Source: Oscillospiraceae bacterium
Lineage (GTDB): Bacteria; Bacillota; Clostridia; Oscillospirales; Oscillospiraceae
DNA: 39,081 nt
Assembly: GCA_017398625.1 (NCBI GenBank)
Contig: JAFQFP010000017.1
Location: 1 to 39,081 of the forward strand
Direction: 5' to 3'
Shown here: piece by piece, positions 1 to 39,081 of the stretch
Numbering within the stretch: the stretch's first letter is position 1
Layout: the number at the start of each line of letters is the position of its first letter
Made by a program: the position numbers and the translations under genes
The notes under the pieces: model-generated
Database searches by the model: none
Seen by the model: the letters and a program-made list of their open reading frames with translations, nothing else
Told to the model about the DNA's origin: nothing

Positions 1-46
1 AATGCCGTTTCCTGCTATGATAGAGGCACAGAAAGGAGGCCACTCA

Positions 47-901
47 ATGACATTAGGCGAAAAAATCTCTGCGCTGAGAAATCAGCACGAAATGTCCCAA
101 GGAGATCTGGCTGAGAAGATGAATGTGTCCCGCCAGTCCATTTCCAAGTGGGAGACCGATACCAGTGTCCCCGAACTGGATAAGCTGATACAGTTGAGCG
201 AAGTGTTCCATATTACACTGGATGAATTGGTGAAGGGCGATGTTCCACCAGCTCATGAGGAAAGCGAGAACACCGAGCCTGAAAATAAAGTTCCTGCACA
301 ACCTGTACAAGTCATCGTCCAGAAATCTACCAACACGCAGAAAATCGTCGGCGTGATCTTGCTGTGCTTTGGTGCGGTAGTTTTGCTGCTCCTAACGATC
401 CTCGGTGGAGTTCTTTCTGGTCTGCTATTTTCCTCTCCCTTTATTCTCTGCGGTATTGTTTGCCTGGTTTTCAAGCGGAATGTTGGCCTGTGGTGTGCCT
501 GGGCGCTACTGTTTGCTGTCAATGTATATCTGCGATACGCAACAGGCATCACTTGGCGCCTAACACGATGGACCCTGAACTATGAGCCAAGCATGAACTA
601 CATGCGACTGGCTTTTGCGTGGGTAGAGTTGATTTGCTATGTTGCAATCGTCGTGGTAACTGTGATGTGTTTCCGCAAGAAACCGCTGTCGCCCACAAAG
701 AAAACCTATACCCTGTTGGTGGTGGGGTGTGTTGCTTTCGTGCTGACCTATATTCCGGTCACGCTTGGCCCATTCTCGGCGATTGCAAGAGTTCACTATA
801 TTTTCTTTGATTGGATCAGGCTTGTCCTGCTGACGCTAATTCTCACCACTATAGCACGCTTGTTCCGCAGTCGAAAAAGACACGCGACAACTGAATACTA
901 A
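47..901 (+). CDS. Membrane-anchored XRE-family transcriptional regulator
   Basis: This 284-aa protein starts with a cro/C1-type helix-turn-helix (about residues 1-65; the SRQSISKWETD recognition-helix pattern is clear). An acidic/polar linker follows, then a C-terminal half with about six hydrophobic segments (roughly residues 95-280) and a basic tail. The ATG at 47 is chosen because AAAGGAGG lies 7-16 bases upstream; the frame is open to position 2 but has no better start. Such XRE-membrane fusions in Firmicutes are thought to couple a surface or membrane signal to DNA binding, but the ligand and targets are unknown here. A strong hairpin terminator follows. Confidence is high for the family and low for the role. 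Confidence 0.85.
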   Translation: MTLGEKISALRNQHEMSQGDLAEKMNVSRQSISKWETDTSVPELDKLIQLSEVFHITLDELVKGDVPPAHEESENTEPENKVPAQPVQVIVQKSTNTQKIVGVILLCFGAVVLLLLTILGGVLSGLLFSSPFILCGIVCLVFKRNVGLWCAWALLFAVNVYLRYATGITWRLTRWTLNYEPSMNYMRLAFAWVELICYVAIVVVTVMCFRKKPLSPTKKTYTLLVVGCVAFVLTYIPVTLGPFSAIARVHYIFFDWIRLVLLTLILTTIARLFRSRKRHATTEY

Positions 902-910
902 TTAGACAGC

Positions 911-955
911 AAAGCGGCATAGCTTCCGTTGTGGAGGCTATGCCGCTTTATTTTC
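911..955 (+). terminator. Rho-independent terminator after the XRE-membrane gene
   Basis: A stem of about 17 bp (AAAGCGGCATAGC pairs with GCTATGCCGCTTT, one G-U pair further in) with a 5-nt loop is followed by TTTATTTT. It lies 10 bases after the stop of the XRE gene and also separates it from the convergent small gene at 964-1185. Confidence 0.85.
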
Positions 956-963
956 TGCCTTGG

Positions 964-1185
964 CTATCTAAATACTATCAGTAATGCGGTGGCTAACAGG
1001 ATGAACAGAAAAACACCAACAGTTACGAGGCGTGGACTTGCCGGACCCTTTGGTTTCCATTTCAGCTTGCCCATGCGGTAGGCGTTGTAGAGCCAAATCA
1101 GGATGCCCAAGATTGGAAGAACAACCACCAGCATCAAACCAATCTGATTGTCGCTGAGATGATGGGGAAAACGCAGCATATTCAC
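964..1185 (-). CDS. Small two-pass membrane protein, unknown function
   Basis: This 73-aa protein has two hydrophobic segments (about residues 16-34 and 52-72) around a short basic loop rich in Lys, Pro and Gly. The start has a strong AAAAGGAGG seven bases upstream, which supports real translation. It is convergent with the XRE-membrane gene and divergent from the polymerase gene. I do not recognise a family. The layout resembles small PLDc_N-like or phospholipase-associated two-TM proteins only in topology, so no function is assigned. Confidence 0.65.
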   Translation of the reverse strand: MNMLRFPHHLSDNQIGLMLVVVLPILGILIWLYNAYRMGKLKWKPKGPASPRLVTVGVFLFILLATALLIVFR

Positions 1186-1310
1186 GCCTCCTTTTAATGT
1201 CAGTATCGCATCAGGCTGTATCGTACAACTGTCTATCTAAAAAATACCACATATGCGAAAACAAAACAATATGATTCCGGGTCTGGAGATCTGCATATTC
1301 ACACTTACGC

Positions 1311-1340
1311 TACACAATTGCCGTCCTTGTATGCTATAAT
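1311..1340 (+). promoter_or_regulatory. Probable sigma-A promoter for the Y-family polymerase gene
   Basis: There is an extended -10 box TGCTATAAT (TATAAT at 1335-1340). Only a weak -35 (TACACA, 1311-1316) is present, at 18 bp. The polymerase start lies 34 bases downstream. No LexA-like box was obvious to me by eye. Confidence 0.5.
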
Positions 1341-1373
1341 CTTGCTGAGAAATAATATCCGGGAGGTGGTCAG

Positions 1374-2882
1374 ATGGAGATGCAGCGTACCTATATCGCA
1401 ATAGATTTGAAGTCGTTCTATGCATCCGTTGAATGTATGCAGCGGAACTTGGACCCCATGACCACCAACCTTGTGGTGGCGGATCTGAGCCGCACGGAAA
1501 AGACCATCTGCCTTGCCGTTTCTCCGTCTTTGAAGCAGTACGGCATCTCCGGCCGGGCGAGACTGTTTGAGGTCGTGCAGCAGGTCAAGCAGGCCAATGC
1601 ACAGCGCCAGCGCAAGGCTCCCGGTCGCATCTTCACTGGAACCTCTCACGACGATACCGAACTAAAAGTTCATCCGGAGCTGGCCATCGACTATGTTGTG
1701 GCTCCGCCCCAGATGGCAAAGTATATGAAGACCAGCACTGAGATCTACAATGTCTACCTGAAGTATGTGGCACCGGAGGATATCCATGTCTACTCCATTG
1801 ACGAGGTATTCATCGACGCTACCCACTACCTTGGCACCTACAAGCTCACGCCCCGCGAGTTCGCCATGAAAATCATTCTGGATGTTCTGGACACCACCGG
1901 CATCACGGCCACGGCAGGCATCGGCACCAATCTATATCTCTGCAAGGTTGCCATGGACATCGTGGCCAAGCACATCCCCGCCGACCGCAACGGTGTCCGG
2001 ATCGCGGAACTGGACGAGATGAGCTATCGGCGCACGCTCTGGAGCCACCGTCCCCTCACGGACTTCTGGCGTGTCGGACGTGGCTACGCACGGAAGCTGG
2101 AGGAGCATAGGATGCTCACCATGGGCGATGTGGCCCGTCAGTCCGTGCAGAACGACGAAGTGCTGTATAAGCTCTTTGGCGTGAATGCGGAGCTGCTCAT
2201 CGACCACGCCTGGGGTTGGGAGCCTTGCACCATTGCGGATATCAAAGCCTACAAGCCGGAGTCCAACAGCATCGGTTCCGGGCAGGTGCTGCACAGCCCC
2301 TATACTTCTGAGAAGGCCAAGCTGGTGGCGCGAGAGATGGCGGATCTGCTGGTCCTGGACTTAGTGGACAAGGGTCTTGTCACCAATCAGATCGTGCTGA
2401 CCGTTGGCTATGATATTGAGAATCTGACTGACCCGAAGCGGAGCAAGTCCTACAAGGGTGAGGTCACCACCGACCACTACGGACGGAAGATCCCGAAGCA
2501 CGCTCACGGCACGGGCAATCTTGGGAAATACACTTCTTCTACAAGAGAGATTCTTCAAGCGGTGTCGGAGCTCTACGACCGCATCGTTGACACTGACCTG
2601 CTGATTCGACGCCTGAATATTGTTGCCAACCACGTTATTGACGAGGCAGCAGTGCCCTCTGAGCCAGTGACTGAACAGCTTGATCTGTTCACCGACTACG
2701 AAACCAGAGACCGCCAGCAGGCCGAGGATGCCGCCGCCCTAAAACGGGAGCGGAGCCAGCAGGAGGCAATCCTGTCTATCAAGAAGAAGTTCGGAAAAAA
2801 TGCTATCCTCAAAGGTATGAATCTGGAGGAAGGCGCCACGGCCAAAGACCGCAATGCCCAGATCGGTGGGCATAAAGCGTAG
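1374..2882 (+). CDS. Y-family DNA polymerase (UmuC/DinB-like)
   Basis: This 502-aa translesion DNA polymerase shows the family's catalytic motifs: D11 in IDLKSFYASVE near the N-terminus, and the SIDE signature (residues 141-144, YSIDEVFIDAT) with the second and third metal ligands. An HhH-like thumb region and a little-finger domain follow. The last 60 residues are charged and end in a basic tail, as in the Firmicutes UmuC-like proteins carried on plasmids, ICEs and phages. GGGAGG lies 7 bases before the ATG. Its usual partner, a YolD-like protein, is encoded downstream at 3691 but is separated by an AT-rich XRE gene. It probably gives damage tolerance or mutagenesis to the element and its host. 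The family assignment is firm. Confidence 0.95.
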   Translation: MEMQRTYIAIDLKSFYASVECMQRNLDPMTTNLVVADLSRTEKTICLAVSPSLKQYGISGRARLFEVVQQVKQANAQRQRKAPGRIFTGTSHDDTELKVHPELAIDYVVAPPQMAKYMKTSTEIYNVYLKYVAPEDIHVYSIDEVFIDATHYLGTYKLTPREFAMKIILDVLDTTGITATAGIGTNLYLCKVAMDIVAKHIPADRNGVRIAELDEMSYRRTLWSHRPLTDFWRVGRGYARKLEEHRMLTMGDVARQSVQNDEVLYKLFGVNAELLIDHAWGWEPCTIADIKAYKPESNSIGSGQVLHSPYTSEKAKLVAREMADLLVLDLVDKGLVTNQIVLTVGYDIENLTDPKRSKSYKGEVTTDHYGRKIPKHAHGTGNLGKYTSSTREILQAVSELYDRIVDTDLLIRRLNIVANHVIDEAAVPSEPVTEQLDLFTDYETRDRQQAEDAAALKRERSQQEAILSIKKKFGKNAILKGMNLEEGATAKDRNAQIGGHKA

Positions 2883-2886
2883 AAGC

Positions 2887-3662
2887 GAAAATTTGAAGTT
2901 TCTGTTGAGTTTACTATAGCGTATTTCGCCATTTTACAGAGATTCCACCCATATTCTACTTACAAGGGATTTTATTTCATTGATGAAAGAAGTACCTTTA
3001 TATCATCAAATGAATGGAGGAATACATATGAATCAATTAGTTACAGGAAAATTTATAGCCTTAAAGAGAAAACAGAAAAATCTAACACAGGAACAATTAG
3101 CGGAGAAACTTGGGGTTTCAAATAAAACCATTTCAAAATGGGAAACAGGAAAATGTATGCCAGACTATTCTATTGTAAAGAGTTTATGCGAAGAACTTGA
3201 GGTTACAGTGGCAGAATTGATGGATGGTGAAATATCCGAAGATAAAAGTGTTCGCACCTATGATGATGAGCAGATTTTAGATTTGCTAAGAAGAACGCAA
3301 GAGTTAGAAAAGCAAAAAAATATGTTATATGGAATTATGCTTATTGTAATGGGTATTGCTTTACAGGCTCTTTCATATGCATTTGGCGGTTCAGATTTTA
3401 AAGACTTTATTTCTGGCTTACTATTGGGATTGTCAATTGCAGAAATGTTGGTTGGAGTTTATGTTGTTGGAAAGTCATTGGCAGGAAGATAAATTGTTAT
3501 TTTACTATGTAACAACACCACCAAAATATCAAATGCAACCCAAAGTTTACATTTAGAAACACCGAATTGGTAGTATGATTTTGCTGAGTGTTCTATAATT
3601 AAAGCAAGTTATCAGGAATGGAATTTCATTGATAAACTATGTTATGGAGAAATAGAAAATTT
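2887..3662. mobile_element. AT-rich segment inserted between the polymerase and YolD genes
   Basis: Between the polymerase stop and the YolD ribosome binding site lies about 770 bp of clearly lower GC sequence carrying one XRE gene. It is bracketed by an 8-bp direct repeat GAAAATTT (2887-2894 and 3655-3662), which continues imperfectly (GAAGTTT versus CAGTTT). There is no transposase and there are no terminal inverted repeats, so the mode of insertion is unknown and the repeat could be chance. Confidence 0.4.
3028..3492 (+). CDS. XRE-family regulator with C-terminal membrane hairpin
   Basis: This 154-aa protein has a typical N-terminal cro/C1 helix-turn-helix (about residues 5-62, with the NKTISKWETGK pattern). 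A short coiled, charged stretch follows, then two hydrophobic segments (about 97-118 and 125-147). The ATG at 3028 is preceded by ATGGAGG, so the upstream in-frame Met codons are not used. Codon usage is AT-rich, unlike the polymerase and YolD genes on either side, which indicates separate acquisition. Its target and signal are not evident. Confidence 0.85.
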   Translation: MNQLVTGKFIALKRKQKNLTQEQLAEKLGVSNKTISKWETGKCMPDYSIVKSLCEELEVTVAELMDGEISEDKSVRTYDDEQILDLLRRTQELEKQKNMLYGIMLIVMGIALQALSYAFGGSDFKDFISGLLLGLSIAEMLVGVYVVGKSLAGR

Positions 3663-3690
3663 CAGTTTGGCGTGCAAAAGGAGGTGCGGC

Positions 3691-4125
3691 ATGAACAACG
3701 CAAACAATCACCAATACGACGATATCATTGATCTGCCGCACCATGTTTCGGCTACTCGGCCACGGATGTCCATAATCGACCGTGCGGCGCAGTTCAGCCC
3801 CTTTGCGGCTCTTACCGGGTATGATGCCGCCATCAAAGAAACAGGCCGCTTGACCGACCAGCGCATCGAGCTGTCCGAGGAGAGCCGTGCCGCCTTGGAC
3901 AGAAAGCAACAGCTTCTTCTGGATAACCTGGCTGACCGTCCGGAGGTTTCCGTGACCTACTTCGTTCCCGACGAGCGGAAGTCAGGCGGCGCTTATGTCA
4001 CTGTCACCGGCCAAGTAAAGAAGGTCGATGAGTTCGAGCGACTGCTGATCCTTACCGATGGTACGAAGATTCCGCTTGATGAGATCCAAGACCTTACGGG
4101 CGAGATCTTCCGTGTTTTAGAATAA
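3691..4125 (+). CDS. YolD-like protein, partner of the Y-family polymerase
   Basis: This 144-aa protein carries the YolD-family core near its N-terminus (residues about 25-45, DRAAQFSPFAALTGYD). A coiled amphipathic stretch follows, then a beta-rich C-terminal half containing YFVPDERKSGG. YolD proteins are encoded next to UmuC-like polymerases and are proposed to act like UmuD in translesion synthesis. Here the polymerase gene ends about 800 bp upstream. AAAAGGAGG precedes the ATG at 3691. A strong terminator follows directly. The family assignment is good; the direct partnership is inferred from known co-occurrence. Confidence 0.85.
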   Translation: MNNANNHQYDDIIDLPHHVSATRPRMSIIDRAAQFSPFAALTGYDAAIKETGRLTDQRIELSEESRAALDRKQQLLLDNLADRPEVSVTYFVPDERKSGGAYVTVTGQVKKVDEFERLLILTDGTKIPLDEIQDLTGEIFRVLE

Positions 4126-4139
4126 TCGAATTGCAACAA

Positions 4140-4175
4140 GAAAAGCGCAGCTTTGCGGAGCTGCGCTTTTCTCAT
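4140..4175 (+). terminator. Rho-independent terminator after the YolD gene
   Basis: A near-perfect hairpin (GAAAAGCGCAGCT pairs with AGCTGCGCTTTTC, loop TTGCGG) lies 15 bases after the YolD stop. Its right arm ends in TTTTC, and the AAAAG of the left arm lets it act from the opposite strand as well. It could therefore serve the convergent gene at 4190-4816. Confidence 0.8.
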
Positions 4176-4189
4176 TCAATTTCTACTTG

Positions 4190-4816
4190 TTACTCGGCAT
4201 CGAACAGGTGGCCGGTGACCTCCACCTTCAGACCGCCGTTTTCCTTGTCCTTGTATATGGAAACGGTGTAGTCGCGGATGGTATATTCCGCACCAGCCTC
4301 CACAGCGTATGCTTGGATGTCCTCCAAGTCATATAGATCCAACAGAGCATACCCCTCTGTGGCTGTGTCTGCCAGCAGAGCACGGCAATCGTGGCAGAAA
4401 AGAGCCGGAGCAATCTTTCCAATCTTTTTCCCAATGTCTGCTATGTTCTTATGATCCTCACTGCTCCATGACATGGTGGCGTTTCCATCAATGAATGTGA
4501 AAACCCAATCATCCCACCGCTGCTCCTCGGCAACTTCCCATGGCCTGCGGGGATCTCTGTCGTATATCTCCAATTCCCGCATCGTGCCTGTGGAGAGGTT
4601 GACAAGGACTGGCGCGTGATAGCGGTTGCCATTTCCTTCCTCGCAGACAGCGCAGCACTCTGGTTCCGGAGTGGTCGCAACGATTTTCCAATACGCTGTA
4701 TCAAACATCGTGACAATAAAGGCGGAAAAACTGGAGATCATGGCCGCCGCCAGCAATATCACCATGTAATGTTTAGAGAGCGTTTTCCCGAATCTTTTCA
4801 GCCAAGTTTTCAACAT
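4190..4816 (-). CDS. Single-pass membrane protein with CxxC motifs, unknown function
   Basis: This 208-aa protein begins with a short basic cytoplasmic segment and one strong transmembrane helix (about residues 15-40). A mostly hydrophilic domain follows with an early ECCAVC cluster and a later CHDC motif that might bind metal or form disulphides. I chose the ATG at 4816 because GAGG lies 8 bases upstream; an in-frame ATG at 4849 lacks one. The gene overlaps the end of the upstream SLOG gene by 44 bp, so the two are almost certainly co-transcribed and translationally linked. I do not recognise the domain. It may be a membrane effector or partner of the SLOG protein, but only the gene pairing supports that. 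Confidence 0.7.
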   Translation of the reverse strand: MLKTWLKRFGKTLSKHYMVILLAAAMISSFSAFIVTMFDTAYWKIVATTPEPECCAVCEEGNGNRYHAPVLVNLSTGTMRELEIYDRDPRRPWEVAEEQRWDDWVFTFIDGNATMSWSSEDHKNIADIGKKIGKIAPALFCHDCRALLADTATEGYALLDLYDLEDIQAYAVEAGAEYTIRDYTVSIYKDKENGGLKVEVTGHLFDAE

Positions 4817-5246
4817 GGATATGTCCTCGTTTCTCCCGCTTCCGGGCATACTCTACGATTTGGCCAGTGCCACCAAGGAAGTGGTATGCGTATGTGATCA
4901 GATAATCGCAGGTGTCCACCATGCGTTGATTGGTTTTGATGATGGCCAGACGCTTGGGTATCTTCTCGTCCTCCCAGGGATAGAATGTGCCATCAAAGCC
5001 TTTGGGCGTGCTGATCGGTCGGATGGCCGGGTGATACGGAAGCACCAGTGTCAGCCGGATCTCCGGGTGTCGCTCCCTGGCTTCCTTCACCGCCTGTGCA
5101 GCAAGTCCGTCAAATCCTCCATAATGACCGACATAGAAATCTGTCACGCCGTAGTCCGTGATATGGCGTTCCACCGCTTCCGTCAGCGCCGGGACCACAT
5201 CCCCTCCGGTTTCCCGATGTCCAATAAAGAAACAGGATGCGCCCAT
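4773..5246 (-). CDS. SLOG-superfamily protein (DUF1273/YpsA-like)
   Basis: This 157-aa protein has the Rossmann-like SLOG pattern: an N-terminal CFFIGHRETG strand-loop, a central GGFDGLAAQAV nucleotide-binding loop with preceding strand, a strand with LTLVLPYHP, and a C-terminal GGTGQIVEYA loop. SLOG domains bind nucleotides or nucleotide-derived ligands and appear in DprA, LOG enzymes and several conflict systems. The start at 5246 has GGAGGG 8 bases upstream; the ATG at 5264 does not. The gene is the first of a leftward pair with a membrane protein, is divergent from a small XRE repressor, and has a strong promoter overlapped downstream by the shared operator described separately. The ligand is unknown. 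Confidence 0.75.
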   Translation of the reverse strand: MGASCFFIGHRETGGDVVPALTEAVERHITDYGVTDFYVGHYGGFDGLAAQAVKEARERHPEIRLTLVLPYHPAIRPISTPKGFDGTFYPWEDEKIPKRLAIIKTNQRMVDTCDYLITYAYHFLGGTGQIVEYARKREKRGHIHVENLAEKIRENAL

Positions 5247-5278
5247 ATAAAGCTCCCTCCGCAATATTTTTTCACAAA

Positions 5279-5296
5279 ACTATCACTATTAGTACA
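5279..5296. promoter_or_regulatory. Putative XRE operator, copy 1 (SLOG promoter)
   Basis: On the minus strand this reads TGTACTAATAGTGATAGT. It matches 17 of 18 bases of the element at 21915-21932 upstream of the EcoRI-family methyltransferase. It begins 16 bases downstream of the minus-strand -10 box, so bound repressor would block the SLOG transcript early. It also overlaps a possible weak -35 for the rightward XRE gene. Confidence 0.65.
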
Positions 5297-5312
5297 TCTG
5301 TATTTTCAGGTT

Positions 5313-5341
5313 ATTATAGCACAACCTGATTGTACTTACAA
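5313..5341 (-). promoter_or_regulatory. Strong sigma-A promoter for the SLOG/membrane-protein pair
   Basis: Read on the minus strand: TTGTAA (5341-5336), a 17-bp spacer, then TATAAT (5318-5313), preceded by TGC (an extended -10). This is one of the best promoter matches in the window. A 7-bp inverted repeat (TCAGGTT at 5306-5312, AACCTGA at 5323-5329) flanks the -10. Confidence 0.75.
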
Positions 5342-5344
5342 TAC

Positions 5345-5361
5345 AAGTATCACTATCAGGA
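5345..5361. promoter_or_regulatory. Putative XRE operator, degenerate copy 2 (XRE leader)
   Basis: AAGTATCACTATCAGGA matches copy 1 (AACTATCACTATTAGTA) at 14 of 17 bases. It overlaps the ribosome binding site region of the XRE gene, a position suited to autoregulation. Confidence 0.4.
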
Positions 5362-5372
5362 AGGGCTGTACT

Positions 5373-5720
5373 ATGATTGACTATAAGCATATAGGCGCAC
5401 GCATCCGTGCGATACGCACTGAGAAGAAGATAACACAGGAGCAGCTTGCGGAAGCTGTCGGCGTCGGCACCTCCCATATCAGCCACATCGAAACCGGAAG
5501 CGGCAAGGCGAGTCTTGAGACACTCATTCAAATCATCAACGCTCTGGACTGTTCCGCTGACGAGCTGTTTTGCCTTGAGGTGAAGAGCGCAAAGCCATTC
5601 CTGAATAACTGGTTGAGTGAAATCGTTGCGGACTGCGATCCCACCGAGACGAAGCTGATCCTGGACACCGTCACTTCATTGAAGTCCTCGCTTCGCCGTT
5701 TGAAGATCATGGAGGAGTAA
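5373..5720 (+). CDS. Small XRE-family repressor (controller-like)
   Basis: This 115-aa soluble protein has a cro/C1 helix-turn-helix covering about residues 5-65 (QEQLAEAVGVGTSHISHIE) and a short helical C-terminal part, with no membrane segment. The ATG at 5373 has AGGAAGGG 9 bases upstream; the longer open frame to 4815 overlaps the SLOG gene and is not used. It is divergent from the SLOG gene. A near-identical 18-bp element occurs at the SLOG promoter and at the promoter of the methyltransferase/DUF262-HNH cassette, and a weaker one lies in its own leader. This makes it the best candidate for a shared controller, similar in logic to restriction-modification C proteins. That regulatory link is inferred. 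Confidence 0.9.
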   Translation: MIDYKHIGARIRAIRTEKKITQEQLAEAVGVGTSHISHIETGSGKASLETLIQIINALDCSADELFCLEVKSAKPFLNNWLSEIVADCDPTETKLILDTVTSLKSSLRRLKIMEE

Positions 5721-5804
5721 TTGTTCTTCTCTCTGTATTAAGCTATTCTTAGAGTGGGTACTTCTGGATGGTTCATCATGAACCTATCCTCGGTTCAGCA
5801 AATG

Positions 5805-5841
5805 AGCAGACTCTCCCCTTGGCGGGAGAGTCTGCTTTTTT
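5805..5841 (+). terminator. Rho-independent terminator after the small XRE gene
   Basis: A perfect 13-bp stem (AGCAGACTCTCCC / GGGAGAGTCTGCT) with a 6-nt loop is followed by a T run ending at 5841. It separates the rightward XRE gene from the convergent HTH gene at 5848-6102. Confidence 0.9.
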
Positions 5842-5847
5842 CAGCCA

Positions 5848-6102
5848 TTACAGAAGCGTATATAAATTTGAGGTGTAGCTTCCGTTTTCACGCCAGCGTC
5901 TGTCTTTTGAAAGCAGTCCGGCATGGCAGAGGTCATCCAACGCACGCTTGACTGTGGAGCGTGAGAGCCGCAGGTCGGCGGCGATGGTTTTGATCGCAGG
6001 CCAGCATCGGCCTTCCGCATCTGCACGGTCTTTGAGATAGATATACACCGTCTTTGCCCTGTGATTTAAGTCTGACTGATAGATGTGCGTAAAGTACGGC
6101 AT
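5848..6102 (-). CDS. Small helix-turn-helix protein (HTH_36-like)
   Basis: This 84-aa protein is little more than a winged helix-turn-helix. An N-terminal helix contains AKTVYIYLKDRAD, and a recognition-helix region (about residues 44-65) contains LRLSRSTVKRALDDL. This pattern is typical of HTH_36 domains found in replication-initiator and ICE proteins. The ATG at 6102 has AGGAGG with an 8-base spacer; a GTG at 6111 sits on the ribosome binding site itself. It is the last gene of the leftward conjugation block, 15 bases after the coupling-protein gene. It may regulate transfer or replication functions, but this is unproven. Confidence 0.75.
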   Translation of the reverse strand: MPYFTHIYQSDLNHRAKTVYIYLKDRADAEGRCWPAIKTIAADLRLSRSTVKRALDDLCHAGLLSKDRRWRENGSYTSNLYTLL

Positions 6103-6117
6103 GGCAGGCACCTCCTG

Positions 6118-8166
6118 TCAGGGATGGACTTCACCAGGCTCCACGGCATCCTGGTCTATCACGATTTCCACGGCACCTACCGTTTCCGCTTCCTGTGCTT
6201 CTTCCTGATTGTCAGGAGCGTCCTGCTTTTGCGGTTTTATCTGTCGGCTCTGTATGGCAAGCTCCAGTTCCTGCTTCGTAGCGTAAGCCACAGGCCGCTG
6301 TACCTTCTCCGGCACCTCATAGGGCTTCTCGAAGCGGATACCCCAATCCAAAAAGAGCCGGAGCTGCACCTGCATGGGATGGATGCCTGTCTTGGCAACG
6401 ATGAAACTGCCCTTTGGCATGACCTTTAGTTCATCCGGGGTTATGAGCGGCCGCGAGATCATCTGCATGGTCTGAGACGGTTTGTCCTTGCTCTGGGTGA
6501 CCGTTCCCGAGAGGACTGTGCGTTTCCCCAATGCCTCGGAGAGTGTTTCCGCTGTCTGGCTGCCGGGAGCGAAGCCGCCGAAGATATTTACCTGGCAGTT
6601 GTCAACAATGATTTCCGAGCCTTCCTTTCCGTAGTTCTTCTGGAGCTGACCAGTGATCGATTGCACGATGGGTACCAGCATCAGCCCTCTGGAGCGGGAG
6701 GCGCTGAACATCAGCTCCAGCGACTGGATGGGCGGACATGAGCCCAACTCATCCGCGAAGAACACCACACGGTTTTTCAGTCTGCCGCCATTCTCATCAG
6801 CCACGGTCAGGATCTCACGGTAGAGGTTTTGGATGATGAGGGACACCATGAAATACTTGGTATTGTCCTCCTCCGGCAGCACCACGAAGATAGCGGACTT
6901 TTCATTGCAGAACTTTTCGGCATCGATGGCTGTATCGAAGCAAAGGATCTGTTCCATCTCGGAGTCCAGAAAGGCATTCAGCCGGGACAGCACCGTGGAG
7001 AGGATCGATGCAAGAGCCTGATCTGCGGAGTTGAGTGCAGCACCCGCAAACCATTTTGCCTTATGGTTTTCCGGCAGTTGTTCCAGCAGGAGTTGGAAGG
7101 AGTTTTTATTTTTGTTGTGTCCTTTGCTCTGTGCCGGGGCCAGAAGTTCCTGCACCAATTTGAACACGCTGACGATGTGCCGCTGCTCTATGGGATTTCC
7201 TTTCTTATCCTTTGTGGGCAGGTATTCGGCGACTACCAGGAACATGGCAGTGAGCAGACCTTCAGCCGCGTCATAGAAAAACTGGTTTTGACCGTAGCTG
7301 GCCTCTGAGTCACTGGTGTTGATGAGCGTCTTGGCGAGGATCTTTGCGTACTTCTCCGCTTTGGCTTTCGCCGCAAGGTTCGTCGGGTCTGCTTTGTAGA
7401 TGTCCATGTACTTATTGATCAGGTGCAGGAGATTATCTCCATCCGACCGCGTTGGGTTTCTCAGGTCGAGGATGGCAATGTTGAAACCGTACTTGTCCTT
7501 GGCGATCCCAGCATAGTTTCGAAACAAGTCGCCCTTGGTGTCTGTACAGAGGAACGACATCCCGGAGGCCAGTGCGTACTCGATGTTTGGGTACAGGAAG
7601 TAGGCTGTTTTTCCCGCCCCGCTGGCGGCGGTGACAAGGGCGTGGATGTCATCCGCATCCACGATGGCCCGGATGGGATGGTGCTGTTTCTTGGGCTGCT
7701 GTTCCTTATCCTGTTTGGCCTTGGCCTTTTGAGGGAAAAGAGTTTTCTTTTTCTTGCCCTGCTTTGGTGCGGCCTTTTTCTTACGCTCTGGTTTGACTTT
7801 GGCTTTTTTCTTGGGTATGACCTTGTTGATCAGAGCAATCAGTTTGCTCGGCTTTGCAGGCTTCTTTCGCTTCCTGCTGCGTTTTGGAGGCTTGCCACCA
7901 ACGCAGCCAATCACCAGTCCCTGCTCTGTCGGACGGTCTATGCCAGCACGCCACAGCTCCGGCTGAAATGGCACAAAGGAATATGTTTCGTGGATCTCTT
8001 TCTTTGTAGCCCACCGTGCCGTACCGAATTGACCGTCACCAACTGTTTTGGATTTGATATTGTCCAGACTGTATCGCTGCGAGAGGAACGCAAGGCCACC
8101 GATGACAATAAGCGCCACCGCCGCGACACCAATGAGTGTCCATGCCTGGTCGTTCAAGTTGTTCAC
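6118..8166 (-). CDS. Type IV coupling protein (VirD4/TraG-like ATPase)
   Basis: This 682-aa ATPase recruits the relaxase-DNA complex to the secretion channel at the membrane. An N-terminal transmembrane helix (about residues 8-29) is followed by a short GTARWATKKEI motif typical of TraG/VirD4, then an unusual Lys/Pro/Arg-rich stretch (about 91-165). Walker A is at 181-187 (ASGAGKT) and Walker B at D472-E473 (FFADELGSCP). A typical all-alpha and C-terminal RecA-like region completes it. The frame opens with GTG at 8166, but GAGGTG lies directly upstream of a TTG at 8157, so translation may start three codons later. It lies 19 bases after the DUF3991 gene in the transfer operon. The family assignment is firm. 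Confidence 0.95.
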   Translation of the reverse strand: MNNLNDQAWTLIGVAAVALIVIGGLAFLSQRYSLDNIKSKTVGDGQFGTARWATKKEIHETYSFVPFQPELWRAGIDRPTEQGLVIGCVGGKPPKRSRKRKKPAKPSKLIALINKVIPKKKAKVKPERKKKAAPKQGKKKKTLFPQKAKAKQDKEQQPKKQHHPIRAIVDADDIHALVTAASGAGKTAYFLYPNIEYALASGMSFLCTDTKGDLFRNYAGIAKDKYGFNIAILDLRNPTRSDGDNLLHLINKYMDIYKADPTNLAAKAKAEKYAKILAKTLINTSDSEASYGQNQFFYDAAEGLLTAMFLVVAEYLPTKDKKGNPIEQRHIVSVFKLVQELLAPAQSKGHNKNKNSFQLLLEQLPENHKAKWFAGAALNSADQALASILSTVLSRLNAFLDSEMEQILCFDTAIDAEKFCNEKSAIFVVLPEEDNTKYFMVSLIIQNLYREILTVADENGGRLKNRVVFFADELGSCPPIQSLELMFSASRSRGLMLVPIVQSITGQLQKNYGKEGSEIIVDNCQVNIFGGFAPGSQTAETLSEALGKRTVLSGTVTQSKDKPSQTMQMISRPLITPDELKVMPKGSFIVAKTGIHPMQVQLRLFLDWGIRFEKPYEVPEKVQRPVAYATKQELELAIQSRQIKPQKQDAPDNQEEAQEAETVGAVEIVIDQDAVEPGEVHP

Positions 8167-8185
8167 CTCATTTCTTTTTGATCTA

Positions 8186-9670
8186 TCACATCATCTGCTG
8201 TGCCATCGACATTGCCGATGGCATTCGTTGTTCCGGGCATTCTGCCATCTCCTCGGCCTGCTCTTGCTTCAGCTGTTGCTTGAGCAGGTCGGCTTCGTAT
8301 TTGACCGGGATCTTGGCGCAGGACACCGCAATACCAAGCCACGCATCGGCAAGCTGCCGCTTGTCCGATTCCGTGCGGATGCCTTCAGCACTGCCTTTCG
8401 CCAGCACGCTCTGAATCTCCATGCGGATCTCTGTGTCCCGGTTTTTGATCACGCCGCGATTCTGATGTGGTTGGATTCTGCTTTGGAGCGCATAAGCCAG
8501 TTCCTCCGAACTGACTGCATCTCCTAACTGATGCCGCTCCCGGCCACAGGCAGCGAGGGACAATGCCGACATTTGTTCCATGCAGGTCATGGCCTGGTCG
8601 AAGCGGCCCCAGTGGAGGTGGGAGCAATACTTATCCAGCAGCCACGGAAGCACCTGCTGTACGATGTCCGGCTTGGCCCTCTCACTCAGCTTTCCGATGC
8701 GGCGGCAGACTTCCGGCGCGACCACGAGCTGCGGATGCTCTACCGGAGCCTGCGCTTCCAGTCCATGTCTGGCCTTGAGATCCTCGTTCCAGTCTTTATG
8801 GACAGGTTGAAGCATCGACACATTGCTGTATCCAGCTTCACGAAGGGTTTCCGCAAGACGGCCATTGACCTCGATGCCTGTTTCATCATGATCCATGCAG
8901 AGGACGATTTTATTTATCTTGTCATTCTGCTCCAGCATCCACAGCAGTGCGTGCCGGGATGTTCCGCAGAGCGCCACATAGCTGTGTTCCTGCCAATTCT
9001 TGGGGTAGAGGGAAATAAAGGACAGCAGATCGATGGGCGCCTCGAATGCGTACAGCCGGTCACTCCTACCCATATGGTGGAAGCTGTACCGTGGGTCGCA
9101 GCCCTCCACATTGATACGCAGAGAGTTGCCGCCGCTGTTCAGACTCCGCTTGTGGGCATGACGGGCAATGCCGTGTTCGTCCTTTCCTACGAACACGGCA
9201 TTGTGGTATTCCTTCATCCCATCTTTGGACTTTTCGCAGCTTTCGTAGACCAGACCAGCACGGGCAAAGGCAGACAGGACTTCACGGTCAATGAGTCTGC
9301 GCTGGAGCAGGTAGGCATATACCCGCCGCATATCGGTGTGTGCATTCGGCAGGGCGAACTCCTTTTTTTCCGGCTCCTCCTGTTTTGCAGGCCGCTCAAT
9401 GACAGTCCCTTGCTCACCATCCAGCAGTCGGGTGACGGCCTCGGGGTATGTGAGACCGTAATAGTTTCTGACAAAGGACACGGGACCGCCGCCGTGCTCG
9501 ATTGCATGATCGTACCACTCACTGCCGCGCACGGTGATGCTGTGGTCGCTGGCCAGCCGATACTCCGGTCCGGAGCGGACCAGCTTCTCGCCCTGCCGCC
9601 GCAGGAAGTCAACGAGATCAACGGAGGCGGCGCGTTTTTTCTGTTCATCGGTAAAGTGGATATACGGCAT
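8186..9670 (-). CDS. DUF3991/Toprim-domain primase-like protein
   Basis: This 494-aa protein has an N-terminal DUF3991-like region (about residues 10-90) that resembles the primase zinc-finger fold without its cysteines. A Toprim-like domain follows, with LYAFEAPIDLLSF (207-219), the acidic VLCMDHDETG (256-265) and KDWNEDL (292-298). Such proteins sit next to relaxases on clostridial mobile elements and may process or prime transferred DNA. The ATG at 9670 has AAGGAGG upstream; a start at 9706 lacks one. The C-terminus is Gln-rich and ends in SMAQQMM, one of several Met-rich tails in this element. The biochemical activity is inferred from the fold only. Confidence 0.85.
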   Translation of the reverse strand: MPYIHFTDEQKKRAASVDLVDFLRRQGEKLVRSGPEYRLASDHSITVRGSEWYDHAIEHGGGPVSFVRNYYGLTYPEAVTRLLDGEQGTVIERPAKQEEPEKKEFALPNAHTDMRRVYAYLLQRRLIDREVLSAFARAGLVYESCEKSKDGMKEYHNAVFVGKDEHGIARHAHKRSLNSGGNSLRINVEGCDPRYSFHHMGRSDRLYAFEAPIDLLSFISLYPKNWQEHSYVALCGTSRHALLWMLEQNDKINKIVLCMDHDETGIEVNGRLAETLREAGYSNVSMLQPVHKDWNEDLKARHGLEAQAPVEHPQLVVAPEVCRRIGKLSERAKPDIVQQVLPWLLDKYCSHLHWGRFDQAMTCMEQMSALSLAACGRERHQLGDAVSSEELAYALQSRIQPHQNRGVIKNRDTEIRMEIQSVLAKGSAEGIRTESDKRQLADAWLGIAVSCAKIPVKYEADLLKQQLKQEQAEEMAECPEQRMPSAMSMAQQMM

Positions 9671-9710
9671 TTTCGTTTCCTCCTTGGCAAAATAAAAATG
9701 AGCCATCGGC

Positions 9711-11186
9711 TCACTGCATCGTCATCTTCGGATCTTCATGGTCATCTGCTTTGTGACCGTGGGCGATCTTCTTCTCCTGGATCTGCTGGGCCAGCTTCCG
9801 GTCAGTGAACTGGTGTTCCGGAATTCTGGGCGGCGGGTTCTCCTGGAAGATCCTGCCCATGTGACGGAGCAGTTTCGTTACACACTGCACCTGACGAGGT
9901 ATCCACGGCTCGTTCTTACGCTCATGAGTTGTAGAGCCGCTTTGACCTGCGGATGACTTTTTGTTCTCTGTCTGCCTCTCACTTCTTGGAGGAGCAGATC
10001 CAGTGTCCGGCTCAGACTGCGGGGTGTCGGGTGGCACCGCTTCCTGCGTGAACTCGGACTTGTGATTTCCAAGTCGCACCGCTTCCTCTATGACCATGTT
10101 CTTGATCCGCTTGAGCTCTTTCTGCTGAGAGAGCGGCAGTCGCTCCGGGAGCTTGTCGCTGTATGTCCGCAGCACTTCCTCCCGCATCTCATACCACAAA
10201 TCGTATGCGGCTTTGACCCGCTCGTCTTTGGCAAGCTCGTCCACGATCTCGTCCACAAGAGATTTCAGCGGCGCTTTCAGATACCCATACTGCTTCTTGC
10301 CGGAGAGACCTTTCAGGGACTGGGACAGTTCATCCATGAGCTGCTCGATGCGATTGCTCTCCATTTCTCCAGTCTGCATCTGCACGATGAGTTCTTTTAG
10401 TCGCTCCTCCGCACCCATCGTCAGCTGATTCCTTCGCAGAGTCTGTTCGGCGTAGATCTCAGTCAGCTCATGGCGGAAGATCTCCTTGGCCAGCATGGAC
10501 TTGATTCCCTCAATACCTTTGGTTGTGAGGAAACCACTTTTCCCATCCTCACTGTAGCAGACCATGTGGATGTGAGGATGCGAGGACTCGTTATGGAAAG
10601 CGGCGTACCACCGGAACTGATTCCACGGTATCCGCATATGTTGTGCCATCTCCATGGCGCTGGCACGGAGCAGGGATTGCCACTGCTCTACATTGTCGTA
10701 TCCCATGCGCTGAGCATCCTCTCGTCTCAGAGAGATAATGGGGAGCCACACATTGCCTTTGTGATGAGCGACTGCATCTGCTACCTGTGAGAGCACCACC
10801 CGGTCATCCGATGCGGTGAAGAGCCCGTGTGTTTCCAACTTCTCTGCGCCGGGACGCATTGCAATGTACTGTGTGTAGTTATTCAGCTTGGCGACCTTAT
10901 CGTAGTTGTCCTCCATTGCGCGGGAGATGAATTCAGATGCGTTGCCGCGGGTCTGCTTTAACAAGTAATCCTCGTATTCAAACATACCCTTGCTGAGAGG
11001 AAAGTCTTTGATGATCTGAGCGACCAGTTCCCTCTGCTTCTTGGTAGGAGGTAGATCCCGCTTATTCAGCTGTATGCGCTCGACACCACTCCGAGTCGCC
11101 ACATAATTTACATAGTGGCGCAGGTGTGATACTGCTTTGTTGGAGCCTCCTCTGATGAATGGACACTTCAGAATGATGCGGGGCAT
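9711..11186 (-). CDS. MobP-type relaxase (MobP3-like)
   Basis: This 491-aa relaxase would nick oriT and pilot the single strand. It opens with the MobP3-like MPRIILKCPF block. A candidate catalytic Tyr is Y28 (HYVNYVATRSG). The His metal triad is H203/H205/H207 (SSHPHIHMV), preceded by FHNE. A long helical region and a disordered, charged, basic C-terminal region follow, ending in KMTMQ. It is encoded 14 bases after an RHH-like protein and about 450 bp from a candidate nic site at 11858-11865, which fits a relaxosome unit. AAGGA precedes the ATG at a slightly long spacing (11 bases). Confidence 0.92.
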   Translation of the reverse strand: MPRIILKCPFIRGGSNKAVSHLRHYVNYVATRSGVERIQLNKRDLPPTKKQRELVAQIIKDFPLSKGMFEYEDYLLKQTRGNASEFISRAMEDNYDKVAKLNNYTQYIAMRPGAEKLETHGLFTASDDRVVLSQVADAVAHHKGNVWLPIISLRREDAQRMGYDNVEQWQSLLRASAMEMAQHMRIPWNQFRWYAAFHNESSHPHIHMVCYSEDGKSGFLTTKGIEGIKSMLAKEIFRHELTEIYAEQTLRRNQLTMGAEERLKELIVQMQTGEMESNRIEQLMDELSQSLKGLSGKKQYGYLKAPLKSLVDEIVDELAKDERVKAAYDLWYEMREEVLRTYSDKLPERLPLSQQKELKRIKNMVIEEAVRLGNHKSEFTQEAVPPDTPQSEPDTGSAPPRSERQTENKKSSAGQSGSTTHERKNEPWIPRQVQCVTKLLRHMGRIFQENPPPRIPEHQFTDRKLAQQIQEKKIAHGHKADDHEDPKMTMQ

Positions 11187-11200
11187 TGATTATCACGTCC

Positions 11201-11653
11201 TTACTTACCGCGCTGATACTTGACGGCGTCCTCGAAGCTGATCGTGCCACCAGTCTTTTTGACCTCCTGGACGCATCTGGCACGGAGCTGCTTCAGTGTA
11301 TCATCGCCGACTTTAAATCCACCGGCCACCACGTTCATTGTCATGTCGATCTCCACCGCCAACTTGAACAGCAGTCTGGCCAAACGGTTTTCGCTATCCT
11401 GCACCGTGCCTCGGATCGCAGTTGCCAAAGCAGGTGGCAGATAAGCACAGGCGTCCTGTTCGGCAATGTATCCGCAATAGAACTGTGCGGCCCGTTCCAG
11501 AAAGTCACTTCTGCTTTTGCTGTTGGTTTTTTCACAGGCTCGGTCGATTGCATCCAGCGTAGATGGATAGAGCCACACGGGGATGCGGGTCTTGACCTCG
11601 TCCTCACCGTTGGCATCGAAAGGATCTGCAAGTGCTGCTCGATTCTTTTTCAT
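11201..11653 (-). CDS. Ribbon-helix-helix-like relaxosome accessory protein
   Basis: This 150-aa protein has a likely ribbon-helix-helix core at about residues 20-60 (strand TRIPVWLYPSTLDAIDRA, then NSKSRSDFLERAAQFY). A helical C-terminal region follows. RHH proteins next to MobP relaxases commonly bind oriT and assist nicking (MobC- or TraY-like in role). The ATG at 11653 has GGAGG 9 bases upstream; the open frame begins earlier without a ribosome binding site. It is the first gene after the presumed oriT and lies immediately upstream of the relaxase gene. The role is inferred from the fold and position. Confidence 0.75.
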   Translation of the reverse strand: MKKNRAALADPFDANGEDEVKTRIPVWLYPSTLDAIDRACEKTNSKSRSDFLERAAQFYCGYIAEQDACAYLPPALATAIRGTVQDSENRLARLLFKLAVEIDMTMNVVAGGFKVGDDTLKQLRARCVQEVKKTGGTISFEDAVKYQRGK

Positions 11654-11744
11654 TGAAAACACCTCCATTTTGAAATAACCACCCTGAACAGCCACCTACG
11701 GAATTGCGGCAACTTCGGGCGAATCTTGATTTTCTATGTTGTTC

Positions 11745-11852
11745 CGACCACCTTGCACAGCAAATTGGCTTGAAAACCGACCACCGGGCAAAATGGACAA
11801 ACGACCCGCACTGCGGGGCGTTGTGAGTCGCAGGAGGGCGCAAGCGACCACC
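11745..11852 (+). repeat. Three direct CGACCACC repeats in the oriT region
   Basis: Exact copies lie at 11745-11752, 11778-11785 and 11845-11852. The start-to-start spacing is 33 and 67 bases, roughly three and six helical turns. They could be binding sites for the RHH accessory protein. Confidence 0.5.
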
Positions 11853-11857
11853 TGTTT

Positions 11858-11865
11858 TATCCTGC
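11858..11865 (+). other. Candidate nic site
   Basis: TATCCTG|C matches the MOBP/RP4-type nic consensus YATCCTG|Y. The predicted cleavage is between G11864 and C11865 on the plus strand. The last CGACCACC repeat ends 6 bases upstream. Confidence 0.55.
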
Positions 11866-12089
11866 ACCATTTTCGTCCTCCAATCTCAGCCCTCTCCGGG
11901 GGCAGGTTGTGCAAACTGCCGATGTGGGAAAGGTGGGCGAAAATGGCCCCTCGTCGGCTCCTTGCCCCCGGTGGGGCGTGGAGCCCTCCCGCTGGAGAAA
12001 GCCGCACACGGGGCGGCACAGGCGGCGACGGTGGGGAGAACGGCGAGAGCCGCCACACTGATGTGTGACGGCTCTGTGTATTGGGATGT

Positions 12090-13133
12090 TCAACTGAATG
12101 TCATCCCGCCGCTCTGCTGTTCCTGCTGTTGCTCGGTCAGGTACTGCTGACAGGACTCGTCCAGACTCTGGCCCCACTTCTGCTGACAGTAGTCCTCCAT
12201 CTTGGGGAGCAGGAGTTCCTTCTCCGCGTCGGTGAGACGGTACTTGTAATCCTGTTCGCCTCCGCTGCCGCGCACCAGATACACCTCCAGCGTGTCTGCG
12301 ACTTGCTGTTTCTCCATATCGTAGTTGGCATACACGTTCAGGTAGTCATCATTCTCAGTGGTGCAGACATGCGTACCGAACACCTTGTCAGCATCAAAAC
12401 AGACTTCCATGTAGAACTCCAACAGGTTTTCATTCTGCACGATGTCCTCCGCAAATGACACATCCTCCGCACGAAGTGTTCGTGCGCCGGTGAGGTAGAT
12501 GGAGCTGTCCTCATTGGTGAGCTGCTTACCATCCAGACGATCCAGGAACACCTGCCAGCGTGTATCCTGCGAGACACCACTTTTCTTCATGGCAAAGTAT
12601 GCGGCAGTGCTGATATCCTGGATACGGAAGCATTGCCAACCATCCATAATGTGCAGGGTATCAAAGCGCCCTCTGTCCAGGTCAATGTCGAATGCGCCGG
12701 TCACTCGTCCGGTATTCTCCAATCGCTCATTCACATAGGTTTGGAACTGCTCACGGGATATTTTCTCCCCGCGGGAGAACATGCCAGTGAATCGAGCGGG
12801 AGAGTTTTCGGGTGACTTGCGTGTGTAACTTCGCAGCCGTGCCGCCGCCTGGAGCATCTCCAGATTCTCCTCTGCCACGAAGTAGGTGGATTCACCGTTC
12901 TCGGTCACATGGAGTACGGCGAAGCGCCGGGCAGCTTCCGCATCCATCCTGGCCTGCTCTCGCTCCTGCCAGATCTCGCTGCTGATCCGCTCGTACACAT
13001 TTTCCGGAAGTTGATTGACTAACTCATCAATGTGTTCCTCCAGCTTCTCTGCGACTGTACCGTCCAGCAGATGTTTTTCCAATGCTTTGCACCACCGCTC
13101 ATCTACCCAGAGCGTAATTTCTCGCTGCGTCAT
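12090..13133 (-). CDS. Uncharacterised 347-aa protein beside oriT
   Basis: I do not recognise a named function. The first about 55 residues (REITLWVDERWCKALEK, then a helical acidic stretch) resemble the start of the neighbouring 95-aa protein at 13136-13423, which suggests related N-terminal domains. The middle is rich in aromatic and charged residues, with no catalytic motif I can name. The C-terminus is strongly Gln-rich and ends in GGMTFS, the Met-rich tail shared with other soluble proteins of this element. AGAAGGAGG precedes the ATG, and the gene starts 2 bases after the upstream stop. It is the last gene before the oriT gap. It is probably a transfer-associated cytoplasmic protein. Confidence 0.75.
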   Translation of the reverse strand: MTQREITLWVDERWCKALEKHLLDGTVAEKLEEHIDELVNQLPENVYERISSEIWQEREQARMDAEAARRFAVLHVTENGESTYFVAEENLEMLQAAARLRSYTRKSPENSPARFTGMFSRGEKISREQFQTYVNERLENTGRVTGAFDIDLDRGRFDTLHIMDGWQCFRIQDISTAAYFAMKKSGVSQDTRWQVFLDRLDGKQLTNEDSSIYLTGARTLRAEDVSFAEDIVQNENLLEFYMEVCFDADKVFGTHVCTTENDDYLNVYANYDMEKQQVADTLEVYLVRGSGGEQDYKYRLTDAEKELLLPKMEDYCQQKWGQSLDESCQQYLTEQQQEQQSGGMTFS

Positions 13134-13135
13134 TT

Positions 13136-13423
13136 CTATACCTCCTTCTCATTTTCAGACGCGATAGCAGAGGGTGCCGCCTGCGGCGGCTCAACCTTCG
13201 GCTGTTGTTTGCTTGCCGACCTGACCGGACGTTTTGGCTTTGCGGGAGGAGGATTGAAGCTCTCCACATATTCACGCACCGGCTCCGGCACGGCCTGCTC
13301 GTAAAGCTGCGAGAGCGACTGTTCCAGCCGCTCCCGCACTGTTGTGTTCTCCTTGCCCAGAGCAAACTCCAGCGCACGGTGTTTGTTCTCATCGAAGGAG
13401 AGTGTTATCTCAATGTTTGCCAT
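13136..13423 (-). CDS. Small DUF6103-like protein
   Basis: This 95-aa protein starts with a strand-helix unit (IEITLSFDENKHRALEFALG) and a helix with LYEQAVPEPVREYVES, a pattern I associate with the DUF6103 family of clostridial mobile elements. A Pro/Lys-rich disordered tail follows. The ATG at 13423 has AAAGGA upstream; the longer open frame runs through the hydrolase gene and is a shadow. It lies between the NlpC/P60 hydrolase and the 347-aa protein that shares its N-terminal pattern. The function is unknown; a DNA-binding or adaptor role is possible. Confidence 0.7.
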   Translation of the reverse strand: MANIEITLSFDENKHRALEFALGKENTTVRERLEQSLSQLYEQAVPEPVREYVESFNPPPAKPKRPVRSASKQQPKVEPPQAAPSAIASENEKEV

Positions 13424-13442
13424 GTCATTGTCCTTTCTGCAC

Positions 13443-14639
13443 TCAGTCGTAGCTGATGTATTCGATCTCCAGCCAGTGCGTCCAGTTGCGGTCGACCAAC
13501 TTGGTCTTGACCACACCGTACTTGGTACCCATGGCCTCGATGACCTCGCCGTTCCCGATGTAAACGCCGATGTGCCCATCGCACCACACAGCCAGTCCGG
13601 GAATCTCCGGGATGGTGTCGATGGTACCGGACACGGACGCGCTTCGGTACATTTGGTTAGCACCGTAGTCGGGCATTCCGTTGGTCGCGTACCCGATGGT
13701 CAGCGTGTCTGGGTCGAGCCAGCCATAGCCTTTGATCAGTCCCACACAGTCGGTGGTTCTGCCACCGAGCCAGTTGGCTTCGATGAAGTCCTCGTAGTTG
13801 CCAACGCCGTCCGGGTACTGCTCCAACTTGTAGTCGAAGAGAGAGTCGGTCAGCACGTTGCCATAGGTGCCCCAGACATAGCCCCAGCCGGACTCCCAAG
13901 CATGGATCGCATAGGCTACGAGGTCGGTTGCGTTCTTGGTGGCCGGGTCCGTGAAGCCGGAGATGTCCAGCGCCACGCTGTATGCCGTACCTCGCTCGTA
14001 CTCGCCACTGTAGCTTCCATCGCCGCCGACCACGCCAGCGATCATGGTGTAGATGTGGTCTGCGTTGGCCCTGTGGTCTGTGGTGACTGCATACCCAAGA
14101 AGACCTGCAAGATTTGCGTAGGCGCGTTCCAGGCTGACAGGCACGGCGACTGTGTATTCTTCTTCCTCCTCTGTGATCGTTCCGTCCTCCAGCTCCACCT
14201 GCACCATCCTGGTGCGGATCTCGGTGGTGTAGAAGCACCCGACCACATTGTTTGCCGTTGCGGTGGCCGGGATATCCGCGCCAAAGCAGAGGGCATAAAA
14301 AATAGCCTTGACTCTGACTGAATCAAGACTTCCATCTTCCATCTGACTGTTCACAGACGCGACCGCCGAATCCAGAGAGGAAAAAGCCGACTGCATCTCT
14401 GAGACATAGCTTCGGAACTCTGTCGGGACTTCCGCTGAGAAGCTGACTCCATAGAAGCACGCCTCCACTGTGGCGTTGTTGTGGTCTGCACCACCGGAGG
14501 CGAAAGAGCATATCACCGCTATCAGCAGGATGAGTGGTGACAGGATCGCCACCAGTATCCAGCCAAGACCTTTCCGCACCTTCTCATCTGACAACGCAGC
14601 GGCGGCGATCTTGGCAACAGTTACAGGATCGACTGCCAT
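13443..14639 (-). CDS. NlpC/P60-type cell-wall hydrolase of the conjugation system (VirB1-like role)
   Basis: This 398-aa protein has an N-terminal cytoplasmic stretch and one transmembrane helix (about residues 27-47). An extracellular middle domain follows, then a C-terminal NlpC/P60-like papain-fold domain with catalytic Cys298 (TTDCVGLIKGYGW) and His356 (CDGHIGVYIG). It would open the peptidoglycan for the type IV channel, the VirB1 role in Gram-positive systems. The start is at the VirB4 stop: the GGGAGG ribosome binding site is embedded in the last VirB4 codons, so translation is coupled. The region at 159-163 is a run of Glu. The function is well supported by motifs and position. Confidence 0.9.
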   Translation of the reverse strand: MAVDPVTVAKIAAAALSDEKVRKGLGWILVAILSPLILLIAVICSFASGGADHNNATVEACFYGVSFSAEVPTEFRSYVSEMQSAFSSLDSAVASVNSQMEDGSLDSVRVKAIFYALCFGADIPATATANNVVGCFYTTEIRTRMVQVELEDGTITEEEEEYTVAVPVSLERAYANLAGLLGYAVTTDHRANADHIYTMIAGVVGGDGSYSGEYERGTAYSVALDISGFTDPATKNATDLVAYAIHAWESGWGYVWGTYGNVLTDSLFDYKLEQYPDGVGNYEDFIEANWLGGRTTDCVGLIKGYGWLDPDTLTIGYATNGMPDYGANQMYRSASVSGTIDTIPEIPGLAVWCDGHIGVYIGNGEVIEAMGTKYGVVKTKLVDRNWTHWLEIEYISYD

Positions 14640-14641
14640 TT

Positions 14642-16498
14642 TTATTTTCCTCCCGCTTCTCCGAACAGCTTCCGCTTATACTCCGGAGCGCGGACGTCCA
14701 GCAGGTACCGCTCGTTGCCGCACTTGTAGAGACAGATGCCTCTCTGGGGATGACGGATGAGCTCGTACTCTGATTCCTCCAGCTGGAGGTTGTCCATGTA
14801 GAACTTCTTATCCACGCTGCCGCAGTAGAAGATGAACTGATGTGTCGGGATGGAGAAGAGCGGGCGTGTCAGCTCGGCGATGCCGGGGAGCATGAAGTCC
14901 TCCAGATTTTGCGAGGCGAGGATCAGGCTGGAGTCCCGCTTTCTGGCACGCTTGAGGACATTTCGGATGTACTGGATCGCCGTCTGATTGGAGATCCACA
15001 CGTGGAGCTCGTCCAGTCCGGCCACGGTGTTGCCCTCCACCAGCAGCTTATTGCTGAAGTAGGACAGGATGTTGAACAGCATGGCGTTGCAGAGACTGCC
15101 TCCGGTCTGCACCAGGTCACGGACACCGAACACGAGGAACCGGTGGGAGGTGATGTTGGTGTGACCGTTGAAGAACTTGCTGTCGGCGCCGCGGCACATG
15201 GAGTGCATCCCCAGCAGCACCTCTTGCAGAAGTTCACGGGGATACAGGGGATTTTCCTCTCTGTCATAGTTCTGATACGTTTCCTCGATCACATCGTACA
15301 GGTCGCTCATGATGGGATAGTCGGTGGGCTTCAGGATGGCGAAGTTGGCTTGGTCACTCAGGCCCCATTTGGCATAGAGACGCTCCAGCATCAGTTCGAT
15401 GGTGTCGATGTGCCGGTCGGCAAAATCCTTGTAGGATTTGAAGAGGTCTTTCAGGAAGGAGATGTGCTGAGACAGCTTCGACTGCTGCCGGAAGGCCATG
15501 GGCGCTTCCAGATCCTCCTTTGCCTCCTTTGCCGTATCCGTACTCCACAGCTTCGGCTCCAGAGGATTGATGATGTACTGACCGCTCATCATGTCGGTGA
15601 AACAGCCGCCCAGATTGGTGCAGAGATCCTCCAGCTCATGCTCAGTATCAAAGCACAGCACCTTCTTGCCGCTCTCCAGCACGTTGCAGAGCAACAGCTT
15701 TTGCAGATAGCTCTTGCCCTGACCGCTGTTGCCCAGCACGAGGACACTGCCGGTGGTCTTGTCATCACTGCGGCGTTCCAGATCCACGATGATGTTGGAC
15801 CCGTACCTGTCCTTTCCCACATAGAATCCGTGGGGGTCTGTCTTGCCGGAGAAGTTGAATGGATACAGGTTTGCCACCGAACTGGCAGGCAGGACACGCT
15901 CATACAAAGAGCCGAAGGTGTTGTAGCCTGCCGGGTTTGCGGCGGTGAAGCCTTCCCGCTGTCGGAGCAGGATGCGGTCTGCGCTGATCTTGGCACGGGT
16001 CAGTTCAGCCGTCACCTCATCCCGCAGCGACCGCAGGCTCTCGGTATCCTTTGCGGACAGTTCCAGAAAGACGGCGCAGTGGATGAGCGGTTCCTGATTC
16101 CGGTTTGTGGAGGTGATGAGGGTGACCACATCCTGCAGCTTGGCTTCGGCAGTCACGCTCTGCTGGAGATTGTTCGTGTTGCTCCGCTCCATACGGTTTT
16201 TGTTTGCGGCGTTGTGAATGATGGCGTTCCGCTCGGCCGGGGTGACCTGCCGGTTATAGATCCGAAGTGCCACGCCGCTTTTCTCGCCCAGATGCCGCAG
16301 GATCGCCAGTTCCTCAGTGGTGACGGGATAGCTTTTCAGTGCGAGAACGCACCGGTATGTGCCGCCAAGGATATAGTGGTCCGTGTTGAAGCGGACGGCG
16401 GCAGGCGCGATCATGTCGAGGAAATCCTTGGGTGGTGCGGGAGGCATGGGCTTTGCCGCAGGCTTACTTTTCTTCTTCTGTGTTTTCTTCGTTGCCAT
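14642..16498 (-). CDS. VirB4-like conjugation ATPase
   Basis: This 618-aa traffic ATPase energises pilus or channel assembly at the inner face of the membrane. A Lys/Pro-rich N-terminal tail precedes a VirB4 N-terminal domain. Walker A is GNSGQGKS (256-263) and Walker B LDELHVW (D496-E497). ASQNLEDFMLPG and a C-terminal FYCGSVDKKF region are characteristic of Gram-positive VirB4 (TrsE/TcpF) proteins. GAGGAGG precedes the ATG. The protein is shorter than full-length VirB4s (about 800 aa); a separate upstream gene (16746-17333) carries a VirB4-N-like domain that may supply the missing part. Confidence 0.93.
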   Translation of the reverse strand: MATKKTQKKKSKPAAKPMPPAPPKDFLDMIAPAAVRFNTDHYILGGTYRCVLALKSYPVTTEELAILRHLGEKSGVALRIYNRQVTPAERNAIIHNAANKNRMERSNTNNLQQSVTAEAKLQDVVTLITSTNRNQEPLIHCAVFLELSAKDTESLRSLRDEVTAELTRAKISADRILLRQREGFTAANPAGYNTFGSLYERVLPASSVANLYPFNFSGKTDPHGFYVGKDRYGSNIIVDLERRSDDKTTGSVLVLGNSGQGKSYLQKLLLCNVLESGKKVLCFDTEHELEDLCTNLGGCFTDMMSGQYIINPLEPKLWSTDTAKEAKEDLEAPMAFRQQSKLSQHISFLKDLFKSYKDFADRHIDTIELMLERLYAKWGLSDQANFAILKPTDYPIMSDLYDVIEETYQNYDREENPLYPRELLQEVLLGMHSMCRGADSKFFNGHTNITSHRFLVFGVRDLVQTGGSLCNAMLFNILSYFSNKLLVEGNTVAGLDELHVWISNQTAIQYIRNVLKRARKRDSSLILASQNLEDFMLPGIAELTRPLFSIPTHQFIFYCGSVDKKFYMDNLQLEESEYELIRHPQRGICLYKCGNERYLLDVRAPEYKRKLFGEAGGK

Positions 16499-16510
16499 AT
16501 TCCTACCTCC

Positions 16511-16756
16511 TCACATAGTCTGGCTCTGCATGGGAGCAGGTGTCACAAGCCCCTCCTGCACATAGGCATCATAGGTGCTTTCCGCATACTCCCGCATCCA
16601 GTATTCAGGATCGGGGTTTTCCTCCAACTCGAAGGGATGGATGCAGAAGCAGTCGATGCGGTCATCGCAGTCCTGGGTATGCACTTCGCAGAAGTACCCG
16701 CCTTCGTTCTCCCCGCAATCGGGGATGCAGGAAATTCGCAGCTCCTTATACTCCAT
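16511..16756 (-). CDS. Small Cys-rich acidic protein, unknown
   Basis: This 81-aa protein has six cysteines in its first half (CIPDCG, YFC, QDCDDRIDCFC), suggesting metal binding or disulphides. An acidic region with many Tyr follows, and the C-terminus is PMQSQTM. The ATG at 16756 overlaps the stop of the upstream gene by 11 bases and has a GGTGG about 10 bases upstream. It is sandwiched between the VirB4-N-like and VirB4 genes and so is probably part of the transfer operon. I do not recognise a family. Confidence 0.6.
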   Translation of the reverse strand: MEYKELRISCIPDCGENEGGYFCEVHTQDCDDRIDCFCIHPFELEENPDPEYWMREYAESTYDAYVQEGLVTPAPMQSQTM

Positions 16757-17333
16757 TCTGATCGATCCACCTTTCTCCATCGAAGCGTTCAAACACTTCC
16801 GTTGTCACGTCCTGCTGATAGTAGACGGCCAGCAGACGCATGATGTCCTGTTCCGTAGCCTTGCGGACATAGAAGCCGAAGTCACGGATGGCCTTTTCCA
16901 GCCGCACCGCATGACCGGAGTCTGCATCAGCAGTTTTCTCCACGAAATGGACTAAGGCAAACTCCCGCGAGGATGCGGTCGTGGTCTGGATCTCGTCCAG
17001 ATGCGCCATGTCCTGCCGGAGCAGTTCCCGCAGTGCGGGGAGTTCTTCCTCGTCCAGCCTGTCGTGGTAGTAGTTCTTGTTCTGCTGAAAGGACTCACGG
17101 GAATCCAGTGCCAGCAGATACAGTTCGTCCGTGCCGCAGAGCAGATTGGTCAGCGCCATCACCCTCGCCCGGACTCCTTCATCGGAAAGCACAGACAGAT
17201 TATCCGGCTTGATGAGATAAAAAATCAGCTCACCTCTGGCAGTTTTGATGCCATGTTCGGTGAGCTGCTCGATGCCCATGAGCTGCCGGGTCGACTGATG
17301 CTGCCGCAGCTCCTTTTTCTGTTTTCGATTCAT
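16746..17333 (-). CDS. VirB4 N-terminal-domain-like conjugation protein
   Basis: This 195-aa protein is basic at its N-terminus. It has the pattern LIFYLIKPDNLSVLSDEGV, a strand LYLLALDSRESFQQNK and the helical region LPALRELLRQDMAHLDEIQ. From memory this matches the N-terminal region of VirB4/TrsE-type proteins, without any Walker motif. The start at 17333 overlaps the PrgI stop (ATGA) and has GGAGG 8 bases upstream. Lying between PrgI and VirB4, it probably interacts with both in the inner-membrane platform. The family assignment is moderate. Confidence 0.65.
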   Translation of the reverse strand: MNRKQKKELRQHQSTRQLMGIEQLTEHGIKTARGELIFYLIKPDNLSVLSDEGVRARVMALTNLLCGTDELYLLALDSRESFQQNKNYYHDRLDEEELPALRELLRQDMAHLDEIQTTTASSREFALVHFVEKTADADSGHAVRLEKAIRDFGFYVRKATEQDIMRLLAVYYQQDVTTEVFERFDGERWIDQNGV

Positions 17334-17593
17334 GGTGTCTGCCTCCATTCAAAGTATTGTTGGTGCAGGAAGAGAAAGCACACCGCGCATCTGAGGTAGT
17401 CCAGAATACTGGCGCCGTCCGTGCGGATGGAAAGAAAGGCATACATGACCGTTATCACCAGCAGGAACATTCCCGCACCCTGGGTCAGCGCCAATACAGA
17501 GAGAAGAAGTCCAATGCCGATGACGGCCACATCCTTCAGTTCCCATAGCCACAGTTTTGCCTTCGCTTTCAGGTTGTCAGGGTAGATATACAT
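17330..17593 (-). CDS. PrgI-family (VirB3-like) membrane protein
   Basis: This 87-aa protein has an N-terminal MYIYPDNLKAK-type start, then two closely spaced transmembrane helices (about residues 22-38 and 40-58) and a hydrophobic C-terminal region. This topology is typical of PrgI/VirB3 components that pair with VirB4. The start has GAGGAGG followed by a leader shared by several genes in the element. It overlaps the next gene by 4 bases. Confidence 0.85.
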   Translation of the reverse strand: MYIYPDNLKAKAKLWLWELKDVAVIGIGLLLSVLALTQGAGMFLLVITVMYAFLSIRTDGASILDYLRCAVCFLFLHQQYFEWRQTP

Positions 17594-17652
17594 TTTCGTT
17601 CCTCCTCAAAAGTAGGAAGGCTGGTACCGTTGCACCAGCCTTCCCGCACAGG

Positions 17653-17985
17653 TCACTCCGCATCGTCGGCCAGAGCTGCTTCGGCACCAGCTCCTTCCGC
17701 CTCGTCCAGCACTTTACGGATGAGGCCGGTGATGAAGTTCCGCTTCTTGAGTTTGTTCTTCTTCAGGTAGTCATCGAGCCGGTCGAACAGTTCGGCATCG
17801 ATCTGCACCGCCAGAGTTCTTGTGTTTTCCATGGATGTCATTCCTTTCTGATTTTCATAGAAGTGTGTGAGTAGTTCCGTCATGTAGGCGTTCATGGTTT
17901 TGCCGGATTCCAACTGGTGAGACCGGACGGTATCATGCAGTGACTCCGGGATCTGCGCGCACAGGTTTTTTGTCTTTTCGGCCAT
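17653..17985 (-). CDS. Tandem ribbon-helix-helix DNA-binding protein
   Basis: This 110-aa protein appears to contain two RHH units. The first (residues about 5-43) has NLCAQIPESLHDTVRSHQ and a second helix MNAYMTELLTHFYE. The second (about 52-92) has RTLAVQIDAELFDRLDDYL and NFITGLIRKVLDEA. The C-terminus is acidic/Ala-rich. The ATG at 17985 has AAAGGAG upstream; the frame extends to 18042 without a ribosome binding site. A fused pair would give a monomer with a complete DNA-binding sheet or a high-order binder. It is probably a regulator of the transfer operon or a DNA-organising protein. Confidence 0.75.
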   Translation of the reverse strand: MAEKTKNLCAQIPESLHDTVRSHQLESGKTMNAYMTELLTHFYENQKGMTSMENTRTLAVQIDAELFDRLDDYLKKNKLKKRNFITGLIRKVLDEAEGAGAEAALADDAE

Positions 17986-18099
17986 TGTATGCCGCTCCTT
18001 TCCTCGATTTTGCAACGCAAGTATATCCAAAGCTATGGACAATAGCTATTACCAACACCACCAAAGAACAAGGTACAAACCTAAGCATAACGGAGAAAG

Positions 18100-19713
18100 C
18101 TATGTGATGAGAGTTGCCACTGCTATTGCCTTCATAATAAACTCCACACAAGGGATGGCCACCGAGTTTCCAAGGGCCTTATACCTTGCTGAATCCGAGG
18201 CGGAGACGATTGCCGTCCATAGGTCCGGAAAGCCCTGCAGCCGTTCACACTCCAGTGGTGTCAGGCGGCGGATATGGATTCCGTACCGAATTGGATGTAT
18301 GGAGTTGAGAGAACTGCCGGAGGTGCCTTTCTGGAGCGTCCCGCAGAGGTCGCCGTTCTCAGTGGCATTGCGGCAGTCCAGTCCTGCCACATCCACGATC
18401 AGGTCGGTGGCATCCTTGTGCTGTCTGGCACTCTGGGTAGATGCCACATCATCGATACGGAACATATCCACACGCTGACGGGCATAGACACTGTGCCGGT
18501 CGGTCGCCGTCAGCGTGTACGCCAGATCCTCCTGATAGCCAATACCGTTGCCGCCGTTTTGGGGCTGCCTGTCAATGGCGTTTCCGGTGATGCAGAAGAC
18601 CTCGGCGCTCTGGGAAATTAGCGGGACATTATTTCCGCCGGTCCCGTAGCGTGCGGACATGGTCGGCGACACGGAGTGCGGACCGGTGTAGCGGGAGTCG
18701 ATGCCGTGGTTTTCAAACAGAAGTACCTCATCCATGACGATGGGCTGGTGTCCATGTTCCTGGGCGCGGAGCGTGCCACTGACATCCTCGGAGCAGGACA
18801 TGACCTTGCCGCCCTGGTCGTTCAGACACAGGATGCTCGGCACCATATTCGTGCCGCTCTCAGAAGCCTTCAGCGTAGGCGACAGTTCCTCGCTGTAGCC
18901 GATGCCTCCAGCTTTTGCCCCCTGGCCTGCGGAGAAGCCCGCAGTCAGCACGCAGGGGTATCCCTGTCCGGCCTGCCCACCACCGGTCGAGAGACTGGTG
19001 TGCTGTTCGTGTGTGAGGAAGCAGTCACCGTTTCCTTTGGTGACCACTCCCTCTGCAATAAAGGTCTGCTGCTTCATTCCGGGTTGTGCGCCCAAGGCAC
19101 CGGCGACATCGTGCAAATCCCGCACCTCGTCCCTCTGATTGGCGGCGAAGGCCACAGGTGTGATCACACCATCAGGTGTGTCACTCTGTGTCACGAAGGT
19201 CTGCATCTGCATATTGTTGGTGGCCATGAGCGCCCCGGATACTCCGTTCAGGTCAATTCCTTCGTCCCGTTGATTGATATGGTAGGCTTTCATCTCTGTC
19301 GGCGTGTATGGGACTTTCGATAGTCCAGCCTGTATTGTGAGCGCCATTTTCAACTGCTCAGGGAGTTCCTTTCCTCGTTCTCCCGCTCTGCGTAGAATGC
19401 CAACACAGGCCGTAGTTGTGAGGTCATATTTGGGATCAGGATTTGATTCCAGTATGTCGGTTAAGGATGCGCGAATTGGTGTTCTGGGAGCAACACCTGT
19501 GTTCAACGGTTGCTTTCCCTCACGTAGCGGGGAACGAAATTCCCAATGAGGGTTGCCGAAGAGATCTACATCTTTAAAGTCGATGTAATAAAACGGGATT
19601 GCAATCAGCACAGAATCAGGCTTTTTTGCCTTGGGTCTGGGCGATTTTTTTATTTCTTCGCATGGTTCTATTTCCAACAGCGTCAACTGTCCGTATTGAT
19701 CGCACTGGTACAT
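18100..19713 (-). CDS. C5 cytosine methyltransferase, second gene (target-recognition and motifs IX-X)
   Basis: This 537-aa protein carries the C-terminal C5-methyltransferase motifs: IX (RRLTPLECERLQGFPDLWT) and X (RYKALGNSVAIPCVEF) in its last 70 residues. It lacks motifs I-VIII. The long N-terminal part is a target-recognition-like region with about eight degenerate units of the type D-[VL]-S-G-T-L-x-A, each followed by a Gly-rich loop. Its ATG has a very strong GAGAGGAGG ribosome binding site and starts 30 bases inside the end of the catalytic gene, in another frame. Both facts argue for a real second subunit rather than a decayed gene. Together the two would methylate a cytosine target, probably protecting transferred DNA. 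Confidence 0.85.
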   Translation of the reverse strand: MYQCDQYGQLTLLEIEPCEEIKKSPRPKAKKPDSVLIAIPFYYIDFKDVDLFGNPHWEFRSPLREGKQPLNTGVAPRTPIRASLTDILESNPDPKYDLTTTACVGILRRAGERGKELPEQLKMALTIQAGLSKVPYTPTEMKAYHINQRDEGIDLNGVSGALMATNNMQMQTFVTQSDTPDGVITPVAFAANQRDEVRDLHDVAGALGAQPGMKQQTFIAEGVVTKGNGDCFLTHEQHTSLSTGGGQAGQGYPCVLTAGFSAGQGAKAGGIGYSEELSPTLKASESGTNMVPSILCLNDQGGKVMSCSEDVSGTLRAQEHGHQPIVMDEVLLFENHGIDSRYTGPHSVSPTMSARYGTGGNNVPLISQSAEVFCITGNAIDRQPQNGGNGIGYQEDLAYTLTATDRHSVYARQRVDMFRIDDVASTQSARQHKDATDLIVDVAGLDCRNATENGDLCGTLQKGTSGSSLNSIHPIRYGIHIRRLTPLECERLQGFPDLWTAIVSASDSARYKALGNSVAIPCVEFIMKAIAVATLIT

Positions 19714-20411
19714 TTTCGTTCCTCCTCTCCTTTATCCTCCAGTTCATCCAGTGCATCGAACAGGAGCAATGGCGCATACAGGCTGGCAAAGTCAGCCAGT
19801 AGAAAAATGCGCTTTCTTCGTTGCGCCAAACCCCAAAATTGTGCGTCCAGACAACGCCACGCCAAAGAAAAGGCATATTCTTCCTTCAAAAGCATTCCGG
19901 CGTCCGGCCAGCCCTCTCCGGGGTTTGGTCCAGGCATTCTTGCCTCCGGTATAGAGACTCTCATGATCTCTTCCAGCACGATTCGGAAGTCCTCGTATTT
20001 CGGATCTCCGCTTGAAAAGGCGCCCGGCACATTTTCCCAGCACATCCAGCGGGGGCGCACATCGATTCCAGTACGGCCGCGTGCCATATCTGCCGCTCTC
20101 ATTTCCTTGACGATGCGGATCTGCTCCATAAACAGGCCGGAGCGTTCTCCTGAGAGACCGGCGCGGGCGCCCGCAACGCTCAAATCCTGGCAGGGGCTGC
20201 CCCCACAGATGATTTGAACTGGTGGGAGTTTTGCTCCGTCCAGCTTTGTGATATCCCCGACATGGATCATGCCTGGGAATTGGTGCTTTGTGACTTCAAT
20301 GGGAAAAGCCTCGATCTCACTGGCCCAGACAGGCGTGATGCCGTGCCGGATCGCCGCCAGTGGGAAACCACCAATACCATCAAAGAGGCTTCCCATTGTC
20401 AGGCCGGTCAT
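19683..20411 (-). CDS. C5 cytosine methyltransferase, catalytic gene (motifs I-VIII)
   Basis: This 242-aa protein contains motif I (GSLFDGIGGF, residues 7-16), motif IV with catalytic Cys74 (GGSPCQDLS), motif VI ENV (126-128) and motif VIII QRRKRIFLL (197-205). It stops shortly after, before any target-recognition domain. The next gene supplies motifs IX and X. The ATG at 20411 overlaps the VirB6 stop (ATGA), so its expression is tied to the transfer operon. Known split C5 enzymes such as M.AquI divide in a similar place. The long open frame upstream is antisense-like noise through the VirB6 gene. Confidence 0.9.
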   Translation of the reverse strand: MTGLTMGSLFDGIGGFPLAAIRHGITPVWASEIEAFPIEVTKHQFPGMIHVGDITKLDGAKLPPVQIICGGSPCQDLSVAGARAGLSGERSGLFMEQIRIVKEMRAADMARGRTGIDVRPRWMCWENVPGAFSSGDPKYEDFRIVLEEIMRVSIPEARMPGPNPGEGWPDAGMLLKEEYAFSLAWRCLDAQFWGLAQRRKRIFLLADFASLYAPLLLFDALDELEDKGEEERKCTSAINTDS

Positions 20412-21307
20412 TTTGTGACCGCCTTTACCACGGTCTGGGTGGTGTTGACCGCGGCCTGTGCGGTATAGACGGCAGACATGATGTTTGCCCTTGTGGTGGT
20501 ATCCAGACCGAAGGAGCCTGCGATCCTCGGCACCTCTCCGGCTGAGAGCATAAGACCAAGACCGAGCAGAGCGTGATCCTTGAACACCATGAGTCCGGCC
20601 ACCAGTATCGTTGCCTGTAGGAATGCTGTCAGGCACAGGCCGATGACCTGTTTCATCCACTGTACGAAGCCATCGATATATCCACGTGGGATGCTGAACA
20701 TATAAAGGCTCCCCACGGCGATCTGGATGAGCAGGATGCCTCCGCGCTTGAGGTTGGCGAAGAACACCTTGATCACCGCATAGGCCATGAGGATGATGCA
20801 GAACAGATACATGATGGGGCTGGTAATGGCACCGAAGCCCATAAAGCTGCCGGTGGTCAGGTCAGAAAGGCTTTCTACCGCGCTCAGCTCCGCGACGATT
20901 TCAGTGGCCACATCACCGATGGATGTACCGTATCCAGTCAGTCCAGCTGTCAGCGAACCCTGCAGCGAGACCGACAAAGCATAGAGTCGCACCGGCACGG
21001 TGGTGAACAGACTACAGGCCATAAAGCCTTTGATGATATTCAGTGCCGTCTGCTTGATGTTTCCGCGACCGGACGAGTATTCGATGCCGCAGTCAAATGC
21101 CGCTACCACGATGCTGACGCCAAAGAGAGCCCAGGCCAACTGCGAGAAAAACTGCACGATGGACTGGACCCAGCTCATCTCGAAGAGCTCGACACCCATG
21201 TTGCCCATCTCCGCAAAGAAGTTGCCCAGGAAGCCGATCATCTGCCCATAGATCCAGTCCACGATGGTGTCCATGATCAGATTGGCAGTAAAATCCCAGA
21301 TAAACAT
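20408..21307 (-). CDS. VirB6/TrbL-like polytopic membrane protein
   Basis: This 299-aa protein has about six hydrophobic helices. It has the features of Gram-positive VirB6-like channel components: an N-terminal amphipathic region, a helix pair around FGVSIVVAAFDCGIEY, a Gly/Ser-rich extracytoplasmic loop (about 115-155), helices around ITSPIMYLFCIILMAYAVIK, and a conserved-looking GGILLIQIAVGSLYMFSIPRGY block. It forms part of the membrane pore. The start has GAGGTGAG at a somewhat long spacing. A terminator-like hairpin lies just upstream at 21347-21378. Confidence 0.85.
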   Translation of the reverse strand: MFIWDFTANLIMDTIVDWIYGQMIGFLGNFFAEMGNMGVELFEMSWVQSIVQFFSQLAWALFGVSIVVAAFDCGIEYSSGRGNIKQTALNIIKGFMACSLFTTVPVRLYALSVSLQGSLTAGLTGYGTSIGDVATEIVAELSAVESLSDLTTGSFMGFGAITSPIMYLFCIILMAYAVIKVFFANLKRGGILLIQIAVGSLYMFSIPRGYIDGFVQWMKQVIGLCLTAFLQATILVAGLMVFKDHALLGLGLMLSAGEVPRIAGSFGLDTTTRANIMSAVYTAQAAVNTTQTVVKAVTK

Positions 21308-21331
21308 TTGATGTGCTCACCTCTTTTCTGT

Positions 21332-21378
21332 AGGCCGTACCGCCAACAGAAAAGAGGCCCGCCAGCGGCACGGCCTCT
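21332..21378 (-). terminator. Terminator or attenuator hairpin upstream of the VirB6-like gene
   Basis: On the minus strand, GAGGC..CCGC-TG-GCGG-GCCTC followed by TTTTCTG (21378-21348) forms an intrinsic terminator. The segment GGCCGTGCCGC within it can instead pair with GCGGTACGGCC further downstream (21342-21332, one G-U), forming a competing hairpin. It lies between the 144-aa gene and the VirB6-like gene. Confidence 0.55.
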
Positions 21379-21392
21379 TGCTTATCTCTGTA

Positions 21393-21827
21393 TTACTGCA
21401 TCGTCTGACTCCACTGGGGCTGTGTGGCTGCGGTCTGCACCTGCTCCTGGAAGATATCCAGATAATCGTTCACAGCGTTGGAGAGCTTCTGATAGTCCTG
21501 GCTGGTGGGATGGTAGACATACCAGTCCACCTTTCCATGGTCATCCCAGATGTGTGGCATCACGCCGTCCCGGAAGTTGGGATTGCTGACCATTTTCTTC
21601 CCGAGCAGATCGGAGAAACGCAGGACGAGATTGTCCACATCGCCCTCCTGACGGTTCAGGATCGTCAACCGCAGAGCATCATAATGGCTTGCGATACCTC
21701 CGGTGATGAACTGGATCTTCGCCCGGTTCATCTCATTCAGACGGACATAGCAGGCTCGGCCAACATAGGTCGCATCCGGGTAATTCGACTCCACGATCTT
21801 GCGGAGCTCTTTTTCATAAAAAGTCAT
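21393..21827 (-). CDS. Uncharacterised 144-aa protein of the transfer operon
   Basis: This soluble protein of mixed alpha/beta composition has no membrane segment. It has aromatic-rich stretches (WDDHGKVDWYVYHPT) and ends in SQTMQ after a Gln/Ala-rich tail, one of the Met-ending tails common in this element. GAGG precedes the ATG at 21827. It is the first gene left of the rightward methyltransferase cassette and the nearest upstream gene to VirB6. I do not recognise a family. The tail suggests it may belong to the same functional class as the relaxase and Toprim protein. Confidence 0.7.
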   Translation of the reverse strand: MTFYEKELRKIVESNYPDATYVGRACYVRLNEMNRAKIQFITGGIASHYDALRLTILNRQEGDVDNLVLRFSDLLGKKMVSNPNFRDGVMPHIWDDHGKVDWYVYHPTSQDYQKLSNAVNDYLDIFQEQVQTAATQPQWSQTMQ

Positions 21828-21908
21828 GGTTATTCCTCACTTTCTGTAGTCATGTCCCGTGCGGGAACGCGGCGGAAGAATTGGTATGGATTTTTTGTCG
21901 TTTTCGTG

Positions 21909-21946
21909 TATAATTGTACTAATAGTCATAGTGTACTATTAGTACA
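21909..21946 (+). promoter_or_regulatory. Promoter -10 with palindromic XRE operator, methyltransferase cassette
   Basis: TATAAT (21909-21914) is followed immediately by TGTACTAATAGT (21915-21926), an 8-base spacer, and ACTATTAGTACA (21935-21946). The arms form a perfect 12-bp inverted repeat. No convincing -35 was found at 16-18 bp. The palindrome covers the transcription start, so binding would repress. The left arm plus spacer matches the SLOG-promoter element at 17 of 18 bases. Confidence 0.75.
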
Positions 21947-21967
21947 GAACGCGAGGGGGGCGAGTCC

Positions 21968-23086
21968 ATGGCAGGCAATAAGAGTTTGAATGCTGCCGCT
22001 GCCGCAAAGCAGGACGAGTTCTACACACAGATCACCGATATCGAGAAGGAACTGCGGCATTATCGCAAGCACTTTGCGGGAAAGACCATCCTGTGCAACT
22101 GCGACGATCCGTTTGAGTCCAACTTTTTCAAATACTTTGTTTTGAACTTCAACCGTCTGGGTCTTGCGAAGCTAATTGCCACTTGCTATGCCGGATCTCC
22201 TATCATCTATACGCAGATGAACCTGTTCGGGGAGCCGGAGGAGGTTGTGCAGGCAGAGCGGGAGAAAAAGCCTTACAAGGTGGAAGTCACGCAGGTCTAC
22301 GATACCTCCGGTGACGGCGGTGTGGATATGCTGGATGTGGCGGAGCTGTTCCGCACGGGCAAGAATGCTCTTGAGTTGCTGGAGGGCGATGGTGATTTCC
22401 GCAGTCCGGAGTGTCTGGCCCTGTTGGACGAGGCGGATATCGTGGTCACAAACCCGCCGTTCTCCTTGTTCCGGGAGTATGTGGCCGTTCTCATGGAGCG
22501 CCAAAAGAAGTTCATCATCATTGGTAGCCAGAATGCAATTCACTATAAAGAAATCTTCCCGCTGTTTATGAGCAATGATATATGGTTGGGTTATAACAAC
22601 GGAGATATGGCGTTTCGAGTTCCCGATTATTTTGAGCCTCGGCAAACACGGTACTGGCAGGATGAGTCGGGACAAAAATGGCGCTCTTTGGGCAATATCG
22701 CTTGGTTCACAAACCTCGATATAAAAAAGCGGCATGAGGAACTTATTTTAGTAAAGCGATATCAGCCAGAGGAATATCCAACATACGAGAACTTTGAATG
22801 CATAGAGGTTGGAAAGATCGCTGACATTCCCTGTGATTATGCAGGAATGATGGGTGTGCCAGATACCTTCTTGCACCGCTATAATCCGGAACAATTTGAA
22901 CTTATTGGATTAGGCAATGGATACTTAGGACAGAGCATAGGCATTCGAGGAATCGCAAAAGAGCATAAGGCAATGATGCGGGGACATAGTGCCGCCGGGG
23001 ATGTTTATTTCCTAAAGGATGGCAAGCCAAAGGTTCCATACTCCAGAATCATTGTCCGAAATAGACACCCAGAGGAGGCGAAATAA
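21968..23086 (+). CDS. EcoRI-family adenine-specific DNA methyltransferase
   Basis: This 372-aa protein matches the EcoRI-methylase family (M.EcoRI-like N6-adenine methyltransferase). It has an early [16 protein letters not shown] block, the AdoMet-region [13 protein letters not shown] (about 41-53), the catalytic NPPF (162-165) and the [17 protein letters not shown] block. The ATG at 21968 follows GAGGGGGG. It is the first gene of a rightward pair with a DUF262-HNH protein, against the leftward transfer operon. From about codon 185 the sequence becomes noticeably AT-richer and stays so to the end, while the next gene returns to the earlier composition. Function is highly likely to be site-specific m6A modification; the recognition sequence is unknown. 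Confidence 0.92.
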
Positions 23087-23088
23087 CC

Positions 23089-24183
23089 GTGAATATTGAA
23101 CAGCGCAAGGTGACCATTGGCGAGCTCTGCGAGGGGTATTTCAACGATGCCGAGGAAGGCGTTGTTGGCTACGATGAACGGCTGGATATCCGGCCCAAGT
23201 ATCAGCGGGAGTTCGTCTATAAGGACAAGCAGCGGGACGAGGTCATCCATACCGTCATGAAGGGTCTGCCCCTGAATGTCATGTACTGGTGTCGGACCGG
23301 CGATGATACATACGAGGTGTTGGACGGTCAGCAGCGCACCATCTCCGTGTGCGAGTATGTGGACGGCTCTTTCTCCGTCAATGACAAGTATTTCTATAAC
23401 CTTCCGGCAGATGTGAAAAAGAAAATCCTTGATTATGAGCTGTTCGTCTATGTCTGTGACGGAACGGATTCCGAGAAGCTGGACTGGTTCCGCATCATCA
23501 ACATCGCCGGAGAGCGGCTCACCGAGCAGGAGCTTCGCAACGCCGTGTACGCCGGGTCCTGGACTTCCGATGCCAAGCGGTATTTCTCCAAAACGGGCTG
23601 TGCCGCCGACACCCTTGCCGGGGACTACCTGAAGGGCGCGTCCATCCGGCAGGAGTACCTTGAGACGGCGATTTCCTGGGCTGCAGACGCCAAAGGCCAG
23701 TCCATCGAAGGCTATATGGCAGAGCACCAGTTCGATCCCAGCGCCATACAGCTCTGGAACTATTTCCGCAGCGTTATTGATTGGGTACAGGCCATCTTTC
23801 CCAAGGTGCGTAAGGAAATGAAGGGGTTACCCTGGGGCCTGCTGTTCAACGCCCATGGCCAGAGAACGGACCTTGACCCCAAGAAGCTGGAGGTGGATAT
23901 CCAGAGACTCATGGGTGACGAGGATGTCACCAAGAAAAGCGGTATCTATGAATACCTTCTGACCGGAGATGAGCGCAAGCTGAGTATCCGTGCCTTTGAC
24001 CGCAGGGACGCTCTGGCTGCCTACGAGCGGCAGGGACACAAGTGTGCCATCTGCGGCGAGTCCTTCGAGTTTGAGGAGATGCACGCAGACCACATCAAAG
24101 CATGGTCCAAAGGCGGGCATACCACGCCGGATAACTGCCAGATGCTCTGCCGCGATTGCAATTTGAAGAAAGGGGCGCAGTGA
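23089..24183 (+). CDS. DUF262-HNH nuclease (GmrSD-like), probable restriction partner
   Basis: This 364-aa protein starts at a GTG with GAGGAGG about 12 bases upstream, 2 bases after the methyltransferase stop. The N-terminal DUF262 domain has the DGQQRTIS motif (79-86) that in GmrS-like proteins binds and hydrolyses NTP. The C-terminus is an HNH nuclease: zinc Cys pair C319/C322, HADHIKAW with D334-H335, PDNCQ, and a second Cys pair C354/C357. DUF262-HNH proteins act in modification-dependent or DNA-degrading defence. Pairing with an EcoRI-type methyltransferase under a shared operator suggests a restriction-modification-like unit. It lacks a separate DUF1524 domain; the HNH replaces it. The role is inferred from domains and context. 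Confidence 0.88.
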
Positions 24184-24199
24184 TGCGCCTCTTTGCCTT
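24169..24199 (+). terminator. Rho-independent terminator overlapping the DUF262-HNH stop codon
   Basis: AAAGGGGCGCA (24169-24179) pairs with TGCGCCTCTTT (24184-24194) with one G-U, loop GTGA. It is followed by GCCTTTT. The stop codon lies in the loop. Confidence 0.7.
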
Positions 24200-24200
24200 T

Positions 24201-24419
24201 TCACCCTCTGGCTTGAGGCTCAACAGGTTCGAGAGTACCCCTTTTTGCCGCCTGGCGAAGCTCGTTGGGAGTCACATTCAGCTTTGCGGCCATATAATTG
24301 AAGGCGCGGTTCTTGGAGCCAACGCTGCGGGGATAGGATCTGCCGGGGTGGTCAACATGATAGACCTCCCACTTTCCATCATGCCGCAGTCGAATACGAT
24401 ATGGATTCTTCATAGGCAT
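24201..24419 (-). CDS. Small basic protein downstream of the pilin gene
   Basis: This 72-aa protein is basic and soluble, with a beta-like start (YRIRLRHDGKWEVYHVDH) and a helix containing NRAFNYMAAKLNVTPNELRQAA. The architecture suggests nucleic-acid or protein binding, but I do not recognise a family. The ATG at 24419 begins 1 base after the pilin stop (translational coupling; no strong ribosome binding site). A second ATG lies two codons on. It ends 17 bases from the convergent DUF262-HNH gene. Confidence 0.6.
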   Translation of the reverse strand: MPMKNPYRIRLRHDGKWEVYHVDHPGRSYPRSVGSKNRAFNYMAAKLNVTPNELRQAAKRGTLEPVEPQARG

Positions 24420-24420
24420 T

Positions 24421-24762
24421 TTACAGGCCGATGATGCTCCAAATGTAGGTCGGAGCAGTCAGGGTGAACACGAGACAGGCAAACAGAATGGCGGGACCGG
24501 TCCACTCGAACTGACCGTGCTTCCGGTAGTCGAAGTAGCACATGGCCAGCTTGCCGAAGAAAGCGATGGCGAGGATCATGTCCAGCGCCGGGAATACCAC
24601 GTTGTTCACCACGGCCTTGATCTGGCCGGACGCCCCGGTCCACGCCTGCTCCACCGCGCTTGCCACATCGCCGGTAGTACCTGCGGCAAAGGCAGGAACA
24701 CAGCAGACCACGGACAGGATGAGCGCCACAATGAGCATTCGGGTGAGCCTGAACTTTTTCAT
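24421..24762 (-). CDS. VirB2/TrbC-like pilin precursor (DUF3852-like)
   Basis: This 113-aa protein has a signal peptide (basic start, hydrophobic core, likely cleavage after VPAFAA at about residues 22-27). A short extracytoplasmic segment follows, then two transmembrane helices (about 54-75 and 88-110), the layout of VirB2-type major pilins and of DUF3852 proteins next to Gram-positive type IV genes. AAAGGAGG precedes the ATG at 24762. It is separated from the rest of the transfer operon by the rightward methyltransferase cassette. Confidence 0.75.
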   Translation of the reverse strand: MKKFRLTRMLIVALILSVVCCVPAFAAGTTGDVASAVEQAWTGASGQIKAVVNNVVFPALDMILAIAFFGKLAMCYFDYRKHGQFEWTGPAILFACLVFTLTAPTYIWSIIGL

Positions 24763-24797
24763 ACGAAAGTCCTCCTTTAACATTCTTGATTTAACAG

Positions 24798-24828
24798 TGG
24801 AGCGCCACCCATTTTGGGTGACGCTCCA
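24798..24828. terminator. Strong hairpin between the adhesin and pilin genes
   Basis: TGGAGCGCCACCC / GGGTGACGCTCCA (13-bp stem, one G-U, loop ATTTT). The minus-strand transcript of the adhesin gene reaches it 17 bases after the stop, but no T run follows on that strand. It may be a weak terminator or an RNA processing/stability hairpin. Confidence 0.45.
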
Positions 24829-24844
24829 TTCTTACTTATGAGGA

Positions 24845-27800
24845 TCAATAGCCGGTGCGGGGCAAAGTGGTGGTGGAGGGCTTATAGACCCTGGTCACCC
24901 AGCGGGTAGCCGCCATGATCCACTGACCGTTGTAGACGCCGCCCACATCGGCCTGATTGACGAACTGCGTCCCGCCAGTCAGCCAGGACACCACATTGCA
25001 GTACACCTTGGGGGATTCCACCTGACGGAAGTTGGCAGGCACCACACCGAAGGTCACCATGAATTCGGTGACATACTCGTTGGAGGCAAGGCCAAGTGCG
25101 GCCGGGGACGCATCCAAGACATAGTTCTTCATGGTGTTCAGGTTATCTGCCAGAGTCCGGTAGCTGTCTCCGGTGAGATTGGTCCGGTAGACGATCTTGT
25201 AATTGCCCTGCACATTGTAGGTGCCGGTCACGATCTTATCCAGCCGGACGGCGTTGGTGGGCAGAGTGTCCCGCCAATAGAAGGAAGTCAGCACGGTGGT
25301 GGAATTGTTGGCGATCTCGGAGAAGTCATAGCGGATGCTCTGACCGGGCATGACTTCGGTATATCCGGTCTTTTTGATGCTGACATTGGTGTAGAGGCTC
25401 TTGTTGGTCATCGCCGTCTTGACGATCTGACCAGCGTGCTCGATCTCCACCTCGATAGGAGTCTTGTCCAGTCCGTAGAAGTCTGCGGCTCTGGACTCCA
25501 CCAACTTGTATCTGCCCAGGGGCAGGGGCTTGGTCGTAGCCACACCGTTCTTGTTGGTCTGGATGGTATCCATCAGCTTGCCTGTTCTGGCATGGTAGAC
25601 CTCGAAGACGGTGTTGGGGATGGGAGTGCCCGCAGGCCAGCCGTTCACGCTGTTGTAGTCAGCGGAGGTCTTGGTGATCTGGATCTGTCCGGTGATGGCG
25701 GTGTTTTCCCACTCCACCTCGGTGGTGGTGCCAGCCGTCACATAGATGGACTTGAGCTGCGTGTCGGCAATATAGCCCTCCGCAGGCTCCAGCTCCCGCA
25801 GGTAGTAGCGGCCACTGGGGATGTCCTCGATATAGACATAGCCGCGGTCATCGCTGACATACTCGCCGATGGGATTCTTGCCGGAGTCATACAGGAGGAA
25901 GCTGACACCATAGATGCCTTCGCCGGTATTCGCATCGGTCTTGTGGATGAGGATGCCGCTGTACGCCTGGTTGGTCACACGGAGCTGCACAGTCTGCCCA
26001 TTCTCCACCTCGAAGTAGACAGGGGTATCATCCAGCTTGAAGCCTTCCGCGGCCTCGATCTCCACGGCATAGTAAGCGCCGTCCTCCAGAGAGCAGAACA
26101 CACGGCCATTCTTGTCCGTGGTCACGGTATCCACCAGTTCGTCATCCACCTTGCGGATCTCGAAAGTGGTGTTGGGGATACGCTCGGAGGTATTGGCCTC
26201 GTTTACCTTGATGATCTCCACGCCGCCGATGGGGGCGTTGTAGAAATACAGGCTCTGCGTGTCGTTGGTGTTGACCACCACGGTCTGGCTCCGACTCTCC
26301 TCATGGATGGTATAGCCGGGGACGGTCTCCACCTCGGTCACTACCACAGTGCCAGTGATGCCGGAGATGGTGATCTGTCCGTTTTCATCCGTCCAGTACA
26401 GGCCATTGGAGGAGAGCTGACCGCCTGCGGCATCTACCACCTTGCCGTCTGCGTAGGTGATCTTAAACTGAACGCCCTCCAGAGGCTTCTTGGTCACGCT
26501 GTCCAGCTTATGGATGACCAGGCTGCCCAGAGGCTGGTTGAAGAACTCCAGCGTGTGGGTTTTTTCATCTCTGATCTCAATGGTGCGGGGAACATCGTCC
26601 AGCAGGTATCCCTTCTTAGCCTGTACCTCAGACACGATGTAGCTGTCCGGCTCCAGACCAGGGATGGAGATAAAGCCGTTCTCATCGGTGCGGTACAGGC
26701 CGTTGCCGCTGCCAACCACGGAGCCGTCCGAAGTAGTGACCTTGAATACCACATCGGCCAGAGGCTCCTTTGTGACAGAGTCCATCTTCTTGATGAGCAG
26801 GCCGCCGTAGGGCTGGTTGGTAAAGGTCAGGGTCTGGGTATCGCCAGCATTGACCACCACAGTCTGGGGAGTGCTGTTCAGGATGTAGCCGTCCAGAGCC
26901 TGTGTTTCCGTTACAACATAGGTGTCAGGCATGACATTGCTGAGAACGATCTGACCGTTCTCATCCGTGGTGTACAGGCCGTTGGAGGAGGTCATGCCCT
27001 CATTGTTGGCCACCAGCTCACCGCTTGCGGTGGTGATCTTGAACTGGACGCCGGAGAGGGTCTCGCCAGTCACAGCATCCTTCTTGACCACGATGAGCCC
27101 GCCCTTGGGCTGGTTTCGGAACTCCAGAGTCATAATGGCATTGGACTGGATCTTGATGGACTGAGGGGTATCGTCCAGAACATAGCCGGAGCGGGTGCGG
27201 GTCTCCTTGACCACCAGCGTGATGCCGGGGGTGATATCAGAGATAAGGATGGAGCCGTTGATGTCAGTGGTGAAATAGCCGTTGGCGGAGCCGATGACGC
27301 TGCCGTCACTGTCCGTTACAAAGAACTGGACGTCGGAGAGGGGCTTTCCAGTGACGCTATCTACCTTCTTGATGAGCAGGCCACCCTTGGCGCTGTTGGT
27401 GAAGGTCAGGGTGACAACATCCTGCTCATTGCCGCTGATGTAGGCAGTCTGGGAAGCGGTGTCAATGACATATCCATCGGGTGCGGAGATCTCCTCCACG
27501 ATGAAGGTGCCCGCATCCATGCCGGTCAGGATGATGTTGCCGTTGGAGCTGGTCTGATACTCGCCAATGATGGTACCGCCGCTGCCGGAGGTGCCGCCAA
27601 GATAGCGGACACGGAACCACGCACCGGGCAGACCGATACCGGTGTCGGCATCCACCTTGCTGATGACGAGTGCGGACTTGGGGATATTCTCGAAAACAAC
27701 AGTGACGGACTTGTCATTGTCCACATAGACCGTCTGCTCGGAAGGCTCCTTGAGCATATAGCCGGAGGCAGGCTCCACCTCAACGATCTTGTACCAGCCG

Positions 27801-30800
27801 GTGTCCAGATCATCGATTTTGATTTGACCGTTGGCATCGGTGAAGTAGAAGCTGTTGTCCAGCCGCTCATACGCGCCGTCCGTGCTCTTGTCCTTTGCCA
27901 CCAGAATCTCGAACTTGGCGCCCTTGATGCCGTCGCCGACCACGCTGTCGATCTTCTGGATGAGCAGGTCAGGCTTTTCCTCATTCTCGATGCTGATCTC
28001 AGTGGTCTTGCCGGGGCGCAGGTAGACCTCATGGGGAGTGGAGTCCAGAATGTAGCCTGCCGGTGCCTGGGTTTCGGTGATGATGTAATAGCCCTCGGTC
28101 AGATGGACATTGGAGATGGTCACCTTACCGTTGGCATCCACGGGGAAATCACCGATCTTGACGCCAGCCTTGGTCTTGAGCTCGAAGATAGCGCCGGTCA
28201 GCGCTTTGCCGTTCAGATCTACCTTGTTGATGACCAGCGTGGGGCGCTGATGATTCTGGAACTGAACGGTACCGATACGGTTAGGCTCCAGCGTGATGTG
28301 CTGATGCTCGGTATCGAGGATATAGTTTTCAGGCACAGACTGCTCCCAGACCTCATAAGCGCCGGGTTCCATATCCTCCAGAAAGACCTCGCCGTTTTCA
28401 TCGGTGGCCTCAGTGGTGATGGTGGAGCCGTCTGCGTACCGGATGGTGAAGGTCACGCCGGAAACGGGCTTTCCGGTGTCGGCATCGGTCTTAATGATCC
28501 GCAGGTCGGGTTTGGCCTCGTTGACCACCACGACCTGGCTGTTCTGGCCGGGGAACAGCTCCACATGATACTCATGGCTGTTCAGCACATAACCGGAGGG
28601 CGCGGCCTGCTCCTGCACGGAGTAAACGCCGGGTTCCAGGTCCGTGATGGTGAAGCTGCCGTTGGTCTCGGTGACACGGTCGAGGTAATGGCTGCCGTCC
28701 TCGATCTTTGCCACACGGAAGATGGCGCCGGGGAGATACTTGTCGGCCACAGGGTCATACTTGACCACGGTGATGCTGGGCTTGCGGGTGTTGGTGAAAA
28801 CAAACTGCGCGTTTTCATTGCCGTTGATCTGGATGACACGCTGGGCATCATCGATAAGGTATCCATCGGGAGCCTCCAATTCAGTCACACGGTAAGCGCC
28901 TGGTTCCAAATCGGAGATATCCACCTCGCCGTTCTCATCGGTGACATACTCCTTGGAGAAGGTGCCGCCCACATGCTCGATGCGGAAGCGGGCATTGGGC
29001 AGAGGCTCCAGAGAGGTGCTGTCCAGCTTCACCAGATGGATGCCGGGTTTCTGATCGTTGAAGAAGAAAAGCTCCAGAATGCCATCGGAGCCTTCCAGCT
29101 CGATCTGCTGGGGATTGGAATTGATGATATGGGAGGAGTCGGTTGCGACTTCCTTGACCAGATAGGTGCCGGGGTCCAGGTCAGTCAGCAGGATCTCGCC
29201 GAACTCATCGGTCTTGAAAATGCCAAGGGACTGGGTATCCCGGAACACCTCGAAGGAGATGTTGGGCATTGCCGCATGGGTCTTGGAATCATACTTGATG
29301 ATGCGAAGACCGGGCTTCTCCTCGTTGACGATGGATACCTCCACGGTATCGCCGGAGAGGACGGTGGTGTTGTAGACCTCATCACTCATGATGTAGCCTG
29401 CGGGGGCTGCGATCTCCGTGATGCGGTAAGCGCCGGGTTCGATCTCGTTGAATACGGCCACGCCAGCGTAGTTGGTTTCGCCGGTGTAGACTGCGCCCGA
29501 CTCGATATGCTCAATGCGGACAGCAGCACCAGGAAGCTGCATACCGGAGTCGGAGAACTTCCGCACCAGCAGATTGCCGTAGGGGGCATTCTCAAAGGTC
29601 ACGGTGGCCTGTCTGCCATACTCCACCTTGACATTCTGGGCAGGCTCCTCACTGAGCAGATAGCCGTTGGGGGCTTCACGCTCATACACGGTATAATTTC
29701 CGGCCAAGGTCAGAGGGATGACGATCTGGCCCTTGGAGTTGGTGGTAAAGGTGCCGACCGATGCGCCTTCGGGGTCGACCACCTCGAACAGCGCGCCACG
29801 CAGAGGGATGGTGGTGCCTTCCTCATACTTGATGATCTTCAGGCTGGTCTCGGTGGGGATCTCCTCGGGGGTATCGGTATAGTTGCTGTACGCGGTCAGA
29901 GCCAGCGGTGTGGTGGGGTCGGTGTCCACCATGTAGTTTTGCAGGTTGCCGTACTTGTCCGTCTCAGCGCACACTGCGTAGTAGATGGCGTACTTATAGA
30001 CATTGGTACGGAAGCTCAACTGAACGCTGCCGGACTGCCCCTCAACGGAGCCTGCGGGATACAGGACTTTGAACTGACCGGAGTAGCCCTGTCCGGTGGC
30101 CTCGGTGGTGATGACGTCGATCTCCCGGTTGTTCATGTCCACGATCTTGGTCCCCGCGGGAACAGCGGAGGGATCGGTGAAGGCCACATTGATGGTGTAG
30201 TCACACACCCAGGTGTCAGAGGTGACGGTGAAGATCTGCTGCAGATACTCCTGACCATTGACGGTGGCGGGATAGGCCACTTCCTGGTCAGGCTCCACGG
30301 TCACATTGGGCGACAGGACGGTGCTCCATGCGGTACCGCGGCGATAGATGTCCTTTGCCGCAGCCAGCATCTTGTTGGCCCGTTCCAGCTCCACACCGGT
30401 GAGGTCAGGGTTGACCTTCAGATTGTTGATGTCCCAATGACTCAGCAGATAGCACCACAGAGCCATCTTCGTGGCGTAATACGCCTGATACTTGTTTTCC
30501 AGCTTCAGCTCGCCAAGGCCGCGATGGGGATATCCGTTGGCGATGATGCCCATGACCTTGGGGTCTGTGCCAATTTCTTCAGCCAGATACTTGATGCTTT
30601 CGCCCTCGGGAACTGTCTGCGGCACACCTTTGGTGTTGGGATTCACACAATAGGCGGGGATCTCCTTGGTGTTGCCGTTCCGGTCCACATAGTTGTAATA
30701 GGTGTAGATCAGCTCACGGACCCTGCCGTTGATGGACAGGTAACTCAGCTTCTGGCCACCGTTATAGATGTCCACTTCGCCGAGCGCTTCCTCGACCGAG

Positions 30801-30880
30801 TCAGCGGCGGAGGCGACGCCGGGGAACATTCCCAACAGCATGACGACCGCGAGAAGCATCGAAAGGATTCGCTTTTTCAT
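24845..30880 (-). CDS. Giant thioester/Cna-B (SpaA-like) cell-surface adhesin, 2,011 aa
   Basis: An N-terminal signal peptide (cleavage near VASA-AD, about residue 26) is followed by a thioester-type domain: Cys78 (AYCVNP) and Gln132 in YQAYYATKMALW are the likely cross-linking pair. A linker region precedes 16 tandem Cna-B/SpaA-like domains of about 88-100 aa (about residues 355-1820). Most open with an I-x-K-x-D strand and contain a GxYxVxE-type strand and an F-x-N strand, the Lys-Glu-Asn pattern of intramolecular isopeptide bonds. A final about 190-aa domain ends in TTTLPRTGY. The ATG at 30880 has GGAGG upstream. It probably forms a long proteolysis-resistant stalk for host or donor-recipient contact. 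There is no C-terminal hydrophobic anchor after LPRTG, which is unusual. Confidence 0.93.
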   Translation of the reverse strand: MKKRILSMLLAVVMLLGMFPGVASAADSVEEALGEVDIYNGGQKLSYLSINGRVRELIYTYYNYVDRNGNTKEIPAYCVNPNTKGVPQTVPEGESIKYLAEEIGTDPKVMGIIANGYPHRGLGELKLENKYQAYYATKMALWCYLLSHWDINNLKVNPDLTGVELERANKMLAAAKDIYRRGTAWSTVLSPNVTVEPDQEVAYPATVNGQEYLQQIFTVTSDTWVCDYTINVAFTDPSAVPAGTKIVDMNNREIDVITTEATGQGYSGQFKVLYPAGSVEGQSGSVQLSFRTNVYKYAIYYAVCAETDKYGNLQNYMVDTDPTTPLALTAYSNYTDTPEEIPTETSLKIIKYEEGTTIPLRGALFEVVDPEGASVGTFTTNSKGQIVIPLTLAGNYTVYEREAPNGYLLSEEPAQNVKVEYGRQATVTFENAPYGNLLVRKFSDSGMQLPGAAVRIEHIESGAVYTGETNYAGVAVFNEIEPGAYRITEIAAPAGYIMSDEVYNTTVLSGDTVEVSIVNEEKPGLRIIKYDSKTHAAMPNISFEVFRDTQSLGIFKTDEFGEILLTDLDPGTYLVKEVATDSSHIINSNPQQIELEGSDGILELFFFNDQKPGIHLVKLDSTSLEPLPNARFRIEHVGGTFSKEYVTDENGEVDISDLEPGAYRVTELEAPDGYLIDDAQRVIQINGNENAQFVFTNTRKPSITVVKYDPVADKYLPGAIFRVAKIEDGSHYLDRVTETNGSFTITDLEPGVYSVQEQAAPSGYVLNSHEYHVELFPGQNSQVVVVNEAKPDLRIIKTDADTGKPVSGVTFTIRYADGSTITTEATDENGEVFLEDMEPGAYEVWEQSVPENYILDTEHQHITLEPNRIGTVQFQNHQRPTLVINKVDLNGKALTGAIFELKTKAGVKIGDFPVDANGKVTISNVHLTEGYYIITETQAPAGYILDSTPHEVYLRPGKTTEISIENEEKPDLLIQKIDSVVGDGIKGAKFEILVAKDKSTDGAYERLDNSFYFTDANGQIKIDDLDTGWYKIVEVEPASGYMLKEPSEQTVYVDNDKSVTVVFENIPKSALVISKVDADTGIGLPGAWFRVRYLGGTSGSGGTIIGEYQTSSNGNIILTGMDAGTFIVEEISAPDGYVIDTASQTAYISGNEQDVVTLTFTNSAKGGLLIKKVDSVTGKPLSDVQFFVTDSDGSVIGSANGYFTTDINGSILISDITPGITLVVKETRTRSGYVLDDTPQSIKIQSNAIMTLEFRNQPKGGLIVVKKDAVTGETLSGVQFKITTASGELVANNEGMTSSNGLYTTDENGQIVLSNVMPDTYVVTETQALDGYILNSTPQTVVVNAGDTQTLTFTNQPYGGLLIKKMDSVTKEPLADVVFKVTTSDGSVVGSGNGLYRTDENGFISIPGLEPDSYIVSEVQAKKGYLLDDVPRTIEIRDEKTHTLEFFNQPLGSLVIHKLDSVTKKPLEGVQFKITYADGKVVDAAGGQLSSNGLYWTDENGQITISGITGTVVVTEVETVPGYTIHEESRSQTVVVNTNDTQSLYFYNAPIGGVEIIKVNEANTSERIPNTTFEIRKVDDELVDTVTTDKNGRVFCSLEDGAYYAVEIEAAEGFKLDDTPVYFEVENGQTVQLRVTNQAYSGILIHKTDANTGEGIYGVSFLLYDSGKNPIGEYVSDDRGYVYIEDIPSGRYYLRELEPAEGYIADTQLKSIYVTAGTTTEVEWENTAITGQIQITKTSADYNSVNGWPAGTPIPNTVFEVYHARTGKLMDTIQTNKNGVATTKPLPLGRYKLVESRAADFYGLDKTPIEVEIEHAGQIVKTAMTNKSLYTNVSIKKTGYTEVMPGQSIRYDFSEIANNSTTVLTSFYWRDTLPTNAVRLDKIVTGTYNVQGNYKIVYRTNLTGDSYRTLADNLNTMKNYVLDASPAALGLASNEYVTEFMVTFGVVPANFRQVESPKVYCNVVSWLTGGTQFVNQADVGGVYNGQWIMAATRWVTRVYKPSTTTLPRTGY

Positions 30881-30945
30881 TGCTTTACTTACCTCCAATT
30901 TGATTGATTTATCTGGATGCGGTTTGCATCAGATACGGATTGGAA

Positions 30946-30983
30946 CAAAAAAAGCAGTGTGCGTATTTCAGCACACTGCTCCG
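30946..30983 (-). terminator. Rho-independent terminator after the stalk-protein gene
   Basis: On the minus strand, AGCAGTGTGC pairs with GCACACTGCT (loop TGAAATAC) and is followed by seven T. It lies 20 bases after the stop of the gene at 31003 and only about 65 bases before the adhesin start, so the adhesin needs its own promoter or read-through. Confidence 0.85.
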
Positions 30984-31002
30984 CAGGGGTTGTATTTGCT
31001 TG

Positions 31003-31851
31003 TTACTTCACATGGATGTAATACTCCGTGTACCGGAAGGCACCCTCGCAGTACACATCCCACGCTTCGAGGGAGTATTCTCCGGGAGGGCAGGAGTGGA
31101 ACAGGTTGGTGATCTGACTGCTTCGCCATGGCCAGAAGCTGTATGCGTTTACATCTTTCGGTATGGTCAGGTTTACGGTCACCAGCGGTTTGCCGTCTGC
31201 CCTTGTTACGGGCTTGCCGTCCCGCCATGTCTGCGGGTCATCCCCGATGGCGTTGTAGAGGGTGTATTGCATCCGGCGGGTCTCATAGAGGTTTCGCACG
31301 AACATATACTCTTTGCCGCCGGAGGTGAAGTGTCTTGCTTCGGGGGCAGGCATCTCCGGCTGATCCAGCAGGCTCCAGTCGCAGGTCGGCTCCGGCAAGG
31401 CTCCGGTTTCTTCCGAGGCGAACATACTGTTTTGGTACTTGCTCACGTCGGTGATCTCGTACACATACCCATCCGAGCAGGTGATCTTATCGCCCACCTT
31501 CGGTTCGGGCATGCGTTCTGCTTGACTGTAGCCTGCCTTTGGCTGTGCCGCCGCAGCATTCTGGGTGGTCTGGGGTGCGGCTCCGGTGTAGGGACTGTCG
31601 CTGTCGATCTGTACCGCGCCGTCCCAATATACATTGAAGCCAACCGCCTCGCCGATGTCACGCAGCTTCACATAGTTGTTGCCGTTGATGGCGTATGCCT
31701 CCATCTGGATCTGCTGTCCATCCAGGTAGATGGCCTGGTTGCTGGGCAGGGCTTGCAGGTACTCCACCGCGGCGTGTGCGGCGGGACCGGACATCGCCAT
31801 GCCGACAAGGATGCCCGCGGCCAAGGGAAGGATGTTTTTCTTTCTGCTCAT
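31003..31851 (-). CDS. Secreted protein with copper-amine-oxidase-like N-terminal (stalk) domain
   Basis: This 282-aa protein has a signal peptide (about residues 1-28, ending AHAA). It then has a Cu_amine_oxidN1-type domain (about 35-85, AIYLDGQQIQMEAYAINGNNYVKLRDIGEAVGF), which in clostridia is a common non-enzymatic cell-surface module. An Ala/Gln-rich linker and a Trp/Cys-containing C-terminal domain follow. AGGAGG precedes the ATG. It is encoded between the sortase gene and the adhesin and is probably an envelope accessory to this surface module. The precise role is unknown. Confidence 0.75.
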   Translation of the reverse strand: MSRKKNILPLAAGILVGMAMSGPAAHAAVEYLQALPSNQAIYLDGQQIQMEAYAINGNNYVKLRDIGEAVGFNVYWDGAVQIDSDSPYTGAAPQTTQNAAAAQPKAGYSQAERMPEPKVGDKITCSDGYVYEITDVSKYQNSMFASEETGALPEPTCDWSLLDQPEMPAPEARHFTSGGKEYMFVRNLYETRRMQYTLYNAIGDDPQTWRDGKPVTRADGKPLVTVNLTIPKDVNAYSFWPWRSSQITNLFHSCPPGEYSLEAWDVYCEGAFRYTEYYIHVK

Positions 31852-31899
31852 AGTTCGTTCCTCCTATTTTCAATTGTTTTGTGGTCTTTTTGCAACCTA

Positions 31900-31928
31900 A
31901 ACATATCGAAAGAGAAGGAACAAGTCGA
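31900..31928 (-). promoter_or_regulatory. Weak candidate promoter before the stalk-protein gene
   Basis: Read on the minus strand: TCGACT, a 17-bp spacer and TATGTT, with four of six matches in each box. It lies in the 127-bp gap after the sortase stop, about 50 bases before the start at 31851. Confidence 0.25.
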
Positions 31929-31978
31929 GCGAAACATTCAATTAAGATGGAGAAATACAAGCCCCAAAACGAAGCATA

Positions 31979-32785
31979 TTACACAACCTGTCGAGCCTGC
32001 ACGCACCAACGGTACTGGCTCTGATTACGGACGCAGGTATAAAGGGTCAGCAGGTTGTCCGTGGAGGAGGCCAGCGCGCTCGTATCGGTCTCACTGACCT
32101 TGGATACGGAGTACACCTCATAAGTTCTGGTGCCCAGCTTCGTGGTCAGGGTGATCCTGTCGCCAAGCTCCAGCGTGTGGATCTCGCCGAAGTAGCTGTT
32201 GGCACCTCGGTTATGAGCCGCTAATGCCACATTGCCATCCCAGATAGAGGTTTCGGTGAAATGGCCCACGCCTTTGGCGAGAGTGGAGCTACCGGTACCC
32301 TGATAGATCCTGACCGACAAATCCAGCTCCGGGATCTTCAGCGTGCCGAGATGACCACCGGAATAGTAAAGGTCACTGGTCACTTCGGTATATCCGGTAT
32401 AGCTGATCATGGGATTGCCGGGATTGTAAATATCATCTGCCGAATAGGTCGGGAAGATGATATTTCCTCCGGTCCCGTTGATGATGGCCCCGCTTCCCGC
32501 GGCAGTGGCGGGAGCCAGATTGGGAGTCAGGTAGAATCCGGTGTTCAGCGCATCGGCACTGGCACTTCCGAAGCCGGGAGGGATGAGAGCTGCGTTCTTG
32601 CTCACATCCTCATTTTTCATGGCTCCACCGTCTGCCGTATGCACCACTTCGATGGAGGTGGGCGTGCCGTAGTCAGGATCGCCGACACCGTCGATGCTGT
32701 AGGACATGGGTCCTGCCGCGCTTGCGGTCACGGCGAGGGAGGCCATCAGACTGGCCATCAGAAGGGTTGTGATCAGTTTCTTCAT
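31979..32785 (-). CDS. Secreted sortase-family transpeptidase
   Basis: This 268-aa protein has an N-terminal signal peptide (about residues 1-24) rather than the usual membrane anchor, and a Gly/Ala/Asn-rich spacer. The sortase domain contains LGTLKIPELDLSVRIYQG (147-164), catalytic His191 (ALAAHNRG), LELGDRITL (206-214), Cys251 (LLTLYTC) and an Arg at 259 or 265. The class looks closest to D/E by the LKIPxLxL and HNRG pattern. It is very probably the enzyme that acts on the LPRTG-ending adhesin encoded 1.1 kb downstream. The start overlaps the upstream stop by 4 bases. Strongly supported family. Confidence 0.9.
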   Translation of the reverse strand: MKKLITTLLMASLMASLAVTASAAGPMSYSIDGVGDPDYGTPTSIEVVHTADGGAMKNEDVSKNAALIPPGFGSASADALNTGFYLTPNLAPATAAGSGAIINGTGGNIIFPTYSADDIYNPGNPMISYTGYTEVTSDLYYSGGHLGTLKIPELDLSVRIYQGTGSSTLAKGVGHFTETSIWDGNVALAAHNRGANSYFGEIHTLELGDRITLTTKLGTRTYEVYSVSKVSETDTSALASSTDNLLTLYTCVRNQSQYRWCVQARQVV

Positions 32786-33762
32786 TCCGTATCATCCTCG
32801 CTTTCGTCAGTTTCCCGGCGGCGCTTCATGAAAAGAGCGATGCCGATACCACCGCCAGCCGCGGCGATCACGGCCAGAGGCACCAGCAATACGGCCCAAT
32901 TGAAGGACGCGGGCGCGTCGCCGGGTTCCTGCACGGGAGAATCGGTGGGGGCGATGTCCTCCAGAGGCGCTTCCTCCACAGGGGCGATGCGGACACCCTC
33001 GAAGATGGCCACATACCGCACCTTGTTCAAGGCGATGCGGCTGACGGTACCACTGTACTCCGCCGTTACGGTGTAGCCCTTGACATAGCTGCTGGTTTTG
33101 CTTCCGGTATAGGTGGCAACAGCGGTGTACCGGTCAGTCAGGGCATAACCATCCACAGTCGCCGTATTGTCGCTCTGCCACTCGATGTTCTGCAAGGTCA
33201 GCGTCTTGCCGTCCTGCTCGATGGTCTTGGGGATGAACTGTGTGTCCTGGTCTGACAGGTTGGGATAGGAGCGGGTGGCGCTGATCTCCTTGGTGGTGCT
33301 GCCGTAGCCGGATACCTCCACCTGCACGGACTCCAGACGCAGGGTCAGCGTGCCGGTAAAGCCATCCTCGGTGATGAACTCCTTCTTCTCAGGCAGTACG
33401 GACAGCACTGTGGCCATGTCCTTGCTCTTGCTGGCCACAGACACGGTTTCGGTGTGCAGACGCTCCTCATATTCGGGAAGCTCCTGCTTGAGCAGGTCGG
33501 TCATGGTGTAGTGGAAACCGTCCTGTTCAAAGTCGCTGCGGGGAATGCCCGCGGGATCGTCCTCCGGGCCGAGGTCGTAATACTTACGCAGCTCGGTCCC
33601 GTCATCGCTCTGGGCGACATAGGTGGGATAGCAGATCTCCGGCACTTCGGGTTCAGTCACGCTGAGAAGAGGCTCATCGGGACTGGCGGCGAAGGCAGAG
33701 GTGGACATCGCCATCGTCATGGCGAGTGCCAAAAGGCAAAGACTGATTTTTCTGGGCTTCAT
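32782..33762 (-). CDS. Exported C-terminally anchored membrane protein, unknown
   Basis: This 326-aa protein has a signal peptide (about residues 1-26, ending AFAA), an extracellular region with beta-rich segments, and a Pro/Asp-rich stalk. A C-terminal transmembrane helix (about 287-311) with a following KRRR stop-transfer and acidic tail completes it. There is no LPxTG. The gene overlaps the sortase gene (ATGA), so the two are translated together. It may be a scaffold or partner for the sortase and adhesin. No family recognised. GAGGAGG precedes the ATG. Confidence 0.75.
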   Translation of the reverse strand: MKPRKISLCLLALAMTMAMSTSAFAASPDEPLLSVTEPEVPEICYPTYVAQSDDGTELRKYYDLGPEDDPAGIPRSDFEQDGFHYTMTDLLKQELPEYEERLHTETVSVASKSKDMATVLSVLPEKKEFITEDGFTGTLTLRLESVQVEVSGYGSTTKEISATRSYPNLSDQDTQFIPKTIEQDGKTLTLQNIEWQSDNTATVDGYALTDRYTAVATYTGSKTSSYVKGYTVTAEYSGTVSRIALNKVRYVAIFEGVRIAPVEEAPLEDIAPTDSPVQEPGDAPASFNWAVLLVPLAVIAAAGGGIGIALFMKRRRETDESEDDTE

Positions 33763-33778
33763 TGGATTTTCCTCCTCG

Positions 33779-34162
33779 TTACATATTCATGCTCATCCCC
33801 ATGGCGGGGGCGGCGGACTGCTCCTGCTGGCGCTGCTGGAGCATGGAGAGTTCCTGCTGGTAGGCGCCAAGCACCGTCTGATCGAACTCCTGCTTGAACT
33901 CCTTGGTGCAGGGGAAGCAGATGTCCTTGTAGCTGTCGCCAGACTTGTAGTCAGGCATGGCTACATAGGGGCCGTTTTTTCCATCCATGACCCGGATGCC
34001 GCGAATGGCGAAGCAGCCGTTCAGGTTAGCGGTGGCGTTGGCCAGCACATTGCCCTGGGTCTTGATGGAGTGGATGCGGACGTCCACATGGATGGGCGGG
34101 TACTGCGGCGCGGGGGCTTTGTCCTGCGCGGGGGCAGGAGCAGGGGTTTTGCTCTGTTTCAT
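33779..34162 (-). CDS. SpoVG-like protein
   Basis: This 127-aa protein has a Pro/Ala/Lys-rich N-terminus, then a SpoVG fold (residues about 26-105) with VRIHSIKTQGNVLANATANL, FAIRGIRVMDGKNGPYVAMP and a following FPCTKEFKQ. SpoVG proteins bind nucleic acids and regulate gene expression in Firmicutes; copies on ICEs are common. The C-terminus is Gln-rich and ends in GMSMNM. AAGGAGG precedes the ATG. It lies in a tight leftward series with the YodL- and DUF3849-like genes. Confidence 0.88.
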   Translation of the reverse strand: MKQSKTPAPAPAQDKAPAPQYPPIHVDVRIHSIKTQGNVLANATANLNGCFAIRGIRVMDGKNGPYVAMPDYKSGDSYKDICFPCTKEFKQEFDQTVLGAYQQELSMLQQRQQEQSAAPAMGMSMNM

Positions 34163-34177
34163 GGTGTTTTTTCCTCC

Positions 34178-34798
34178 TTATAATTTTTGAGCGTGCCACT
34201 CTTTCGTGCGGCACGCTAACTGCTCATATTCCCAGGGGGTGACTTCCAATGTGACGATGGCCCCATTTTTCATGATACCCTCCACCACATAATGCAGAAC
34301 AAGAGGCAATGTAGGGCGAGGCCACTTCAGTGCGTCAGGCGGCACCAGTCCCTGGCCTGCCACATAGACCCAGCGGATGCTGGCGGGATCGCAGGATCGG
34401 AGCTTGAGTCCCTTGAAGCGTTTGGACAGCTTCTTTCCTGTGGGGATGGGGATGATCCGCTCCTTTTCCATGAGGTATCTCAGCCGCAGCATGGCGATGC
34501 ATTCCCGTTCCGCTTCCGCGACTTCCGGTACCTTGCACCACAGGGGGAAGCTCCTGTAGTCTGCGGCCAGCACATCCTCGCCCTCTTTATCATCCGGGAA
34601 GAGAGGCTGACACCGGACCAGCTCCAGCACCCGGACACCGTCCGTTACACCCAATGTCTTGATGCCGCGGGGCGACATGGTACGGTACTGCGCCAGAGCC
34701 TTGTCCAAACTCAGGAAGTGGCGGATACGCCAACCGGTAATGCCCTTGGGATCGTGGCTCAGGCGCATATCGTCGATGGTATAGTAGGAAATTTTCAT
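34178..34798 (-). CDS. YodL-like domain protein
   Basis: This 206-aa protein starts with a short region and then a YodL-like segment (about residues 20-60) with HFLSLDKALAQYRTM and GIKTLGVTDGVRVLEL, a domain frequent in clostridial ICE cargo. The rest is basic and contains a PTGKKLSKRFKGLKLR patch that could bind nucleic acid. GGAGTGATC precedes the ATG, 4 bases after the DUF3849 stop. Molecular function is unknown. Confidence 0.65.
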   Translation of the reverse strand: MKISYYTIDDMRLSHDPKGITGWRIRHFLSLDKALAQYRTMSPRGIKTLGVTDGVRVLELVRCQPLFPDDKEGEDVLAADYRSFPLWCKVPEVAEAERECIAMLRLRYLMEKERIIPIPTGKKLSKRFKGLKLRSCDPASIRWVYVAGQGLVPPDALKWPRPTLPLVLHYVVEGIMKNGAIVTLEVTPWEYEQLACRTKEWHAQKL

Positions 34799-34802
34799 AT
34801 GA

Positions 34803-35540
34803 TCACTCCATTGTCATGCCGCCCATAACGGGACCGGCAGTTTGTTCCTGCTGTGCGGGGCGAAGCTCATCCAGCTTGCTCTGCGCCCATGCAGGGAGGT
34901 GCTGTTCGTCCAGAATACCGATGAAGTCCTCACGATTCCAGCGGGTATGCTCTCCATCACCGAGACAGGTGGCGTACACCGCTCTGCCTGCGGCAGTGGG
35001 ACTGCAGCCGAATCCACCACCTGCCAGCCAGAGCTGATTTTCGGGAGCCCAATAGGATTCCTTCAGCGTGTAGGGACTCATGACCAGCACTTTGCCCTCC
35101 AGTTCCTGTCCGGTCATGGTGGTGCAGTGGGTGCGGTCGAACATCTGGAGCTGCTCCTGTTCCTTCCGAAACTGATTCACAAAGCCATCCAGCACGGCGG
35201 GATGGCTCTGTACGGTGAAGTCGTGGTTCCGGTCGCTCTGGGGGATGAAGGTGGAGGCGGCCCATTCCTTATTCTGCGGGCTGAATCTCCCATCTTCCTT
35301 TTTCTGCTGTAGGGTAGCGGCCAGCACCCATCCTACACGCTTGAAGCCGTACTCCTCGATGACACTCCTGGCGCAGTCTTGATCCAGATGCATCCCGTCA
35401 AAGCCTTTTCGGATGGCATCTTCAACGGCCTCTTTGCAGAGGATATTCTGCTTGTGGCTCATACGCCAATCCTCCAGTTCATTGTTCCGTCTGGCCTCGG
35501 AGATGGAGCCGAGATAGAGATAGGCGTGATCTTTAGGCAT
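34803..35540 (-). CDS. DUF3849-family protein
   Basis: This 245-aa protein has an N-terminal DUF3849 domain (about residues 5-100): LYLGSISEARRNNELEDWRM, NILCKEAVEDAIRKGFDGMH and GWVLAATLQQKKEDGRFSP. The C-terminal half is different, with KVLVMSPYTLKESYWAPENQ. It ends in a Gln-rich tail and GGMTME. The ATG at 35540 overlaps the upstream stop by 8 bases with AGGGTGAT before it; an in-frame GTG at 35549 is the alternative. The family is known only from clostridial mobile-element cargo, without a defined function. Confidence 0.8.
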   Translation of the reverse strand: MPKDHAYLYLGSISEARRNNELEDWRMSHKQNILCKEAVEDAIRKGFDGMHLDQDCARSVIEEYGFKRVGWVLAATLQQKKEDGRFSPQNKEWAASTFIPQSDRNHDFTVQSHPAVLDGFVNQFRKEQEQLQMFDRTHCTTMTGQELEGKVLVMSPYTLKESYWAPENQLWLAGGGFGCSPTAAGRAVYATCLGDGEHTRWNREDFIGILDEQHLPAWAQSKLDELRPAQQEQTAGPVMGGMTME

Positions 35541-36030
35541 CGGGATCACCCTGTTTCAGCAGGTCGACTGCCGCATTGAGGGAAACCGCCGCCTGGAACA
35601 GAAACTGAGCGAGTGCGTGTTCCTTCATTTCGTTGGACTCATCGTCCTCCTCGGCCGCGGTGATCAGCACGGCGCCGTCGCTGACCTGGACGTGCAGGAT
35701 CTTGCCCAAGATGCCCGCATCTTCAAAGGCCTCAGCGGGGATGGGAATGTTGTCCTCCTCGTCGAAGTCATCGTCACATTCGTCATCGCACTCCTCATCG
35801 ATATGCTCCGCGAATCCGCACATCGTGTCAGAGGTCAGACTGTTGACCAGCCGCATCAGGCTGATCACCGTTTTCATCTTCTCCACAGGAGGCATCTTCT
35901 CCTTGTGCAAAACGAGGACATTGTCCAAAGTCTGCATCTCCAGAGCGTCCTCGTTCTCAAGGCCACTCAGGATCAGGGCGGCGGGCTGGATGACGGCCTT
36001 GCCGTCGTTGGTGTACTTGATAAAAGTCAT
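35533..36030 (-). CDS. AbrB-like acidic protein, unknown function
   Basis: This 165-aa protein's first about 45 residues (KYTNDGKAVIQPAALILSGL, then LEMQTLDNVLVLHKEKM) have the strand pattern of an AbrB/MazE-type swapped-hairpin domain. A very acidic central run (D/E-rich, about 78-93) and a helical C-terminal half follow. It could be a transition-state-type regulator or antitoxin, but no toxin is adjacent. It lies 3 bases after the Dam-like methyltransferase stop in the same operon. Confidence 0.6.
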   Translation of the reverse strand: MTFIKYTNDGKAVIQPAALILSGLENEDALEMQTLDNVLVLHKEKMPPVEKMKTVISLMRLVNSLTSDTMCGFAEHIDEECDDECDDDFDEEDNIPIPAEAFEDAGILGKILHVQVSDGAVLITAAEEDDESNEMKEHALAQFLFQAAVSLNAAVDLLKQGDPDA

Positions 36031-36033
36031 TTT

Positions 36034-37017
36034 TTATTCCTCCATGTTGTTATTTGGGGTTTCAGGTTCGTGGATCAGGGTGTAGCGTCCGTCCTCCTCG
36101 TCTGCGATGGACAGGTTGAACATACTGAGCTGCCAGTTCCTCACAGACTCCAGAGTTCGGGGGTCATAGTTGGTGATGACGATCTCCTCGTACTCGCTTC
36201 CGGCCTTCTGGGACATACTGTTGGGCCGTGTGGTGTAGAAGATATAGAACTCCTTGTACAGCTCAACGATGTAGTCGCAGTAGTTGTAGGACACCATCAC
36301 ATGGCCTTCACACTTCAGAAGCGCATCGTGGAGCCGCTGGTGATCCTCCTTGGGAAATTCAACAGCATAGCAGCCTTCCGCTTCGAAGTAGGGCGGGTCG
36401 CAATAGAAAAAGGCATCCCCACGGTCATACTGCCGGATGAGGTCAACACAGTCCTTGTTTTCAACGATGACCTCGGCCAGCCTGCGGGAGCACTCCCATA
36501 TCAGGTGAAAGAAGCGCCGTATGTCACAGACTTTGCCTCCAAAGGATTTGGCACCACCGCTGAAGCTGTATCGGATGAGCTTGTAGTAATCAGCGGCACG
36601 GCGCACATCGCCGCGGGGCGCACGCTCCAGCATCAGCCGCTTGATGGCTTCCGCTTCCGGTGGCTCCAGGTATACTTCCGTCAGTTCCAGTTCCTCTTTC
36701 AGATAGTCATCCGTAAACTCCTCTTTGGAGAAGAACTTGTACAGCACATTGAAATCGTCACGGGAATTCAAGGGAAGGAAGCCGAGTTCACGGAGCAGAG
36801 CCATGGTTCTGTTCTTTACGCAGCAGAAGAGATTGGTCAGGTCGCTGTTGAAGTCGTTGTATACCTCCATGCATCCCCGCTGGATAGGACGGCTCAATGT
36901 CACCGTTCCGCTCCCGCCGAATACATCTATGAAGCGGGAGTACCGCAATGGCGACAGCCTGTGGATCAACCAGAGCAGTTTGCCTTTACCACCGACCCAG
37001 GGGATGAAGCTTCTCAA
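36034..37017 (-). CDS. Dam/D12-class adenine-N6 DNA methyltransferase
   Basis: This 327-aa protein contains the D12-class motifs: X (PWVGGKGKLL, residues about 6-15), I (DVFGGSGTV, about 31-39) and the catalytic IV DPPY (207-210), plus EYEEIVITNY near the end. It would methylate adenine in a short site and protect the element from host restriction or regulate it. The start is a TTG at 37017 whose TTGA overlaps the stop of the upstream winged-helix gene, with GGCGGTGATG upstream. No cognate nuclease is adjacent. The family assignment is firm. Confidence 0.92.
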   Translation of the reverse strand: MRSFIPWVGGKGKLLWLIHRLSPLRYSRFIDVFGGSGTVTLSRPIQRGCMEVYNDFNSDLTNLFCCVKNRTMALLRELGFLPLNSRDDFNVLYKFFSKEEFTDDYLKEELELTEVYLEPPEAEAIKRLMLERAPRGDVRRAADYYKLIRYSFSGGAKSFGGKVCDIRRFFHLIWECSRRLAEVIVENKDCVDLIRQYDRGDAFFYCDPPYFEAEGCYAVEFPKEDHQRLHDALLKCEGHVMVSYNYCDYIVELYKEFYIFYTTRPNSMSQKAGSEYEEIVITNYDPRTLESVRNWQLSMFNLSIADEEDGRYTLIHEPETPNNNMEE

Positions 37018-37355
37018 AAATCATCACCGCCTTCCAGCAGGAGGGCGATCTGTCTGCTGTCTGGAAACCGCTTTGCCAGTGCTTTGGTCAGGCCGCGTTC
37101 CGCATGGGCGATCTTCTTGATGCGGCTTCGGAGCTGCCGGATGGTGCGTTGGAGTTCTTCTTCCGTTTCAGCGTAGTAATAGCCATAGTCGAAGCTGCAA
37201 ATGGGATGGCCCTCACCACGCAGGCGATTGATGATCCGCCGGAGGTCGGGGCCGCGGATATCAAATGCACGCTCCAGCTCACGGCTGGACACCGCACAGG
37301 CTTCTCCAAGGTGATAATCCTCGAGGTGTTTTGCAATGGTTTCGTCCAGTGCCAT
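37014..37355 (-). CDS. Winged-helix DNA-binding protein
   Basis: This 113-aa protein has a winged-helix-like N-terminal half (about residues 5-60, with VSSRELERAFDIRGPDLRRI and a following beta wing GHPICSFDYGYYYAE). A basic coiled helical region follows (RQLRSRIKKIAHAERGL). Such proteins often precede Dam-like genes in phage and ICE modules. AAAGGAG precedes the ATG at 37355. It may regulate the methyltransferase operon or bind replication DNA; the target is unknown. Confidence 0.75.
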   Translation of the reverse strand: MALDETIAKHLEDYHLGEACAVSSRELERAFDIRGPDLRRIINRLRGEGHPICSFDYGYYYAETEEELQRTIRQLRSRIKKIAHAERGLTKALAKRFPDSRQIALLLEGGDDF

Positions 37356-37392
37356 GGTTTCTCCTTTCCGGGGTCTACCCGAAAAAGAGCGC

Positions 37393-37435
37393 AAAAAAAG
37401 AAGGGGCCGTTGTCCCTTTTCGGGTACGGCCCCTT
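37393..37435 (-). terminator. Rho-independent terminator after the 122-aa gene
   Basis: On the minus strand, AAGGGGCCGT pairs with ACGGCCCCTT and is followed by C and seven T. It lies 16 bases after the stop of the 37451-37819 gene and about 38 bases before the start of the winged-helix gene, which leaves no obvious room for a promoter. Confidence 0.85.
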
Positions 37436-37450
37436 GTTATCATGTTAGGT

Positions 37451-37819
37451 TCAGCTGAAGGTCATGTCATGCTGGCTGAGTTGGTTACAGTAATCATTCA
37501 CTTCCTGGTCGCTGGGACAGAAGACCTCTTTCGGCTCTGCTCCACCCATCTGCATCGGTGCAAGATGAGTAAGGACTTGCGACAGTCGCTCTTTGTCTGG
37601 GCAGGTATCGATAAAGGTTCCAATGGTGTTTAACACCAGCATGTCCATACGATCTGTAAGGATGATTTGGTCAGCATCGGGAAAACGCATAAGGAACGAT
37701 GCGATATTCTCCGGGGTCCCATCGAACCAATACTTTTCCCGCTGACCATCTCTGTAGACATATCCAAGCGTTACAGAGGTGCTGTCCAGCAGAGACTGAA
37801 TCTGATCGTTGTCTGCCAT
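37451..37819 (-). CDS. Uncharacterised 122-aa protein with Met tail
   Basis: This soluble acidic protein has a beta-rich N-terminal half (VTLGYVYRDGQREKYWFDGT), a helix and strand around RFPDADQIILTDRMDMLVLN, and a C-terminal tail ending in DMTFS, as in the 347-aa protein by oriT. AAAGGAG precedes the ATG at 37819; the ATG at 37828 is too close to it. It is the last gene before a strong terminator. No family recognised. Confidence 0.7.
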   Translation of the reverse strand: MADNDQIQSLLDSTSVTLGYVYRDGQREKYWFDGTPENIASFLMRFPDADQIILTDRMDMLVLNTIGTFIDTCPDKERLSQVLTHLAPMQMGGAEPKEVFCPSDQEVNDYCNQLSQHDMTFS

Positions 37820-37838
37820 ACCGTTCATCTCCTTTCTG

Positions 37839-38204
37839 TCAAGATAAGTGCTGAGTTTGGCCCCAGGCGGGTGCTACCGGGAGAAGGTCTGCAATCTCGG
37901 CAAGAATGCTTTCTCTATCTCCACGGGCAGAGCAGCCTTCATGGTTGTGCTTCTCTATGAAGGAAGGCGGAATATCCTTTGTGTGTAGTGTAAAGCCTTC
38001 GCCATCCTTTTCGAGAAGGTGCATCAGGTTCGCTGAATTATCCATAGACAAGGGCAGATGATCCATTATGCCGCTCAGAGTGTCGTGATGCTCTAAGCTC
38101 CCGGACAGGATTTCGCCGATCTCGTTTTCCGGCAAATCCACAGCCCAGACCGTAAAATCATCGTAATCATCTCGATATAGGAAGATGGCCTGTCTGTATT
38201 TCAT
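37839..38204 (-). CDS. Uncharacterised 121-aa protein
   Basis: This soluble acidic protein has an N-terminal strand-rich part (MKYRQAIFLYRDDYDDFTVW) and a His-rich middle. It ends in GQTQHLS, which only faintly resembles the Met-rich tails. GGAGGTGG precedes the ATG at 38204. It lies 19 bases before the 122-aa gene and 15 bases after the next upstream stop. I do not recognise a family. Confidence 0.65.
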   Translation of the reverse strand: MKYRQAIFLYRDDYDDFTVWAVDLPENEIGEILSGSLEHHDTLSGIMDHLPLSMDNSANLMHLLEKDGEGFTLHTKDIPPSFIEKHNHEGCSARGDRESILAEIADLLPVAPAWGQTQHLS

Positions 38205-38219
38205 GCTGACCACCTCCGT

Positions 38220-39074
38220 TCACTGCATTACCATACCTTGCGCCTTCTCATCGAAGAACATCTGCATTTCACCATCCTTGCGCTCCACAAGCCCATAGGG
38301 AGTCAGCTTGGAGTGGTGCTCCTCCATTACGGCGTTGCCGTAATTGTAAAGGTCGACGTGTTTCTGAAGGATCTTCAGCGCCTCACTGTCTACGATGAAA
38401 CGGAGTTCATCCAGTCCGACTTCCTCAACGCTTCTCGGCTCCTTCTCATACAGATAATCGTCCAGGTTTTCAGCGATGAAGGTCGCGGTGCTGATATTGT
38501 GGCAATCAGCGGCATGGAGGACGGCTTTCAGTTTGGGCAGTTCTGATCGCTCCTGCCGGTATTGGATGGCCTGTGCCAGCTCGTTGAGGTCATCCATGCC
38601 ATCGCAGTCCAGCTCCTCCAGAATGTGCGGGATGGCGCTGTCCCGTGCTTCAAAGACCGCCTCGCTCCACGATGCGGCTCCACAGGCATTCAGGGCATCG
38701 GCCAACTCATCCGGTGTGGCCGGGAGATCCAGACGCACCAGATTCTCCGGCTTATCGTTGGTTTCGAAGGGATACCGGCCAACCATGAGGCTGAACACAT
38801 AGTCGGGTCTCTTGGGGATGAGGGTCAGCGTGTCATACACCTGCTTCAGGTCGGATTGCGGGGAGACATATCCACGGTTGACCAGGATGCCGCCATCCTC
38901 CAGCCGCATCTTTTCGCCCAGCTTATCGAAGTCCAGCAGTTGGAATATGCTGTCAGGAAGCTCATTCAGCTCCGGCATGAATCCGTTTTCCGCATAGAAC
39001 TCGCCGAGCTGGGCATCCGTGGTCACGCCCTCGACAACCATGCAGCAGTCCGTGCTGTAGGCAAGGTCGATCAT
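38220..39074 (-). CDS. Large uncharacterised ICE protein, start near or beyond the window edge
   Basis: At least 284 aa are visible. The ATG at 39074 has only 7 bases of upstream sequence, so the true start may lie outside. Some phrases (DKLGEKMRLEDGGILVNRGYV and RLDLPATPDELADALNACG) resemble segments of ArdA-like or related antirestriction proteins on clostridial ICEs, but I cannot assign the family. The rest is acidic and helical, with no transmembrane segment. It ends in KAQGMVMQ, one of the Met-rich tails. If it is ArdA-like, it would mimic DNA and block type I restriction in the recipient. Confidence 0.65.
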   Translation of the reverse strand: MIDLAYSTDCCMVVEGVTTDAQLGEFYAENGFMPELNELPDSIFQLLDFDKLGEKMRLEDGGILVNRGYVSPQSDLKQVYDTLTLIPKRPDYVFSLMVGRYPFETNDKPENLVRLDLPATPDELADALNACGAASWSEAVFEARDSAIPHILEELDCDGMDDLNELAQAIQYRQERSELPKLKAVLHAADCHNISTATFIAENLDDYLYEKEPRSVEEVGLDELRFIVDSEALKILQKHVDLYNYGNAVMEEHHSKLTPYGLVERKDGEMQMFFDEKAQGMVMQ

Positions 39075-39081
39075 GGTTGCT

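Follow-up and report, generated by a model that had tools for sequence, protein, structure and literature searches.

Conjugative elements of Bacillota were found to encode soluble proteins of unrelated families that end in a shared short tail, and the class of this tail changes with the clade of the VirD4-type coupling protein of the element. We consider it probable that these tails are short, flexible C-terminal recruitment signals matched to the VirD4 lineage, most likely translocation signals of type IV secretion (T4SS). The starting point was the window, i.e. the whole analysed stretch of 39,081 nucleotides from an Oscillospiraceae bacterium (contig JAFQFP010000017.1), in which the initial annotation had named nine carriers. 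All nine C-termini were read in the sequence at their stops, given in Table 1 as the lower coordinate, and the VirB4, VirB6, hydrolase, VirD4 and two C5-methylase frames were without a tail, as had been claimed. With a simple gene caller, which called antisense frames in place of some real window genes, Met was present in the last four residues of 10/39 genes, namely the nine carriers and a D12 adenine methylase, the end of which (NNNMEE) is dissimilar to the motif.

Table 1 Tailed and untailed genes of the window
Feature	Coordinates	Strand	Remarks
VirD4-type coupling protein	6118..8166	-	Clade A member; no tail; candidate reader of the tails
DUF3991-Toprim primase-like protein	8186..9706	-	506 aa; tail ...SAMSMAQQMM
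MobL/MobP3 relaxase	9711..11186	-	491 aa; conserved GHKADDHE block, then tail DPKMTMQ
347-aa protein	12090..13133	-	No Pfam family; tail SGGMTFS
398-aa protein ("hydrolase" of the initial annotation)	13443..14639	-	No Pfam match; non-carrier, family 0/37
VirB4-like ATPase	14642..16498	-	Non-carrier; relatives 0/21 with Met in last four
81-aa Cys-rich protein	16511..16756	-	Tail MQSQTM
VirB6/TrbL-like membrane protein	20408..21307	-	PF19511; non-carrier, 0/9
144-aa protein	21393..21827	-	Tail WSQTMQ
SpoVG-domain protein	33779..34162	-	Tail GMSMNM
DUF3849 protein	34803..35540	-	Tail VMGGMTME
122-aa protein	37451..37819	-	Tail HDMTFS
ArdA-like protein	38220..39074	-	PF07275, weak, 31.8 bits; tail QGMVMQ

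The label "Met-rich" given by the initial annotation named the preferred residue correctly but was too narrow, and short hydrophobic stretches, often alternating, describe the ends better (for instance MTM, MSM, EMQL, EISMR, YITY or MGGM). A Glu/Gln-rich stretch precedes them; in clade A, which we define as 106 regions that each surround a window-like VirD4 coupling protein, pooled Glu and Gln account for 25.7% of positions −18 to −7 in tailed proteins versus 12.9% in untailed ones. Since the codons and the DNA around the nine window tails differ from one another, the tail is a feature of the protein level. The resemblance is confined to the last few residues, while the bodies of the carriers belong to different families or to none. 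In the structural model of the 347-aa protein the body is well folded (mean pLDDT of the whole model 86) and residues 341–347 are predicted to be disordered (pLDDT 38). Free variation of the tails among relatives, which the initial annotation had regarded as evidence against a shared signal, is absent: many families have diverged widely, with drift of sequence and linker, and have kept their tail class throughout.

Met was found in the last four residues of 311/1432 non-redundant clade A proteins compared with 22/354 proteins of the control chromosome, the latter taken from 20 regions of five genomes among those with homologous-relaxase regions. The 21 regions with a homologous relaxase gave 173/771 against the same control (P 1e-12) and, for M-x-M within the last six residues, 41/771 against 0/354, the proteins being treated as independent in both cases. 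At the level of families, a Met majority was present in 32/134 clade A families versus 18/315 control families, where element families needed at least two non-redundant members and control families one. Eight of the 106 clade A loci are without any Met-tailed protein; four of these are shorter than 7 kb and the others reach up to 20 kb. In pooled loci with a distant VirD4, 38/372 proteins had Met in the last four, slightly above control. When half of all families were used to train a motif model, it recognized, among the other families, 11% in clade A versus 5% expected and 8% in other clades. On families outside the training half, this model thus exceeds the control only modestly.

The soluble carriers of clade A comprise the relaxase, the DUF3991-Toprim primase, ArdA, DUF3849, YodL and SpoVG, and the hydrolase family, like VirB4, VirB6 and VirD4, has no tail. 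Of the non-redundant clade A members of DUF3991-Toprim, 36/61 have Met within the final four residues, as do 24/28 non-redundant relatives of the 347-aa protein; in the 144-aa protein family, all five members have it in the last five. A tail occurs in only 1/44 members of the RHH family, a likely relaxosome component, and one small-protein family mixes tailed (18/59) and untailed forms. The initial annotation had asked whether homologues outside conjugative elements carry the same tails, and those found elsewhere are often tail-free. Neither of two single-domain ArdA proteins (L095, L096) has a tail, nor do 7/15 readable SpoVG homologues, whose setting was judged from neighbouring genes alone, or the DUF3991, relaxase, ArdC and SSB proteins of three Bacilli plasmids.

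Elements with other VirD4 clades have other tails. Clade B1 (the CD1115 clade) shares an Arg-terminal tail (-ER) and clade B2 an acidic-hydrophobic one (-DEWEL); in the VirD4 tree the rows of A, core B1 and core B2 stand on separate branches (support at least 100/99). An ER/ERE majority was found in 7/17 B1 families versus 1/315 control families and an acidic majority in 6/47 B2 families versus 5/315, with B1 and B2 features that were defined after part of those loci had been viewed and with a small, redundant B1 sample (9 loci, 73 non-redundant proteins). In B2 loci gathered after the pattern had been noticed, 27/157 proteins had B2-type ends versus 6/354 in the control. Two named B1-clade records have Arg ends in 7/17 and 6/14 of the listed genes as called by their annotators. 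One of the six Arg-ended genes in the second record is VirB4.

The same families change their tail between clades. DUF3991-Toprim proteins end with MTM, MKLSM or CQALQL in A, with HER, GQER or RERE in B1 and with EEEMEL or EEAEL in B2. DUF3849 proteins end with MGGMTM in A, with KEPER or KEQAR in B1 and, as weak matches of 35–65 bits, with FDDLEL, DGELEP, LEMTL or EDLER in B2. Homologues of both families thus bear the tail of the VirD4 clade of their own element, and the tails of RadC and of an SF2 helicase are unlike between B1 and B2. Both codes occur side by side in a single genome (G504), which has A as well as B1 elements: Met ends 17/74 and ER ends 0/74 in the A loci, 3/41 and 11/41 in the B1 loci (P 0.041 for Met and 4e-6 for ER). 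Tail class is correlated with VirD4 clade in a comparison of three clades only, since both evolve along with the element as a whole. The separation is incomplete. ER ends also occur in B2 (10/208 proteins, 4/47 families), a Met majority is present in 4/17 B1 families including VirB6, and no clear code was seen in records L325–L327, the VirD4 of which is 45–49% identical to B1. The VirD4 of the L. paracasei plasmid L092 lies outside core B1 and several of its proteins have Arg ends (DUF3991 ALER, relaxase DIER, PcfB KERER, ArdC EKTR), and the code therefore extends beyond core B1.

That relaxases are transferred during conjugation is established knowledge. Among non-redundant clade A relaxases, 26/63 have Met in the last four residues and 37/63 when the alternating pattern is counted alongside Met, a pattern that is unspecific (49/354 controls, 362/1432 clade A proteins). 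In 18/20 relaxase loci no window-like VirD4, VirB4 or VirB6 was detected within ~10 kb, and these relaxases keep the tail in most cases, with Met in the last four residues of 11/18 and in the last eight of 16/18 (control 22/354 and 53/354). The relaxases of B1 and B2 do not cleanly follow the clade code: those of B1 end with RQYES, RQYDL or GQYEP instead of ER, and those of B2 with GYER or GYDR or with NEAEI or NENSM.

The proposal of the initial annotation, a common C-terminal signal read by the coupling protein, is partly supported by the switch of tail class with VirD4 clade and by the tails of relaxases without a detected VirD4, while the B1 and B2 relaxases deviate from it. We envisage a soluble, folded cargo protein whose body is followed by a Glu/Gln-rich linker and then by a stretch of ~3–7 residues in which hydrophobic side chains, usually of Met, are spaced. 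VirD4 or an element-specific partner in the donor would bind this stretch and the bound protein would be fed into the channel along with the relaxase-DNA complex, by which the primase, antirestriction and other proteins might reach the recipient. Each VirD4 lineage would read one tail: Met/hydrophobic in A, basic with terminal Arg in B1 and acidic-hydrophobic in B2. The role of VirD4 as receptor and that of the carriers as transferred proteins are both inferred from sequence.

A wider proposal, on which we are nearly evenly divided, is that the tails constitute a coupling-protein-specific C-terminal address code of Bacillota elements, in which cargo families would switch their tail between element types and mobilizable elements would retain the tail that belongs to the borrowed machine. 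If so, sequence alone would suffice to predict, from the tail, which proteins of any such element are transferred; these would include many families without a known function, and the set could be read off for a class of elements common in gut bacteria. It would also explain how mobilizable elements are recognized by a foreign machine, and it would supply the missing signal for the proposed entry of antirestriction and primase proteins with the DNA, so that their co-transfer could be tested directly.

Less probable, but the most serious of the alternatives, is that the tail docks proteins on the transfer complex of the donor, in relaxosome or coupling-protein assembly or in regulation, and that most carriers stay there. 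The link to the VirD4 lineage would fit docking equally well, relaxase and primase are also DNA-processing proteins of the donor side, and a B1 PcfB-family protein bears a tail; however, ArdA, YodL, SpoVG, DUF3849 and amidoligase carriers have, as we infer, no obvious role in the donor, and the RHH family is nearly tail-free. That RHH result also speaks against a degradation tag or protease-adaptor signal, which would keep element proteins low or clear them after transfer. Many C-terminal degrons are short, flexible and hydrophobic, as these tails are, but tail chemistry follows the VirD4 clade even within one genome with one protease set, and we regard this explanation as improbable. Still more doubtful is the spread of a 3′ cassette by gene-end recombination with no common function; recombination is frequent in mobile elements and would suit the mixed small-protein family, but codons and linkers differ among the window tails and the class outlasts large divergence in many families. 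A nucleotide-level or gene-order artefact from ribosome-binding sites, the overlapping start of the next gene or composition is very hard to sustain: genes are tightly packed, GA-rich gene ends could give rise to codons for E, R or G, and Met tails are fewer (7/102) in genes that are not followed by another one in the locus, but in clade A they are alike in frequency at >40 bases from the next gene (81/395) and within 40 (68/339), Arg is encoded in B1 by a mixture of codons (CGG, CGA, CGT, CGC, AGA, AGG) with gaps of up to 570 bases, and GC in clade A ranges from 32 to 64%; the ribosome-binding-site variant was rejected on the first two of these grounds.

In their position, at the very end of proteins that are not otherwise related, the tails that we read as recruitment signals resemble the C-terminal translocation signals of T4SS. 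According to the available passages of PMC10025392, substrates of VirB/VirD4 and Dot/Icm systems (VirF, RalF, E-block) carry short C-terminal signals, often charged or Glu-rich, which like the window tails are common to unrelated proteins. Those are Gram-negative effector and Agrobacterium systems, whereas the present tails are Met, Arg or acidic-hydrophobic by VirD4 clade, occur in Bacillota conjugative elements and are known from sequence. The XVIPCD of the bacterial-killing T4SS of Xanthomonas, described in the same passages, is likewise C-terminal, binds VirD4 and has a Gln-rich tail, but it is a conserved domain of ~120 residues, in contrast to the short motif of our proteins, in which such a domain was not found. 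For the F plasmid, the accessible parts of PMC8406263 report protein transfer through the conjugative T4SS and, together with those of PMC11288057, that the conjugation machinery moves proteins useful to the incoming DNA (the conjutome; SSB, PsiB and ParA); the signals described lie at the C-terminus or within the protein and form several charge and hydrophobicity groups, not one element-wide motif. Within the open-licence literature searched, which excludes most subscription papers, no C-terminal transfer signal is described for Gram-positive conjugation.

For Tn1549-like and other elements, Iyer et al. 2017 (PMC5512222) argued that polyvalent proteins pass into the recipient, and in the portions available their domain families overlap those of the tail carriers (ArdA, YodL, Toprim primase, RadC, ArdC-N). 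The passages available from that paper contain no C-terminal signal and its text has no occurrence of "secretion signal", "methionine", DUF3991, SpoVG or DUF3849. In our loci, domains of the ArdA, YodL, Toprim primase, ArdC-N and RadC types are encoded beside T4SS genes. The VirD4 of the window scores 242 bits with the NCBIfam model for CD1115 VirD4, below the curated cut-off of 250 bits, which one B1 VirD4 (543) and one B2 VirD4 (328) pass.

All nine Met-rich C-terminal tails of the initial annotation are present in the window exactly as written there. Of 300 genomes of the family, 60 contain a relaxase homologue. We set 21 regions around these genes against 20 control regions, the latter drawn from five of the genomes that supplied the 21. 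The last four residues include Met in 173/771 proteins around the relaxases vs 22/354 in the control, and M-x-M lies in the last six of 41/771 vs 0/354. Met in the last five residues sharply sets the carrier families (ArdA-like 13/13, 347-aa family 11/12, Toprim 15/19, relaxase 14/22, orf144 5/5, SpoVG 4/4, DUF3849 6/7) apart from the non-carriers. Here VirB4, VirB6 and the hydrolase family, untailed in the window, score 0/16, 0/14 and 0/16, RHH proteins reach 1/22, and VirD4 coupling proteins 3/18. Many relaxases, about 430 to 1000 residues long, have a conserved GHKxDDHE-like block followed by a variable hydrophobic tail (TITM, EMQL, YITY, NWTMSM, EISMR). For the 347-aa cargo, structure prediction gives a folded body and a disordered stretch over the final seven residues.

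An alignment of 18 VirD4 rows served as scan query and yielded at least 560 relatives among at least 596 matched stretches; the best 80 were kept and include records from Flavonifractor plautii, Anaerotruncus colihominis, Lacrimispora, Tissierella, Sedimentibacter and Oscillibacter. Among loci of clade A, the window-like coupling proteins, tails recur from 32 to 64% GC; 98/106 loci encode at least one protein whose last four residues include Met, and 70/106 encode at least three, vs 4/20 control loci. Glu or Gln occupies positions -18 to -7 at 25.7% in tailed vs 12.9% in untailed A proteins, and the last six residues of tailed proteins are poorer in Lys or Arg (6.5% vs 15.3%). As a check for artefacts, tail frequency was compared near to (68/339) and far from (81/395) the following gene and proved similar; it is 7/102 where no following gene was seen. 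In a putative amidoligase family (PF12224 in L171:17-883), Met falls within the last four residues of all eight non-redundant clade A members; an enzyme that modifies the wall or peptides would be surprising as cargo. In locus L171 the amidoligase gene is followed by one for a GGACT-domain protein. Two Met-tailed clade A regions (L190, L191) lie on contigs with a Nitrospiraceae or Nitrospirae MAG label, which reflects either wide transfer or misbinning.

VirD4 matches were found in 44/299 genomes of the phylum and form close and distant groups. At 20 distant-VirD4 loci, Met in the last four residues (38/372) and M-x-M (2/372) are less frequent than at twelve new clade A loci (39/203 and 16/203). 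Two distant clades have ends of another kind: ER is the end of many B1 proteins (CD1115/CD1110 of NCBIfam), and acidic-hydrophobic strings are the end of many in B2.

Protein ends by VirD4 clade (fixed features, proteins non-redundant at 80% identity)
Feature	A	B1	B2	Control
Met in last four	311/1432	7/73	23/208	22/354
ER or ERE end	5/1432	20/73	10/208	1/354
Acidic-hydrophobic end	15/1432	0/73	36/208	6/354

Counted by family, each clade exceeds the control: A with 32/134 vs 18/315 (P 1.1e-7), an upper figure because some of the 32 are membrane or odd proteins ending GGMF or similar; B1, based on nine related loci, with 7/17 vs 1/315 (P 1.8e-9); and B2 with 6/47 vs 5/315 (P 0.001). Among B2 loci added once the feature had been recognised, 27/157 proteins had acidic-hydrophobic ends. 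The terminal Arg codons of B1 are mixed, and Arg ends appear again in the annotators' gene calls for Cohnella herbarum and Monoglobus pectinilyticus; no clear repeat of them is seen in three records whose VirD4 is 45-49% identical to B1.

The same protein family changes its tail with the VirD4 clade. DUF3991-Toprim proteins end mostly in Met or Leu tails in A, in HER/GQER/RERE in B1 and in EEEMEL/EEAEL/EEEAII in B2; DUF3849 ends are MGGMTM-like in A, KEPER/KEQAR in B1 and, by weak matches, FDDLEL/DGELEP/LEMTL/EDLER in B2. RadC and SF2 helicase tails also differ between B1 and B2. A single genome, G504, holds A elements (four loci, two of them retrieved from the stretches separating its VirD4 genes) and B1 elements (two loci), each with its own code. 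In a VirD4 tree, which compares just three clades and has some long branches and labels set by the best-scoring seed, A, core B1 and core B2 are separate branches with support of 100/99 or better. The net charge of VirD4, from few independent sequences, opposes that of the tails (medians A 0, B1 -9.5, B2 +5).

In our reading, the tail most likely marks proteins for translocation or recruitment and is recognised by the VirD4 lineage; VirD4 would act as the receptor and the tailed proteins would be transferred. The carriers overlap with protein kinds argued, in passages of PMC5512222, to enter recipients via conjugative elements, and passages of PMC8406263 and PMC11288057 show, for an F plasmid, that proteins pass through a conjugation channel. 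The main weaknesses of the signal reading are the relaxases: those of B1 and B2 depart from the code of their own clade, and 26/63 in clade A lack both the alternating pattern and a Met among their last four residues.

We took 20 more loci with a MobL relaxase, of which L318 and L319 fall in regions already sampled. Within about 10 kb, 18 of the 20 gave no match to VirD4, VirB4 or VirB6 of the window; contig ends cut four of these 18. We take the 18 for mobilizable elements. Their relaxases mostly end in QTMSM, GMSMQ, GMTMGGW, GMVMGGM, GMSMATPW and similar, with Met in the last four residues in 11/18 and in the last eight in 16/18, counts that common descent makes weaker as independent evidence. 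Tails at such loci fit a recruitment signal, because a mobilizable relaxase needs acceptance by a foreign coupling protein.

Several homologues elsewhere have no tail. It is absent from two single-domain 165-aa ArdA proteins (L095, L096), presumably of the Tn916 kind, from seven of 15 readable SpoVG proteins, whose context was judged by their neighbours, and from the DUF3991, relaxase, ArdC and SSB proteins of three Bacilli plasmids with a more distant VirD4. The other eight SpoVG proteins, the window's included, carry it. One of the Bacilli plasmids (L092) has several Arg ends in place of Met tails, and an Oscillospiraceae plasmid (L091) has tails in weak forms only. ArdA-like proteins from eight other genomes of the phylum end in GQQMT, FQMGGM, GGMQMQ and similar.

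The window is a portion of a conjugative element from an incomplete genome; among the matches listed, a near-identical contig (VirD4 99%) belongs to an Oscillospiraceae MAG from water deer colon. A second VirD4 in the window's own genome (contig C3, L251) is of another lineage, and Met tails are absent among the genes called around it.

Features of the element in the window
Feature	Position	Strand
VirD4 coupling protein		-
DUF3991-Toprim protein		-
MobL/MobP3 relaxase		-
RHH protein		-
VirB4-like ATPase		-
VirB6/TrbL-like protein		-
C5-methylase, two overlapping frames matching two ends of one Pfam profile	18100-20411	-
EcoRI-type adenine methylase adjoining GmrSD_N/HNH protein	21968-24183	+
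Surface protein (2011 aa; thioester domain, many SpaA repeats, LPRTG end), sortase close by	24845-30880 and 31979-32785	-
D12 adenine methylase, C-terminus NNNMEE	36034-37017	-

The EcoRI-type methylase and its GmrSD_N/HNH neighbour, both without the tail, are likely a restriction-modification pair within the element, encoded on the opposite strand. The D12 methylase has Met within its last four residues, yet not the motif. The two C5-methylase frames represent either a split enzyme or a frameshift, and the LPRTG surface protein is a probable mating adhesin.
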